Assembly (NCBI GenBank): GCA_964036045.1
Contig: OZ038378.1
Location: 45,162,639 to 45,226,638 of the forward strand
Direction: 5' to 3'
DNA: 64,000 nt
Origin: Eutreptiella sp. 'Long Island Sound 2002'
Lineage: Eukaryota; Euglenozoa; Euglenophyceae; Eutreptiales; Eutreptiaceae
Shown here: piece by piece, positions 1 through 64,000 of the stretch
Position numbering within the stretch: the first letter of the stretch is position 1
How the letters are laid out: the number at the start of each line of letters is the position of its first letter
Made by a program: the position numbers and the translations under genes
Notes under the pieces: generated by a model
The model's input: the letters and a program-made list of their open reading frames with translations, nothing else
Told to the model about the DNA's origin: nothing
The model's database searches: none

Positions 1-606
1 GTTCAGGATCAGGATGGCCGTACGCTATTGGCTTACCTCGGAGGCAGCCTCACGGCTTGCCAGTTGAGAGCGGCCGCCGGCGGTCACGAGCGCGGCTTTA
101 CCCAGAGCCACCCATAGCGACGGGAGGGGTGCAGCCCGTTGCGTTGCTCCTCTGGCATGGCGTGCGCTAGCAGCGCACGACGTCGTTGTGGCTGGTCCGG
201 GAAAGGCACGCCGGGATCCACCTTGCTGGCGCCTTGTCCCGTTGTATACGCTCCCCTTCGCGGCTGTGCCGCTTCTCTCCTGTTCTTGCTCCTGCTGCGG
301 GCCTTGCCTTGTGCCCGGGGAGTGCGTGTTTGCTGGTGTTTCACGGTAGCGCCGCTTGCTGGTTGTTTCGTCGTGGAGTGTGCTGGTGGGTGTCTGCTGG
401 TTCCTGCCCTGCTTGTAGGATGTTTGCCGGCGGGCTGGTGTGTCTAGTAGGCTGGTGGAGTCGTGCTTGGTTTTTTGGGTGAGCATGTCCCTGCACCGCC
501 GTAGCCTGGGCCACCGCTCCCTGTGGCAGCGTGTTGCCATACCACCCTGTCCTCACCTGCCACCTCTTTGCCCTGACACAAGACGCGGGCATTGGACATG
601 TATATT
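1..606 (-). other. Element 1 3' region (no gene seen)
   Basis: This stretch lies downstream (minus-strand sense) of the element 1 RNase H ORF. It is read as 3' UTR of element 1, or as the start of the sequence that flanks it. I see no motif-bearing reading frame, no terminal A-run or short tandem tail, and no copy of sequence near 29.28 kb that would mark the element's 3' end. The end therefore probably lies outside the window. Short open frames on both strands here look compositional. Confidence 0.4.
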
Positions 607-2640
607 TCATTCGCATGGCTGAGGGCGCGGCGCTGTAAACGGGTGATTGTCCCATGGTACCCCATGTGTGATGACGACCTGTGCGTCGTGTCCTGTGTAG
701 ACGGTTCGAACCGATGCATAAGCCAATAGTTCTGTCGCTGCACTCCATAGGCAGGGCAAGACATATACTCGGGGGCACCACCCCGTCGTGAGGGCTTGCA
801 GGCGGTGTAATTGCTGGGGTGAGGCCCCCAGTGCACAGACGATATAGAGCTCATCAGGGGTGAGCGAGGGCGCCAGAAGGGCGAGCGCTGGTGCGTTGGC
901 AAGGTACAGCCCACTCGAAGGCAGGAGTCGCATGACAAAGGTCGGAAGGAAGCTTTGATCTATGGGAAGTTGGGTAGATGGATTGAGGATGACGCAAGTG
1001 TGGCAGTCTGGATATGCCGGCGTCCTCCACGCAACAGGGCGTGCTGAGATGGTGTGGGGGATGGCCCGTAGTACCTCGGGCCGCGTCTGTCTGGGTCGCA
1101 TTGGGCCTGTGATGCTGGAGAGACGGCGCTTGAGGGACGACTGGTCTTCTGGGCCAATAGCAGGGGGTTGACCGGGGGGAGACCGAACGTGCCAGAGGCC
1201 TGCCAGCGAATACACCACCGCAGTCTGCATAGCTTGACTGGTTACTGGGACTGACGTGCCAAACTGAACACCGAAGGCTATGGAGGTGCGGGGGTCGCAC
1301 AAGGTGATTCCATCGCTGGTCATCCACGCCGTGAGCTGCAAGGGCGTCACCCCGACTAGTTCAGTGGCGCGTAGGGCATACGAGCTGGTCAAAAGGACGC
1401 TGGCCGCTCGGATGAGTGCAGCGCAGGCGTAGGGGCAGTGATCCCGGATGTGCGAGGGGAGATGATGCACTGAGGTGAGGCAAAAGGGGCAGGGGTAGCA
1501 GCCCACTTCTGCTGGGAAGGGGGCCAGGGCGTAGAGACGGAACTGCATGGTCCGGTACACGTCGGCTTCAGGGAGCTCACCACGTTGGTGTAGCAGCTGC
1601 CAGGGCTTGGCGTCCCAATTGTTGAGGCGGCGTACCATTGGCGCACTGGTGACTCGGTGGTACAACCCATCCATGGCTGGTCCAATGTAGTACAGGGGCC
1701 CGCCGTCGATGGAGCCCAGGGTACAGCCTGTGAGGGCTTCGGGGAGGGGTACGGTGCGGGGCTTGGCCATTGGGAGGGCGTTCTGGGAGAGGTCGTGACC
1801 GCGACGATCAAGCAGTGACAGGATGTCATCGTGGTGGGTGGCGTGCTGTGCCTGCGTCCACACGTCGTTGTACGGCAGCCCCTCACAGGCGGCCATGATA
1901 TGGCGGAGGTACCGCGCCAGGACGGTATGTGCGGGCGGGCCACGGGTGAGGCGATGGGTACAGGTATCTGTGGAGTCCGTGACAAGGATGACCAGCCCGG
2001 ACCACAGCCTCAAGAGCCACAGGGGGATGAGCCGAGCAGACCACTCGGCTATGGTGCTAGTGGGCGCATAGATGGGGAAGGCTGCCTGAACGGTAAACAG
2101 TTCGCCCACTGTTGGCTGCCATGCTATGGCAGCAATGCCCACTCGGTCGTGGCGCACTGCAGCGTCATATGCAAGCAGGATAGTGGAGGCGTGCCGCAGA
2201 GCATCGGTGGTGCCTGTGATGTGGAGGCGGCAAGGGGGGAGTGTAGGGCCCGGGATAGAGTGTAGCTGAAATCCGTGGGGTTGGAGGACGCGGAGGATGT
2301 GTGCGGTGTCGGACAATGGGTGTCCGTCGTGGAGGAGGTATTGGGCACCTGCCCGGGCGAGGGGGTGCCTGCAGGTTGCCGCACGCAGGAGAGTTGCGGC
2401 AAGCTGCACCACATTGCGTAGGTACAGTGCCGGGCATCTGGCTCCGCCGAGGTGGAGGGAGCTGCAAAGGAACCATACCGGTGTCCATTTGGGAAGACAG
2501 TACACTCGTCGGTAATGCCGATTGGTAATAACCTGTAGAGCTGTGAGGGACGGTTGTGGGAGGAGAACGCCGTGGGTGATGTAACCCAGTTTGGCCAGAG
2601 CATACATGTAGAAGGCTCGAATCCTGAGCACGGGATTCAT
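607..2640 (-). CDS. Element 1 ORF: RT C-terminal region, RNase H and zinc-knuckle-like motif
   Basis: This is a 677-codon frame opening with ATG at 2640. The ATG shares bases with the TGA of the upstream RT ORF (ATGA, 2640-2637). The first ~60 residues look like the RT thumb/connection region. An RNase H fold then follows: residues ILLAYDAAV (first Asp), AEWSARL (Glu) and VILVTDSTD (second Asp), then a W..AQHATHHDD stretch where the late His/Asp motif belongs. Further on, CPFC...HLPSHIRDHC resembles the CCHC/HC knuckle found at LINE C-termini. RNase H in a LINE would degrade the RNA of the RNA-DNA hybrid during target-primed synthesis. The remaining ~250 residues are unrecognised. Because the RT fold is split across two ORFs, this is either a reinitiation product or the result of an old frameshift. 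Confidence 0.7.
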   Translation of the reverse strand: MNPVLRIRAFYMYALAKLGYITHGVLLPQPSLTALQVITNRHYRRVYCLPKWTPVWFLCSSLHLGGARCPALYLRNVVQLAATLLRAATCRHPLARAGAQYLLHDGHPLSDTAHILRVLQPHGFQLHSIPGPTLPPCRLHITGTTDALRHASTILLAYDAAVRHDRVGIAAIAWQPTVGELFTVQAAFPIYAPTSTIAEWSARLIPLWLLRLWSGLVILVTDSTDTCTHRLTRGPPAHTVLARYLRHIMAACEGLPYNDVWTQAQHATHHDDILSLLDRRGHDLSQNALPMAKPRTVPLPEALTGCTLGSIDGGPLYYIGPAMDGLYHRVTSAPMVRRLNNWDAKPWQLLHQRGELPEADVYRTMQFRLYALAPFPAEVGCYPCPFCLTSVHHLPSHIRDHCPYACAALIRAASVLLTSSYALRATELVGVTPLQLTAWMTSDGITLCDPRTSIAFGVQFGTSVPVTSQAMQTAVVYSLAGLWHVRSPPGQPPAIGPEDQSSLKRRLSSITGPMRPRQTRPEVLRAIPHTISARPVAWRTPAYPDCHTCVILNPSTQLPIDQSFLPTFVMRLLPSSGLYLANAPALALLAPSLTPDELYIVCALGASPQQLHRLQALTTGWCPRVYVLPCLWSAATELLAYASVRTVYTGHDAQVVITHGVPWDNHPFTAPRPQPCE
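2637..2640 (-). promoter_or_regulatory. ATGA stop-start overlap between element 1 RT and RNase H ORFs
   Basis: The TGA ending the EEP-RT frame (2639-2637) shares two bases with an ATG (2640-2638) that opens the RNase H frame. Overlaps of this type are used by several LINEs and RNA viruses for coupled termination-reinitiation. It could equally be a chance product of a frameshift inside an ancestral single ORF, because the RT domain itself is divided here. Confidence 0.45.
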
Positions 2641-5132
2641 GGGGTCTCCTGTGGCGAGCCTCCCCCTGTGCGGCGGAATACTGGGATGACCTTGGCCAGA
2701 GCGCGACGAACGGGGAGCTGTGAGAGCAGGGGTATACCCACGAGTGTCGGGGGCTCTGCCTTGGTCTTGGCGTCCATGTCTGGCACTATGGCTACAACAT
2801 GGTGCAGGGTGTCAGTTGCCATGCTCACGAGGTAGTACTCCAGCTTGCCCGGGTTCGGGACCCTGCCCACTGCACGGGAGCGTTGGATGCACTCTGTGAC
2901 TGCCTGTACAACGCAGCGGAGGGAGGGGGCTGTGATTATGCGGCCATCGCTGAAGCCCGCCCCGGAGCAGGGCAGTGGGCCGCGGGGGCCGGGGAGGGAC
3001 ACGTCGCAATAGACCGTCATGGTGGTGTTCAGGCACGCCTGAGTGCCCTGAAAACACTGATCAGCGGCTGGGCATCCTTGGTCTGCTCCTTCTCTGGTGA
3101 CGATGGGGTCGGTGAAGCCGACATCTGTCAGAATGCGTACCGAACGAGAGCTGTAGTACCCCTGGAACCACTCGCTGAAGTCCCAGACATGTGGTGTCAG
3201 GGTGAGGGTGTCCTTGGCGGACGCTCTGGGGATACGGAAATAATCGTGGGATTTGTCCCACTTTGCTGCTGCTACCGACCCATAGGTGAGGAGGGTGCAT
3301 AGCAAGGATGCGCGCACGGCAAACACCATGTAAGCCGGCTGGATCTCCGCTCTATAGGCGAACACCTCTGGCGTTGCAGCCCCAGACAGTTCCATGTCGG
3401 AACGGATGAGTTGGCCCGCTGACCCGGCTTCGAAGGACACCAGTGGGGATGCCACGGAGAGGGGGCGGTGGGACTCGAAGAGATGGGGTGGTTTGGGGGG
3501 GCCCTTGTAGCTGCCATACTGTGTGACGTTGCTGATGATCGTGTCTTGGCCTGCACGGCGGAGCTGCGCTATTCGATGGCAGGCGGCGTGTAGGCCTCCT
3601 TCTGCTCGTGATAGCAGGGCTGGAGGGAAATTGTCCACTGAGGTGGCCCACGAGGAGAGGCGGCGTAGCGCAGTGTGGAGGGGGCCGTGGGAGGCTAGGG
3701 AAGCTGCCAAGAGGCGTAGGGAGGCAGTGGAGGATGGTGAGTAACCCCGGTGGAGGGCGAGCAGGAACAGCCGCAGGGGGAGGTCCTGCACTGGTGTGAA
3801 CAGGGCGACCCACGGTGCTGCAGATGAGCTGTGACGCAGGGCGCGTTGATCGACCAGTACATGGCGGTCACACTGAACTTCAATGGCCTGTCGCCGGGTC
3901 TCGGCGAGTTGAGCAGCGATGGTGGGCAGTGTTGCGTCGGGGCTGGGGAGGATGCCGGTGTATACCTGCAATGGCTTGGGCGGGGGGGCCAGATGACGCT
4001 TGGTGACTGCATCGATGCTGACGCGCTGCAAGGCGTCTCTGCGAGATGTAAGGTCTTGCACGGAGCACCGACTTCGGAGGGAGGCCTCTATGGCGTTGAG
4101 CTGGTGCTGAGTGTATGGGGGGGGAGGTATTTCCAAGGAGTCAATGAGGGTACCAGGGTGGACCCTGGGGAGAGCATATTGCCTCGCGTAGTGGTGAAGG
4201 ACGTCGAGGAATTGATCGGCGGAAGCTGACGTGTGCGTGAGGGAGCCCCATGCCACGCTCAGGATCATGGACAGTAGGGAGGTGTCCCCCGGGGCGCTGG
4301 ACCGCCAGCGATACAATTTCCAGGCGAAGGGGTCGGGTGTAGCATCCTGCGGGGTGAGAGCCGCGAAGATGGCCATGTGGGGTCGCCCCAGGGGGACAAG
4401 GTGGCTGTCGGCACGGCTCCACCTGCCATGTGTGAGGAGGTGATCAATGCAGGTTGCTGCCTCTACTCCCTGGGTCGTTGTGTAGTGCGTGGCGGTGCCG
4501 CGCGGGAGGACTGGGGTGTAGGCGGCCAGGGCCCCCTCCGGCCTAAGGGCTTGCTCCAGAGGAGTGCCCTGATCACACGACATGTTGAAATCTCCCTGCG
4601 TAAGCGAGTATCGCGGGTCGGTGACCTTGCCGAGAGTAGCCCAGGCTCGCATGATCGCGTGGCGAGCACGATCTGGGAGCTTCGGGGGCATATGGGTGGA
4701 GATGACAAGCAGGCGACCGTACTGTTGGGTGTCCAAGACTACTGTGAGGTCATCTCTAGTGTCCCGGGCGGGCACGGCCTTGGAACCTGGAATACAGAGG
4801 GTGCGGCGCCACGCGACAGCCAGTCCTCGTCTCTGCCCAATCACAGTCCCTGTGAGTGATGTCATGTACGGGGGCAGGACGTCCTCCACTCCGTCAAAGT
4901 CCCACAGCTCCTGCAAGGCGAGGATATCCCGAGTCAGGATGTGGAGCCACAAGCGTAGGAGCGAGGTTTGGCCCGCGAGGCCGCCCAAATTGGCCCCAAA
5001 GTGGCGCACGGACTGCAGGTTGCAACTCACAGGGGTGAAGGTGGTGCGCTGCGTCACCTGGAGGATGTAGGGTAGGGGCTGCGAGGGGGCTGGGAGGTCT
5101 GGGGCACAGCAGTGACCCCACGGGGAGGCCAT
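2637..5132 (-). CDS. Element 1 ORF: EEP (APE-type) endonuclease plus reverse transcriptase
   Basis: This is an 831-codon frame from ATG at 5132. The N-terminal ~270 residues match the endonuclease/exonuclease/phosphatase fold that nicks LINE targets: SCNLQSVR (metal-binding Asn), LALQELWD (Glu), LLVISTHMP, TQGDFNMS and CIDHLLTH. The final Asp-His motif reads GRPHMAI, so His is kept but Asp is not seen. The C-terminal half aligns by eye with LINE RT: motif A as WDKSHDYFRI, motif B as REGADQGCPAADQCF, motif C as AGFSDGRI instead of the usual YADD, then NPGKLEYY (motif D) and LVGIPL (motif E). With the second catalytic Asp replaced by Gly, the RT is probably inactive or very unusual. The TGA overlaps the ATG of the RNase H ORF. 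Confidence 0.75.
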   Translation of the reverse strand: MASPWGHCCAPDLPAPSQPLPYILQVTQRTTFTPVSCNLQSVRHFGANLGGLAGQTSLLRLWLHILTRDILALQELWDFDGVEDVLPPYMTSLTGTVIGQRRGLAVAWRRTLCIPGSKAVPARDTRDDLTVVLDTQQYGRLLVISTHMPPKLPDRARHAIMRAWATLGKVTDPRYSLTQGDFNMSCDQGTPLEQALRPEGALAAYTPVLPRGTATHYTTTQGVEAATCIDHLLTHGRWSRADSHLVPLGRPHMAIFAALTPQDATPDPFAWKLYRWRSSAPGDTSLLSMILSVAWGSLTHTSASADQFLDVLHHYARQYALPRVHPGTLIDSLEIPPPPYTQHQLNAIEASLRSRCSVQDLTSRRDALQRVSIDAVTKRHLAPPPKPLQVYTGILPSPDATLPTIAAQLAETRRQAIEVQCDRHVLVDQRALRHSSSAAPWVALFTPVQDLPLRLFLLALHRGYSPSSTASLRLLAASLASHGPLHTALRRLSSWATSVDNFPPALLSRAEGGLHAACHRIAQLRRAGQDTIISNVTQYGSYKGPPKPPHLFESHRPLSVASPLVSFEAGSAGQLIRSDMELSGAATPEVFAYRAEIQPAYMVFAVRASLLCTLLTYGSVAAAKWDKSHDYFRIPRASAKDTLTLTPHVWDFSEWFQGYYSSRSVRILTDVGFTDPIVTREGADQGCPAADQCFQGTQACLNTTMTVYCDVSLPGPRGPLPCSGAGFSDGRIITAPSLRCVVQAVTECIQRSRAVGRVPNPGKLEYYLVSMATDTLHHVVAIVPDMDAKTKAEPPTLVGIPLLSQLPVRRALAKVIPVFRRTGGGSPQETP

Positions 5133-5149
5133 GTCGTTGAGGGCGGGGG

Positions 5150-5888
5150 CTACTGTGCCACATGGCAGTAGAACGCGGCCACGAAGGTAGGCCGCACGGG
5201 TGAGGAGGGAGGAGGCGCCTTGGGGGCCGGGCAGAATGCTTGGCTGATGGGTCGGCCTGGAAGGGGGGGCACCAATACAGCTGGTGCGATGTGCGGGCGT
5301 GCGCAGGTGTGGCAGACGGGGGCTACAACTGTAAGGCCTGGCTGCGGTGGGTCAGGGCGGAGTACCCATGGACCTCGCGGAGGGGCGTGGCGATGGTACC
5401 AGTGAATTCCTGTGCAGAGGGGGTGATGGGCGCGATGGGCGGCTGGTTCCCAGAAGACTAGTACATGGTCACGCACGTGGACGGGGGGGAACACAAGGAT
5501 GGGGCCGCGTTGCTGGTGGAGGCGATGCACGTCAGGGAGGATGGTCCTCAGGAGCGGCCGGGGGTGCTGGAGGAGGGGTGGGGGGAAGGGTGCGTAAGAT
5601 CTGTAGCAACTCAGGGACGTGGATATCGGCGGTGGGGATGTACTCCGGGAGATACATGGACGAGCCCGAGCACTGGGGGCATGGTGTGGGACGGGGGATC
5701 CATTGAGGGATGTAGGACCCGCAAGTGACACATATCGCATGCGGAGTGGTGGTTGGGGGGTGGGGGCTGATGGAGACTTCGTCCAGGGCCTCAGCCAGCA
5801 GCGGGTAGGTGTCCACTGGAGCGACGGATGAGATGGACAGCAGCACCTGTGCGAGATGGGTAACAGGGGAGCAGCATGCAGGGATCAT
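5150..5888 (-). CDS. Element 1 zinc-ribbon segment upstream of the endonuclease
   Basis: Two overlapping minus-strand frames cover this interval. The first (ATG at 5888, stop at 5532, 118 codons) contains CVTCGSY...PCPQC, a CxxC/CxxC zinc ribbon. From about 5540 the more protein-like frame becomes the one ending at the TAG at 5150. It has a second CxxC (VCHTC) and a His/Cys-rich stretch (LCTGIHWYHRH). A single protein interrupted by one frameshift is plausible. Zinc-binding modules in LINE ORF1 proteins normally bind nucleic acid. The ATG at 5888 overlaps the TGA of an upstream frame as ATGA, the second such junction in this element. No family was recognised. Confidence 0.35.
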
Positions 5889-5963
5889 GCGAGGGAGGTA
5901 TAGTCAGTTGTTCCGCTGTCCATCCCAGGGGTGGCCCTGGGCATAGTGTACAAGGCGTTTGGA

Positions 5964-5979
5964 GGTGCCGTCATGCGGT
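5964..5979. repeat. Target-site duplication of element 2, 3' copy
   Basis: GGTGCCGTCATGCGGT occurs here, immediately next to the 3' tail of element 2, and again at 26634-26649 next to its 5' end. All 16 bases are identical. The two copies sit precisely at the independently inferred element ends: the 5' end by homology with element 3, the 3' end by the heptamer tail. Confidence 0.92.
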
Positions 5980-6000
5980 TTGAGGTTTGAGGTTTGATTT
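5980..6000 (-). repeat. Heptamer tail at the 3' end of element 2
   Basis: On the sense (minus) strand the element ends with about two and a half copies of the heptamer TCAAACC just before the target duplication. Many APE-type LINEs (I, R1-like and others) end in short tandem repeats instead of poly(A), made by slippage when reverse transcription begins. The complement, TTTGAGG, is only loosely like plant-type telomere repeats, and I make no telomere claim. Confidence 0.75.
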
Positions 6001-6034
6001 TGCGGGTACTAGACGCCTTTCGGCCCCGGGGGGC

Positions 6035-6053
6035 CACCTGGTCGGGCCAGGTG
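6035..6053. other. Perfect 7-bp hairpin near the 3' end of element 2
   Basis: CACCTGG (6035-6041) and CCAGGTG (6047-6053) are exact complements around a 5-nt loop, about 55 bp from the 3' end. G/C-rich complementary runs on either side (GGCCCC/GGGGCC near 6023-6034 and GGGCCC repeated near 6069-6083) could add further stems. LINEs whose RT recognises the 3' UTR use terminal stem-loops for this, so it is a candidate RT-recognition structure. Confidence 0.5.
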
Positions 6054-9000
6054 ATATCCTCCCCACCGGGCCCTAGTGGGGGGCCCTCCAAGACGCACCT
6101 CCTGCCTGGTGGCGGAGTCCCCCGGGTTCACAGAGCTCGGAGCCCCGTCCTTCCCCGGCGTCCCCGTTTCGCCACTCCCCGGTCAGTGCATCAATTCGCA
6201 GCCGTGGCTGCAGGCGCTTACCCACTGCGTCGCCCCCCTAATGCGTGGTCGCCCGGGGCGCCGGCGCCGCCGGGCCCGTGCTACTCGCTTGTCGCCAGTG
6301 GGACCCCCTTGGGCTGGCGCGGAGGCTGCTTAGCCTAGGGGTTGGGGCGTGGCGCTGTGCGCCACTACTGCCTTGGCGGGTGCAGTGTCCCGTCTGTGTG
6401 TGCGCGGCGCTCGCGGCCGGTTCGGGGGGGTCCGGGCCGGTACCTGGTGTTGTGTCTCCCCTTCTTCCCCCTTCCCGCCCCGCGTGTTCCGCGCTGCGTG
6501 TGGCGGGCCGTCCCGTCCGGGTGTCCCTTATCCTCGCTCGCTGGTACGCCATTCCATGCGGTCTGTGCGTTCCGCGCGCTCGGTCCGGTTGCCCTTCTGG
6601 TGGTCCCCGCGTGTCCTTTTCGTGTGTGTGCGCTCGCGCTCTCGCGGTGTCCGCTCCCCGCTGGGTGGTGAGGCGCGCGCATCTCGCGTGGTCCCGGCAC
6701 TGGGCGCTGGTAGGGCCGTTCCATGTGGTCCGTGCCCCTCCGCGTGTCCTGCCCCGGTCCCGTGCTCCGTCTGGCGTGCTTGGGGGGGGGGGGTCCGGTC
6801 CCGGTTCCCCCCTACTTGGCTTGGGGTTGTGGGGGCGGCAGCTGGGCGTCCCCGGGGGGGTGCCTTCGACCGTTGCGTGGGGCGTTCGGGGTCTTGCGCT
6901 CCTCTTCCCCCGACTGCCCGTCCACTGGGTGGGCTGTTGGGGTCTGCGTTGTGGGCGCGGGCGTGCGGTTGTGGGGGCCCCGCTCTGTTCCTGTGGGGGG
7001 GGGGGGGAGGTGTCGACTTGGTGTCCAGGCGCCGGTCCGCCGGATTCCCATGACGAGCCCGATGCGCACGGAGCTTCGCCCTGCGGGATGCGTGGGGGGG
7101 TTGGGGTGACCGTCGCTGGAGTGGTGCACCAATGTTCCGGTTCATGGCCCAGCAGAGCACCCCTACCGCGGGCTTACTCTTAGCACAGGGGGAGGGGGTT
7201 GCGGGCGCGTTTGTTCTGTGACCCGGGTGCCAGTGTATCTCAGAAGGCAGCCGCCCCGGAGGTAGCGCACCAGGCGCGCGCCGCGAAGGAGCTGGTTCGA
7301 ACCCCGTGATCGGTAGTCTCCCACCGATCTCCTCGAATACCGGACGAGGCCTCCCGTCGACCTGTTCGAGTACAGGTGACGGTGCGCACTGCTGCAGGGG
7401 TGGGTGGCTCCCATGTGTTTTGTTTTTCTGGGGTGGGGGGTAAAACGAACGAGACCTCCACCCGATCCACCGGTATCGGTGGTGGCGCGAGTTGCTGGAG
7501 GGGGGGGTGGTTCCCACGTCGCCAACTAGAGAGCTCTACATGCAGGGATCCCAGGAGCACCAACGCCTGGGATCGAACCCCCGCACTGGACGATTGAAGA
7601 CCGACGCTCTCACTACTGGGCCGCGGGAGTCTCTTACGCGACTTAGGGGTGTCGTCGGCTATGAATCCAGTCCCGAGGGTGGGGCTGTGCGTTGTGAAGC
7701 GTGTTGCGCGTGTCGGGAGGCCCCAGTCCACGTGCACGGGGTTGGGACAGGGGGGGAGGGGGCTGGTTGGGGTGCGGCACCGTCGGATCGCCGACTGACG
7801 TGCACAGGGGTAAGAGGCGGACAGTAGCACCGCCGGATCGCCGACTGACTGTAGGGCGGGGGGTCGCTCTGCCTCTTTCCGTCCCTCTGCCTTCCCTGGG
7901 CAGGCAACAAAGCGGGCGTCACTGGCGTTGTGCTGTCCATGGGGGGCCTGGCCCCCCATACCACTCCGGTTCGTGCTCACCCGGCTTCTCTGGGTACGAC
8001 CTGTGCGGCGTCCCGGTGCGCAGGCGTGGGCCCGCTTGTTCTTCGCGGCCCCCATGTGAGCCGGCGGCTGGAGCGGGGGGGCGGGTCACACTCCGGCTCC
8101 CCTCTCGGGTGGGGGGGGCCCATCCCCCCTGCCTCGGGGGGGTGTCGCGCCGCGGCCTCCCTGCTCTCGTTCCAGGCGGCGGCCTGCGGTACCCCTTTCC
8201 GGCTCTCTCCGTGTCGCTGGCGCGCTCCCTTCCGGCGCGCGCGTGCGGTCGGGGCTGAAATGCCGCCCCGGGGTGGGGGGGGTGAGGGGCGGCCCGTGGA
8301 CCGCTCCCCTGGGGGCCCCAGCTGACCTGCAAACCCCCCCTCTGTCCCCTCGGAGTGGGCTGTGGTTACGGGAGGGTCATGCGGGGCGCGGCCCCCTTCG
8401 TGTTCCGTTGTGCGCGTTGCTCCGGCACGCCGGTGTGGGTTCGCGGGAGCAGGTCCAGCCGCCGTTACCCTTACCGTGTCGCCGTTCCTCCTGTGGGTGG
8501 GGGCGCCCCCCCGGCCCTTGGGGGGCGGAGGGCCGCGCCTGTGGCTCCCCAGCTGGGGGGGGTGGGGGGGGCGCCCCCCCACCCGCTCTCGGGCCTGTGT
8601 GGGAGGGGGGGGGGGGAGTGGGGGGGGGCCTTTGGTCCCCTGACGATGCCTCCTGTCAGCCAGGGGGGTCGCGCCCTTCCCCCGCCCCCTCTACCGAGAG
8701 CCTGATTCTCACGCAGTCCCTCTCTGGGGCCCCTCATCCCCCGGCCGTTGTCGCGCGGCGCTGGCCGGCCGGGGGTGGCCGTGAGGGTTAGCGGTCAGTG
8801 GTTAGCGGGTTGCGGGGCAGCAGGTTTCCCCCCGCGTTTGTCGTCTCCGCACTCCCTCCCGCGGGAGGTGGCGCGCCGCTTTCCCTGGGCAGGCAAGAAA
8901 GCGGGCGTCACTGGCGTCGTGCTGTCCATTGGGGGCGTGGCCCCCCATACCGTTCCGGTTCGCGCCCACCCGGCTTCTCTGGGCACGATCTGCGCGGCGT

Positions 9001-10075
9001 CCCGGTGCGCAGGCGTGGGCTCACTTGTTCTTCGCGGCCCCCATTTGAGCCGGCGGCTGGGGCGGGGGGGCGGGTCACACTCCGGCCCCCCTCTCGGGCG
9101 GGGGGGGTCCATCCCCTCTGCCTCGGGGGGTGGGGGCCGGGGCCCCTGCGGCTGGCGGGCCGGTGGGGGGGCGGGGTGGGGGGGGTGTCGCGCCGCGGCC
9201 TCCTTGCTCTCGTTCCGGGCGGCGGCCTGCGGTACTCCTTTCTGGCTCTCTCCGTGTCGCCGGCGCGCTCCCTTCCGGCGCGCGCGTGCGGTCGGGGCTG
9301 AAGTGCCGCCCCGGGGTGGGGGGGGTGACGGGCGGCCCGTGGACCGCCCCCCTGGGGGCCCCATCTGACTTGAAACCCGCCCTCTGTCACCTCGGAGTGG
9401 GGTGTGGTTACGGGAGGGTCATGTGGGCCGCGGCCTCCTTCCTGTTCCGTTGTGCGCGTTGCTCCGGCACGCCGGTGTGGGTTCGCGGGAGCAGGTCCAG
9501 CCGCCGTTGCCCTTATCGCGCCGCCGTTCCTCCTGAGGGGGGGGCGCCCCCCCGGCCCTGGGGGGGCGGAGGGCCGCGCCTGTGGCTCCCCTGCTGTGGT
9601 GGGTGCGGGAGGGGGGGGCTGGGGGGGCCGCCCCCTCGCCCGCCCTCGGGTCTGTGCGGGGGGGGGGTGGGTTGGGGGGGGCCCTTTGGTCCCCTGGCGA
9701 TGCCTCTCGTCGGCCGGGGGGGAGGGGCGGGGGCGGCATGGCGGTCGTGGCCCCGGGGGCCAGCCATCGGCCAGGGGGTCGCGCCCTTCTCCCGCCCCCC
9801 CTATCGAGAGCCGGATGCTCGCGCAGGCCCTCGCCGGGGCCCCTCATCCCTCAGCCGTTGTCGCGCGGCGCTGGCCGGCCGGGGGTGGCCGTGAGGGTTA
9901 GCGGTCAGTGGTTAGCGGGTTGCGGGGCAGCAGGTTCCTTCCCGCGCTCGTTGTCTCCGCACTCCCTCCCGCGGGAGGTGGCGCGCCCTCGTACGCCGTG
10001 CCATACCGTGGGGGGGGCGTGGGTCGGGGGGCCCATCCCCCCCTCCCAACCCTTCCGTACCCGCCGTCTGGGCCT
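6054..10075 (-). other. Long 3' UTR of element 2
   Basis: This is about 4 kb between ORF5 and the 3' hairpin. The sense strand is strikingly poor in U and rich in C and G, so long stop-free frames arise on that strand without protein-like content. It includes two stretches with tRNA-like Pol III box motifs (7240-7315 and 7530-7650), a short direct repeat containing GGATCGCCGACTGAC (about 7786 and 7832), and a ~1-kb tandem duplication (7880-9990). I see no gene here. Confidence 0.6.
7880..9990. repeat. Tandem duplication of ~1 kb in the element 2 3' UTR
   Basis: The sequence from about 7890 (CCCTGGGCAGGCAA...) recurs from about 8882 with scattered substitutions and indels. The block near 8760-8877 (ending in CCCGCGGGAGGTGGCGCGCC) recurs at 9868-9987. 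The first unit is about 0.99 kb and the second about 1.1 kb, because it has an extra G-rich insert near 9130-9190 and another near 9700-9760. Both units contain long G runs. The duplication is non-coding and probably arose within the element or its ancestor. Confidence 0.85.
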
Positions 10076-12208
10076 TCACTTGCGCCGCCGCTTGTGTGGG
10101 GGCTGGGGCTGCGGCGGCGGCGGGTTGTGCCGGCGGTAGCGCCAGTGGGCGAGGGCGCTACGCAAAGCCCGGGGGAGCCAGTTGTTGGCGTCCGCATCCG
10201 TGATGCGGAGCACCGCTCCCCCTTCCAGGAAGGCCGGCCACGTCGGCTCCCTGTCGGGCCACGCCGCCCGGATCACTGACCTGAAGACCCTCTCGTGGTC
10301 CTCTGGGGCCGCCCACCCCCCCGGGGGTGCCTCTCGGTTTCCTCCGTCCCTCCGGAGGAGCACGGCATCGAAGGGCCGGTTCCGCGACCTCCTGGAGGTC
10401 CCCTGGTTGGCCCAGCACAACCACCCGTACACTTCCCCCACCAGGGGGAGGGTCTCCCCCCCCAGCGGGTCCGGGACCGCGCCCCAGTCCCGGTCCCATG
10501 GCCGGCCCTCCTCCGCCCCCCGTGCCGGCCCCCCTCGCTGCCCCTGCGCCTGCGGCGCCGATGCCACGACCCGTCCCCCCTCCGCCGAGGCCATCCGCGC
10601 CGGCTCCGCCCTCGGCGCGGGGGGGGCTTGCTGGTGCTGGTGTCGTGGGGGTTGGGGGGGGACGAGCTCGCCGGCGTCAGGGTCGATGTTGTACAGGTGG
10701 TGGTGGTCGTGGTGGTGGTGGTGGTGAGTGTGGTGTGCCGGCATCTGTTGGATGCCGGGGGGGATGCACCTCACCGGCTGCACGTCCGGCTGCGGGGGCG
10801 CTCCGCCCTCTGCCCCCCTCCCTTCGCCCTGCCCTCCTCCCCGGGCTCCCATGCCCCGTCCCGCCTGTCCCTTGGGGCCCGCGGCGCCCTTGCCCTTGCC
10901 CTTGGGCCCCTTTCCAGTCCCATGCCCGTGTCGCGGGTCCCGCCTCTCGTCCCCCACGCCCTGGCCCGCTCGCTCTCCCATCCCCCCTCGTCCTGCCCCC
11001 TGCACCTGGGTACCCTTCCCGCGCCCCTGAGCGCCCTTCCCGTGCCCTGGCCCCTCCCCGGCCCCCTGCCCGTGTCGCGGGTCCCGCCTCCCGTCCACCA
11101 CGCCCTGGCCCGCTCGCTCTCCCACCTCCCCTCGCCCCGCCCCCTGCACCTGGGCTCCCTGCCCGCGCCCCTGCGCGCCCTTCCCGTGCCCTGACCCCTC
11201 CCCTGCCCCCTGCCTGTCGCGCCGTCCGCTGCTCCCCTCCCCCCCGCCGCTGCGCCCTTCCTGGACCACTCGCCGGGCGTCCCGCTGCCTTTGCAGTTGC
11301 GGCAGCGTGACGCCCGGCGGCGAGCGCTCGCGCGTCGGGGGGCGGACGTGCCGCTCCCGCCCCGGGGGGAAGGGCTTGGGGGGGTACGGCTTGGGGGGGC
11401 TGGTGTGGGTGTGGGTGGGGTTGGCGTGGGCGCGGTACTTTGCGCTCTCCCTGCCCACTGCTGCTGCTGCGGCGGCCGCCGGCGAGGCGCCCGCGGCCCG
11501 TGCGGGGTTCTTCCCCCGCTTGCGCGGCGTGCTGGGGGCCGCGGCGTGGCCGGCCGAGGCGGCGTCGCGGCCTGCCGGGGTCGCGGCCGCAGCCCCCCGC
11601 GCGCCCTCCTCGCTCTCCTTCGGTGCCGTGGCGGCCGCCGACGAGGCGCCCGTGGCCGCGGTCGCAAACCCTCGCACGCCCTCCTCGTTCTCCTCTGCTG
11701 CCGCGGCGGCCGCCGGCGAGGCGCCCACGGCCCGTGCGGGGTCCGTCGCAACCCCTCGCGCGCCCTTCTTGCTCTCCTGTGCGGCTGCGGCAGCCCTCGG
11801 CGATGCGTCCGGCTCCTGCGCCGGGGCTGCCCCCCTTGTCGGCGGCGTGCCGGGGGCCGCGGCCGGGGCCGCGGCGTGGCTCGCCGCGGTCACTGCCTCC
11901 TGCGCGTCTGGGCGGGGGGGGGCGGCGGGGCTGGCTGCTTGGGCGGCGGGGGCGGCCGTCTCGGCTAGCCCAGGTTCCCGGGCCGGCGGCGGCGGCCCGA
12001 CCAGCACCGCCGCCTCCGCCAGCCTCCGCTCCTCGCGCTCCGCGAGGGTCCCCCCCGTCCACTCCGGGGAGGAGACGGGGGAGCGGGAGCGGGACCGGCG
12101 GTGGTGGCGGTCGTCCCGCTGGAGGGACCCATCGGAGTCTGCCATCACTGTTACTCTGGTAGGCAGGCGTGGTGGCAGGCGCGCCCTTCCCACTACCTCC
12201 TGGTGCAT
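10076..12208 (-). CDS. Element 2 ORF5: low-complexity basic protein with a conserved-looking C-terminus
   Basis: This is a 710-codon frame from the ATG at 12208, which overlaps the ORF4 stop as TGATG. A second ATG lies at 12145. The N-terminus has an SR-like run (HHRRSRSRSPVSS). Next come Ala-rich repeats built on ASPAAAAA...EEGARG, then a Gly/Arg/Gln-rich part with a 48-residue tandem repeat (DNA about 10924-11211, unit 144 bp), and a His run (HHTHHHHHHDHHH, coded by a GTG/CAC microsatellite near 10700). The last ~150 residues are ordinary protein sequence (GWLCWANQ, FDAVLLRR, HERVFRSVIRAAW) and may form a folded domain of unknown type. The basic, SR-like composition suggests RNA binding, but no family was recognised. 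Element 3 gives no comparison because its homology stops before this ORF. Confidence 0.55.
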   Translation of the reverse strand: MHQEVVGRARLPPRLPTRVTVMADSDGSLQRDDRHHRRSRSRSPVSSPEWTGGTLAEREERRLAEAAVLVGPPPPAREPGLAETAAPAAQAASPAAPPRPDAQEAVTAASHAAAPAAAPGTPPTRGAAPAQEPDASPRAAAAAQESKKGARGVATDPARAVGASPAAAAAAEENEEGVRGFATAATGASSAAATAPKESEEGARGAAAATPAGRDAASAGHAAAPSTPRKRGKNPARAAGASPAAAAAAAVGRESAKYRAHANPTHTHTSPPKPYPPKPFPPGRERHVRPPTRERSPPGVTLPQLQRQRDARRVVQEGRSGGGEGSSGRRDRQGAGEGSGHGKGAQGRGQGAQVQGAGRGEVGERAGQGVVDGRRDPRHGQGAGEGPGHGKGAQGRGKGTQVQGAGRGGMGERAGQGVGDERRDPRHGHGTGKGPKGKGKGAAGPKGQAGRGMGARGGGQGEGRGAEGGAPPQPDVQPVRCIPPGIQQMPAHHTHHHHHHDHHHLYNIDPDAGELVPPQPPRHQHQQAPPAPRAEPARMASAEGGRVVASAPQAQGQRGGPARGAEEGRPWDRDWGAVPDPLGGETLPLVGEVYGWLCWANQGTSRRSRNRPFDAVLLRRDGGNREAPPGGWAAPEDHERVFRSVIRAAWPDREPTWPAFLEGGAVLRITDADANNWLPRALRSALAHWRYRRHNPPPPQPQPPHKRRRK
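10924..11211. repeat. 144-bp tandem repeat inside ORF5
   Basis: Two adjacent copies of a 144-bp unit (about 10924-11067 and 11068-11211) differ at a few positions. Because 144 is a multiple of three, the duplication adds 48 in-frame residues (GHGKGAQGRG...RRDPRHGQGAGEG) to ORF5. Keeping the frame is weak evidence that ORF5 is translated. Confidence 0.75.
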
Positions 12209-12210
12209 CA
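12206..12210 (-). promoter_or_regulatory. TGATG stop-start overlap of ORF4 and ORF5
   Basis: On the minus strand the ORF4 TGA (12210-12208) shares its last base with an ATG (12208-12206) opening ORF5. This arrangement is characteristic of coupled translation by termination-reinitiation between adjacent LINE ORFs. No copy in the window allows a conservation test. Confidence 0.5.
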
Positions 12211-13430
12211 GTGCCGTGCCGTGGGCAGTGCCGTGTGGTGCTCTGCGGGGGGGAGGGGGGGAGGGGGTGGGGGGCCGGCTGTGGCGTCAGCCCCGCACGG
12301 CCGGGGGCCCGCGGCCATCCACCGGCATTGGGAGGGGAGGCGGGGGAGCCACGCGGCCCACGCGTCGCGCCACAGCTCCCAGTCTGGGGCGGGGCCCAGG
12401 GCCCTGGGCCCCCGGGGGTCGTCGAGCGGTGTCGGGGGCAGCCGCACCAGGTGGACCCCCGTAACGGCGGTGACCTCCTGTGTGCGCAGGAAGGTGTGTA
12501 CTCCGTCCCGCGCCGCGGGCGCCGGGAGGGGGGGGCGGGGTACGGGTGTGGCCCCATAGAGGTGGGTGGGGGTAATCCCCAGGATCCGCCCCAGGCTCCC
12601 GCGGGTCGCGACGACGAGGAGGAGGAGGGGGGTGCCAGGGCACTCTTGCCAGAGGACCTGCCCCCTGTGGTGGGCACCCCTGGTCCTGGAGAGGGGGGGG
12701 GACAGGTCTGGGCTAGCCCAGCCGCGGGGCGCGTGCGTCGCCGGTGGGGGGGCGGGGCACCAAGTGGGCTCCCTGGGGAACGCCTCGTAGACGACGGCGT
12801 ACGGGGGGGTAGGCCCGGTGCCGTCATACACCGGGTTGGTCGGCCGGGGGCGGGCGGACGCCTCGTCCGCGCCTTCCACGAACACCGTGACCTCGCCCAC
12901 CTCCAGGTCCTCGTCCGGCGGGTGTAGAAGGTGGAGCGCCGCATCCAGCTCGGACACTCCCCCCGGGTACGTGGCCCGCGCCTGGTTCAGGTACGGGGCC
13001 GCGTCCCCGGGGTAGCGCGTCCTGAGGGCGTGCAGCAGGGCTGGGGCGCTACTGCGGAGGGACATGGCAGACCCCGCTCCCGTCAGCCGGAGGGTGTCCC
13101 CCATGGACCCGACCGATTGGACTCGCGCCACTCCATCCAGTGCCCGTAGAGGGCCGCTTCCGGGCTGATGAGCCCCGGCCGGATGGCGTTCACGATCCGG
13201 TGCATTGCCGGGAGCAGCGTAGGGGCCCCCGCTCCGTTCAGGGCGCGGACGGCCGGGAGGGCGGTCTCGTTGAGGAAGGCCCTCGCACTGCCCTCCGGGT
13301 CGCACCGTGCGGCAGCGTGCGCTTCTTTTGCCTCCGCCACCGCGTCCGCCACCAGGCCCCGGACGGCCGCCTCCTGCGCTCTGCGGCGGGCCCTGGTGTG
13401 CCCCGGCCCATCCCCCCGTCGGCGTGGCAT
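12208..13430 (-). CDS. Element 2 ORF4: unrecognised protein, frameshifted
   Basis: The ATG at 13430 (MPRRRGDG...) is also present at 30473 in element 3, which supports the start. The protein begins basic, then has an Ala/Glu helix-rich part (AVRGLVADAVAEAKEA) and a stretch ending ALYGHWMEW. Near 13105 element 2 lacks 10 nt that element 3 has (between TCGGG and TCCATG), which moves it out of frame. The downstream frame (MGDTLRLTGAGSAMSLRSS...) is open to the TGA at 12208. Without the deletion the protein would be about 410 residues. The later part has VTVFVEGADEA and Pro-rich stretches. I recognise no domain. Coding is supported by the similar protein in the element 3 copy. Confidence 0.5.
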
Positions 13431-13469
13431 GGTGCTGCGGGCTCTGCAAAGGGCGGCGGCGGGTGGGGG

Positions 13470-13817
13470 TTAGGGGGCGAACACGTGCGACAGGTGCGCA
13501 ACGGATGTGGGGTCCCGCAGGTGCACGTGGATCCACAGAAGGGCAGCGCCCGCGGGGCTCGCTTGTTCGTGCGAGGGGGTGTGTGCCCCCTCGATGCGCC
13601 GGCGCAAGGCCTCCTCCTCTGTGCGCCTGCGCGGGCCTGCGGTAGGTTCGGGCCAGGGGCACGCGGCTACCTGGGTGCACCGCGCGCACCTGCTGGCGCC
13701 TGTCGATGCTGCGGAGGACACCGTGTCACATTCTCCGCAGAGTCGGCAGGTGTGTGGGAGGTGGGAGGGCGGCGACCAAGGGTCGAGATGGCGGAGCCAG
13801 AGGTCTTCCCACCTCTG
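13470..13817 (-). CDS. Element 2 zinc-ribbon extension of ORF3 beyond a conserved UGA
   Basis: This frame follows directly, in phase, the UGA at 13820-13818. It runs 115 codons to a stop at 13470 and has no early ATG. It contains TCRLCGECD...RCARCTQ, a CxxC/CxxC zinc ribbon, then EEEALRRRIEGAH and the ending DPTSVAHLSHVFAP. Element 3 has the same segment at 30513-30860 with the same Cys pattern and the same C-terminus, so it is conserved protein-coding sequence. Without an ATG it would need UGA readthrough, or reinitiation at a non-AUG codon. A nucleic-acid-binding role is inferred from the motif only. Confidence 0.5.
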   Translation of the reverse strand, partial: QRWEDLWLRHLDPWSPPSHLPHTCRLCGECDTVSSAASTGASRCARCTQVAACPWPEPTAGPRRRTEEEALRRRIEGAHTPSHEQASPAGAALLWIHVHLRDPTSVAHLSHVFAP

Positions 13818-13820
13818 TCA
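13818..13820 (-). promoter_or_regulatory. Conserved in-frame UGA near the end of ORF3
   Basis: The stop reads CTC TGA CAG. Conserved coding sequence lies in the same frame on both sides (LEIREPL before, QRWEDLWLRHLDPW after). Element 3 has the identical stop at 30863-30861 between the same residues. UGA followed by C is the leakiest stop context known in eukaryotes, so a readthrough site is a reasonable candidate. A stop inherited from a dead common ancestor would look the same. Confidence 0.45.
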
Positions 13821-14245
13821 GAGGGGCTCCCGGATCTCCAGCAGGCGGGCGTGGACGCGGCGCCGGTAGTCCTTGCCAAGCGTCTTCCGCTGGACCTCCT
13901 GCCACGTGTCGCCGGGGAGGATTCAGTGGTCGTGGAAGGCGGCGATGAGGTCGTCCCACGTCGGGCAGGGGTGCCCCTGGGGGGGGCTCGCCATGTACAC
14001 GTGGCGCCCGGTGAGGTGGAGCGTCAGCGCGTCCCATTGGCACCCGTTCGCGGTGTCCCTGTGGAGGAGGGCCAGCAGGGTGCCGTCCGCGACTGCCTCC
14101 CACCCCACTCGCAGCCCTTTGCAGCCGTCTAGCTCCTGGCGCAGCGCGGCTGCAATGCCGGTGGGGAGCATGAGGAGCAAGGGCCCCTGGGTGTTGCCCA
14201 GCCGGGACAGGGCGTCGTCGTATACCGGCCCCCCAGCTTTGAAGG
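13818..14245 (-). pseudogene. Element 2 ORF3 C-terminal part, out of frame
   Basis: In element 3 the RNase H ORF continues through GPVYDDALSRLG, RQELDGC, WEAVADGTLLALLHRD and RRRVRARLLEIRDPL to a UGA. Element 2 keeps this sequence, but a 2-nt length difference near 14245 puts it out of frame with its own upstream ORF3. A further TGA at 13925-13923 interrupts it (a Gly codon in element 3). The function of this C-terminal domain is unknown. The lesions are small and in G/C-rich runs, so an assembly error is possible. Confidence 0.6.
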
Positions 14246-16462
14246 TTGCGCCACGGTGAGTTGGGTGGCCCCGTCCTCTGGGGGGTGCCACCGGACGGTG
14301 GCCGCAGCGTGTCCCCACGGGCGTATCTCCGTGGCCCGGAGCACTTTGGCGGCGTGAAGGACGATGTCGGGCGGGACGGGCGTCCTGACGACTGAGGATA
14401 CGTCCCCAGTCCATCCCGTTTGCGGCCCCGGTGCCGCCTGCAGCCATTCCCCCGTCGCCGCGTCCCACGGGTGGTCAGGCCCCGCCCCGCGGATCATGGT
14501 GGGTCTCGGCCGGGTGTCCGGCCCCCACCACCGGAGCGGGATGGCGGCGTATCGTTGCGCAGGGGTCTCTGGGGCGCGCGTGGCGGCGCACCACCGGCCC
14601 CACTCCCGCGCCCACTCCTCCCCCACGATGCGCGCCTCCCATGCGGTCATGGAGCCGCGCCCGATGATCCAGGGTGGGAAGAGGGCGTCTTGTAGGTGCC
14701 TCGAGAACCCCCCCGGCAGGTCCTGGTACGGGTGGGGGCTCTCTTGGGGCGGGCACTCCAGAGTGCCATTCACAACACGGAGGGAGGCTACGAAGCCCTT
14801 GTCAGGGCGCGGGGGAGGGGGAGGGTGGTCGCCCTCCGCCGCAGTGAGCCACCGGTGCGCCCGGGCCGCCGCGCTTAGGGGCTCGTGGAGGAGTTGTTCC
14901 AGCCGGTGGTTGCGAAGCTCCCACGCGAAGTCCCCCAGCCGGAGCATGTGGTGGAGGAAATCGTCCACTGAGGTCCCTCCCGGCGGGTCGTATTTGCCTA
15001 TGGCGCGGAGCTGCGCCTCTGCGTCCTCGGGCACCAGTCCGGAGCAGAACACCCCCGTCCACGTGGCGCCTGCGGAGCGCCACGAGGCCACCCACAGGGC
15101 CTTGTCCCCAGGTGGGAGGTGGCGGGCCGCCTCGTGTACCGCCTGGCGGTAGTGGGGCCAGAGGAGCCGTGAGTGGGTGCAACCCACGTGCATGTGCACC
15201 GGGGTCTCTTCCAGGCCGCCGCAGAAAAGGCACGGTTGTGGGACGATGGCGACGCCGGAGAGCCGCTCCTTCCGGACGCGGAGCCTGCGCTGCACCGGCG
15301 TGTGGCCGTCTCGGGCCCGCAGCGCCCGGCGGTTGGTGGCCGCCGCGGTGAGGTTCCGGGCGTGGACGTAGGCCGTGGCGTGGGCCGCGCCCAAAGGTGT
15401 GTGTCCCCGGTGCGTCAGCGCATGGTCCGTCTGCGCCCGTTGCGCGACCTCGCCGAGCACCCGCATCGTGGGGGGCCGTAGATCGAGATGGCCGTCACGG
15501 CCGGCGACAATGAGTTGGGCGTGGCCAGGGTCCGGGGGCGTATTCTGCAAGACGGTGTCCTGGGACGCCGCCCAGTCCGCCTTGTGCAGTGGGGCGTCAC
15601 TGTGGTGCGAGGAGGCTCGGACGTACCAGAACGGGTGCCCGGCGTGTTGCCCCCGCGCGCACAGGCCGTCCCGGAGCCACCTCAGGGGCATCTGGTTGAC
15701 CACCTTCGCTGCGCCCGCGGGGACCCCCGTGGTTCGCTCGCGATCTGCGTGCCGCAGGAGGTGGAGGATGACTTCTACGTCCACCGTGTGGACCCATGGT
15801 CTGTGGGCACCGTAATGTAGGGGAAGGGAGGCGGCCACCCCCTCCCCGTCGGGCACCGTGCCCGAGATGGCCACCGCCCACTTGCGGGTGAGGTCGGCGG
15901 CGAGAGCGACACTGGTGGCCCGTTTGCAGGGTCCGCCCCCGGACGCGTCAGAGGAGGTGTGTCCCCAGGCCTCCGGGATCCAGTAGTATCCGGTGGGGCT
16001 GAGCCACCCCGCGTTGAGGTCGGCGGAGTGCCACCGGACGTCGGGGTGGCTGGGGGTCAGTTGGTCCACGCTCAGCGCCCTGGTGTCGCCTGGGCTGATC
16101 GCCGGGTGGTCGTGCAGCCGGATCTCCGCTCCGGCGACCGTGCTTGCCCAGGACCGTAGCGCCGTCACATGTTCCTTGAGCCACGCCGGGCCCCCGCGCT
16201 GGTGCACCACCAGGTGTCCCGTGTCCTCTGGACAGTCCTCCAGCGCGTGCACCGCCATGTGTGGGTCGTGCGGCACCCCCGTAGCCACCAGTAGGGCGCT
16301 GCCACGGGGGAGCTCACGGGGTTCGGGCTGGCCTGCCCCCACTTGCACTATTACCCACTCGGCCCGGAGCTGCGCTTGTCCCGTCGCTTGGGTGCATTGG
16401 TCGTCCGTGGTCACCAGCCACAACGGACTCGGCGCGTGGGGCCGGGGGCGTAAGGGCTCTGG
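14129..16462 (-). CDS. Element 2 ORF3: RNase H and CCHC zinc-knuckle region
   Basis: This frame is in phase with ORF2 and separated from it only by the UGA at 16465-16463. It has no N-terminal ATG (the conserved start region reads WLVTTDDQC). RNase H motifs: TSSDASGGG (first Asp), HTVDVEVILHLL (later Asp), and WYVRASSHHSDAPLHKADWAA matching the final His/Asp motif. About 120 residues later CLFCGG...HMHVGC matches the CCHC knuckle typical of LINE C-termini. In element 3 the codon at the ORF2/ORF3 junction is TGG, so the ancestral product was one EEP-RT-RNase H-CCHC polyprotein. After about 14245 the frame departs from the conserved sequence and the last ~38 residues to the stop at 14129 are frameshift product. 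Confidence 0.8.
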   Translation of the reverse strand, partial: PEPLRPRPHAPSPLWLVTTDDQCTQATGQAQLRAEWVIVQVGAGQPEPRELPRGSALLVATGVPHDPHMAVHALEDCPEDTGHLVVHQRGGPAWLKEHVTALRSWASTVAGAEIRLHDHPAISPGDTRALSVDQLTPSHPDVRWHSADLNAGWLSPTGYYWIPEAWGHTSSDASGGGPCKRATSVALAADLTRKWAVAISGTVPDGEGVAASLPLHYGAHRPWVHTVDVEVILHLLRHADRERTTGVPAGAAKVVNQMPLRWLRDGLCARGQHAGHPFWYVRASSHHSDAPLHKADWAASQDTVLQNTPPDPGHAQLIVAGRDGHLDLRPPTMRVLGEVAQRAQTDHALTHRGHTPLGAAHATAYVHARNLTAAATNRRALRARDGHTPVQRRLRVRKERLSGVAIVPQPCLFCGGLEETPVHMHVGCTHSRLLWPHYRQAVHEAARHLPPGDKALWVASWRSAGATWTGVFCSGLVPEDAEAQLRAIGKYDPPGGTSVDDFLHHMLRLGDFAWELRNHRLEQLLHEPLSAAARAHRWLTAAEGDHPPPPPRPDKGFVASLRVVNGTLECPPQESPHPYQDLPGGFSRHLQDALFPPWIIGRGSMTAWEARIVGEEWAREWGRWCAATRAPETPAQRYAAIPLRWWGPDTRPRPTMIRGAGPDHPWDAATGEWLQAAPGPQTGWTGDVSSVVRTPVPPDIVLHAAKVLRATEIRPWGHAAATVRWHPPEDGATQLTVAQPSKLGGRYTTTPCPGWATPRGPCSSCSPPALQPRCARS

Positions 16463-19400
16463 TCACGCCACGTCCGCGTTAGGCTCTTGGTGCTCGCTTT
16501 CCGCGAGTACGTCGCGGAGGATGTACATGAGGGCCGCTGGCGGGTGGTACGCCGCCCCCCGCGTGGGGGGGGACAGGCCGTCCCGGCGGCGGTAGCCCCC
16601 GACGTGGAGGTGCAGGCCGTCCGGGGTCACCCGTGGGCCGGTGTGGGCGTCCTGCTTAGCCCTCGTGGGGTGGACGAGTCTCAGGCGGGGGTCCCGTGTG
16701 CCGGTGGTGTGGAAGAGGTGGGCCAGGGCGTCGCGCCACCCGGGGTGGTTGGTGGGCTCCTGCTCACGGCGGCAAAAATGGAGGTGTTCATCGGCGCATT
16801 GGTTGAGGCACTCCCGCACCGCCGCCGGCCACGGATCGTCGTTGTCGGGGAAGGGGTGGCGTGGCCCGTGGTGCCCATTCCACGGCGTTGTGTGTGGCAC
16901 CGTCAGGCGGCACGTGTCGCGGTGTCGCAGCTTGGCGGTGCGCAGCGTGACGATTTTGCCCGGCGGGGACTGTAGTTGGACATGAGCCGCCCTGGGGCAC
17001 GCGATGGGGTTGTACATCCCCACTCCCAGGGCGGCCAGGGCCCGGGGTATGCGGTGGACCCAGTCGCCTCCCGCCAGAGTTGCGAACTCCGGGACGGGGT
17101 AGTGCACCTCGGGACATATTCCGTGCGCGCCGGCTATCTCCCAGAACATCTTGGTGACCTCGGCGCGCACGGAGGTTGCGCGGTGGTGGACGAGTGTACC
17201 CACGCGGGCCACCGCTGCCTGCTGGCATCGCGTGGGCACCCGTGTGAGCCCCAGGGGCCGGTCAACCTGCAGGCTGTCCCGCGAGGCGTCGAAGGCGTAC
17301 CGCGCCCTGTCCTTCGCAACCTGGACCGTGATGTGGTCCAGGTGGCGTGCAGTGTCAGAGTCCTCGGCGATGAAAGGGGCGACATACTGCGTCACCCCTC
17401 CGAGGATCGCCAAGATGACGTCCTGCACCACTTTTGGTGGCGCGAGGGTGTTAAGGCACCAGTGGTGCACTGCCGCCAGGCGTAGCCGGTGCTTGCGCTG
17501 CAGGGAGAACTCCCCGTCCGGCTGAAGCTGGAGTCCCAGGTAGGGGACGGAGTCCGCCGCTGGTACCCAGTACCACGGGTTTTCCAGGTGGGGGCAGAGG
17601 CGCAGCTGCAGGCCCGGGACCCCCTCCGTGGTGGCCATGGCGCACTTGCGGGGGTTGAGCTCCATGCCCATCATCCCCAGGTACGCGGCCAGCGCCTCCA
17701 CGCCCTCGACGAAGTGCTGCAGCGTGTGGGCCACCACCAGCAGGTCGTCGATATAGGCCTGGATGAGGCCGTGCTCGGCCCCTCTTGGCGGGCGCAGGCG
17801 GTGCCCCTGTGCCCTGAGCAGGGGCTCCAGGAGGAGCGCGTACAGCAGGGGGCTCTCGGGGTTGCCCTGCTGGACGCCGCGTAGCATGTAGACGGGCTGC
17901 GTTAGCCCGTGTGCTGTGACGATGCGCAGCCTGGCGCACGTGTGGAGGAAGAGCAGGATGTCAATGACGTCCGGCGGCACGGAGAGGTGGCGCAGGATGA
18001 GGTGGAGGGCGCCGTGTGGGGCGGTGTCGAAGGCCTTGCGGGCGTCAAAGGAGAAGACGTAGTTGGGCCTTCCCCGCTGGAGCTGCCGCTGCGCCATGAA
18101 CAGCGGGGGGCCTGTGTTAGAGCCAGGGAGGGCCCCCTGCTGCCAGTCGCTGACCACTCCGTGCCGTGTGAGCACCTCCGTGATGCGCTGGGTGAGGGGA
18201 CCCGTGAGCAGCTTCATGTCCAGCTGGCCCAGGGCTATGGGCCTGTAGTCGTCCAGTCTGGCAGAGCCCGGTACCTTGGGGCTGAGCCAGATGTGCGCGT
18301 CCCTCCAGTGCATCGGCGGCGGGGCGCCGCGGAGGATGGCCCGGTAGGAATGGACCAGGAGCCACTGGACGGGTGCCGGGAGGGCCTTGAGGAAGCGGGC
18401 CTCCACGTGGTTAGGACCTGGGGCCTTGCCATCGGCCTTGTCCAGGGCGGACTTCAGGTCCTGCATGGAGTACTGCTGGACCTGTGTCCAGGCCCCCTCA
18501 GGGACCCGGGGGACGTGGCGGCCGAGGACCGCCTGGAAACCCGGGAGGTCCACCGGGCGTTTGTCATACAGTTCTCGCCAGAAGGCGCGAACTGCGAACA
18601 TCACGTCGTGGGCCTCGGTGAGGAGCGTTTGGGTGTTGGGAACCCGCACGTTCCAGAGGCCTGACGGGCCTGGGGCCTCTACCTCTATGGCTCCCCGCAC
18701 GGCTTTCCATCGCTGGGCGATGTCGGGGGCGTGGCGGCGCCAGAAGTCCTTGATGGCGCGCTTGCGGTCTGCCGCCAGGAGGGCGCGGAGCCGGGGAATG
18801 TCCTCCTCGAGGGTGGCTGCTTGCCTCTCCAGCTCCTCCTGTAGCTGGCCCTGCGTGGTCGGGCGGAACCCGGGCGACACACCCTGCAGTTCCTCCGTGA
18901 GCCGGAGCGCCGCCTCGGACCGGATGCCATGCCTGGCCGCGTCCGCCTGGTACGCTGCCGGGGCGCGCGCTGCCAGGGTGTCATAGCGGAGGACCGCTGC
19001 CTGGAGCTGCTTTCCGCTCTCCGGGAGGTCCCCCTCCGCCAGGTCCGTTCCCGCCGGGGACGGCTGCCGGCGTCCCACCACGCCCGCCAGGGCGTCATGC
19101 GTCGCGTGGAGGTGTTCGAACACCTTGTCCACCGCGGCCGCGGGCATGGACCCGTAGTCGTGCTGCTCTGCGGGACCCAGCCAGGGCGCCAGGGAGGGTT
19201 CATCCTGCGCGGCGGTGACCGCCGCCCACAGGCAGTGTTGGACGGGCGCGGCCTCGGCGTCGTACGGGAGGAGGCGGCCCTCCGTGTGGCTGTAGGGGGT
19301 GGGCATCGCCGCGCGCCCCGCTGCGCTGAGGAGACCCGGCAGGGCCAGGCGGACCGGGAGGTGGTCCGAGCCGACCACCTGGGGGTGTGCCATGCCGCGA

Positions 19401-20167
19401 GCCCAGACGCTTTCCCGCAGCGTCCACGGCAGGAGGGGCTCATTGGCCAGGAAGGTGTCCACCCTGTGCTGGGACGGGTGGAGCGTGGGGGTCATGTCCT
19501 CCTCGCCGCCTGCCGCGGCTCTTCGGAAGCCGCAGGCCTCCCAGCCCGCTCCGAAATGCTCCGTGGCCGGGTTGGCGGGGACATCCATGTAGATGTTGGT
19601 GTCGCCGGCGATGACCACCGGGTGCCTCCCGCCGAGGCTGCGTGCCGTGGCATACATTTGTATGTCGGCCCAGAACGCCGCCCGTCCCGCCCACGGGGAG
19701 CAGCCTGCTTGCGGCCCGTGGACGTTGATGAGGGTGAGGCCTCCCCCGTCCGTGCGGATCTCCAGGGCCGCGGCCTTCCCGGGGACAATTTCCGTGAAGC
19801 TGAGCACCTCGTGCTCCGCCACGTACTTGCTGCTGACCGCGGTGAGGAGGCCCCCCCCTCTCGAGGTGGAGGTGGCCCCCGTCTCCGCCAGCCGGCTGCT
19901 GAAGTAGGCGGTGTACCCCTTGTCCCGGAGCGCCGCGGCCACGTGCATCTCCTGCGCCCTGGTGGCGATCCCCGTTTCCTGGAGTATGATGGCAAAGCCC
20001 CCCTCCTGGGGCAGCATGCCGGTGATGAGGTGCTCCTTGTCGGTGCAGGCCGCCGGCCCCCGGCGCCGCCGGAGTGTGTCCCGGAGGGACTGGTCTGGCG
20101 GCACTAGGCCGTTGCGCAGGTTCCACGAGAGGAGCCACAGGGCGTTGCCCGTCGTGTCCTCCTGGAG
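16463..20167 (-). CDS. Element 2 ORF2: APE-type endonuclease and reverse transcriptase
   Basis: This frame begins right after the ORF1 UGA, in the same phase, and has no ATG before the endonuclease core. EEP motifs in order: LLSWNLRNG (metal-binding Asn), LQETGIATR (Glu), LTLINVHGP, VIAGDTNIYMD, HRVDTFLANE and VVGSDHLPVRL (Asp-His), all canonical. RT motifs follow: DDYRPIAL, FSFDARKAFDT (A), RGVQQGNPESPLL (B), QAYIDDLLVVA (C, YIDD intact), NPRKCAM (D) and VPYLGLQL (E). The endonuclease would nick target DNA and the RT would copy the element RNA from the nick (target-primed reverse transcription). Every catalytic residue I can check is present. It ends in TGA where element 3 has TGG, so it was originally continuous with ORF3. 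Length is about 1,234 codons. Confidence 0.93.
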   Translation of the reverse strand, partial: LQEDTTGNALWLLSWNLRNGLVPPDQSLRDTLRRRRGPAACTDKEHLITGMLPQEGGFAIILQETGIATRAQEMHVAAALRDKGYTAYFSSRLAETGATSTSRGGGLLTAVSSKYVAEHEVLSFTEIVPGKAAALEIRTDGGGLTLINVHGPQAGCSPWAGRAAFWADIQMYATARSLGGRHPVVIAGDTNIYMDVPANPATEHFGAGWEACGFRRAAAGGEEDMTPTLHPSQHRVDTFLANEPLLPWTLRESVWARGMAHPQVVGSDHLPVRLALPGLLSAAGRAAMPTPYSHTEGRLLPYDAEAAPVQHCLWAAVTAAQDEPSLAPWLGPAEQHDYGSMPAAAVDKVFEHLHATHDALAGVVGRRQPSPAGTDLAEGDLPESGKQLQAAVLRYDTLAARAPAAYQADAARHGIRSEAALRLTEELQGVSPGFRPTTQGQLQEELERQAATLEEDIPRLRALLAADRKRAIKDFWRRHAPDIAQRWKAVRGAIEVEAPGPSGLWNVRVPNTQTLLTEAHDVMFAVRAFWRELYDKRPVDLPGFQAVLGRHVPRVPEGAWTQVQQYSMQDLKSALDKADGKAPGPNHVEARFLKALPAPVQWLLVHSYRAILRGAPPPMHWRDAHIWLSPKVPGSARLDDYRPIALGQLDMKLLTGPLTQRITEVLTRHGVVSDWQQGALPGSNTGPPLFMAQRQLQRGRPNYVFSFDARKAFDTAPHGALHLILRHLSVPPDVIDILLFLHTCARLRIVTAHGLTQPVYMLRGVQQGNPESPLLYALLLEPLLRAQGHRLRPPRGAEHGLIQAYIDDLLVVAHTLQHFVEGVEALAAYLGMMGMELNPRKCAMATTEGVPGLQLRLCPHLENPWYWVPAADSVPYLGLQLQPDGEFSLQRKHRLRLAAVHHWCLNTLAPPKVVQDVILAILGGVTQYVAPFIAEDSDTARHLDHITVQVAKDRARYAFDASRDSLQVDRPLGLTRVPTRCQQAAVARVGTLVHHRATSVRAEVTKMFWEIAGAHGICPEVHYPVPEFATLAGGDWVHRIPRALAALGVGMYNPIACPRAAHVQLQSPPGKIVTLRTAKLRHRDTCRLTVPHTTPWNGHHGPRHPFPDNDDPWPAAVRECLNQCADEHLHFCRREQEPTNHPGWRDALAHLFHTTGTRDPRLRLVHPTRAKQDAHTGPRVTPDGLHLHVGGYRRRDGLSPPTRGAAYHPPAALMYILRDVLAESEHQEPNADVA

Positions 20168-20170
20168 TCA
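20168..20170 (-). promoter_or_regulatory. Conserved in-frame UGA between ORF1 and ORF2 (readthrough candidate)
   Basis: Sense reading is GAT AGC TGA CTC CAG. The downstream frame is in phase and stays open. The essential EEP Asn (SWN) lies 16 codons past the stop, and the first in-frame ATG comes only near 20020. Element 3 has GAT GGC TGA CTC CAG at 40258-40256 with the same arrangement. UGA-C, and UGA-CU in particular, is a leaky context, so a gag-pol-like fusion by readthrough is the simplest way to make active endonuclease. Confidence 0.65.
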
Positions 20171-23100
20171 GCTATCCCGCATCGGCATCGCCGCCGGGTT
20201 CGCTGGTGCCGCCAGGGCATCTGGGTGCGCAGCATCCGCTGAGCCCGTTCCCAGCGGGGCCCACAGGGGGGCCCGGGGGACCGGGGGAGCCAGGGGGGCC
20301 AGGGGGGCCAGCCCCGCGGGGATGGACATGGACCCTGGTGGGGCCACACCGCCGGCCCCCGGGGCCGCTCCGGGTGCCTCCTCACCTCCATCTGCGTGGT
20401 CGGCTGCCTGGGGCGGGGGGCGCCGGGTGTACGGGGCGTGCCACGGGGACCTCCGTGCTCTCCCCTGCAGGATGTTGGCGGCCGCCTCCTTGTCGTCCGC
20501 CGGGGCCGCAGCGTGCACCGCGTGCCACGCCAGGTGTTCCAGCATCGCCCCGCTGGTGTAGTACTTGTCCGCACACAGGGAGCATTTCGTCGGCTCCGTG
20601 GCCCCTCGCGCCGGGGGGAGCTGCACCGACTTCCGAATGGCGCCCTCCGCCGCTGGTTCGAACGGCAGGTTGGCCAGCGTCACCGTGTGTGGTGCCAGCG
20701 TGCGGCCCGGGGCCGCCGCATCGAGGGCTCGCGTCGCGGGGGCGGGTCCGAGGCCTCGGGCGGCATCGCGCTGCGCGTCTGCTTGCAGCCCCGTTTGCCA
20801 GTGCATGGAGCCGATTTGGCGGTCGGGTTTGCCCCTCCATCGCAGGTCGTGGAAGGCCTGTAGCCAGTGGTACACCGCGGTCGGGACCGCCAGCTGGAGC
20901 TCCAGGTCGGCGGGGTGCGCCGCTGCCGGCCACACTCCCGGCCTCGCCGCCCGGGCGTTGTCCTTCAGCCTGACCTGGAGCAGGAGGGCGTGGTGTTCGC
21001 CCTCCCGCAGCGCCTTGATGATCATGCGGGTGCAGTCTGCCACGCGGATCACGGCTTCGGGCCCCGGCAGGCGTTCGGGGTCGCAGACGACGATGTGCGC
21101 GTCCGCCGGGCTGAACATGCAGACCACCCACTGTGGGTTCTGCTGTCCCCGTTGGGCCACCGCCAGGGTAGCCGCTGGGCGGGCGTGCGTGATTGGCCCC
21201 GCGTGGAGGTCCGGGACGTCCGTGGCCCTGATGGCGTCTCCCTGCCACGCGGCCCGTAGATGCTCCTCCTGGTCGGGGCTCCACACCAGTGTGGGGGGGT
21301 TGACCCACCCCGGTTCCTGCCTCTTGTTGGGGGCGCTGACAGTGTGTAGCAGGACCGCCAGCGGCCAGGGGTCCGCCGACATATAGTAGGCCTGGGTGGG
21401 CCCCTGTCGCCAGTCGACGTGGGGCAGGGGCGGGAAAGCCCCCTGCCTGGCAGTGCTGTGCCAGACCGTCCATCGGCCTCCGGCCAGGACGTGCGACCGG
21501 TACCCTCCGGCGTGGCCGTGTATGATGGCTTGGTAGCCTGCCGTCTGCAGTACCAGTGCCTCCCCCTGCTTAGGCCCGGGCGGGGGTGCGCCATCGCCCG
21601 CACCCCAGACGCGGGTGCGCCCTCGGAGTGTGGCATGCCACGGGTCTGGTGCATCGCGCTGAGGCCCTTGTATGCATCCCGCAATTTGCGCCGGGCCGTG
21701 GTGGTCGACGAAGCTTTCCCCGCCGTCTGCTAGCATTGCCGCCGCGACGACGTATAGTTGCTCCGCCGTGAGGGGTGCCGTCGGCTCGTGCCTCGCGGCC
21801 GGCCGTCGGGGCCGCGTGTCGCGGCAGGGGACGTGGGGCAGCAGTTGCGCCGGCCACGCCGCCACTGGACCCATGGTGACGGCCGCGACCACGGACGCCA
21901 GCACCGTGCGGTCCGTGGGTCTGTACTGCCGGAGTCCCGTGGTATCTCGGGTGAGGTGCCTGCAGGCTGCCATCCAGGCCACCGCTCCGCAGTTCGTGCA
22001 GTCCGGTTCGGCACCACCCGCGTCGTCGCCTCCCCTTTGCTGTACCGTGGTGGCGGTGTCGAGCGGGGGGCCCCGCTGTAGCGCCTCCGGGCCCTGCCCC
22101 GGCGGGAGGGCGGGCGGGATTGGCTGCGGGTAGTTTTGCGCGCCTCGGCGCTCCGGGTGCGTGTGGTACGGGTTTTGCCGGCGGTGTTCCGGGGCTGCCC
22201 GTGGCTGGAAGAGGAGTTGGTGCAGGTACCAGTGGCCCTCCGCGGTGGACGGATTGCGGAGCGTTAGCCACTGTTCCACCACGCCTCCTGGGTGCGCGGC
22301 CTCGACGCGGCGCTGCAACCCCAGGCGGCCTAGGCGGTTGGACGTGCCCGCGGGTGGGATGTGTGCTTGCGGGTAGAGCACCCGCAGCGGCTCCAGCGCC
22401 AGGTCCAGCACTTCGTCGTTGAGCTGCTTCGTGAGGGCCGACGCCCTGTGTAGGGCGTGGAGGACCCCGGGTGTGGGGGCCGTGAGCTGTTCGAGCACCG
22501 GTCCCGGCGGGTACCGCGTACCCGGGTTCGTTAGCCACTCCCTGGTGTGGCTCAGTACGGCCTTCCACACGTCCCTTGTAAAGGCGTGCGGGGGGGCCAA
22601 AGAGGGGACCATCCGTAGGAGGCGGTGGCACGCCGGCGGCGATCGCATGGGCTGTGGGGCGGCCGCCGTGATCGACCTGCACGCCGTGCCGGGCACGATC
22701 GCCCCCCATTCCACGGTCCCCATGCCCTCGGCGTGGATCAGCGCCTGGCCTTGGACCATGGGGAAATAGGGGCTCGAGTGCCCCTTCCCTTCCTTCCACC
22801 GTACCCAGGCGGCCCCCGCCTGCAGGCTGCGGAGCAGGGCCACGCCGGGGAGGAGCGGCTGCGGGAAAGCCCCCTTGACGGCCTGGGTGACGTGAGCCAA
22901 GGTGCCCATGGGCAAGTACCACAACGGGAGGGTCCAGGGGCCCGGCAGCGGTTGCGCCACCCCTGCGTCCCATCGCCACTCGGAGTCTGGCGGGGTGGCC
23001 GGGACCGTGCCCGTCTGCAGGAAGTGGCGTGTCTGCTTGTCGGGGTGCCGTGGGAGGGTTGCCGCGAGACTGAGCCCCTCTGCCGCTGGTGCCACCGGGA

Positions 23101-23863
23101 GGCCGCCCCGGGGCCTGCGCCAGGGGTATTCCTGGTCGGCCGGGCAGGTGCGGAGGTCCCGGGCGATGTCCTCCGCGGTCCCTGTGGGGGCGTCCTCTGG
23201 TGCCAGGTGCCACATGACGGCGAGCACCGCCCATGTGGAAAAGGGCCACGCCCGCGGGGGGGTGTACACCTGGATGGTCCACTGTCGGCACGCCCCCCGC
23301 ACGCGGGACGCGTGGAGCACCCCTCGGACCATGTCCGCCGCGAGGACCAGCACCATTCCCGAGGGATCCACAATGATCCCCTCTGCGGGTCCACCGTGGC
23401 GGCCCCGGGTGTGCAAGGCCACTGCCGCCTGTCCCGCGTGGGTGACTCGGTCGACGGCCTCCTGGATGTTCACGCTGCCGCGCGCGGTCTCATCCAGGAT
23501 CCAGCCCTGCGCCACCCCGTAGCGTAGGGCGGCGCGTGAGGCCGCGGGTTTCACCTGGGGCAAAGCTCCGTCATCGGGGCCGGGCTGGGGGTGCTGTTTG
23601 GGGCACCAGCCTTCGCCGGTGCAGTGGCCCCGTTTCCACGCGGGGCAGATCGCGGGTACGCTGCCCGCCGGCGGCGCAGGTTCCGCGGGCGCGCCTCCCG
23701 TGGGGGGCTCCGGCAATGCCTCCAGGTCGGAGTCCGTGCCCGCGTCCCCTTGTGGGGGGTCTCCTTCGCCGTCTCTGAGTCCCAGCGCCCTGATGACCTC
23801 GTGTGCTTCGTCCAGCGTCCGAGATCGGGGGCGTGTCTTGCGTGGTGCCGCGGGTTCCGCCAT
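20168..23863 (-). CDS. Element 2 ORF1: large protein with CCCH and C2H2 zinc fingers
   Basis: I start it at the ATG at 23863 (MAEPAAPRKTRPRS), which is conserved in element 3 at 43909. An upstream ATG at 23968 lies in the non-conserved leader. Length is 1,231 residues, far longer than usual LINE ORF1 proteins (300-600). Near residue 75 CPAWKRGHCTGEGWCPKQH fits the CCCH finger spacing (x7, x5, x3). Near residue 1110 CSLCADKYYTSG...HLAWH is a C2H2 finger. A middle CTNCGAVAWMAACRHL may be a further metal site. The N-terminus is basic and the C-terminus is Pro/Ala-rich. By analogy with other ORF1 proteins it should bind element RNA, but the 800-residue middle resembles nothing I know. It ends at the conserved UGA discussed separately. 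Confidence 0.8.
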   Translation of the reverse strand: MAEPAAPRKTRPRSRTLDEAHEVIRALGLRDGEGDPPQGDAGTDSDLEALPEPPTGGAPAEPAPPAGSVPAICPAWKRGHCTGEGWCPKQHPQPGPDDGALPQVKPAASRAALRYGVAQGWILDETARGSVNIQEAVDRVTHAGQAAVALHTRGRHGGPAEGIIVDPSGMVLVLAADMVRGVLHASRVRGACRQWTIQVYTPPRAWPFSTWAVLAVMWHLAPEDAPTGTAEDIARDLRTCPADQEYPWRRPRGGLPVAPAAEGLSLAATLPRHPDKQTRHFLQTGTVPATPPDSEWRWDAGVAQPLPGPWTLPLWYLPMGTLAHVTQAVKGAFPQPLLPGVALLRSLQAGAAWVRWKEGKGHSSPYFPMVQGQALIHAEGMGTVEWGAIVPGTACRSITAAAPQPMRSPPACHRLLRMVPSLAPPHAFTRDVWKAVLSHTREWLTNPGTRYPPGPVLEQLTAPTPGVLHALHRASALTKQLNDEVLDLALEPLRVLYPQAHIPPAGTSNRLGRLGLQRRVEAAHPGGVVEQWLTLRNPSTAEGHWYLHQLLFQPRAAPEHRRQNPYHTHPERRGAQNYPQPIPPALPPGQGPEALQRGPPLDTATTVQQRGGDDAGGAEPDCTNCGAVAWMAACRHLTRDTTGLRQYRPTDRTVLASVVAAVTMGPVAAWPAQLLPHVPCRDTRPRRPAARHEPTAPLTAEQLYVVAAAMLADGGESFVDHHGPAQIAGCIQGPQRDAPDPWHATLRGRTRVWGAGDGAPPPGPKQGEALVLQTAGYQAIIHGHAGGYRSHVLAGGRWTVWHSTARQGAFPPLPHVDWRQGPTQAYYMSADPWPLAVLLHTVSAPNKRQEPGWVNPPTLVWSPDQEEHLRAAWQGDAIRATDVPDLHAGPITHARPAATLAVAQRGQQNPQWVVCMFSPADAHIVVCDPERLPGPEAVIRVADCTRMIIKALREGEHHALLLQVRLKDNARAARPGVWPAAAHPADLELQLAVPTAVYHWLQAFHDLRWRGKPDRQIGSMHWQTGLQADAQRDAARGLGPAPATRALDAAAPGRTLAPHTVTLANLPFEPAAEGAIRKSVQLPPARGATEPTKCSLCADKYYTSGAMLEHLAWHAVHAAAPADDKEAAANILQGRARRSPWHAPYTRRPPPQAADHADGGEEAPGAAPGAGGVAPPGSMSIPAGLAPLAPLAPPVPRAPLWAPLGTGSADAAHPDALAAPANPAAMPMRDS

Positions 23864-23959
23864 TGCTGTGTCGCTGTGTCTAAGAGCAGGGGGTGGGGTG
23901 CGGATGTCCCGTGGCTGGTGCGTTGGTGCGCTGGTGCGTTGCTCGGTGTGGTGGTGGTG
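23864..23959 (-). promoter_or_regulatory. Leader between monomer array and ORF1 of element 2
   Basis: This is a short non-repeated link. Its ORF1-proximal half (containing the plus-strand run AAGAGCAGGGGGTGGGGTGC) is shared with element 3 at 43925-43950. The array-proximal half differs and contains a GGTGGTGGTGG run. It corresponds to the tether between promoter monomers and coding region in monomer-type LINEs. Confidence 0.6.
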
Positions 23960-26345
23960 GATGGGCATCCCCGGGGGGGCGCTTTCCAGCGTTGCGAGGG
24001 GCGTCCGGTGTTAGGCGCTGTCCCTCCCCCGGCCGCTCGTCCTCCGGAGCGTGCAGCCAGGGTTCCGCGACCCGTGTGTCCCGGGTGCGGTCGATGCGGG
24101 CGTGTGGACCCAGCACCGGCCCCACAGCGTGCGCCCTTGCGGGCCAGCGTTGCTCGCTGTGGGAGTGGCGGAAGGGCGTCCCCGGGGGGGGTGCCTTCCA
24201 CCGTTGTGAGGGGCGCCTGGTGTCGGGCGCTGTCCCTTCCCCGGCCGCTCGTCCTCCGGAGCGTGCAGCCAGGGTTCCGCGACCCGTGTGTCCCGGGTGC
24301 GGTCGATGCCGGCATGTGGACCCAGCACCAGCCCCACAGCGTGCGCCCTTGCGGGCCGGCGTTGCTCCCTGTGGGGGTGGCGGAAGGGCGTTCCCGGGGG
24401 GGGTGCCTTCCACCGTTGTGAGGGGCGCCTGGTGTCAGGCGCTGTCCCTTCCCCGGCCGCTCGTCCTCCGGAGCGTGCAGCCAGCTTTTCGCGGCCCGAG
24501 TGTCCCGGGCGCGGTCGATGCGGGCGTGTGGACCCAGCACCGGCCCCACAGCGTGCGCCCTTGCGGGCCGACACTGCTCGCTGTGGGGGTGGCGGAAGGG
24601 CGTCCCCGGGGGGGGTGCCTTCCACCGTTGTGACGGGCGCCTGGTGTCAGGCGCTGTCCCTTCCCCGGCCACTCGTCCTCCGGAGCGTGCAGCCAGGGTT
24701 CCGCGACCCGTGTGTCCCGGGTGCGGTCGATGCGGGCGTGTGGACCCAGCACCGGCCCCACAGCGTGCGCCCTTGCGGGCCGGCGTTGTTCGCTGTGGGG
24801 GTGGCGGAAGGGCGTCCCCGGGGGGGGTGCCTTCCACCGTTGTGAGGGGCGCCTGGTGTCAGGCGCTGTCCCTCCCCTGGCCGCTCGTCCTCCGGAGCGT
24901 GCAGCCAGGGTTCTGCGACGCGTGTGTCCCGGGTGCGGTCGATGCGGGCGTGTGGACCCAGCACCGGCCCCACAGCGTGCGCCCTTGCGGGCCGGCGTTG
25001 CTCGCTGTGGGGGTGGCGGAAGGGCGTCCCCGGGGGGGGTGCCTTCCACCGTTGTGAGGGGCGCCTGGTGTCAGGCGCTGTCCCTTCCCCGGCCGCTCGT
25101 CCTCCGGAGCGTGCAGCCAGGGTTCCGCGACCCGCGTGTCCCGGGCGCGGTCGATGCGGGCGTGTGGACCCAGCACCGGCCCCACAGCGTGCGCCCTTGC
25201 GGGCCGACGCTGCTCGCTGTGGTGGTGGCGGATGGGCATCCCCGGGGGGGGTGCCTTCGACCGTTGTGAGGGGCGCCTGGTGTCAGGCGCTGTCCCTTCC
25301 CCGGCTGCTCGTCCTCCGGAGCCTGGGGCCAGGGTTCCGCGACCCGTGTGTCCCGGGTGCGGTCGATGCGGGCGTGTGGACCCAGGACCGGCCCCACAGC
25401 GTGCGCCCTTGCGGGCCGGCGTTGCTCGCTGTGGGGGTGGCGGAAGGGCGTCCCCGGGGGGGGTGCCTTCGACCGTTGTGAGGGGCGCCTGGTGTCAGGC
25501 GCTGTCCCTCCCCCGGCCGCTCGTCCTCCGGAAGGTGCAGCCAGGGTTCTGCGACCCGTGTGTCCCGGGTGCGGTCGATGCGGGCGTGTGGACCCAGCAC
25601 CGGCCCCACAGCGTGCGCCCTTGCGGGCCGGCATTGCTCGCTGTGGGGGTGGCGGAAGGGCGTCCCCGGGGGGGGTGCCTTCCACCGTTGTGAGGGGCGC
25701 CTGGTGTCAGGCGCTGTTCCTCCCCCGGCCGCTCGTCCTCCGGAGCGTGCAGCCAGGGTTCCGCGACCCGCGTGTCCCGGGCGCGGTCGATGCGGGCGTG
25801 TGGACCCAGCACCGGCCCCACAGCGTGCGCCCTTGCGGGCCGGCGTTGCTCGCTGTGGGGGTGGCGGAAGGGCGTCCCCGGGGGGGGTGCCTTCCACCGT
25901 TGTAAGGGCCGCCTGGTGTCAGGCGCTGTCCCTCCCCCGGCCGCTCGTCCTCCGGAGCGTCCAGCCAGGGTTCTGCGACCCGTGTGTCCCGGGTGCGGTC
26001 GATGCGGGCGTGTGGACCCAGCACCGGCCCCACAGCGTGCGCCCTTGCGGGCCGGCGTTGCTCGCTGTGGGGGTGGCGGAAGGGCGTCCCCGGGGGGGGT
26101 GCCTTCCACCGTTGTGAGGGGCGCCTGGTGTCAGGCGCTGTCCCTCCCCCGGCCGCTCGTCCTCCGGAGCGTCCAGCCAGGATTCCGCGACCCGTGTGTC
26201 CCGGGTGCGGTCGATGCGGGCGTGTGGACCCAGCACCGGCCCCACAGCGTGCGCCCTTGCGGGCCGGCGTTGCTCGCTGTGGGGGTGGCGGAAGGGCGTC
26301 CCCGGGGGGGGTGCCTTCCACCATTGTGAGGGGCGCTTGGGGTCA
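23960..26345. repeat. 212-bp tandem monomer array (A type), 5' UTR of element 2
   Basis: A unit of exactly 212 bp repeats about 11 times. For example, the landmark CGGTCGATGCGGGCGTGTGG recurs every 212 bp from about 24090 to 26210, with few substitutions and no visible indels. The array ends at the element 5' tip on one side and at the ORF1 leader on the other. This matches the position and size of the tandem promoter monomers of mouse L1, so I infer a repeated Pol II promoter. Because 212 is not a multiple of three and stops are rare, many overlapping ~185-codon frames appear on both strands. They are not genes. Confidence 0.95.
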
Positions 26346-26633
26346 GGCGCTGTCCCTCTCCCGTCTGCCCGCCCACTGCTGGGTGGGTTGCCGGGGTTCG
26401 TTGGGTGTGTGCGGTGTGTGTGGTGTCTGTGCCGTGCGTGTCGTGGTGCGTGGTGCTGCTCTTCCCTTGGTCCTCCGGTGCTCCCCTCTCCGGTGTCTCG
26501 GTGCGGTGTTGTGCTCGCCGTGTGCCCGCCGTGTCCCCTCCCCTGTGTGCGCCCCTTGCTCGTTCGCTGGCTACCCCTTGTTCCTTTCGCGGCTTCGTTG
26601 CTCTTTACCCCTTCTTCTACCCCTCTCCCTGGC
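26346..26633 (-). promoter_or_regulatory. Unique 5' tip of element 2
   Basis: This ~290-bp segment between the array and the 5' target duplication is clearly homologous to 51371-51677 at the other array. Shared plus-strand landmarks are GTGTGGTGTCTGTGC, CGGTGCGGTGTTGTGCTCGCC, GGCTTCGTTGCTCTTTACC and CTCCCTGGC, in order. In sense it starts GCCAGGGAGA. Homology ends sharply at 26633, which is where the 16-bp duplication begins. It is probably the outermost transcription start region. Confidence 0.85.
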
Positions 26634-26649
26634 GGTGCCGTCATGCGGT
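26634..26649. repeat. Target-site duplication of element 2, 5' copy
   Basis: This is the partner of 5964-5979, with 16 of 16 identical bases. It abuts the first base of the element 5' tip. The stop codon of the element 1 ORF1 frame (TGA, 26643-26641) falls inside this duplication, so element 2 landed at the very end of that reading frame. Confidence 0.92.
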
Positions 26650-28549
26650 GGGAATGCCTGCAACTGTCTCTCGGCTCGGTGGGCGTCTGGTGGGTGGGTA
26701 TTGGCACCTTGTGCGTGTTGGGCGTGGCGCTGCATGGGCCTTGGGGGGCTTCAACAACGATTTCTGGGTGCGCTTGTTCGGCCTGCTTGGGTGTCGATGG
26801 GCCACAGGGACATTGAGGTTGTTGTCTACTTGCGCGGTCCATGGGTCATTGTTGGGGGAGCGGGCAACGAAGACACATTCGGAGCCAGATGGAAAGGTGA
26901 AAGTGCGTCTGGGTGCCATGGCAAAGAGGTTGCGGTGCAACTCTGAGGTTATGGTGATGAAGCTGAATCCTCGGGCCACATCAGGCGGACCTACATAGAC
27001 AGGGGTGCCCAGGGCGACGCTGAGCTCGCTTGATGTCTCCACTGGGTCACAGGCATCGAGGACACTAACGCGGACACATGTAGAGGTTGGGGCGGACGTG
27101 GGGGGCTGAAAGCCTGAGGTGACCGGGAGCTGTAGGTCCTGTGCAGCGCCTGAGGTAGTCAAGGGAGCTATGTTGGAGTGAACTGGCGTGGAGGGCGGTG
27201 CGGAGGACGGGCGAAGAGCTCCAGACACGAACCAGTCTGTGCTGGAGGCGCCGGATAGCGCTTCCGCGACTTTCAGCAAAAGGGTGTCATGCTGGGCAGC
27301 AGTAGTGAGCAGGCTCAGGGCGTCACGTAGGGCAACGCGGAATGTTTCCAGGCTGACAGCTATGGACAGAGGGGACAGGACTGCGGCCGGCAGACTGTCG
27401 CAGCGGCTGATGGTGGCCGCCGCTGTCGTCCAGGTGGAATATCCGTGCTGCGCGGCCTCCGCTACGGCGAGGGCAAGGCGTGCGAGCGTCTCGTTGACTG
27501 CCGACGAGTCCACTGCTGGGCCAAATGATGTCATGACGTCGCGGAGGAACTCTGAGAGCTGGACGCGGAGACGGGGGCGCTGGTCGGCTGAGCATGCTGT
27601 CCACGCAGAGTTGGCTGCCAGTGAGAGTTCCGCGGCTGTTTTGGCGGCTCCAAGTTGAACCGACGTGCGCGTGCCCAAGTCAAACTGACTTTCAGAGACC
27701 AGGGCCGACAAGGCAGTGGCGATCACAGGGGCGGCGGAGTCCGGAAGGGCGCGTAGGCCATCAAGATGGCGCAGCATGTCCTCGTCTTCCAGAAGGGCAC
27801 CCGCACGGAGGACCCGTTTCAAGGCTGGGGATGCTGAGGCGGGCTTCTCATCTGTAGGCTTGGCCATGGACAAGGCTGTCAGGCGCGCACGGGCATCTGA
27901 GGTGAGCGACTTGCCATTCTTCTCATGCTTGGTGAGCTCGGCCTGCCATTCGCGTGCCGTCAGGGGGCAGGGGGCGAAGCTCCATCCGACCTTGTCCCGC
28001 TCCTTCTCTTGGCGCAGCAGGGTCCTGCAAGCCACCGTTAGGCCATATCGAGTGGCTGCCCAGGTGGACACATACTCGGAGGAGAACTGGGTTCACCTGC
28101 TCAGTCCCCGCAATGAGGTCCAGCAGGCCGAGGAAGTCAAGGGCGGAGACCGGGCCATCACCGAACTCTGAGATGTGTGCTCGGCACGATTGGAGGAACT
28201 CTCGCCGTTGCACAGGAGTAGCTGCTGCTGCCCAGGCAATGGACTTGGTCACCAGCTGGGAATACGTGTGCCACGCGTGCTGCGGCGCATGATCCTTCAG
28301 GGCATCCAACTCCAGGTCTGAGGCATAGGACGCTGTCAGAGTGAACCACCAGAGCTGCGGGCTGACGTACAGCAGGTGTCTCAGCAACGGAACCATCTTG
28401 ACGTCGACGGTAGAGGCCCAGTGGCGTACGTCTCCCAGAAGCTGCTGCTGCTCAGGCTGCCAGGCCACTGGTAGGAAGGGCCACACTTCAGCAGGCCGTA
28501 TGGCCTCACGTTGTTTCTCAGGCGACATGGTTTTAAAAGACGGTTGCAT
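26641..28549 (-). pseudogene. Element 1 ORF1: gag-like protein with one frame change
   Basis: The reading frame opens with ATG at 28549 (MQPSFKTMSPEKQREA) and runs to about 28080. The protein-like sequence then continues one nucleotide on in another frame (STWAATRYGLTVACRTLL) to the TGA at 26641. The first part has helical, Trp-rich sequence (VWPFLPVAWQPEQQQLL, FLGLLDLIAGTEQVNP). The second has long amphipathic Ala/Leu helices and a C-terminal basic Pro/Arg/Lys tail. About 630 residues in all, with no zinc knuckle before the end. The size, helical nature and position upstream of EEP-RT suggest a LINE ORF1/gag-like RNA-binding protein, but no family was recognised. The shift could be programmed, a mutation, or an assembly error. 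Confidence 0.5.
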
Positions 28550-29280
28550 GAGGCCTGTGGCAGCAGAGACACAGGCATGGGTTGGTGGCTGTTCCGCCGG
28601 TCAGCTGAAGTCCTCGCTTGCCGCTTTGGACAACTGCAGAGGAGAGAACAATATGTGCGGCTGGCAGGAGCAGGGCAGGGGCATGCTGGAAGTGCGCTGG
28701 TGTGGGTACTGGGGCTGCTGGGGAGTGCTCTAGTCGTGTCTTTGGGTTGCTTGCCTCTCCCGTCTGTCGTTGTGCCTGGGTGGTGCAGTCGCAATGTCGC
28801 CGCGTTGCGCGCTTTGCCATGCTCTCGCGTTTGCACCGCTTGCTTTGGTGGAACATGCTCGCCGGCCCAGCACCATGGTGGTCTGTGTCGCTGTTGGTGC
28901 GACCGTCTGGGCGGAGGACGCCCTCCTTCTGGCAAAGCGTGGGCTCAGCACTGGACGCCCAGCATCCTCTGGCGTCTACTTACTCACCATGTTTCTTCAT
29001 GGTGCTCCTTTCAGCGGGGTTTGGGATCGCACTCGGGGAGGGTGCCACTTCTTTGCGCGTGGCTGCATGCTCTTTTGTGTAGTGCACCCCGGGACCCGTT
29101 GGGGTGCCACGCGACTGGGGCCGGGCGCCTGTGTGTTTGTTCTGGTGTGGCGCCCGTGCCTGTGGTGTGCTGTCGCTAGGGTGTCGGCGTAATACGCCTC
29201 ATCCGCAGGGCTGAGGCTGCCTGCGGGGTGGGTTCCTCCACGCGCCTTGCGGACGCCCGCCGTGGAGGGGGGGCAACACC
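28550..29280 (-). other. Element 1 5' leader (no gene seen)
   Basis: This is about 730 bp between the ORF1 start and the edge of element 3. On the plus strand it is T/G-rich and A-poor. It includes a small palindrome (GGCGTAATACGCC near 29185) and no tandem monomers. Open frames on the plus strand lack motifs. The exact element 1 5' end is uncertain: only the resumption of element 3 homology at about 29281 marks it, and no target duplication can be tested because the 3' end lies outside the window. Confidence 0.4.
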
Positions 29281-30473
29281 AGGGGGGGAGGGGGGGAGGG
29301 GGTGAGGGGGCCGGCTGTGGCGTCAGCCCCGTACGGGCGGGGGCCGGCGGCCATCCATCGGCATTGGGAGGGGAGGCGGGGGAGCCACGCGGCCCAGGCG
29401 TCGCACCACAGCTCCCAGTCTGGGGCGGTGCTCAGGGCCCTGGGCCCCCGGGGGTCGTCGGGTGGTGCCAGGGGGAAGCCGCACTAGGTGGACCCCCGTA
29501 ACGGCGGTGACCTCCTGTGTTCGCAGGAAGGTGTGTACCCCGTCCCGCGCCGCGGGCGCCGGGAGGGAGGGGCGGGGTACGGGTGCTGCCCCATAGAGGT
29601 CGGTGGGGGTGATCCCCAGGACCCCTTATGGGTCCCCGCGGGTCGCGACGAAGAGGAGGAGCAGGGCGGTGCCAGGGTGCTCTTGCCAGAGGACCTGCCC
29701 CCCGTGGTGGGCACTCCTGGTTCTGGAGGGGGGGGGGACAGGTCTGGGTTGGCCCAGCTGCGGGGCGCGTGCGTCGTCGGCGGGAGGGCGGGGCACCAGG
29801 TGGGCTCCCTGGGGAACGCCCCGCATACGATGGCGTACAGGGGGGTCGGCCTGGTGCCGTCGTACACCGGGTTGGTCGGCCGAGGGCGGGCGGGCGCCTC
29901 GTCCGCGCCTTCCACGAACACCCTGATTTTGCCCACCTCCAGGTCCTCGTCCGCTGGGTTTAGAAGGTGGAGCGCCGCATCCAGCTTGGATACTCCCCCC
30001 GGGTATGTGGCCCGCGCCTGGTTCAGGTATGGGCCCGTGTCCCCAGGGGTGGCGCGTCCTTAGGGAGTGCAGCAGGACTGGGGCGCTGCTGCGGAGATAC
30101 ATGGCAGACCCCGCTCCCATCAGCCGCAGGGTGTCCCCCATGGACAGGGGCCGGCCCGACGGGTTGGACTCGTGCCACTCCATCCAGTGCCCATAGAGGG
30201 CCGCCTCCTGGCCGATGAGCCCCGGCTGGATGGCGTTCACGATCTGGTGCATCGCCGGGAGTAGCGTAGGGGCCCCTGCTCTGGGCGCGGACAGCCGGGA
30301 GGGCGGTCTTTTTTGAGGAAAGCCCTCGCACTGCCCGTCAGGTCACGTCGTGCGGCAGCGTGCGTGTCATGCGCCTCTGCCACCGCGTCCGCCACCAGTC
30401 CCCGGACGGTCGCCTCCTGCGCTTTGCGGCTGGCCCTGGCGTGTCCCGTCCCATCCCCCCGTCGGCGTGGCAT
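29281..30473 (-). pseudogene. Element 3 ORF4, truncated and frameshifted
   Basis: This is a homologue of element 2 ORF4 with the same ATG (30473, MPRRRGDG). A small indel near 30305 (an A-run before GACCGCCCTCC) breaks the frame. The next part (MHQIVNAIQPGL...GHWMEWHESN...MGDTLRLMG) reads continuously where element 2 has its 10-nt deletion, showing that the two blocks belong to one protein. A further indel near 30050 shifts it again. Homology stops at 29281 within a G-run, where element 1 begins, so the end of ORF4 and all of ORF5 are missing here. Confidence 0.7.
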
Positions 30474-30512
30474 GGTACTGCAGGCTCTGCAAAGGGCGTC
30501 GGCGGGCGGGGG

Positions 30513-30860
30513 TCAGGGCGCGAACACGTGCGACAGGTGCGCAACGGATGTAGGGTCCTGCAGCTGCACGTGGATCCACAGAAAGGCAGCGCCCGCGGGG
30601 CCCGCGCGTTCGTGTGAGGGGGCGTGTGCCCCCTCGATGCGCCGGTGCAAGGCCTCCTCCTCCGTGCGCCAGCGCGGGCCTGCGGGAGGTTCGGGCCAGG
30701 GGCACGCGGCCACCTGGGCGCACCGCGCGCACCTGTTGGCCCCTGTCCACGCTGCGGAGGACACCGTGTCACATTCCCCGCAGAGTCGGCAGGTGTGCGG
30801 GAGGTGGGAGGGTGGCAACCAAGGGTCGAGATGGCGGAGCCAGAGGTCGTCCCACCTCTG
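30513..30860 (-). CDS. Element 3 zinc-ribbon extension (homologue of 13470-13817)
   Basis: This frame is in phase after the UGA at 30863-30861. It reads QRWDDLWLRHLDPW, then TCRLCGECD...RCARCAQ (CxxC/CxxC), EEEALHRRIEGAH and DPTSVAHLSHVFAP before its stop at 30513. Sequence and frame agree with element 2 across the whole length, while the surrounding ORFs of this copy are broken. That makes selection before insertion, rather than chance, the likely reason the frame exists. Confidence 0.5.
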   Translation of the reverse strand, partial: QRWDDLWLRHLDPWLPPSHLPHTCRLCGECDTVSSAAWTGANRCARCAQVAACPWPEPPAGPRWRTEEEALHRRIEGAHAPSHERAGPAGAAFLWIHVQLQDPTSVAHLSHVFAP

Positions 30861-31295
30861 TCAGAGGGGGTCCCGGATCTCCAGCAGGCGGGCGCGGACG
30901 CGGCGCCGGTAGTCCCTGCCGAGCGTCTTCCGCTGGACCTCCCGCCACGTGTCGTCAGGGTGAATCCCGTGGTCGTGGAAGGCGGCGATGAGGTCGTCCC
31001 ACGCCGGGCGGGGGTGCCCCTGGGGGGGGGTTGCCATGTACACATGGCGCCCGGTGAGGTGGGGCGCCAGCGTATCCCATTGGCGACCGTTTGCGGCGTC
31101 CCGGTGGAGGAGGGCCAGTAGGGTGCCGTCCGCGACTGCCTCCCATCCCACTCGCAGCCCTTCGCAGCCGTCCAGCTCCTGGCGCAGCGCGGCTGCAAGG
31201 TCGGTGGGGAGCATGAGGAGCAAGGGCCCCCGTGTGTCCCCCAGCCGGGACAGGGCGTCGTCGTAAACCGGCCCCCAAGTTTTGAAGTGCGCCAC
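30861..31295 (-). pseudogene. Element 3 ORF3 C-terminal domain
   Basis: This is an open frame ending at the conserved UGA (30863-30861). It includes AHFKTWGPVYDDALSRLG, LLLMLPTDLAAALRQELDGC, LLALLHRDAANGRQWD and RRRVRARLLEIRDPL. It is continuous with the upstream RNase H frame except for a TGA near 31333 (TGA WHPPEDG, where element 2 has CGG). This copy shows the ancestral frame that element 2 lost near 14245. Confidence 0.6.
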
Positions 31296-32527
31296 GGCAA
31301 GCTGGGCGGCCCCGTCCTCGGGGGGGTGCCATCAGACGGTGGCCGTGGCGTGTCCCCATTTGCGTACCTCCGTAGCCCGGAGTACGTTGGCGGCGTGAAG
31401 GACGATGCGGGGGGGGACGGGCGTCCTGACGAGTGGGAACACATCCCCAGTCCATCCTGTTTGCGGCCCCTGGGGCTGCTTGCAGCCATACCCCCGTCGC
31501 CGCGTCCCACGGGTGGTCAGGTCCCGCCCTGCGGATCACGGTGGGTCTCGGCCAAGTGTCCAGCCCCCATTCTCGAGCAGGATGGCGGCGTATCGTTGCG
31601 CAGGGGTCTCCGGGGCGCGCGTGGCGGCGCACCACCGGCTCCACTCGCGCGCCCACTCCTCACCCACTATGCGTGCCTCCCACGCGGTCGTGGAGCCGCG
31701 CCCGATGATCCACGGTGGGAAGAGGGCGTCTTGTAGGTGCTTCGGGAAGCCCCCCGGCAGGTCCTGGTACGGGTGGGGGCCCTCTTGTGGCGGGCACTCC
31801 AGAGTGCCATTCACGACACGGAGGGAGGCTACGAAGTCCTTGTTAGGGCGCGGGGGAGGGGGGGGATGGTTGCCCTCCGCCGCGGTGAGCCATCGGTGCG
31901 CCCGGGCCGCGGCGCTTAGGGGCTCGCAGAGGAGTTGCTCAAGTTGGTGGTTGCAAAGCTCCCATGCGGAGTCCCCCAGCCGGAGCATGTGGTGGAGTAA
32001 ATCGTCCACAGAGGTCCTGCCCTGCGGGTCGTAGCGGGCTATGGCGCGGAGCTGCGCCTCCGCGTCCTCGGGCACCAGTCCGGAGCAGAAGACTTCCGTC
32101 CATGTGGCGCCTGCGGAGTGCCACGAGGCCACCCACAGGGCTTTGTCCCCGGGTGGGTGGTGGCGGGCAGCCTCGTGTACCGCCTGGCGGTAGTGGGGCC
32201 AGAGGAGCCGTGAGTGGGTGCACCCCACGTGCATGTGCACCGGGGTCTCCTCCGGGCCGCCGCATAGGAGGCACGGTTGTGGGAGGTCGGCGACACCGGA
32301 GAGCCGCTCCTTAACGACGCGGAGCCTGCGCTGCACCGGCGTGTGGCCGTCTCTGGCCCGCAGCGCCCGGCGGTTGGTGGCCGTCGCGATGAGGTCCCGG
32401 GCGTGGACATAGGCTGTGGCGTGGGCGGCGCCAAGAGGTGTGTGTCCTCGGTGCGTCAGCGCATGGTCCGTGTGCGCCCGCTGCGCGACCTTGCCGAGCG
32501 TCCGCATCGTGGGGGGCCGTAGATCGA
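31296..32527 (-). pseudogene. Second partial copy of element 3 ORF3 (RNase H tail and CCHC region)
   Basis: This contains the CCHC knuckle (CLLCGG...HMHVGC) and following sequence, homologous to 14.3-15.5 kb of element 2. Its upstream part (31737-32527) duplicates 34768-35575 closely, and the two share substitutions absent from element 2. The RNase H catalytic core is not included: the copy starts abruptly at 32527 in the sequence DLRPPTMRTLGK, next to a short CTAC repeat. It is either an internal tandem duplication of element 3 or a 5'-truncated sister insertion. Confidence 0.7.
31737..32527. repeat. Duplicated ORF3 segment, copy 1
   Basis: This is nearly identical to 34768-35575 in direct orientation, with a few dozen visible differences at most. 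Both copies share derived bases such as the plus-strand run CCCTGCGGGTCGTAGCGGGC, where element 2 reads CGGCGGGTCGTATTTGCC. The ~2.2 kb between the copies is unrelated to any other part of the window. Confidence 0.85.
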
Positions 32528-34756
32528 GGTAGGTAGGTAGGTGGGTGCACTCGGTCCTGGAGAGGCGCCCCATGGTTCCCCCTGGCGTCGCCCCTGTGAC
32601 GAACAGGAAGAGGCTCCGCGCGTGAAGAGGGGAGGCGGCTTACATCCCGCTAGACCTGACTGTTGGCCCCCAACAAAGCGGCCCCGGGCAACACCGGTAG
32701 GGCTGATCGCCGCCAGCGTGACGTGCTTGTCTGGCCGGGAGGGTGTGTTCCTGTGCCTGCGCACGTCCCCTCCTTTTGGGCGGATCCCTAGGGGTTCACC
32801 GGACTTCCTGGCGTATCCCGTTCCCAAGGCATGCATGCATGTTCTTGGTAGTAGGGTTCCCAGGCGCTTGGGTGTCGCACGCTCCGCCTCCAGTCCCAAA
32901 GCAGCGCAGGCCTTAGGATGCAGCCTTACCCCCGGCCTCTGGATCTCGTTTGGACGGGTCACCTGCATGGCACGGGCTGCCTCAGTGCCCGGGCTGTGAG
33001 CACTCGGTTTCCTACTGTTGTGCGGCGTTTGTGTTTGGGTCCGGTTTGCGATTGGGTGTGGGTTTTGTTAACCCCGCCAGTCCTGGCTGGGGTCTTGGGT
33101 GGGTGTGTTTTGGCACGGTTTGTGGTGTTGTCCCTCTAGTGTCGGCTGTTTGTGGTGTCCGTGGTTGGGGTTCGGTTTCGGCCTGCATATGTGATGTGTG
33201 TGGTTGCGTGGGCGCCCCGCCATTTCCGGTTTTGGCGTGCGGTGTGGGCGTGTGTGCTGGGCCCGGGTCTCGGCTGTGCCCAGCCCTTCTTGGCTGGGTT
33301 GTCGGTGTGTGTTTTTTGCGCTTTCCTTTTTTTCTTTTGCTGGGTGTCCCTGTCCCGGGCCTTGTGGTCCCTGTCCCTCCATCCCCTTTCTTTCGGGCTG
33401 GGCTCTTGGCTCTTTTTTTTTTCGTGGTGTGTGTCTGCTTGTTTCGGTGTCCCTTTTCCCGGTGGGCCGCTGTTCCTGGCTTGGTGCTGCCGGTTTTGGC
33501 TGGGTGGTCCCCTTGTGCCTCTTTGGGGGTCCTGTCTTCGGTGCCTTCTGGGGGGGGGTTTGGCCGCCTCTGGTGGTGTTGGCGGGCGGTTTGGTGGCTG
33601 TGGGCTGTTTTCGCGCCCCCCCCCCCTCCCCTCTCTGTTGTTTTTTTTTTCGGGGGGGGGGGGCTGTTCCTCCCTCTCCCTCCCCTGGGCTGGCGCACGC
33701 ACTGGCCCGCATTCAGTGTTGTCTTCCGGGCTGCTGTTGTCAGTTGCGTTATGTTTGGCCGTGTTCCGGCCCCATGGGTCGTGTGGCCTATGTACACGGT
33801 GGGCTCGGCGCACCTTTTTGCCGGGTTAGGTCCTGGCTCTGCCGGCTGGGCGGCTGCGCCAGGCGGCTGCTTGTGGCTCTGGGTTAGGGGGCTGGGGTTG
33901 TTCGTGTCCTTTCCCCTCTGCGGTGCCGGTTTTAACCTTCTGGGTGGTCGGCCACGGTTGTTGCCTGGCGCGCTGTGGCCCCGTGTGTGGCCTGCGGTGC
34001 TGGTGTGTGGCGTGCTGGTGCGGCGCCTTCCAGGGTGTGCGGTGGCTTGCTTTGGTTAGTCCTTCAGGTTAGGGTCAGTTGTGTCGTGTTGTGCCGCTCT
34101 GTGCCGCGTCGCGTCCCGTCGTGCTGTGGCGCGTTGCACCGTGGCGCGCTGTGGTGCGATGTGCTGTGGTCTCGCGTTGTGCCACGGTGAATCAGTGGAG
34201 GTCAGCCTGGCCTGTGTGGTGGTGCGGAGTGCGGGCCGGAGTGTGGCTGGCTGGTGGCTGGGGGGTGCGGTTAGGTGTTGGTGTCTCGCTGGGTCCGTGC
34301 TGTGGGGGCTTGGACGTGCTGCTCGGGCTGGTGGGTCGGGTAGGTCATCCGCGTGACGGTCCGTGGGGTTGCCCTCCCTGGGGGCCTGTGCCTTGGTCCC
34401 GTGTCCTCTGGGGGTTTCGGTCCCAAGTCCTGGTCGCTGTGGCCGTGCCTTTGTCCTCTTCTGGTGCCTGTGAGGTGGCCCTTGTGGCCGCCGGGGTCGT
34501 CGCCTGGCGGTGAGGGCGTGGTGGTGCGCCGTGCGGCAGCGTTCCCTGCGGCTTCCTCTGTGGGTGTGGCCCGTTCTCCCCGTGTAGGTGTGCCCTCCAT
34601 TCCCCGTGTGGTTTCCGGTGGCTGGTGGGTGTGCGCTGGTGTGATCCGTACGGCGTCCGTTGCTTGCTTCGGCGGTGTGTGTTGGGGGGTGCGCCCCCGG
34701 GAGTCGTGGGGCGTTTGGTGGGGGTGGGGCGGTGCTGGTCCCCCCGTCGTGGTATG
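32528..34756. other. Unexplained 2.2-kb segment between duplicated ORF3 pieces
   Basis: The segment begins with a short TAGG tandem run (about 32527-32542). Its first ~450 bp are of mixed composition. From about 33000 to 34750 the plus strand is strongly T/G-rich and almost lacks A. Because the minus strand then nearly lacks T, stops cannot form and all three minus frames stay open, giving Lys/Pro/Thr/Gln-rich translations with no motif. I do not accept any of them as a gene. It matches nothing else here. It may be 3' UTR-type sequence of another element, flanking DNA carried by a duplication, or a separate insertion. Confidence 0.5.
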
Positions 34757-36559
34757 CACGGTTGGAAGAGGGCTTCTTGTAGGTGCTTCGGGAAGCCCCC
34801 CGGCAGGTCCTGGTACGGGTGGGGGCCCTCTTGTGGCGGGCACTCCAGAGTGCCATTCACGACACGGAGGGAGGCTACGAAGTCCTTGTTAGGGCGCGGG
34901 GGAGGGGGGGGATGGTTGCCCTCCGCCGCGGTGAGCCATCGGTGCGCCCGGGCCGCGGCGCTTAGGGGCTCGCGGAGGAGTTGCTCCAGTCGGTGGTTGC
35001 GAAGCTCCCATGCAAAGTCCCCCAGCCGGAGCATGTGGTGGAGGAAATCGTCCACAGAGGTCCCGCCCTGCGGGTCGTAGCGGGCTATGGCGCCGAGCTG
35101 TGCCTCTGCGTCCTGGGGCACCAGCCCGGAGCAGAAGACTTCTGTCCATGTGGCGCCTGCGGAGTGCCACGAGGCCACCCACAGGGCTTTGTCCCCGGGT
35201 GGGAGGTGGCGGGCCGCCTCGTGTACTGCCTGGCGGTAGTGGGGCCAGAGGAGCCGTGAGTGGGTGCACCCCATGTGCATGTGCACCAGGGTCTCCTCCG
35301 GGCCGCCGCATAGGAGGCACGGTTGCGGGAGGACGGCGACGCCGGAGAGCCGCTCCTTAACGACGTGGAGCCTGCGCTGCGGCGGCGTGTGGCCGTCTCT
35401 GGCCCGCAGCGCCCGGCGGTTGGTGGCCGTCGCGGTGAGGTCCCGGGCGTGGACATAGGCTGTGGCGTGGGCCGTGCGCAGAGGTGTGTGTCCTCGGTGC
35501 GTCAGCGCATGGTCCGTGTGCGCCCGCTGCGCGACCTTGCCGAGCGTCCGCATCGTGGGGGGCTGTAGATCGAGGTGGCCGTCACGACCAGGGACAATGA
35601 GTTGGGCCTGGCCAGGGTCCGGGGGCGTGTTCTGCAGGACGGTGTCCTGGGACGCCGCCCAGTCCACCTTGTGCAGTAGGGCGTTGCTGTGGTGCGAGGT
35701 GGCTCGGACGTACCAGAACGGGTGCCCGGCCTTTCGCCCTCGCGCGCACAGGCCGTCCCGGAGCCACCGTAGGGGCATCTGGTTGACCACCTTTGCCGCG
35801 CCCGCGGGGACCCCCGTGGTCCGCTCGCAATCTGCGTGTCGCAGGAGGTGGAGGATGACTTCGGTGTCCACCGTGTGGACCCATGGTCAGTGATCGCCAT
35901 ATTGTAGGGGGAGGGAGGCGGCAACCCCCTCCCCATCGAGCACAGTGCCAAAGATGGCCATCGCCCACGTGCAGGTGAGGTCAGCGGCGAGAGCGACGCT
36001 GGTGGCGTGTTTGCAGGGTCCGCCCCCTGACGCGTCGGCAGAGGTGTGGCCCCAGGCCTCCGGGATCCAGTAGTACCAGGTGGGGCTGAGCCACCCCGCG
36101 TTGAGGTCGGCGGAGTGCCACCGGACGTCAGGCTGGCTGGGGGTCAGTTGGTCCACGCTCAGCGCCCTGGTGTCGCCGGAACTGATCGCCGGGTGGTCGT
36201 GCAGCCGGATTTCCGCTCTGGCGATTGTGCTTGCCCAGAACCGAAGTGCCGTCACATGTTCCTTGAGCCACGCCGGGCCTCCGCGCTGGTGCACCACCAG
36301 GTGTCCCGTGTCCTCCGGCTGGTCCTCCAGCGCGTGCACTGCCATGTATGGGTCGTGCGGCACCCCCGTAGCTACCAGCAGGGCGGTGCCACGGGGGAGT
36401 CCACGGGGCCTGGGCTGGCCTGCCCCAACCTGCACTATTACGCACTCGGCCTGGAGCTGCGCTTGCCCCGCCGCTCGGGTGCATTGGTCGTCCGTGGTCA
36501 CCAACCACACCGCCGTCGGCGCGTGGGGCCGGGGGCGCAGGGGCTCGGGCCACGCCACA
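34757..36559 (-). pseudogene. Element 3 ORF3 N-terminal part with RNase H
   Basis: This is homologous to element 2 ORF3. It reads VAWPEPLRPRPHAPTAVWLVTTDDQC at its start, with TGG where element 2 has the UGA, so ORF2 and ORF3 were once continuous. RNase H motifs are recognisable (TSADASGGG, HTVDTEVILHLL and a HKVDWAAS motif where element 2 has HKADWAAS). A TGA at 35889-35887 interrupts it. At 34757 the homology stops and the open frame runs on into unrelated sequence. Confidence 0.75.
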
Positions 36560-39500
36560 TCCCGTTAGGCTCTCGGTGCTCGCTTTCCGCGAGTACGTTG
36601 TGGAGGATGTACATTAGGGCTGCCGGCGGGTGGTACGCCGCCCCCCGCGTGGGGGGGGATAGGCCGCCCCGGCGGCGGTAGCCCCCGACTTGGAGGTGCA
36701 GGCCGTCCGGGGTCACCCGTGGGCCGGTGTGGGCGTCCTGCTTAGCCCTCGTGGGGTGGACGAGTCTCAGGCGGGGGTCCCGTGTGCCGGTGGTGTGGAA
36801 GAGGTGGACCAAGGCGTCGCGCCACCCGGGTCGGTTGGTGGGCTCCTGCTCGTGGCGGCAATAGTGGAGGTGTTCATCGGCGGAATAGTCGAGGCAATCC
36901 TGCACTGCCGTCGGCCACGGGTTGTCGTTGTCGGGGAAGGCGTGGCGTGGCCCGTGGTGCCCATGCCACGGCATCGTGTGCGGCACCGTCAGGCGGCACG
37001 TGTCGCGGTGTCGCAGCTTGACGGTGCGCAGCGTGACGATTTTGCCCGGCGGGGACTGTAGTTGGACATGAGCCGCCCTGGGGCACGCGATGGGGTTGTA
37101 CAGCCGCACTCCCAGGGCGGCCAGGGCCCGGGGTATGCGGTGGATCCAGTCACCTCTCGCTAGAGTTGCGATTTCTGGGACGGGGTAGTGCACCTCGGGA
37201 CATATTCCGTGCGCGTCGGCTATTTCCCAGAACATCTTGGTGACCTCGGCGCGCACGGAGGTTGAGCAGTGGTGGACGAGTGTACCCACGAGGGCCATCG
37301 CTGCCTGCTGACACTGCGTTGGTACCTGTGTGAGCCTCAGGGTCCTGTCTTCCTGCAAGCTGTCCCGCGAGGCGTCGAAGGCGTACCGCGCCCTGTCCTT
37401 CGCGACCTGGACCGTGATGTGGTCCAGGTGGCGCGCGGTGTCAGAGTCCTCGGCGATGAAAGGGGCGGCGTACTGTGTCACCCCCCCGAGGATCGCCAGG
37501 ATGACGTCCTGCAGCACTTTCGGTGGCGTGAGGGTGTTGAGGCACCAGTGGTGCACCGCCGCCAGGCGTAGCCCGTGCTTGCGCTGCATGGAGAGAACTC
37601 CCTGTCCGGCTGCAGCTGGAGTCCCAGGTAGGGGACGGAGTCCGCCGCTGGTACCCAGTGCCCTGGGTTTTCCAGATGGGGACAGAGGCGCAGCTGCAGG
37701 CCCGGGACCCCCTCCGTGGTGGCCATGGCGCACTTGCGGGGGTTGAGCTCCATGCCCATCATCCCCAGGTACGCGGCCACCGCCTCCACGCCCTCGACAA
37801 AATGCTGCAGCGTGTGGGCCACTACCAGCAGGTCGTCGATGTAGGCCTGGATGAGGCCTTGCTCGGCCCCTCCCGGCGGGCGCAGGCGGTGCCCCTGCAC
37901 CCTGAGCAGGGGCTCCAGGAGGAGCGCGTACAGCAGGGGGCTCTCGGGGTTGCCCTGCCTGGCGCCGCGCAGCATGTGGACGGGCTGCGTTAGCCCGTGT
38001 GCGGTGACAATGCGCAGCCTGGCGCACGTGTGGAGGAAGAGCAGGAGGTCGATGACCTCCGGCGGCACGGAGAGGTGGCGCAGGATGAGGTGGAGGGCGC
38101 CGTGCGGGGCGGTGTTGAAGGCTTTGCAGGCGTCAAAGGAGAAAACGTAGTTGGGCTTTCCCTGCTGGAGCTGCTGCTGCGCCATGAACAGTGGGGGGCC
38201 TGTGTTGGAGCCAGGGAGGGCCCTTTGCTACCAGTCGCTGACCACTCCGTGCCGTGTGAGCACTTCCGTGATGCGCTGGGTGAAGGGGCCCGTGAGCAGC
38301 TTCATGTCCAGTTGGCCCAGGGCTATGGGCCTGTAGTCGTCCAGTCTGGCGGAGCCCGCTACCTTGGGGCTGAGCCAGATGTGCGTGTCCCTCCAGTGCA
38401 TCGGCGGCAGGGGCGCCGCGGAGGATGGCCCGGTAGGAGTGGACCAGGAGCCACTGGAAGGGTGCCGGGAGGGCCTTGATGAAATGGGCCTCCACGTGGT
38501 TGGGACCTGGGGCCTTGCCATCGGCCTTGTCCAGGGCGGACTGCAGGTTCTGCATGGAGTACTGCTGGACCTGTGTCCAGGCCCCGTCAGGGACCCGGGG
38601 GACATGGCAGCCGAGGACTGCCTGGAAGCCTGGGAGGTACACCGGGCGTTTGTCATACAGTTCCCGCCAGAAGGCGCGAACTGCGAACATTAGGTCGTGG
38701 GCCTCTGTGAGGAGCGTTTGGGTGTTGGGGACCCGGACGTTCCAGAGGCCTGACGGGCCCGGGGCCTCTACCTCTATGGCTCCCCACACGGCTTTCCATC
38801 GCTGGGCGATATCGGGGGCGTGGCGGCGCCAGAAGTCCTTGATGGCGCGCTTGCGGTCTGCCGCCAGGAGTGCGCGGAGTTGGCGAATGTCTTCTTCGAG
38901 GGCGGCTGCTTGCCTCTCCAGCTCCTCCCGTAATTAGCCCTGTGTGGTCAGGCGGAACCCGGGCGACGCACCCCGCAGCTCCTCCGCGAGCCGGAGCGCC
39001 GCCTCGGACTGGATGCCATGCCGTGCCGCGTCCGCCTGGTACTCCGCCGGCGCGCACGCTGCCAGGGTGTCATAGCGGAGGACCGCCGCCTGGAGCCGCT
39101 TTCCGCTCTCCGGGGGGTCCCCCTCCGCCGGGTCCGTCCCCGCCGGGGACGGCTGCCGGCGTCCCACCACACGCGCTAGGGCGTCATGCGCCGCGTGGAG
39201 GTGTTCGAACACCTTGTCCACCGCGCCCGCGGGCATGGACCCGTAGGCGTGCTGCTCAGCGGGACCCAGCCAAGGCGACAGGAAGGGTTCATCCTGCGCG
39301 GCGGTGACCGCCGCCCACAAACAGTGTTGGACAGGCGCGGCCTCGGCGTCGTACGGGAGGTGGCGGCCCTCCGTGTGGCTGTAGGGGGTGGGCATCGCCG
39401 CGCGCCCCGCTGCGTTGAGGAGGCCCGACAAGGCCAGGCGGACCGGGAGGTGGTCCGAGCCGATCACCTGGGGGTGTGCCATGCCGCGAGCCCAGACACT

Positions 39501-40255
39501 TTCCCGCAGGGACCACAACAGGGGGGGCTCGTTGACCAGGAAGGTGTCCACCCTGTGCCGGGACGCTGGAGCGTGGGGGTCATGTCCTCCTCCCCGCCTG
39601 CCGTGGCCCTCCGGAAACCGCAGGCCTCCCAGCCCGCGCGGAAGTGCTCTGTGGCCGGGTTGGAGGTCGCATCCATGTAGACGCTGGTGTCAGCCGCGAT
39701 GACCACCGGGTGTCTCCCATCGAGGCTGCGTGCCGTGGCATACATTTGTATGTCGGCCAAGAACGCCGCCCGTCCCGCCAACAGGGAGCAGCCTGCTTGC
39801 GGCCCGTGGACGTTGATGAGGGTGAGGCCTCCCCCGTCCGTGCGGATCTCCAGGGCCGCGGCCTCCCCGGGGACGATTTTCGTGAAACTGAGCACCTCGT
39901 GCTCCGCCATGTACTTACTGCTGACCGCGGTGACGAGGCCCCCCCCTCTCGAGGTGGAAGTGGCACCTGTCTCCGCCAGCCGGCTGCTGAAGAAGCAGGT
40001 GTACCCCATGTCCCGGAGCGCCGCTGCCAAGTGCATCTCCTGCGCCCGGGTGGCGATCCCTGTTTCCTGGAGCATGATGGCAAAGCCCCCCTCCTGGGGT
40101 AGCATGCCGGTGATGAGGTGCTCCTTGTCGGTACAGGCCGCCGGCCCCCGGCGCCGCCGGAGCGTGTCCGGGAGGGACCGGTCTGGCGGTACGAGACCAT
40201 TGCGCAGGTTCCACGAGAGGAGCCATAGGGCGTCGTCCGCCGTGTCCTCCTGGAG
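36560..40255 (-). pseudogene. Element 3 ORF2: EEP endonuclease and RT, inactivated
   Basis: This follows the conserved UGA (40258-40256) in phase, with LLSWNLRNG again upstream of any ATG. EEP motifs (LQETGIATR, AADTSVYMD, GSDHLPVRL) and RT motifs (SFDACKAFNT, RGARQGNPESPLL, QAYIDDLLVV) are recognisable. Motif A has lost its second Asp (FNT for FDT). Lesions: a frameshift near 39560, TAA at 38936-38934, a 1-nt insertion near 38409, TAG near 38229, an indel near 37595, and a 1-nt deletion near 36570. It is not functional. Confidence 0.85.
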
Positions 40256-43200
40256 TCAGCCATCCCGCATCGGCATCGCCGCTGGGTCCGCCGGTGCAGC
40301 CAGGGCTCCCGGGTGCGCCGGGGCCATGGGGTGCGGAGAGCCTGTTCCCAGGGGCCCACAGGGGGGCCAGGGGGGCCAGTCCCGTGGGGATGGACACTTG
40401 TTGGGCCGCACCGCCGCTCCCTGGGGCCGCTACGCGTGCCTCCTCATCGCCCTCCGCGTGGTCGGCCGCCTGGGGCGGGGGGCGCCGGGCGTACGGGGTG
40501 TGCCATGGGGACCTCCGTGTTCTCCAATGCAGGATGCTGGAGGCCGCCTCCTTGTCGTCCACCGGGGCTGCAGCGTGCACCGCGTGCCACCCCAGGTGTT
40601 CCAGCATTGCCCCGCTTGTGTAGTACTTGTCTGCACACAGGGGGCATTTCGTTGGTTCCGTGGCCCCTCGCGCCGGGGGGAGCGGCACCAACTTCCGGAT
40701 GGCGCCCTCCGTTGCTGGTTCAAAGGGCAGGTTGGCCAGTGGAACCGTGTGTGGCGCCAGCGCGCGGCCCGGGGGCGCCGCATTGAGGGCTCGTGTCGCG
40801 GGCGCGGGCCCGAGACTCCGGATGGCATCGCGCTGCGCGTCCGCTTACAGCCACGCTTGCCAGTGCGTGGAGCCGATTTGGCGGTCGGGTTTGCCCCTCC
40901 AGCGCAGGTCGTGGAAGGCTTGCAGCCAGTGGTACACTGTGGTCGAGACCGCTAGCTGGAGCTCTAGGTCGGCGGGGTGTGCCGCTGCCGGCCACACCCC
41001 CGACCTCGCCGCCCGGGCGTTGTCCTTCAGCTGGACCTGGAGCAGGAGGGCGTGGTGTTCGCCCTCCCGTAGCGCCTTGACGATCATTCGGGTACAGTCT
41101 GCCACGCGGACCACGGCTTCGGGCCCTGGCAGGCGCTTGGGCTCGCAGACGACGATGTGCGCGTCCGCCGGGCTGAACATGCAGACCACCCACTGTGGGT
41201 TCTACTGTCCCCGTTGGGCCACCGCCAGGGTAGCCGCCGGGCGGGCGTGCGTGATTGGCCCCGCATGGAGGTCCGGGACGTCCGTGGCCCTGATGGCGTC
41301 TCCCTGCCACGCGGCCCTTAGTTGCTCCTCCTGGTCGGGGCTCCACAACAGTGCGGGGGGGTTGACCCATCCTGGTTCCTGCCTCTTGTTGGGGGCGCTG
41401 ACGGTGTGTAGCAGGACTGCCAGCGGCCAGGGGTCCGCCGACATATAGTAGGCCTGGGTGGGCCCCTGCTGCCAGTCGACGCCGGGCAGGGGCGGAAATG
41501 CCCCTTGCCTCGCGGTGCTGTGCCAGAGAGTCCACAGGCCCCGGGCCAGGACGTGTGATCGGTACCCTCCGGCGTGGCCGTGCAGGATGGCCTGGTAGCC
41601 TGCGGTCTGCAGCACCAGTGCCTCCCCCTGCTGAGGCCCAGGAGGGGGTGTGCCGCCGCCCGCATCCCAGACGGGGTTGCGCCCGCGGAGTGTGGCGTGC
41701 CACGGGTGGGGTGCATCGTGCTGCGGCCCTTGTATGCTTTCCGCAATCTGCGCCCGGCCGTGGTGGTGGACGAAGCTCTCCCCGCCGTCCGCCAGCAGCG
41801 CGGCCACGATGACGTATAGCTGCTCCGCCATGAGGGGTGCCGTCGGCGCGTGCGTTGAGGCCGGCTGGCGGGGCTGCGTGTCGCGGCAGGGGACGTTGGG
41901 CAGCAGTTGCGCCGGCCACGCCGCCACGAGACCCATGGTGACGGCCGCGACCGCGGACGCCAGCGCCGTGCAGTCCGCTGGTCTGTACTGCCTGAGCCCC
42001 GTGGTATCTCGGGCAAGGTGCCTGCAGGCCGCCGTCCAGGCCACCGCTCCGCAGTTCGTGCAGTCCGGTTTGGCACCATCCGCGCCGCCGCTTCCCCTTT
42101 GCTGTACCGTGGGGGGCCCTGCTGCAGCGCCTCCGGGCCCTGCCCCGGCAAGAGGGCGTGCGGGACTGGCTGCGGGAAGCTCTGTGCGCCTCGGCGCTCC
42201 GGGTGCGTGTGGCACGGGTTTTGCCGGCGGTGCTCCGGGGCCGCCCGCGGTAGGAAGAGGAGTTGGTGTAGGTACCAGTGGCCTTGGACGGCGGACGGGT
42301 TGCGGAGCGTTAGCCACTGTTCCACCACGCCTCCCAGGTGCGCGGCTCCCATGCGGCGCTGCAAACCCAGGCGGCCCAGGCGGCTGGACGTGCCCGCGGG
42401 TGGGATGTGGGTCTGCGGGTAAAGCACCCGCAGCGGCTCGAGCGCCAGGTCTCGCACCTCGTCGTTGAGCTGCTCCGTGAGAGCCGACGCCCTGTGCAGG
42501 GCGTGGCGGACCCCGGGTGTGGGGGCCGTGAGCTGTTCGAGCACCGGCCCTGGCGGGTACCGTGCACCCGAGTTCGTTAGCCACTCCCTGGTGTGGCTCA
42601 GTATGGCCCTCCATACGTCCCTCGTAAGGGCGTGTTGGGGGGCCAAAGAGGGAACCATCCCGAGGAGGCGGTGGCATGCCGGCGGCGATCGCATGGGCTG
42701 TGGGGCGGCCGCAGTAATCCACCTGCACGCCGTGCCGGGCACGATCGCCCCCCATTCCACCGTCCCCATGCCCTCGGCGTGGAGTAGCGCCTGGCCCTGG
42801 ACCAGGGGGAAGTAGGGGCTCGAGTGCCCGCCCCCTTCCCTCCACCGTACCCAGGCCACCCCCGCCTGCAGGCTGCAGAGCAGGGCCACGCCGGGGAGGA
42901 GCGGCTGCGGGAAAGCCCCCTTGACGGCTTCAGTGGCGTGGGCCAGGGTGCCCATGGGCAAATACCACAACGGGAGGACCCAGGGGCCCGGCAGCGGTTG
43001 CGCCTCCCCTGCGTCCCATCGCCACTCGGAGTCTGGCGGGGCGGCCGGAACCCTGCCTGTCTGCAGGAAGTGGCGTGCCCTCTTGTCGGGGTGCCGTTGA
43101 AGGGTTGCCGCGAGGCTGAGCCCCACTGCCGCGGCCGCCACTGGGAGGCCGCCCTGGGGCCTGCGCCAGGGGTAATCCTGGCCGGCTGGCCAGGTGTGGA

Positions 43201-43909
43201 GGTCCCGGGCGATTTCCTCCGCGGTCCCTGTGGGGGCGTCCTCCGGTGCCAGGTGCCACATGACGGCGAGCACCGGCCACGTGGAGAAGCACCACGCCCG
43301 TGGGGGGGTGTACACCTGGATGGTCCACTGTGGGCGCGCCCGCCGCACGCGGGATGCGTGGAGCACCCCTCGGACCATGTCCGCCGCCAGGACCAGTACC
43401 ATTCCCGAGGGCTCCACAATGATCCCCTCCGTGGGTCCGCTGTGGCGGCCCCGGGTGTGCAAGGCCACTGCCGCCTGTCCCGCGTGGGTGACTCGGTCGA
43501 CGGCCTCCTGGATGTTCAGGCTGCCGTGTGCGGTCTCATCCAGGATCCAGCCCTGCGCCGCCCCTTAGCGTAGGGCGGCGCGTGCGGCCGCGCGTCCCAC
43601 CTCGGGCAGCGCTCCGTCATCGGGGCCGGGCTGAGGGTGCTGTTTGGGGCACCAGCCTTCGCCGGTGCAGTGGACCCGTTTCCACGCGGGGCAGAGGGTG
43701 GGCACGCTGCCCGCCGGCGGCGCAGGTTCCGCGGGCGTGCTTCCCTTGGAGGGCTCCGGTATTTCCTCCAGGTCGGAGTCCGTGCCCGCGTGCCCTCGTG
43801 GGGGGTCTCTTTCGCCGTCTCTGAGTCCCAGCGCCCTGATGACCTCGTGTGCTGCGTCCAGAGTCGGAGATCGGCGGCGTGTTTTGCGTGGGGCCGTGGG
43901 TTCCGCCAT
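40256..43909 (-). pseudogene. Element 3 ORF1, inactivated
   Basis: This has the same ATG as element 2 ORF1 (43909, MAEPTAPRKTRRRS). The CCCH finger (CPAWKRVHCTGEGWCPKQH) and the C2H2 finger (CPLCADKYYTSG...HLGWH) are both kept, supporting their functional importance in the ancestor. Lesions: TAA near 43566, a 16-nt deletion near 42108 that shifts the frame, TAG at 41204-41202 (CAG in element 2), TAA near 40847 (CAA in element 2) and a frameshift near 40370. It ends at the conserved UGA. Confidence 0.85.
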
Positions 43910-43974
43910 TGTTGTGTCGCTGTGCCTAAGAGCAGGGGGTGGGGTGCGGAATTCCCGTGGCTGGTGCACGTGCT

Positions 43975-46900
43975 GTGGGCACGGCGGGGCGTGGGTGGGG
44001 GAGCTCGTACGCCGGTTCAGCGGGCCGGCATTCGTGTGTGCGTGTGGGCACTGGGTGCTCCCCCCCCAGCGGTCCGTGGCGGTCCCGCTGCGAGGGGCGT
44101 CCGAGGCCGGGGGCCCTCTCCCCCCTTCTGGCTGCCCTCCTCCTGGGGGCTGTCGGGGCCCGCTGCCCACGTGCTGTGGGCACGGTTGTGCGGGTACGGG
44201 GTCCGTTGTGAGGGGCGTCTGCGGTCAGGCGCTCTCCCTCCCCCGATTGTCCGCCCTCTGGGCGGGCTGTCGGTCCGTCTCCACTCTTGCTGTGGGCGCG
44301 GGTGTGCGGGTTTGGGTGTCCGGCACTGTCCCCTCGGCTTGCATACCCTGTCGGGGCCGCGCTCCGCGGGGGTGGTGAAGGCCGTCCCCACGGAGTCGGC
44401 CCGCCACCGTTGTGAGGGGCGTCTGGTGTCAGGCGCTGTCCCTCCCCCGATCGCCCGCACTCTGGGCGGGCCGTCGGGGTCCACCACCCACATGCTGTGG
44501 GCGCGGACGTGCGGCTGTGGGGGCCCGGCACTGTCCCCTCCGCCTGCATGCCCGATGGGAGCTGCGTGCCGCGGGGGTGGTGGGGGGCCGCCCCCGGGGG
44601 GGTAGGCCTGCCACCGTTGCGAGGGGCGTCTGGTGTCAGACGCTCTCCCTCCCCCAGTCGCCTGCCCTCTGGGGCGGTTAGCGGGGGTTCCGCGACCAGT
44701 GTGTCCCGGGTGCGGTCGGTGCGGGCGTGGGGACCCAGCACCGGTCCCACAGCGTGCGCCCTTGCGGGCCGGCGTCGCTCGCTGTGGGGGTGGCAGAAGG
44801 ACGTCCCCAGGGGGGTGCCTTCCACTGTTGCGAGGGGCGTCTGATGTCAGGTGCTCCCCGCCCCCTGACTGTTCGCTCACTGGGCGGGCTGTTGGGGTCC
44901 ACTACCCACGTGCTGTGGGCGGGGGCGTGTGGGTATGGGGGCCCAACGCTGTCCCCTTGGCCTGCATGCCCTGTGGGGGCTGCGTGCCGCGGGGGTGGCG
45001 GGGGGCCGTCCCCGGGGGGGGTGGCCTGCCACCGTTGTGAGGGGCGTCTGGTGTCAGGCGCTGTCCCTCCCCCGGCCGCCCATCCTCTGGGGTGGGCGGC
45101 CGGGGTTCCGCGACCCGTGTGTTCCGGGTGCGGTCGGTGCGGGCGTGGGGACCCAGCACCGGCCCCACAGCGTGCGCCCTTGCAGGCCGGCGTTGCTCGC
45201 TGCAGGGGTGGCGGAAGGGCCTCCCCGGGGGGGGTGCCTTCCACCATTGTGAGGGGCGTCCAAGGTCGGGCGCTCCCCCTCCCCCGACTGCCCACCCACT
45301 GGGCGGGCTGTTGGGGTCCGCCACCCACACGCTTCGGGCGCGGGCGTGTGGTTGTGGGGGCCCATCACTGCCCCCTTGGCCCGCATGCCCTGTGGCAGCT
45401 GCGTGCCGCGGGGGTGGCGGGGGGCCGTCCCTGGGGGGGTGGCCTGTCACCGTTGCGAGGGGCGCCTGGTGTCAGGCGCCGTCCCTCTCCCTGCCGCCCG
45501 TCCTCTGGGGCGGGCGGCCGGGGTCCCGCGACCCGTGTGTCCCGGGTGCGGTTGGTGCGGGCGCGGGGACCCAGCGACGGCCCCACAGCGTGCGCCCTTG
45601 CGGGTCGGCGTTGCTCGCTGTGGGGGTGGCAGAAGGGCGTCCCCGGGGGGGGGTTGCCTTCCACCGTTGCGAGGGGCGTCTGGGGTCAGGCGCTCCCCCT
45701 CCTCCGGCTGCCCGCCTACCGGGCGGGCTGTTGGGGTCCGCTACCCGCGTGCTGTGGGCGCGGGCGTGTGGGTGTGGGGGCCCAACACTGTCCCCTTGGC
45801 CTGCACGCCCTGTGGCGGCTGCGTGACACGGGGGTGGTGGGGGGCCGTCCCCGGGGGGGGGGTGGCTTGCCACCGTTGTGAGGGGCGTCTGGTGTCAGGC
45901 GCTGTCCCTCCCCCGACTGCCCGTCCTCTGGGGCGGGAAGCTGGGGTACCGCGACCCGTGTGTTCCGCGTGCGGTCGGTGCGGGCGTTGGGACGCAGCAC
46001 TGGTTGTTCCACAGCTTGCGCCCTTGCAGGCCGGCGTTGCTCGCCGTGGGGGTGGCAGAAAGGCGTCCCCGGGGGGGTGCCTTCGACCATTGTGAGGGGC
46101 GTCCGGTGTCAGGCGCTGTCCCTCCCCCGGCTGCCTGTCCTCTGGAGCGGGCGGCCAGGGTTCCGCGACCCGTGTGTCCCGGGTGCGGTCGGTCCGGGCG
46201 TGGGGACCTAGCACCGGCCCCACGGTGTGCGCCCTTGCGGGCCGGCGTTGCTCGCTGTAGGGTTGGGGGAAGGGCGTCCCCGGGGGGGGTGCCTTCCACC
46301 ACTGTGTGAGGGGCATCTGAGGTCAGGCGCTGTCCCTCCCCCGACTGCCCGCCCGCTGGGCGGGCTGTTGGGGTCCGCCACCCACGTGCTGTGGGCGCGG
46401 TAGTGTGGGTGTGGGGGCCCAACACTGTCCCCTTGGCCCGCATGCCCTGTGGGGGCTGCGTGTCGCGGGGGTGGTGGGGGGCTGTCCCCGGGGGGGGGTG
46501 GTCTGCCACCGTTGTGAGGGGCGTCTTGTGTCAGGCGCTGTCCCTCCCCCGGCCGCCCGTCCTCTGGAGCGGGCAGGCGGGGTTCCGCGACCCGTGTGTC
46601 CCGGGTGCGGTAGGTGCGGGCGTGGGGACCCAGCACCAGCCCCACAGCGTGCGCCCTTGCGGGCCGGCGTTGCTCGCTGTGGGGGCGGCGGAAGGGCGTC
46701 CCTGGGGGGGGTGCCTTCCACCGTTGTGAGGGGCGTCTGAGGTCAGGCGCTGTCCCTCCTGCGACTGCCCGCCGGCTAAGCGGGCTGTTGGGGTCCGCCA
46801 CCCACGTGCTGTGGGCGCGGCAGTGTGGGTGTGGGGGCCCAAAACTGTCCCCTTGGCCTGCATGCCCTGTGGGGGCTGCGTGCCGCGGGGGTGGTGGGGG

Positions 46901-49900
46901 GCCGTCCCCGGGGGGGGTGGCCTGCCACCGTTGTGAGGGGCGTCCGGTGTCAGGCGCTGTCCCTCCTCCGGCTGCCTGTCCTCTGGAGCGGGCAGCCAGG
47001 ATTCCGCAACCCGTGTGTCCCGGGTGCGGTCGGTGCGGGCGTGGGGACCCAGCACCGGCCCCACAGCGTGCGCCCTTGCGGGCCGGCGTTGCTCGCTGTG
47101 GGGGAGGCGGAAGGGCAACCCTGGGGGGGGTGCCTTCAACCATTGTGAGGGGCGTCTGAGGTCAGGCGCTGTCCCTCCCGCGACTGCCCGCCCACTGGGC
47201 TGGCTGTTGGGGTCCGCCACCCACGTGCTGTGGGCGCGGGTGTGTGGGTGTGGGGGCCCAACACTGTCCCCTTGGCCTGCATGCCCTGTCTGGGCTGCGT
47301 GCCGCGGGGGTGGTGGGGGGCCGTCCCCGGGGGGGGTGGCTTGCCATCGTTGTGAGGGGCGTCTGGTGTCAGGCGCTGTCCCTCCCCTGGCCGCCCGTCC
47401 TCTGGAGCGGGCAGCCAGGGTTCCGCGACCCGTGTGTCCCGGGTGCGGTCGGTGCGGGCGTGGGGACCCAGCACCAGCCCCACAGCGTGCGCCCTTGCGG
47501 GCAGGCGTTGCTCGCTGTGGGGGTGGCGGAAGGGCGTCCCCGGGGGGGGTGCCTTCCACCATTGTGTAAGGAGTGTCTGAGGTCAGGCGCCGTCCCTCCC
47601 CCGACTGCTCGCCCACTGGGCGGGCTGTTGGGGTCCACCACCCATGTGCTGTGGGCGCGGGTGTGTGGGTGTGGGGTCCCAACACTGTCCTCCTGGCCTG
47701 CATATGCCCTGTGGGGGCTGCGTGCCGCGGGCTCGGTGGGGGGCCGTCCCTGGGGGGGGTGGCCTGCCACCGTTGTGAGGGGCGTCTGGTGTCAGGCGCT
47801 GTCCCTCCCCCAGCCGCCGGTCCTCTGGAGCGGGCAGCCAGGGTTCCGCGACCCGTGTGTCCCGGGTGCGGTCGGTGCGGGCGTGGGGACCCAGCACCAG
47901 CCCCACAGCAGGGGCCCTTGCGGGCCGGCGTTGCTCGCTGTGGGGGTGGCGGAAGGGCGTCCCCGGGGGGGGTGCCTTCCACCACTGTGTGAGGGGCGTC
48001 TGAGGTCAGCCGCTGTCCCCCCCCCGACTGCCCCCCCGCTGGGCGGGCTGTTAGGGTCCGCCACCCACGTGCTGTGGGCGCGGGTGTGTGGGTGTGGGGG
48101 CCCAACACTCTCCATTCGGCCTGCATGCCCTGCGGGGGCTGCGTGCCGCGGGGGTGGTCGGGGGCCGTCCCCGGGGGGGCTGGCCTGCCACCGTTGTGAA
48201 GGGCGTCTGGTGTCAGGCGCTGTCCCTCCCCCGGCCGCCCGTCCTCTTGAGCGGGCAGCCAGGGTTCCGCTACCTGTGTGTCCCGGGTGCGGTAGGTGCG
48301 GGCGTGGGGACCCTGCACCAGCCCCACAGCGTGCGCCCTTGCGGGCCGGCGTTGCTCGCTGTGGGGGTGGCGGAAGGGCGTCCCCGGGGGGGGTGCCTTC
48401 CACCATTGTGAGGGGCGTCTGAGGTCAGGCGCTGTCCCTCCCCCGACTGCCCGCCCACTGGGCGGGCTGTTGGGGTCCGCCACCCACGTGCTGTGGGCGC
48501 GGGTGTGTGGGTGTGGTGGCCCAACACTGTCCCCTTGGCCTGCATGCCCTGTGGGGGCTGCGTGCCGCGGGGTTGGTCGGGGGCCGTCCCGGGGGGGGTG
48601 GCCTGCCACCGTTGTGAGGGGCGTCCGGTGTCAGGCGCTGTCCCTCCCCCGGCCGCCCGTCCTCTGGAGCGGGCAGCCAGGGTTCCGCGACCCGTGTGTC
48701 CCGGGTGCGGTCGGTGCGGGCGTGGGGACCCAGCACCGGCCCCACAGCGTGCGCCCTTGCGGGTCGGCGTTGCTCGCTGTGGGAGTGGCGGAAGGGCGTC
48801 CCCGGGCGGGGTGCCTTCCACCATTGTGAGGGGCGTCTGAGGTCAGGCGCTGTCCCTCCCCCGACTGCCCGCCCACTGGGCGGGCTGTTGGGGTCCGCCA
48901 CCCACGTGCTGTGGGCGCGGGTGTGTGGGTGTGGGGGCCCAACACTGTCCCCTTGGCCTGCATGCCCTGTGGAAGCTGCGTGCCGCGGGGGTGGTGGGGG
49001 GCTGTCCCCGGGGGGGATGGCCTGCCACCGTTGTGAGGGGCGTCTGGTGTCAGGCGCTGTCCCTCCCCCGGTTGCCTGTCCTGTGGAGCGGGCAGCCAGG
49101 GTTCCGCGACCCGTGTATCCCCGCTGCGGTCGGTGCGGGCGTGGGGACCCAGCACCGGCCCCACAGCGTACGCCCTTGCGGGCCGGCGTTGCTCGCTGTG
49201 GGGGTGGCGGAAGGGCGTCCCTGGGGGGGGTGCCTTCCACGATTGTGAGGGGCGTCTGAGGTCAGTCGCTGTCCCTCCCCCAACTGCCCGCCCACTGGAT
49301 GGGCTGTTGGAATCCGCCACCCACGTGCTGTGGGTGCGGGTGTGTGGCTGTGGGGGCCCAACACTGTCCCCTTGGCCTGCATGCCCTGTGGGGGCTGCGT
49401 GCCGCGGGGGTGGTGGGGGCCCGTCCCCGGGGGGGGGGGTGGCCTGCCACCGTTGTGAGGGGCGTCTGGTGTCAGGCGCTGTCCCTCCCCCGGCTGCCCG
49501 TCCTCTGGAGCGGGCAGCCAGGGTTCCGCGACCCGTGTGTCCCGGGTGCGGTCGCTGCGGGCGTGGGGACCCTGCACCGGCCCCACAGCGTGCGCCCTTG
49601 CGGGCCGGCGTTGCTCGCTGTGGGGGTGGCGGAAGGGCGTCCCCGGGGGGGGGTGCTTTCCACCATTGTGAGGGGCGTCTGAGGTCAGGCGCTGTCCCTC
49701 CCCCGACTGCCCGCCCACTGGGCGGGCTGTTGGGGTCCGCCACCCACGTGCTGTGGGAGCGGGTGTGTGGGTTTGGGGGGCCCAACACTGTCCCCTTGGC
49801 CTGCATGCCCTGTGGGGGCTGCATGCCGCGGGAGTGGTGGGGGGCCGTCCCCGGGGGGGGTGGCCTGCCACCGTTGTGAGGGGCGTCCGGTGTCAGGCGC

Positions 49901-51370
49901 TGTCCCTCCCCCGGCCGCCCGTCCTCTGGAGCGGGCAGCCAGGGTTCCGCGGCCCGTGTGTCCCGGGTGCGGTCGGTGCGGGCGTGGGGACCCAGCACCG
50001 GCCCCACAGCGTGCGCCCTTGCGGGTCGGCGTTGCTCGCTGTGGGGGTGGCGGAAGGGCGTCCCCGGGGGGGGTGCCTTCCACCATTGTGAGGGGCGTCT
50101 GAGGTCAGGCGCTGTCCCTCCCCCAACTGCCCGCCCACTGGGCGGGCTGTTGGGGTCCGCCACCCACGTGCTGTGGGTGCGGGTGTATGGGTGTGGGGGC
50201 CCAACACTGTCCCCTCGGCCTGCATGCCCTGTGGGGGCTGCATGCCGCGGGGGTGGTGGGGGGCCGTCCCCGGGGGGGCCGGCCTGCCACCGTTGTGAGG
50301 GGCGTCTGGTGTCAGGCGCTGTCCCTCCCCCGGCCCCCCGTCCTCTGGAGCGGGCAGCCAGGGTTCCGCGACCCGTGTGTCCCGGGTGCGGTTGGTGCGG
50401 GCGTGGGGACCCAGCACCGGCCCAACAGCATGCGCCCTTGCGGGCCAGCGTTGCTCGCTGTGGGGGTGGCGGAAGGGCGTCCCCGGGGGGGCTGCCTTCC
50501 ACCATTGTGAGGGGCGTCTGAGGTCAGGCGCTGTCCCTTCCCCGACTGCCCGCCCACTCGGCGGGCTGTTGGGGTCCGCCGGCAACGTGCTGTGGGCGCG
50601 GCAGTGTGGGTGTGGGGGCCCAACACTGTCCCCTTGGCTTGCATGCCCTGTGGGGGCTGCGTGCCGCGGGGGTGGTGGGGGGCCGTCCCGGGGGGGAGGC
50701 CTGCCACCGTTGTGAGGGGTGTCTGGTGTCAGGCCCTGTCCCCCCCCAAGCCGCCCGCCCGTCCTCTGGAGCGGGCAGCCAGCGTTCCGCGACCCGTGTG
50801 TCCCGGGTGCGGTCGGTGCGGGCGTGGGGACCCAGCACCGGCCCCACAGCATGCGCCCTTGCGGGCCGGCGTTGCTCGCTGTGGGGTTGGCGGAAGGGCG
50901 TCCCCGGGGGGGGTGCCTTCCACCATTGTGAGGGGCGTCTGAGGTCAGGCGCTGTCCCTCCCCCGACTGACCGCCCACTGGGCGGGCTGTTGGAATCCGC
51001 CACCCACGTGCTGTGGGTGCGGGTGTGTGGGTGTGGGGGCCCAACACTGTCCCCTTGGCCTGCATGCCCTGTGGCAGCTGCGTGCCGCGGGGTTGGTGGG
51101 GGGCCTCCCCCGGGGGGGATGGCCTGCCACCGTTGTGAGGGGCGTCTGGTGTCAGGCGCTATCCCTCCCATGGGCCGCCCGTTCTCTGGAGCGGGCAGCC
51201 AGGGTTCCGCGACCCGTGTGTCCCGGGTGCAGTCGGTGCGGGTGTGGGGACCCTGCACCGGCCCCGCGGCGCGCGCCCTTGCGGGCCGGCGTTGTGCGCA
51301 GTGGGGGTGGCGGTAGGGCGTCCCTGGGGGGGTTGCCGTCCGCCGTTGTGAGGGGCGTCTGGGGTCAGAC
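43975..51370. repeat. 7.4-kb array of ~420-bp A-B dimer monomers, 5' UTR of element 3
   Basis: Two ~210-bp monomers alternate. A contains GGTGCGGTCGGTGCGGGCGT and resembles the element 2 monomer. B contains CCACCCACGTGCTGTGGG and CCCTTGGCCTGCATGCCCTG. Both share the module TTGTGAGGGGCGTCTG...GTCAGGCGCTGTCCCTCC and a C4G7-type run. About 16 dimers are seen from about 44.6 to 51.4 kb. The ORF1-proximal end is B-rich, and near 46.0-46.2 kb two A units are adjacent. The array lies between the 5' tip and ORF1, as in element 2. Long open frames here on both strands are a by-product of composition. Confidence 0.93.
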
Positions 51371-51677
51371 GCTCCCCCTCCCCCGGCTGCCCGCCCTCTG
51401 CGCGGGCTGCCGTGTCTTGCTGGCCCCGTGCTGTGGGCGCGGGTGTGGTTGCGTGCGGTGTGTGTGGTGTCTGTGCGGTGTGTGTCGTGGTACGCAGTGC
51501 CGCTTTTCTCTTGTCTCTCTGGTGCTCTCCTCTCCGGTGCTTCGGTGCGGTGTTGTGCTCGCCATGTGCCTGCCGTGCCCCCTTCCCTGCGCGCGTCACT
51601 TGCTCGGCTGCTGGCTACCCCCTGTTTCTTTCGTGGCTTCGTTGCTCTTTACCCTTTCCTCTACCCTTCTCCCTGGC
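51371..51677 (-). promoter_or_regulatory. Unique 5' tip of element 3
   Basis: This is homologous in order to 26346-26633 of element 2 and ends at the same base (plus strand CTCCCTGGC). After 51677 the two loci share nothing. This gives the element 3 5' end independently of any target duplication. Its 5' duplication copy, if kept, would begin ATGCACTTTTTTCCTG at 51678. Confidence 0.8.
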
Positions 51678-52060
51678 ATGCACTTTTTTCCTGCCTCGGC
51701 TCTGGTGCGTGTCTCGGTCTTTTTCCTTGCCGGCTCGTCGTTCTCTCTCGTTGGGCCCTGTGAGACAGAGGAAGGATGGGGGTATGTGGGCCTTTGGCGG
51801 CTGGGCATTGTCATCATGTAACATACTGTACCCACGCTGGCACCATGTTCGTTGCGGCTGCGTTCTCTGTTGCGCGGCGTATAACATACCTGTTTTCGCA
51901 CTTGTGCCTACGTGTGTGCGCACTCTCCTCACCCTTCGTGCCATACCATGGTGTGCTTGTCCGCGGCGGTGGCGGTTGCGTTGCGCTTGCGGGGACAGAC
52001 CTGTTTGTTGTGTTTCCACTCCTTGACCCGCGTTGATGGCCTATAGAGAGAGGGAGAAGG
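51678..52060 (+). other. Sequence between element 3 and the chromovirus ORFs
   Basis: This is about 380 bp with no gene. I see neither an LTR matching the candidate 3' LTR start (TGTGACAACC) nor a convincing tRNA primer-binding site. It could be chromovirus leader cut from its 5' LTR by the insertion of element 3, or unrelated flanking DNA. Confidence 0.4.
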
Positions 52061-53811
52061 GTGGCGTTGTGTACTTCGCTCTCGTTGTCCATCCTTGGTC
52101 ATCCCTTCCTCGTGGCGTTTGCGGCGGCTGGTTCGGTAAGGAAGTCAGGCCCCAGCAGCGACGTGGAGTCAGCCCACCGGGGGGGGATGCCGGCCGACCA
52201 CGCCAGCTCCAGCAGCAGCGTCGCTCCTGACCATAGGGACGTGGCCCGCGCCTGTGAGCGCGCCTGTGGGGTGCCCTGCAACCTTCGGGTTGCCCGGCAA
52301 CGGGCCACACAGCAGAACGCTGCCATGGAGGGCGCCGTTGGCATCGCCCAGGAGGAGGCTGCAGATTGGGGCAGAGGCATGGCCTTCCACGCCTCGACCG
52401 TGGCTGCCATCGCGGCCGGTCTCACGGCTGCAGCCGCCCAGGAGGCAGCGACTGCCCGGGTCAGGAGTGAGGTGGCGGCAGCCGCCCAGGAGGCCCGCCT
52501 GGCCCAGGAGGCCATTGTCCGTAAGGAGGCCCAGGTGAAAGCGCAGGAAGAGGCGCTTGCCCAAGAGAGCGCAAGAGAGGAGGCGGAGAAAAGGGCCCAC
52601 GCCGAAGCAACGGCCAAGGCCCAAGCGGACGCCGCCAGGAAAGATGCCATCGAGGCCGCGCGACGGAAGGGCGCTGAGGAGAAGGCCAAGACGGAGGCGG
52701 AGCTGGCAGCCTTGGAAGCGGAGAAGGCTCGGCTGCAGCGGGCTCGGGAAGCCGAGGCTGCCCGTGCTTGGGAGGAGGCCGAAAGGCGAGCTGCCGCAGC
52801 CACGGCCGCCGCAATGGAGGAGACCGAGGCCAAGCTCCAGCGCGAGACTCCCCCAGGAGGATCCAGAGTGGAGACCCTTCGAAAGCTCTTCGAAGGGGAC
52901 ACCTCCTCCAAGATGACGCTGGATCTGGAGGAGGTCGACACGGGCAGCAGTGGGGACAGTGGCCCCACCGCCTACCGACGAAGGAGGGGTAAGGGGAAGA
53001 CCCCCGAGAGGTCCTGGAGGCCAGCGGGCGGAGAGCCCCGCGACTCAGACCCCTTCTTCTCCGCCAGCGACGGGGATGGACGAGACCGCCAACATCGCCG
53101 GGGAGTGGCTGGAGGAGGAGGCAGAGATGTCCCCATGGAGCCGGAGGGTGAGGGTGAGGATCTCCCTCCTCCCTACCGGAGCTCGGAGTCTTCCGCGTGC
53201 AAGACCGAGACGACCAGGTGGAGCGACATGGACGAGGATGAAGACATGGACTTCGGTTACACGGAGAAGCCCCCATCCTCGGACCCACCGAGGCGACCCG
53301 GCGGAGACCCACCGGGACCCCTTGGCGGAGAACCATCAGGACCCCCTGGAGGACACCCACCAGGTGGACCCCCCGGAGGCGGACCTCCGGGAGGGGGAGG
53401 ACCCCCTGGACCGGGTGGGCCCAGCGGAGGCCCTCCTGGAGGACCCCCTGGGGACCCCGACGGCCAACCGGAAGATGGTGGCCCGGAGGCCACTTGACGG
53501 TGGATCGTCCACCTCCGCAGGAGGGTCCAGTCCTTCGAGCGCGAGGTAGACACGGGCAAGGGCGAGATGATCCGCATCGCCAGGGTCGGCGCGGGCGCAC
53601 ATAATGAGCTGGACATTGCCAAGACGGAGATGGTCAAGATCGCCAAGGTCGCCGCCCCTGCCAGAGAGAGCTGGACATCGCCAGGGGCGGGACCAGGCTG
53701 CTGAACAAGGTCATCAACGGCCTGCAGCAGAGGTTGGACGAGCTGGAAGGCCGTGGGAGCGTCGGCAGGGACCACCCAACCCTGAAGTCCAGCTCGTCGG
53801 ACGACGACTAG
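52061..53811 (+). pseudogene. Chromovirus upstream coiled-coil ORF
   Basis: The frame from ATG at 52061 (or 52188, MPADHASSSSS) runs to a TGA at 53497. Residues about 110-280 are Ala/Glu/Lys/Arg-rich with heptad-like character and should form a long coiled coil. After that comes an acidic Ser-rich part and a Gly/Pro repeat (GGPPGGGPPGGGG). Protein-like sequence continues past the TGA in the same frame (RRRVQSFEREVDTGKGEM, HNELDIAKTEMVKIAK) and, after a frameshift near 53660, as LLNKVINGLQQRLDELEGR up to the TAG at 53809. That last frame is also the Gag frame. It may be the N-terminal half of a very large Gag. No enzymatic motif is seen. Confidence 0.55.
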
Positions 53812-55854
53812 GGACCTGGACCAGGTCCAGGCAGTGCCCACGCCCCCGGCGGAGCCCCCAGGAGTCACCCCAGCGCCAGTGCCCCCTCTCTCAGCGCTGC
53901 CTCTCATCACAGCACGGGCCGCCGTAACGAGCGCGTGCCGCCCGGCAGTGGCAGTGAGGAATGGCATGATGAGTGGCTCAGTGCGGAGTACCACAACCCA
54001 CGTGCTCCACAGCGGACAACGGTACACCCCCGACGCCCCGCACCAGCCCAGGGGCCAATCCCAATCGCTGGCGGGCGTTATGGTGGACTCAGAGATGAGG
54101 TCCCCGGAGAGGACGTGGAGTGGGATGTCGGCAGAGGCGAGGAAGACCTGGAGGAGTTCGGCATTACCCCGCCGCGTGGTGTACAACAGGAGGCCGCTGA
54201 ACGCAGCCGCCGGCGCCGTGGTGAGGAGGCATACATGGAAGGAGTACAGCGTGAACATCTAGGTTCAGCGTACATGGAGGAACCACGGCGTAGCCACACG
54301 GATACCGTGGAGGAGATGGAAGTGGCGGCCATGGGAGTCCGTGGGGGACGCCGATGGGAACCTCGGTTGACCTCGCGGCCGGCGTTCATGGTCTCTAAGG
54401 CCGCGGATGCCGCCGTGTGGAAAGCCCTGAAGGACATCAAGCCCCCCACGTACGATGGCAACCCCCTCAACCTCGACCGCTTCTTGGAGAAGCTGGACGA
54501 TTGGGGGATGACCATCACTGAAGACATGGATCCCGCTGATGCGGAGAAATATGTCTCCAAACGGTTCAGGTGGCGCCTGCCGGAAGTGCTCCAAGAGCTA
54601 TACTTCATGGCGACCAAGGAGGGGAAAATCAAGACCCTCAAGGAAGCCAAGAAGTGGCTCAACGAGCAGGAGCGGGTGGACGCTCCGCAGGTGGCTGCCA
54701 AGCGGGGGAGGGCCATCAAGCTTCAGCATGATGGTCCGGACATCCGCCTACGAGATTGGCGAGACTTCCGGGGGCAATACACCCTCTTCTGCCGCAACGT
54801 GGAGGACTGGAATGAGGGTGACGAGCAGGCCCGCCTGCTGTCCATGCTGCCGGCGGCGTGGATCAAGAGAGTCACCAAGGAGGAAGCCAAGAGAGCCAAG
54901 TTCAACCATACATTCAAGATGATGCTCCCAAAGGAGTATCATCCAAAAGTGTTGGCTTGGACACATAAGCATGTGGCGCGGGATTTCAAGCAGCGAGAGC
55001 TGCAGAACGCCCTCCTCATCACCGTCACGGGTGATCGCGAGAAGACCGCGATGTTGCGCCTCGACGAGTGCGACGTGGGCGGCCAGACCCTCCGTCTGCA
55101 GGCCATCCCGGCGCGGATGACCTGCGACGAGGTCTTGGAGTAGGTCGGAGAGGAAGTGCTCAAAAACTACAGGAATCTCCACCACACCTGCGGCTTGAAG
55201 GCCGGTGACCGTGACGTCAACTATGTTGGCGAAGGGTCGGGCGGGGAAGCTGCCATGGACCCAGCGGGAGCCGATGGCGATAAGGCTCTCGACAACGATG
55301 ACGACGACAATGAGCCCGCCGAAATGGCCGTTTGTGCCTTTGTGGCCAACATCCTGAACACGAGGAGCAACCGGGGAAGCTGGAAGCCCCTGCAGAAGGG
55401 TTGGAAGAAGAAGGAGAAGAAGGAGCCCCGCCGCATTGGCGACCCTCCGCTGTCCTTTGGGGAGTTCATACGAGCTCACCCTCAGGGCTGTTTCGTGTGT
55501 TATGGGAGGAACAAAGGGTTCAACCATGACCACCGGACATGCCCCATCCACAAGGCCGACACTGAGGCCTACAAGAAGGTGCACGGGTCGAAGAAGCGTG
55601 CACCCGCGGATATCCGGGAGACCAAGGTGGAGGTCACCAAGGACGAGCTCTCCAAGCTGATGTCGGTGGGGACCGAGTTGGCCAAGGAGATACAGGAGAT
55701 CAAGAGGTCCTGGGTTCCCAAGTCGGACGACAAGAACAAGGAAAACAAAGAGAAGGACAAGGACAAGAAGGGTAAGAAAGGGGGAAAGAAGAAGAGTGTC
55801 AACGAGGTTGATGCGGAGGAGAGTACCCCTGCTACCACTACCGACGCCCCTTAG
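53812..55854 (+). pseudogene. Chromovirus Gag (capsid and zinc knuckle)
   Basis: An open frame follows the TAG at 53809 and has no obvious ATG near its start (GTG at 53935). A capsid-like segment (PPTYDGNPLNLDRFLEKLDDW through LPAAWIKRV) corresponds to the gypsy Gag core. A TAG at 55141-55143 interrupts it (DEVLE stop VGEEVLKNYR), and the same frame continues to the TAG at 55852. A CX2CX8HX4C knuckle (CFVCYGRNKGFNHDHRTC) lies near 55495, followed by a Lys-rich tail (KDKDKKGKKGGKKK). Gag would package element RNA. The TAG is most simply a decayed Trp or Glu codon. Confidence 0.75.
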
Positions 55855-57057
55855 CGGAGCCCCTGCAGCCAAGGGCCCCAGCTAGGGCGGTCGGAGGATA
55901 ATGTCGTGGGAAGCGCCACACCATCCCAGTCGGGAGACAATGAGCACAAAGGGATTGCCGCGGGCGGAAGGCCTGGTCCGGCACCCAAAACGAAAGACAG
56001 TCGCAGTGGCAGGGTGAGGGCAAGTGAAGGCACGAACCCTTGCACCCGTCCATCCTTCGCGACCAAGAATGTATTTGATGTGCTTCAAGATCTATCCGAG
56101 AGTATCAGAGGATCACCCGGACCGCAGCTGGATGCTGCAGATGAGCAGCCTGAGCCCATTGTCCACGACCTGCACCAGTCGCTTATTGAGCTTCTGGACC
56201 GGCCGGAGATCCTGAGCTTGCACGCCGTGCGCCGTGCGGGGCGTGAGCGACAGTGGCACTTTAAGGTCCGTGCCTTATGCGGGGAATTGGAGAAGGTCTT
56301 CGACGTGTTGGTCGACACGGGAGCTCAGGTCAGCTTGGTCAAGGCTGGCTTACTTCTGCCAGAGTGCTTGACCGACAGTCAGAAGCCTGTCAGGCTGAAG
56401 GTGGCGAGCGGCCAGTACATGGTGGGAGGCACGAAGGAAGCGGCCATTGGGCTGCAGTTCTAGAACCACCGTGAGCTGAGCTGACCGGACCTCGGCAAGG
56501 AAATCCTACTGCAAGGTCGTTTCTACGAAGCCGAGATGGACTGGGACATGATTGTTGGGTACGACATCATGATGGAGACGGACTCCGGCGTTCTCCCGGC
56601 CCAGGCCTCCATGACCCTGTACCAGGATGACCAGCTCTCGTGGCTTTCGTCACCTGAGCACCATGTGGAGTGCCAATGGATCCAGCCGGAACGCAATCAG
56701 CTCAAAGTAGCCGCGCTGGGCACTGAGCCAACTGGGCCAGCAAACCAGGAGTACGGCGTAATGCCGGAAGTGGCGAGCCAAGTGGTTCCGGACCTGGGAG
56801 CTTCGGATCTGGCCCTGGATGCGTTCTCTTCAGGAACCTCCGCCCATCTTCGGGTTTGTGAGAAGTACTGGAGCGCCCAGGACTCCGCTCGGAACAAGCA
56901 CTGGGGTCCGCATCAGGGTTTGATGTGGATCCATTGCCCCCGATGGGACATTCCAAGGGCGGTAGCGAAGATTCGCAAGACCGCTCCAAGGCAGTGCTGG
57001 TTGTTCCTATGGGATGCACCGAGGAGGAGAGCACCCGAGATTGGGTGGTCTCATTGA
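55855..57057 (+). pseudogene. Chromovirus aspartic protease region
   Basis: This is in phase with Gag after its TAG. The retropepsin active site is VLVDTGAQVSLVKAG (Asp-Thr-Gly) near 56305-56350. TAG at 56461 and TGA at 56482 interrupt it, then the same frame gives WDMIVGYDIMMETDSG, the usual hydrophobic-Gly-x-Asp C-terminal signature. The protein-like frame switches near 56.87-56.92 kb to the Pol frame. The protease would process Gag-Pol, but this copy cannot make it whole. Confidence 0.75.
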
Positions 57058-59687
57058 CCAACATGACCTTAAACAAGGTCGTCCTACCAGCTGGAGAGGG
57101 TGTCTATCAGGACGCTAAGGGACAGCCCATGCAACCTCAGAGATGGCCAGCGGAATTTTACTATGTGGATGGAGGCCTTGAGCAGGCCGACACCACAGAC
57201 TTCGTGTGTGTCAACCGCATCATAGCGGAGCCATGGCGGCAATGCTTTGCGGTTTCCCCTGTTGACATCGGAGAATCCGAAGACCTCCTCACTGAAGAGG
57301 AATTGGACCTGGTTCAGGGGTATATGGATCAGCGCTTTCACGACTGGAGAAGCCAGCGTGAGGACAAGGGCCAGGACAAAGCCTGGTGGGGAGTGGTTTC
57401 CATCGTCTCCGGTTCCTATGATGGGAATACCTTCGTACGGAGGGTACTGGACCGCATGTCCAGCCAGGAGGAGCCAATCGGCAGAAACCCACCCACCTAC
57501 GGCGACCTGTTCCGAGGCAAGACCAGAGATGGCCCTTTGGGCCACCTGGGAAGACCCCCAGAGCCGAAGCCATGCGGAGGTACCCCGCAAGTAAGCTCAG
57601 TGGTTCAGGTGCCCAGAAAGGCCAAGGCGGAGTCCGATGATTGCCCCAAGATCCAGGCATTGAGGGCCAGGCTGAAGCAGAAGTATGGTGGTACCTTCTT
57701 CAGCGGAAAACCTGTGTTTCCCGCACCGGTGCGTGGACCGTATGGTGAGGCGGAGATACGACTGAAGCCGGATCCCCGAGTGTACAGGCACCGGGAGTTT
57801 GCCCTGAGGGGCGAGAGGAAGGAGGCCATGGAGAAGATCCTCCATGAGTTCATCGAGAGGGGCTGGCTTGAGCCATGCCACTCCGAGTGGGCCTCCCTGT
57901 GCTTCGTCGTCCCCAAGAAGGTGGCCGGTGAAAGGCGGCTCGTGGTCGACTACCGCGGCCTAAACGCCCAAACGCAGCATGAAAGCTATACGCTGCCCCT
58001 CATTGAGGACATGCTGCAAAAGCAACACCGGCGGAGGATCTTCACGGTGATTGACCTGAAACATGGTTATCATCAGATGCCTCTCGCCGAGGAGTCCCGT
58101 GCCTGCACAGCAATGAGCACCCCACTTGGACCCCTCCAGTCGAAGGTGATGCCCATGGGCGTTACCAACGGCAATGCGGCTTTTCAGCGGATGCTGGAGA
58201 ACCTGCTTGAGCCGGTGCGTGACTGTGCGAACCCTCTTGTGGACGACGTGATCATCGCGTCCGGGGACCCCAGTATGAGCTATGAGGAGCTCCTGGAGGC
58301 ACATGAGAGGGAGGTCACTCGAGTGCTGGACCTTCTGGTTCGGCACAAACTCACAGGCAGCAGTGACAAGGCCACCATTGCGGTAAGGGAGGTGGTCTTC
58401 GCTGGCCACGTAGTTGGGAACGGGCACCGGAAGCCCATACCTGGCAAGGTGGCAGCGATTGAGCACTGGGAAAAGCCCAAAACGGTTTCTGAGCTACGGG
58501 CGTACTTGGGATTCTGCAACTACTACTCGGGGTATATCAAGATGTATGCCGAGTATGCAGCCCCCATGACGCCCATGCTCAAGGGCAACCGAGAGGAGAC
58601 CAAGAAGGGGTCCAAGAAGGCTCTGGTCTGGAATGAAGAGTCCAATCGCGCCTTTGCGGGGATGAAGCAGGCGCTGCTATCCGCAGTGGGTCTGCACCTC
58701 GTGGATCCTGACCGAGGGTTCGTCCTGCGCACCGACGCTTCCGACTACGCTGTTGGCGCTGTGTTGGAACAAGTGCTTGACGATGGGAGGCACGTGCCAG
58801 TGGCCTTCTGGAGCCGAGCCCTGGCGGAAGGCCAGAAACGGACGTGGACGCCCCGAGAAAAGGAGGCGTACGCCCTCATAATGGCTCTCAGGAAATGGGC
58901 TGGGTACATAGCCCTCCATCCCGTCACCGTCTGCACCGACCATCAGAGTCTGCAGTCGTGGCACAAAGAGCACGTGGACACCCCCTCTGGTGCCGCCTCC
59001 CGACGGGCAAGATGGCATGAGACCTTGGCCAAGTTCGGCCTCACGGTTGTGTATGATCCTGGCAAGGACAACACCGTGGCGGACTGTCTCAGTAGGTGGG
59101 CCTATCCCGCCAGCAAAGGCATGACGGATGTCTCCGCCCATGGCGATGAGGCTGAGACCGCTGAGGGCAAGAGGATCATAGAAATGCAGCGCCTGATAGA
59201 GGAGGAGGGTGTTAAATGCTTCGTTGTCATGGCTGCGGATGCCCCCCTCGGAACGAGGAGGGGCAGAGCGGTCAGAGTACTCGCCCCTGAGGGAGCTGAG
59301 TCCGACAAGCACCTCTTCCCTGAATCTTGCCTCCAGGACGACTGGACCGAAGACTACGCCAAGTCTGAGGCCTTTGAGGCCGAATATAGGGCTGTGACCG
59401 ACCCTGATGACGGGCAGAAGTGGCCAAAGGGGCTGACTGAGGAGGATGGCAAGCTCTACCGGAATGGTAAGCTGCTGGTCCCGGAGTCCCCGGTGCTCGA
59501 GCTGTATGAGGCTTGGCACCACCACATGATGCACTCAGGGGTCAAAAAGCAAGCCCTGGACATGCAGCGTCGGTTTGAGATCGACCAGATTGGTCTTTAC
59601 AACGCCATCAAGAAGGTCAGGAAGGGTTGCTCGGTCTGTCAAGCCTGCAATCCCGATAACCGGAACGTCAAGGGGGGAGCCCAATAG
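56925..59687 (+). CDS. Chromovirus Pol: reverse transcriptase, RNase H and integrase N-terminus
   Basis: This is a 920-codon open frame, the longest in the element. RT: LVVDYRGLNAQT, FTVIDLKHGYHQM (motif A), NGNAAFQRML (B) and NPLVDDVIIAS (C, VDD with both Asp kept), then GHVVGNGH and LRAYLGFCNYY. RNase H: FVLRTDASDYAVGAVL, EKEAYALIMAL, VCTDHQSL and DNTVADCLSR. The integrase HHCC zinc domain begins at HHHMMHSGV and ends at CSVCQAC. A TAG at 59685 cuts the integrase (KGGAQ stop TPVPDQP), and the frame continues beyond it. RT/RNase H themselves look intact. Confidence 0.9.
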   Translation: MDPLPPMGHSKGGSEDSQDRSKAVLVVPMGCTEEESTRDWVVSLTNMTLNKVVLPAGEGVYQDAKGQPMQPQRWPAEFYYVDGGLEQADTTDFVCVNRIIAEPWRQCFAVSPVDIGESEDLLTEEELDLVQGYMDQRFHDWRSQREDKGQDKAWWGVVSIVSGSYDGNTFVRRVLDRMSSQEEPIGRNPPTYGDLFRGKTRDGPLGHLGRPPEPKPCGGTPQVSSVVQVPRKAKAESDDCPKIQALRARLKQKYGGTFFSGKPVFPAPVRGPYGEAEIRLKPDPRVYRHREFALRGERKEAMEKILHEFIERGWLEPCHSEWASLCFVVPKKVAGERRLVVDYRGLNAQTQHESYTLPLIEDMLQKQHRRRIFTVIDLKHGYHQMPLAEESRACTAMSTPLGPLQSKVMPMGVTNGNAAFQRMLENLLEPVRDCANPLVDDVIIASGDPSMSYEELLEAHEREVTRVLDLLVRHKLTGSSDKATIAVREVVFAGHVVGNGHRKPIPGKVAAIEHWEKPKTVSELRAYLGFCNYYSGYIKMYAEYAAPMTPMLKGNREETKKGSKKALVWNEESNRAFAGMKQALLSAVGLHLVDPDRGFVLRTDASDYAVGAVLEQVLDDGRHVPVAFWSRALAEGQKRTWTPREKEAYALIMALRKWAGYIALHPVTVCTDHQSLQSWHKEHVDTPSGAASRRARWHETLAKFGLTVVYDPGKDNTVADCLSRWAYPASKGMTDVSAHGDEAETAEGKRIIEMQRLIEEEGVKCFVVMAADAPLGTRRGRAVRVLAPEGAESDKHLFPESCLQDDWTEDYAKSEAFEAEYRAVTDPDDGQKWPKGLTEEDGKLYRNGKLLVPESPVLELYEAWHHHMMHSGVKKQALDMQRRFEIDQIGLYNAIKKVRKGCSVCQACNPDNRNVKGGAQ

Positions 59688-60840
59688 ACTCCGGTGCCTG
59701 ACCAGCCCATGGAGAGCGTGGCCATGGACGTCTTCTCCATGCCAGAAGTTCACATAGGCAAGGAGACTTTTGACTGTGTGGTCCTTTGTGTGGACCGCCA
59801 CAAGCGGCTACGTAGTAGCCGTTCCAGCACGCAAAAGGGGGCTGCTTGCCAAGGAAGTGGCAGTCATGATGACTCGTCATTGGCTGACCTTCTTTGACAT
59901 CCCCCGCACCATTTGCAGTGACCGAGGGCCCCAGTTTACTGGTGGCTGGTTCAAGGCCATGTGTTCCCTCATGGGAATACGTCATGCCAAGAGCGTCGCC
60001 TATCTCAGCCGGTCCAATGACCGGGCTGAAGTGGCTGGAAGGCAGCTGTTCGAGAAGCTACGCAAGATTCACATCACCAACCCCCGTCGGAATTGGTTTG
60101 AGGAGATGTGGCGCGCTCTGAAGGCCCATCATGACACCCCCACTCCGGGTGCTTTGTCCCCTCACCAGATTCTGTTCGGCAGGGACCCCCTTTGTCGGGG
60201 ACTTCCCTTGTCTGGTGATGGTATCGCCATGGACGCCAAGGAATTCTTCGCACGGCAAAAGGCAGCGGCGCGGGACATCCGCCAGCAGCTCGAGAAAGAG
60301 CATGCTGAGCGTCAGAAGTCCGCCCCGAGCTCGACAGCGCAAAGGTTCAGGGTGGGAGACCCCGTGTGGGTGATCAGACCCCGCCCTATGGGCACCCACC
60401 GCACCAAAACCTGGTTCACACCCGGAGAGGTGGTCCGCAGGATTGGTGAGGACACCTACCGCATCAAGGTGGGTCACGGACAGTTCCGGGAGCGCCACGA
60501 GAGTCAGCTCCGTGTGCGGGAACCCGACCTCCGTGGCCAACATGTGTCCGTGGACTACGCCGCACATGAGGCTGATTCGGAGGACCATTATGCTGAGCAG
60601 GATGACTCTACCGTCGAGAAGATCCTGGCCGAGCGTCCGAACGCCTGGGCACCCGGAGGCCTGGAGTTCAAGGTTCGTTGGCGAGGCTATGGGCCGTCCC
60701 ACGAAACCTGGGAACCTGTCTCCTCGTTCGTGCCGCGGATTAACAGCCCCTTCATGGACTACATCCGCAAGCACAAGACCAAGCTCCACGTCTCGGACTT
60801 GGCGGCACTCACCCGGGCGATTGCAGCCAGGGGCGCCTGA
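59688..60840 (+). pseudogene. Chromovirus integrase core and chromodomain
   Basis: After the TAG, MESVAMDVFSMPEVHIGKE carries the first catalytic Asp of the D,D-35-E core. Near 59800 the frame shifts to the one open from 59770, giving ICSDRGPQFTGGWF (second Asp) and SRSNDRAEVAGRQL (Glu). A GPY/F-like C-terminal domain (FRVGDPVWVIRP, WFTPGEVVRRI) follows. At about 60600-60770 VEKILAERPN...FKVRWRGYGPSHETWEP is a chromodomain, which in chromoviruses guides integration toward modified histone H3 in heterochromatin. It ends with TGA at 60838. Confidence 0.85.
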
Positions 60841-62095
60841 TCACCGCCGTGAGCTCTCCCCTGATGCATTTTGAGCCATTGTTTGGTCGACGGATCGTCC
60901 CTCACTTGCTTGCTCTCTTCCATCTTCCGGTGACATGCCATCTGAGTGGCCATATACCCTCCCCTGCTGAATCCAGGGGAGGATGGCCCCTCTTTTCCAC
61001 TCCTATTTGTCACTCCCCGCCTGCTGAATCCTTGGGAAACCAGGCAGGGCGACTGACCTTGACATTTCTTGAGCTCTTAGGGCCTTGAAGCCCATACGAC
61101 GTTGCGCAACGGGTGCCGCTATCATCGGCATTGTTATTTCTGGGTGTGTTGTCTGGTCGCATGGCGCTTGCGGGACCCAGACCAGTCTACGTGTGTCTGC
61201 AGACTATATATGGCCTGAACTCAGGCGTCTTTCTGTCCACCCTCCTGCATATGCCTTATCCTAACCGGGGCGTGGTTTGGCGCTCTGTCCAGAGGGTGTT
61301 TACACGCCTACTAACCCGCTTATTGCTTATTGTTCTGTTCTCCAGGATATGTGCATCTGTATGTTGAGTGTTAATGACCTATTACTGAATCGAATACCAA
61401 GGCGCCCTGAGTCGCCGTGTACATGCTCTTACATAAGGTCCAGCCTGGACCAGTACCTAAGTACAGATTCTTCTGTTTGAGTGCCCGTAATACCGTGTGT
61501 CCTAGTGGCTGTGGTTTGCTGAGATCCTGATGGCGCCGGGCGAGAAGCCCAGTTGCCTGACTACACTCCCAGCGGTCCGCCACTGTCAGTCCCAGTGTGA
61601 GCCTACCGACTCGCAGACGCACTTGCAGTCGGGTGGCGACCTCCGGTGTCCTGACCTCGGTCAGTCTGCCTGGGAAACTGGTGGTTTGAGGAGTGGACGC
61701 CTCCGCCGAGACTGCATGGGGACTCCCCCATGCATGGCCTTCGTGGTAATGGGGCGAGGGAAAAGAGGGCCTTATGCCCCATCCCTTATGGAGGAGCCCG
61801 GGGTAGCCTGATGGATCTTTGTGGTCGCTTTCGACCTGTGGGACCACCTCAGTCGTCGTGTGGCGCCTATATTGGCCGTGTATGCCACTGCCACTGTGGT
61901 AGTGACCGTCGCAGCCGGCACCCGGTGCGCCTGGTATGGGTTAACGGGTCCTTTGGATGCCGAACAATCGCCGCCAGGACCCGGGACTTGATACTTGATA
62001 CTATACTTGCGGTTACTAACAACCACAGCACCGTACCTGTCTTACTGTGGGATTGTAATGGGCAACCTAACCCGCAAATCAGCCTGAAGTGAGGA
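60841..62095 (+). other. Chromovirus 3' untranslated region (no gene seen)
   Basis: This is about 1.25 kb between the Pol stop and the candidate LTR. There are short imperfect direct repeats around CCTGCTGAATCC (60963 and 61020) but no motif-bearing frame. It ends in a purine-rich run (TGAAGTGAGGA, 62085-62095) immediately before TGTGACAACC, where a polypurine tract should be. Confidence 0.5.
62085..62095 (+). promoter_or_regulatory. Candidate polypurine tract
   Basis: TGAAGTGAGGA abuts TGTGACAACC. In LTR elements a polypurine tract of about this length primes plus-strand DNA just before the 3' LTR. It is interrupted by two T residues and is therefore imperfect. Confidence 0.4.
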
Positions 62096-62249
62096 TGTGA
62101 CAACCCCCCCTCCCTTCAGGGGATGCTCCTGGGTACCCGCTGCCACGCTTGGGTGTTATCGAGCCCCCCCCAGGGTTTGCTCTAAGGAGGGGGGTGAAGC
62201 GGTACCCAGAACCTATGGCCCACGGCCCGGAGGCCTGTGAGCCGTCACA
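62096..62249 (+). repeat. Candidate 3' LTR start (end uncertain)
   Basis: The sequence begins TGTGACAACCCCCC, the type of start common in Ty3/gypsy LTRs. GTCACA at 62244-62249 is an exact 6-bp inverted match to TGTGAC and would give a short 154-bp LTR. An AATAAA at 62333-62338 argues for a longer LTR that ends further right. With no 5' LTR to compare, the end cannot be fixed. Confidence 0.35.
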
Positions 62250-64000
62250 CCCGTGTGGAAGCCGTTGACACCGGCTGTCAGCGGGATATCCCTGTTCTCG
62301 AATCCGCGAAATCTGGAATCCGATTTCTAACCAATAAATTGATGTAGAATTACCAAAATGTTTTGTCCTGGCCGATTTTCGGTCGGAAATCGGTGAAATA
62401 CCCGATATCTACCGCGATTTCTAATTGTCGTGGAATTGCCGCCTGTTGTCGCCTGTTCGCGCGCTTTCTTCGCTTCTCCGTGGCGCGTTTTGTAGTGGAC
62501 TTTTCTCGAGTACCTTTGAGGTTCGAAGAGAACTTAAGTGCTGGATCTAGAGGGTTTTTCTTGTACTTTCATCTGGTGTGTTCACCAGAATTTTTCGCCG
62601 TTGCGTCTGAGAGAAAATCAGCGCGCAAGCTTTTCCGTGGATCGCTCGAACTCATGGTTCCCAAGGACCATGAGTTCAGACGGAACCCTACATTCCCCCC
62701 CTATGCCTTTCATCCGTGCCCCTTCCACATGGGCATATCACTTTGAATAGGGAAGAGGGCAATAGGGATGTTTTAGGCAGCCTATGGGTTTCGCAAACCC
62801 AGGTCGTTTGCGTGCGCAAACGCTAACTTTGTGGCCTTGTGAGTATGAACGTTAATAACCCAACACAATGCTCACAAGACCAAATGCCCTGGGCCATTTT
62901 TGATTTTTGAGCCAACCCAACGATGGCTCCACGCAATTCAATGCGTACCAAAACTCTTTTCTCGAAAAAGGGCAAGTTTTGGTCGAAAATTTGGTCAAAA
63001 TGGCCAATCCCCCGAGGCTCGTGCTCAAAGCCTATGGGGAGTTGAGCCTTGAACCAAGGCAATATGTGAAGTAGAGACCACAAAGAACATTGTGGATGGC
63101 TGGGTTGATTTTTACAACCTTGTCTCCTATTTTATATAATGTCGCCTTGTGAGCACGCGTGCCATACTGACGCGTTCCCGTGGGGGGCCGGCCACGGGAC
63201 GCTGCGGTGACACGCACAGGTGAGCAGGCAGGCAAAGCACTACGCTCACAAGGGTATCAATACGCTCGTGTCATGTGACAAAGCGTTTCAGGATCCTTGC
63301 CACTCTGCAACAAGGGAACGAAAGTATGTACAGCAACACATCAGGATATGTAAACATGGGGTTAAGACTGGACTGGGGTAAGGGCAACACAGGACAATAG
63401 ACACTCAGTCCCAACTCGTATCCCAATCCCAGGTCCGACCCTCTCAGTGGCTGGTGGGGGCGGGGGCTCAAACACAACCCATGCCCTGCTCAGTCCGGAC
63501 CCTGAAACCCTGCCAATAGGGGGGGGTGTCCCGCCGAGCCACAGGCGAGTTTTTGGAAACCAAGCAGGCCTGAAGGCCAACCAACAGTGGCTCCCTATGC
63601 TCCCTTAACGACAGGCTCCAACTCCTCTCTGAGCCAGAGATATGGCTCCGCCATTATCACCTAGGAGTTGGTAGCTGAAAATGGGCTGTTTCAGCCCAAA
63701 CTGATATTAGCTCCAAAATCTCCAAAATTGACCCCTCGTCCGGACCCGCCAGAGGTAGGGACGAGGCAACTGACCCTACGCCCTTCGAGTACAAACTCCC
63801 TGGAGCCCTCACCCAACCTGGTTACCTCTGAGGTCCCGGCATCAGGGCAACACGGATTCGTCAGGTGGGGTCATGATTGCCAAAATGGCAAAATCGGCCG
63901 TCTCGGGCGACCGTCCAGGGTAGGAAATCTTGGCGATATTGACGCGCCAAGCCTTGATTCACAGCCCTTGATATCCCCTTTGGTCCCATGCCCTGGGTTA
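62250..64000. other. AT-richer region with hairpins (no gene seen)
   Basis: Composition changes sharply from about 62300. One 127-codon frame (62363-62746) has no motif and no supporting context. Perfect inverted repeats are seen at 62648-62677 (11-bp stem), 62785-62801 (7 bp), 62805-62822 (8 bp) and 63618/63663 (9 bp). CTTGTGAG at 62836 and 63145 pairs with CTCACAAG at 62871 and 63244. This may be remaining LTR, a MITE-like element, or intergenic host DNA. Confidence 0.4.
62648..62677. other. Hairpin with perfect 11-bp stem
   Basis: GAACTCATGGT (62648-62658) and ACCATGAGTTC (62667-62677) are exact reverse complements around an 8-nt loop. Two more perfect small hairpins follow within 150 bp (62785-62801 and 62805-62822). 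Their role is unknown. Confidence 0.7.

Follow-up and report, generated by a model that had tools for sequence, protein, structure and literature searches.

A 5'-truncated insertion of a very large, many-copy LINE family in Eutreptiella sp. 'Long Island Sound 2002'

How large can a LINE be, and where does a very large one begin and end? Described LINEs are mostly 3-8 kb long. The 64,000-nucleotide stretch analysed here (the window), which sits on a 201-Mb contig of a 2.28-Gb genome, raises both questions. A sequence-only reading of it had proposed a structurally complete 20.65-kb LINE with a perfect 16-bp target duplication, inferred to be a member of a giant, possibly undescribed family. The bases between the duplications (5980-26633, minus strand; el1 in what follows) are indeed one LINE insertion. 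We are highly confident that el1 is a decayed insertion, truncated at its 5' end, from a giant, many-copy LINE family with the anatomy proposed below, and its working as given there is likely; its ends, target duplications, truncation, ORF layout and collinearity with other copies are read directly in the DNA (Table 1).

The target duplication is real. The 16-mer GGTGCCGTCATGCGGT is exact on both flanks, has no further site in the window when as many as two mismatches are allowed, and tops out at 16 bp, a shared 17-mer being absent. On the sense strand it starts with ACC, which could equally end a TCAAACC tail unit, and thus only 13 bp are unambiguous. A chance repeat was considered as the explanation of the flanking 16-mer and rejected.

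Table 1. Features of el1 and neighbouring copies (window positions; negative values lie to the left of the window)
Feature	Position	Strand	Basis or remark
3' copy of target-site duplication, 13 bp unambiguous, 16 bp with the ACC shared with the tail	5964..5979	.	exact repeat
3' terminal heptamer tail, sense CAAACCTCAAACCTCAA	5980..5996	-	(TCAAACC)n tail also in el2 and other 3'-end loci
3'UTR, 4.1 kb	5980..10075	-	pieces common to el2 and C1b
3'UTR piece resembling the 5' array monomer	6828-6980	-	self-comparison
Tandem duplication of ~1.1 kb within the 3'UTR	7889-8877 / 8878-9987	-	self-comparison
ORF3, about 1,104 aa where open; broken in el1 by frame changes; equals the last two ORFs of the sequence-only reading	10076..13430	-	
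ORF2 frame, about 2,230 codons by C1b coordinates	13473..20167	-	EEP endonuclease, RT, RNase H-like, HCCC zinc motif
In-frame TGA, then CTC, between ORF1 and ORF2	20168..20170	-	junction alignment
ORF1, 1,231 aa	20168..23863	-	CCCH-like and C2H2-like cysteine/histidine motifs read by eye
5'UTR array, 11.5 units x 212 bp	23936..26363	-	tandem repeat
Unique 5' segment, ending at the el1 5' truncation point	26364..26633	-	comparison with other loci
5' copy of target-site duplication	26634..26649	.	exact repeat
el2, part of a second family copy	29282..32528	-	continues left of the window to -4974, same 3' end
el3, a third and more divergent copy; array units of about 419 bp	34754..51737	-	3' part missing at 34754

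What kind of element is this? The family has a LINE-type RT, an APE/EEP endonuclease, target duplications of variable length, a constant 3' end with a simple-repeat tail, variable 5' ends, and no LTRs: in self-comparison (matches >60 bp), no long repeat joins the ends of el1 beyond the short array-like piece in the 3'UTR. The claimed EEP and RT domains are both present, with the EEP matching Pfam Exo_endo_phos above its cut-off (E 5.8e-7; an SWN motif lies in frame upstream of the listed start) and the RT matching RVT_1 (E 6.1e-22) and, in PDB, the R2 retrotransposon protein, the LINE-1 ORF2 protein and RT-like chains (E 1.2e-16 to 2.6e-12). The claim of an RNase H is borne out at the level of motifs but not of profiles: three aligned rows, drawn from the el1 family and a second family about 40-41% identical (P0059, a cluster of 1,283 members that also has EEP, RT and these RNase H-like motifs), keep a D-E-D-H-D set without change, whereas the region has no match to Pfam or PDB profiles. 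AlphaFold2 models of ORF1 residues 480-1080 (25 sequences) and of an ORF2 C-terminal part (14 sequences) reached a pLDDT of only 28.7 and 31.5, respectively.

The giant ORF1 is likewise genuine, at 1,231 aa from an inner ATG; it corresponds to P0100, a cluster of 439 member sequences, and no known domain was found in it with profile libraries. A ubiquitin-protease-like domain in ORF1, suggested by motifs seen by eye only, was dropped for want of profile support. The last bases of the 5'UTR array run into the beginning of the listed ORF, still ahead of its inner ATG. The "two extra downstream ORFs", in contrast, turn out to be fragments of ORF2 and ORF3. One, at 14129-16423, is the latter half of ORF2, cut off by a TGA (16463-16465) that P0006 and C1b lack, although C1b is stopped elsewhere; a frame change near 14,250 is the other interruption in el1. 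The pieces at 12208-13689 and 10076-12208 form one ORF that is open in P0197 and others, and P0197 (171 members) is ORF3 at full length, 1,104 aa. Together, the three long ORFs span about 13.6 kb. Differences between el1 and el3 fall on first, second and third codon positions as 105/87/176 in ORF1, 75/56/124 in ORF2 and 43/32/89 in the rest of ORF2, with third positions favoured in ORF1 and ORF2. Between el1 and el2, across the region formerly read as "ORF4" in its listed el1 frame, the counts are 55/34/44 and third positions are not favoured, as expected where the listed frame departs in part from the coding frame.

Is this, then, simply a very large member of a named RNase H clade, such as the I group or Dualen/RandI? 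As background, Dualen and Zepp-like LINEs are described in Chlamydomonas (PMC8226300), a point on which the argument does not draw. The order of an APE-type EEP at the N terminus, RT, RNase H-like motifs and a zinc motif speaks for membership. Against it, the six RT relatives listed outside the host (among the 7,996 candidates scored) are only 25-29% identical over 31-44% of the searched part, a comparison in which distant kin may be missed, and Pfam finds no restriction-like endonuclease in the ORF2 pieces, where a divergent version could escape. We consider membership in a named clade an evenly poised question. In the protein catalogue, the RT part has at least 92 relatives, ORF1 at least 96 and the C-terminal part of ORF3 93; the RT-part and ORF1 searches scored only the roughly 8,000 candidates that share most words. 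All of these relatives are nameless and labelled "ena" except six, P0092-P0097, all from the RT search. Viral contigs yielded no RT relative, in a collection from which the window's own genome records may be left out. The el1 family is a new, very large LINE variant.

How large is the element when whole? Six further copies were placed in the genome: C1a (C1:197467242), C1b (C1:197385547), C2 (C2:86395825) and C3 (C3:13926303), each with both ends among the matches listed, and C9 (C9:67349607) and C15 (C15:4034958), each found upstream of a 3' end; the stretches upstream of two other 3' ends (L046, L047) held no el1 match over 150 bp. Copies that reach the true 5' end, or nearly so, measure by their coordinates ~23.4 kb (C1b), ~26.4 kb (C2), ~27.4 kb (C15) and ~23.1 kb (C9), and the 5'-truncated C3 and C1a measure ~22.7 and ~24.5 kb. 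For C15, C2 and C9, full length is taken from the fitting distance between the two ends; in C15 and C9, 10 kb from the 5' side was read as well. C1b is the sole copy read through most of its length (20 kb in one piece), and it is collinear with el1 through the array, ORF1, ORF2, ORF3 and the 3'UTR, at 96.7-97.5% identity in long pieces. The array of C15 is longer than that of el1, which accounts for part of the extra length of C15. Each of the two copies el1 and C1b is broken, and a copy with all three ORFs open was not seen.

The search for other full-length copies with target duplications, which the sequence-only reading had proposed as a check, thus returned near-full-length copies of ~23.1-27.4 kb and duplications of varying length in five of the seven copies read at both ends (el1 included). 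These are 13 bp in C1b (CCAACAGCTAGGT), 15-16 bp in C2 (CTGACCGAGGCCCCAA), 12-14 bp in C3 and an unusually long 81-82 bp with one mismatch in C15, where ~21 bp lie between the repeat and the 5' end on that side; C9 and C1a have none of 9 bp or more. The copies support the proposal of a giant, possibly undescribed LINE family and show its size to have been understated: full-length copies run to about 23-27 kb, and 20.65 kb is not the complete unit.

How might such an element make its proteins? At the end of ORF1, a TGA followed by CTC is succeeded by the same open frame in all 10 copies read across the junction (el1, el3, C1b, C15, L071, L072, L074, L079, L080 and L081; L080 is part of C3 and L081 part of C2), leading to ...LWLLSWN, with R for S in L074. 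These include six of the 14 junction windows, which aligned across; L077 aligned partly and seven were unmatched. Our preferred reading, and a possible one, is that readthrough of this TGA would give an ORF1-ORF2 fusion of about 3,460 aa. Not every copy has the TGA: in three proteins of the catalogue (P0056, P0077 and P0184), ORF1 continues stop-free into the EEP.

Could ORF2 instead be translated by another route, be it initiation at an internal or non-AUG codon, termination-reinitiation, or splicing of the RNA? We give these routes somewhat less than an even chance. The ORF2 frame comes directly after the ORF1 TGA, an ATG stands just ahead of the EEP motif in L080 and P0040, and termination-reinitiation has a precedent in the LINE SART1 and has been proposed for L1 (PMC5972666). 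ORF3 lies in the ORF2 frame after about 40 nt, and the spacer holds a pyrimidine-rich stretch ending in CAG, then the ORF3 ATG (context CACCATG in el1 and C1b, TACCATG in el2), which would suit splicing. On the other side, the interval from the TGA to the EEP motif has no ATG in nine of the 10 copies (L080 being the exception), and the frame across the TGA is preserved in every one. In SART1 the stop and start codons overlap, and in L1 a spacer of 63 nt separates the two ORFs and ORF2 has an AUG of its own (PMC5972666). The likeness is that ORF2 needs unusual translation after ORF1; the difference is that the el1 family has an in-frame TGA and, in most copies read, no ATG.

Is the 20.65-kb unit a complete element, with 26633 as the family 5' end? 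The exact duplication directly adjoins at 26634, and the el3 alignment ends at 26633; nonetheless, we regard this as extremely improbable. A genome search with the el1 5' segment scored 40 of 1,373 candidates (candidates, not copies), and the comparison set comprised short pieces at 15 of the 39 non-el1 places together with the larger C15 and C9 pieces from the 3'-end list. Sequence shared beyond the el1 5' end was present at 15/15 of these further loci, in C15 and C9, and in el3. It is therefore el1 that is 5'-truncated at 26633. The shared sequence runs for ~90 bp only in C3, where that copy's own target duplication follows, stops after 327 bp in C1a, and stops ~60 bp beyond the base matching the el1 end in el3. 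Because el3 continues past that base, the 5' tip shared with it, which had been offered as independent evidence of the limit, is no such evidence. C15, C9, C1b and C2 reach about 1.8-2.0 kb further upstream than el1; C15 and C9 have their first bases in common, in C15 about 1,832 nt above the el1 end, and C1b begins 26 nt inside this family 5' end, from which the 5' ends of el1, C3, C1a and el3 all differ. Thus, el1 lacks about 1.83 kb of the family 5' leader, and with ORF2 and ORF3 broken as well, "structurally complete" does not describe it. A complete 20.65-kb element is refuted, unless the upstream sequence is another element fused to those copies.

The 3' end fared differently. Could the element proper stop after ORF2 or ORF3, with the downstream 4-6 kb being a 3' transduction or nested insertion private to el1? 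Inside the window, el2 and el3 do have nothing of 5980-12246 except the array-like piece, but at that point another LINE (family B) interrupts el2, which outside the window carries the remainder and the same 3' tip. A genome search with the el1 3' end scored 40 of 2,291 candidates (again, candidates rather than copies), and at the 39 scored places besides el1 the matches extend 1-12 bases beyond the last base of el1. A readable (TCAAACC)n tail follows at 29 of the 30 3'-end loci fetched from these places, that of el1 included, the search motif not being found at the remaining one (L027); the flanks of the tailed loci differ, with one pair excepted (L016, L017). The same tip at these loci, the 171-member cluster that holds ORF3 whole, and the collinearity of C1b through the 3'UTR all stand against transduction or nested insertion, which is refuted for the el1 family and to which we assign next to no probability. 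The el1 3' end is a genuine family terminus, and the heptamer tail and 4.1-kb 3'UTR are real. Ends between "ORF3" and "ORF4", the outcome named beforehand as contrary to the LINE as drawn, were seen neither in el2 and C1b nor at the 29 readable loci.

The course of el2 was traced in 40 kb fetched to the left of the window. Its stretch from -6 to -4974 aligns with el1 positions 12257 to 5978, broken into several pieces that are 78-90% identical, and el2 ends in the same tip and heptamer tail. Family B, inserted from -5 to 29281, splits it; the 11-bp repeat at the family B ends is a low-complexity G run. Joining the el1 flanks in silico brings together pieces of the older family B, which is weak evidence for an empty site because a single long frame crosses the join by only a few codons.

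Taking the copies together, we propose that a near-full-length element of about 23-27 kb is made up of an A-rich leader of ~1.8 kb lacking a long sense ORF, a segment of ~270 bp, a variable array of 212-bp units, ORF1, the in-frame TGA, ORF2, ORF3, the 4.1-kb 3'UTR and the (TCAAACC)n tail. From this anatomy we infer the RNA, the readthrough, the enzymology, and any function of ORF3 and the array. In this model, a single long sense RNA would be made and ORF1 translated from it, with a fraction of ribosomes passing the TGA to produce the ORF1-ORF2 fusion. The EEP would nick the target, and the RT would prime at the heptamer tail and copy the RNA by target-primed reverse transcription. Staggered nicks would leave the target duplication, and incomplete copying would give 5'-truncated insertions, el1 among them. 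The claim of a promoter-like array holds for the array itself, which is real; because it lies ~2.1 kb inside the full-length element, a role as a 5'-terminal promoter like that of mouse L1 is only a guess.

What would follow from this? Dispersed 23-27-kb copies with target duplications imply that a single round of target-primed reverse transcription can traverse an RNA of more than 23 kb, and such insertions place a higher limit on the cargo of the LINE machinery. Because ORF1 and ORF2 are joined in frame across a UGA, a gag-pol-like expression strategy can be put directly to the test. Annotation tuned to short LINEs would split or miss elements of this size. It is plausible that the el1 family is the largest LINE family. 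The fuller proposition, that it is the largest yet (~23-27 kb, three ORFs), with a gag-pol-like fusion made by readthrough of a conserved UGA and more than 23 kb copied per target-primed event, may just as well fail as hold. A LINE near 23-27 kb was not found in the literature searched, which lay outside subscription journals and is weak evidence of absence. Passages of a review of giant transposons cover giant LTR and Penelope-like elements, and LINEs appear in these passages only for transduction (PMC6431247).

Several known systems bear comparison. Terminons, the giant Penelope-like elements of rotifers, are also giant retroelements with extra ORFs; they have a Penelope-like RT, are telomeric and carry hammerhead ribozyme motifs (PMC6431247). 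In contrast, the el1 family has a LINE-type EEP and RT and dispersed insertions, and Rfam gave nothing at gathering score over the window. Mouse L1 resembles the el1 family in having a variable series of tandem units, each of about 200 bp, ahead of ORF1. Mouse L1 has its promoter monomers at the 5' end, whereas the el1-family array sits behind a leader. A further likeness is to the APE-type LINEs with RNase H (I group, Dualen/RandI, plant L1), which share the EEP, RT and RNase H-like motifs, an HCCC-type zinc motif, target duplications and 5' truncation. The el1 family differs from these in its length of ~23-27 kb against 3-8 kb, in its 1,104-aa third ORF, in an ORF1 and ORF2 that form one frame across a TGA, and in its heptamer tail.

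The first element (el1), a 5'-truncated minus-strand copy of the giant LINE family, is itself nested within another LINE, family B, between two of the latter's ORFs; family B is in turn inserted in the neighboring giant copy el2. An EEP match was obtained in family B, and RT-like and zinc motifs were read by eye; a profile search returned no RVT match, and no match for family B was found in the PDB. The repeat on the 5' side of el2 has a second copy farther left (89%), and a target duplication of el2, sought at this 5' side, was not found.

Elsewhere in the window, a Ty3/Gypsy-type element matches RT, RNase H, and chromodomain, with weak integrase matches. Left of the window, ~2.4-kb repeats occur in two pairs (96 to 97% identical). 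Measured between their outer edges, the pairs cover about 13 and 15 kb, and they look like two large LTR elements.

Coordinates of features (window numbering; negative values lie left of the window)
Feature	Position	Detail
Family B LINE	1-5979 + 26650-29281, starting at -5	~8.6 kb
Ty3/Gypsy-type element	56925-60840	
Paired repeats (L009-L012)	about -34943 to -5692	
el2 5'-side repeat	32528-33704	second copy about -12800 to -11605
el3 array	44206-51447	unit ~419 bp
Array monomer fragment, el1 3'UTR	6828-6980	orientation as in array
ARAGORN tRNA-Gly	8103-8190	+ strand
ORF2-ORF3 spacer	13430-13472	el2: 30473-30515

Within the giant family, the array unit of the third copy, el3, is ~419 bp long as against 212 bp in el1, and looks like two ~210-bp units in tandem. 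The fragment of the 5' array monomer in the 3'UTR is present in el2 as well as el1. The tRNA-Gly call, antisense to the el1 3'UTR, is probably due to chance, given that Rfam yielded nothing at gathering score. Elsewhere, two 3' ends of the family, G000:C12:1944229 (L017) and C12:1979292 (L016), lie 35 kb apart with a shared flank; because this flank is common to both, they probably represent a segmental duplication rather than two insertions.

In C15, a larger copy, the A-rich leader extends in L064 from roughly base 552 onward and in L044 up to base 383; within it, a short motif centered on (A/G)GTATGTT occurs six times. The spacer between ORF2 and ORF3 contains a pyrimidine-rich run with CAG at its end, and this stretch resembles, in its sequence, a 3' splice site.
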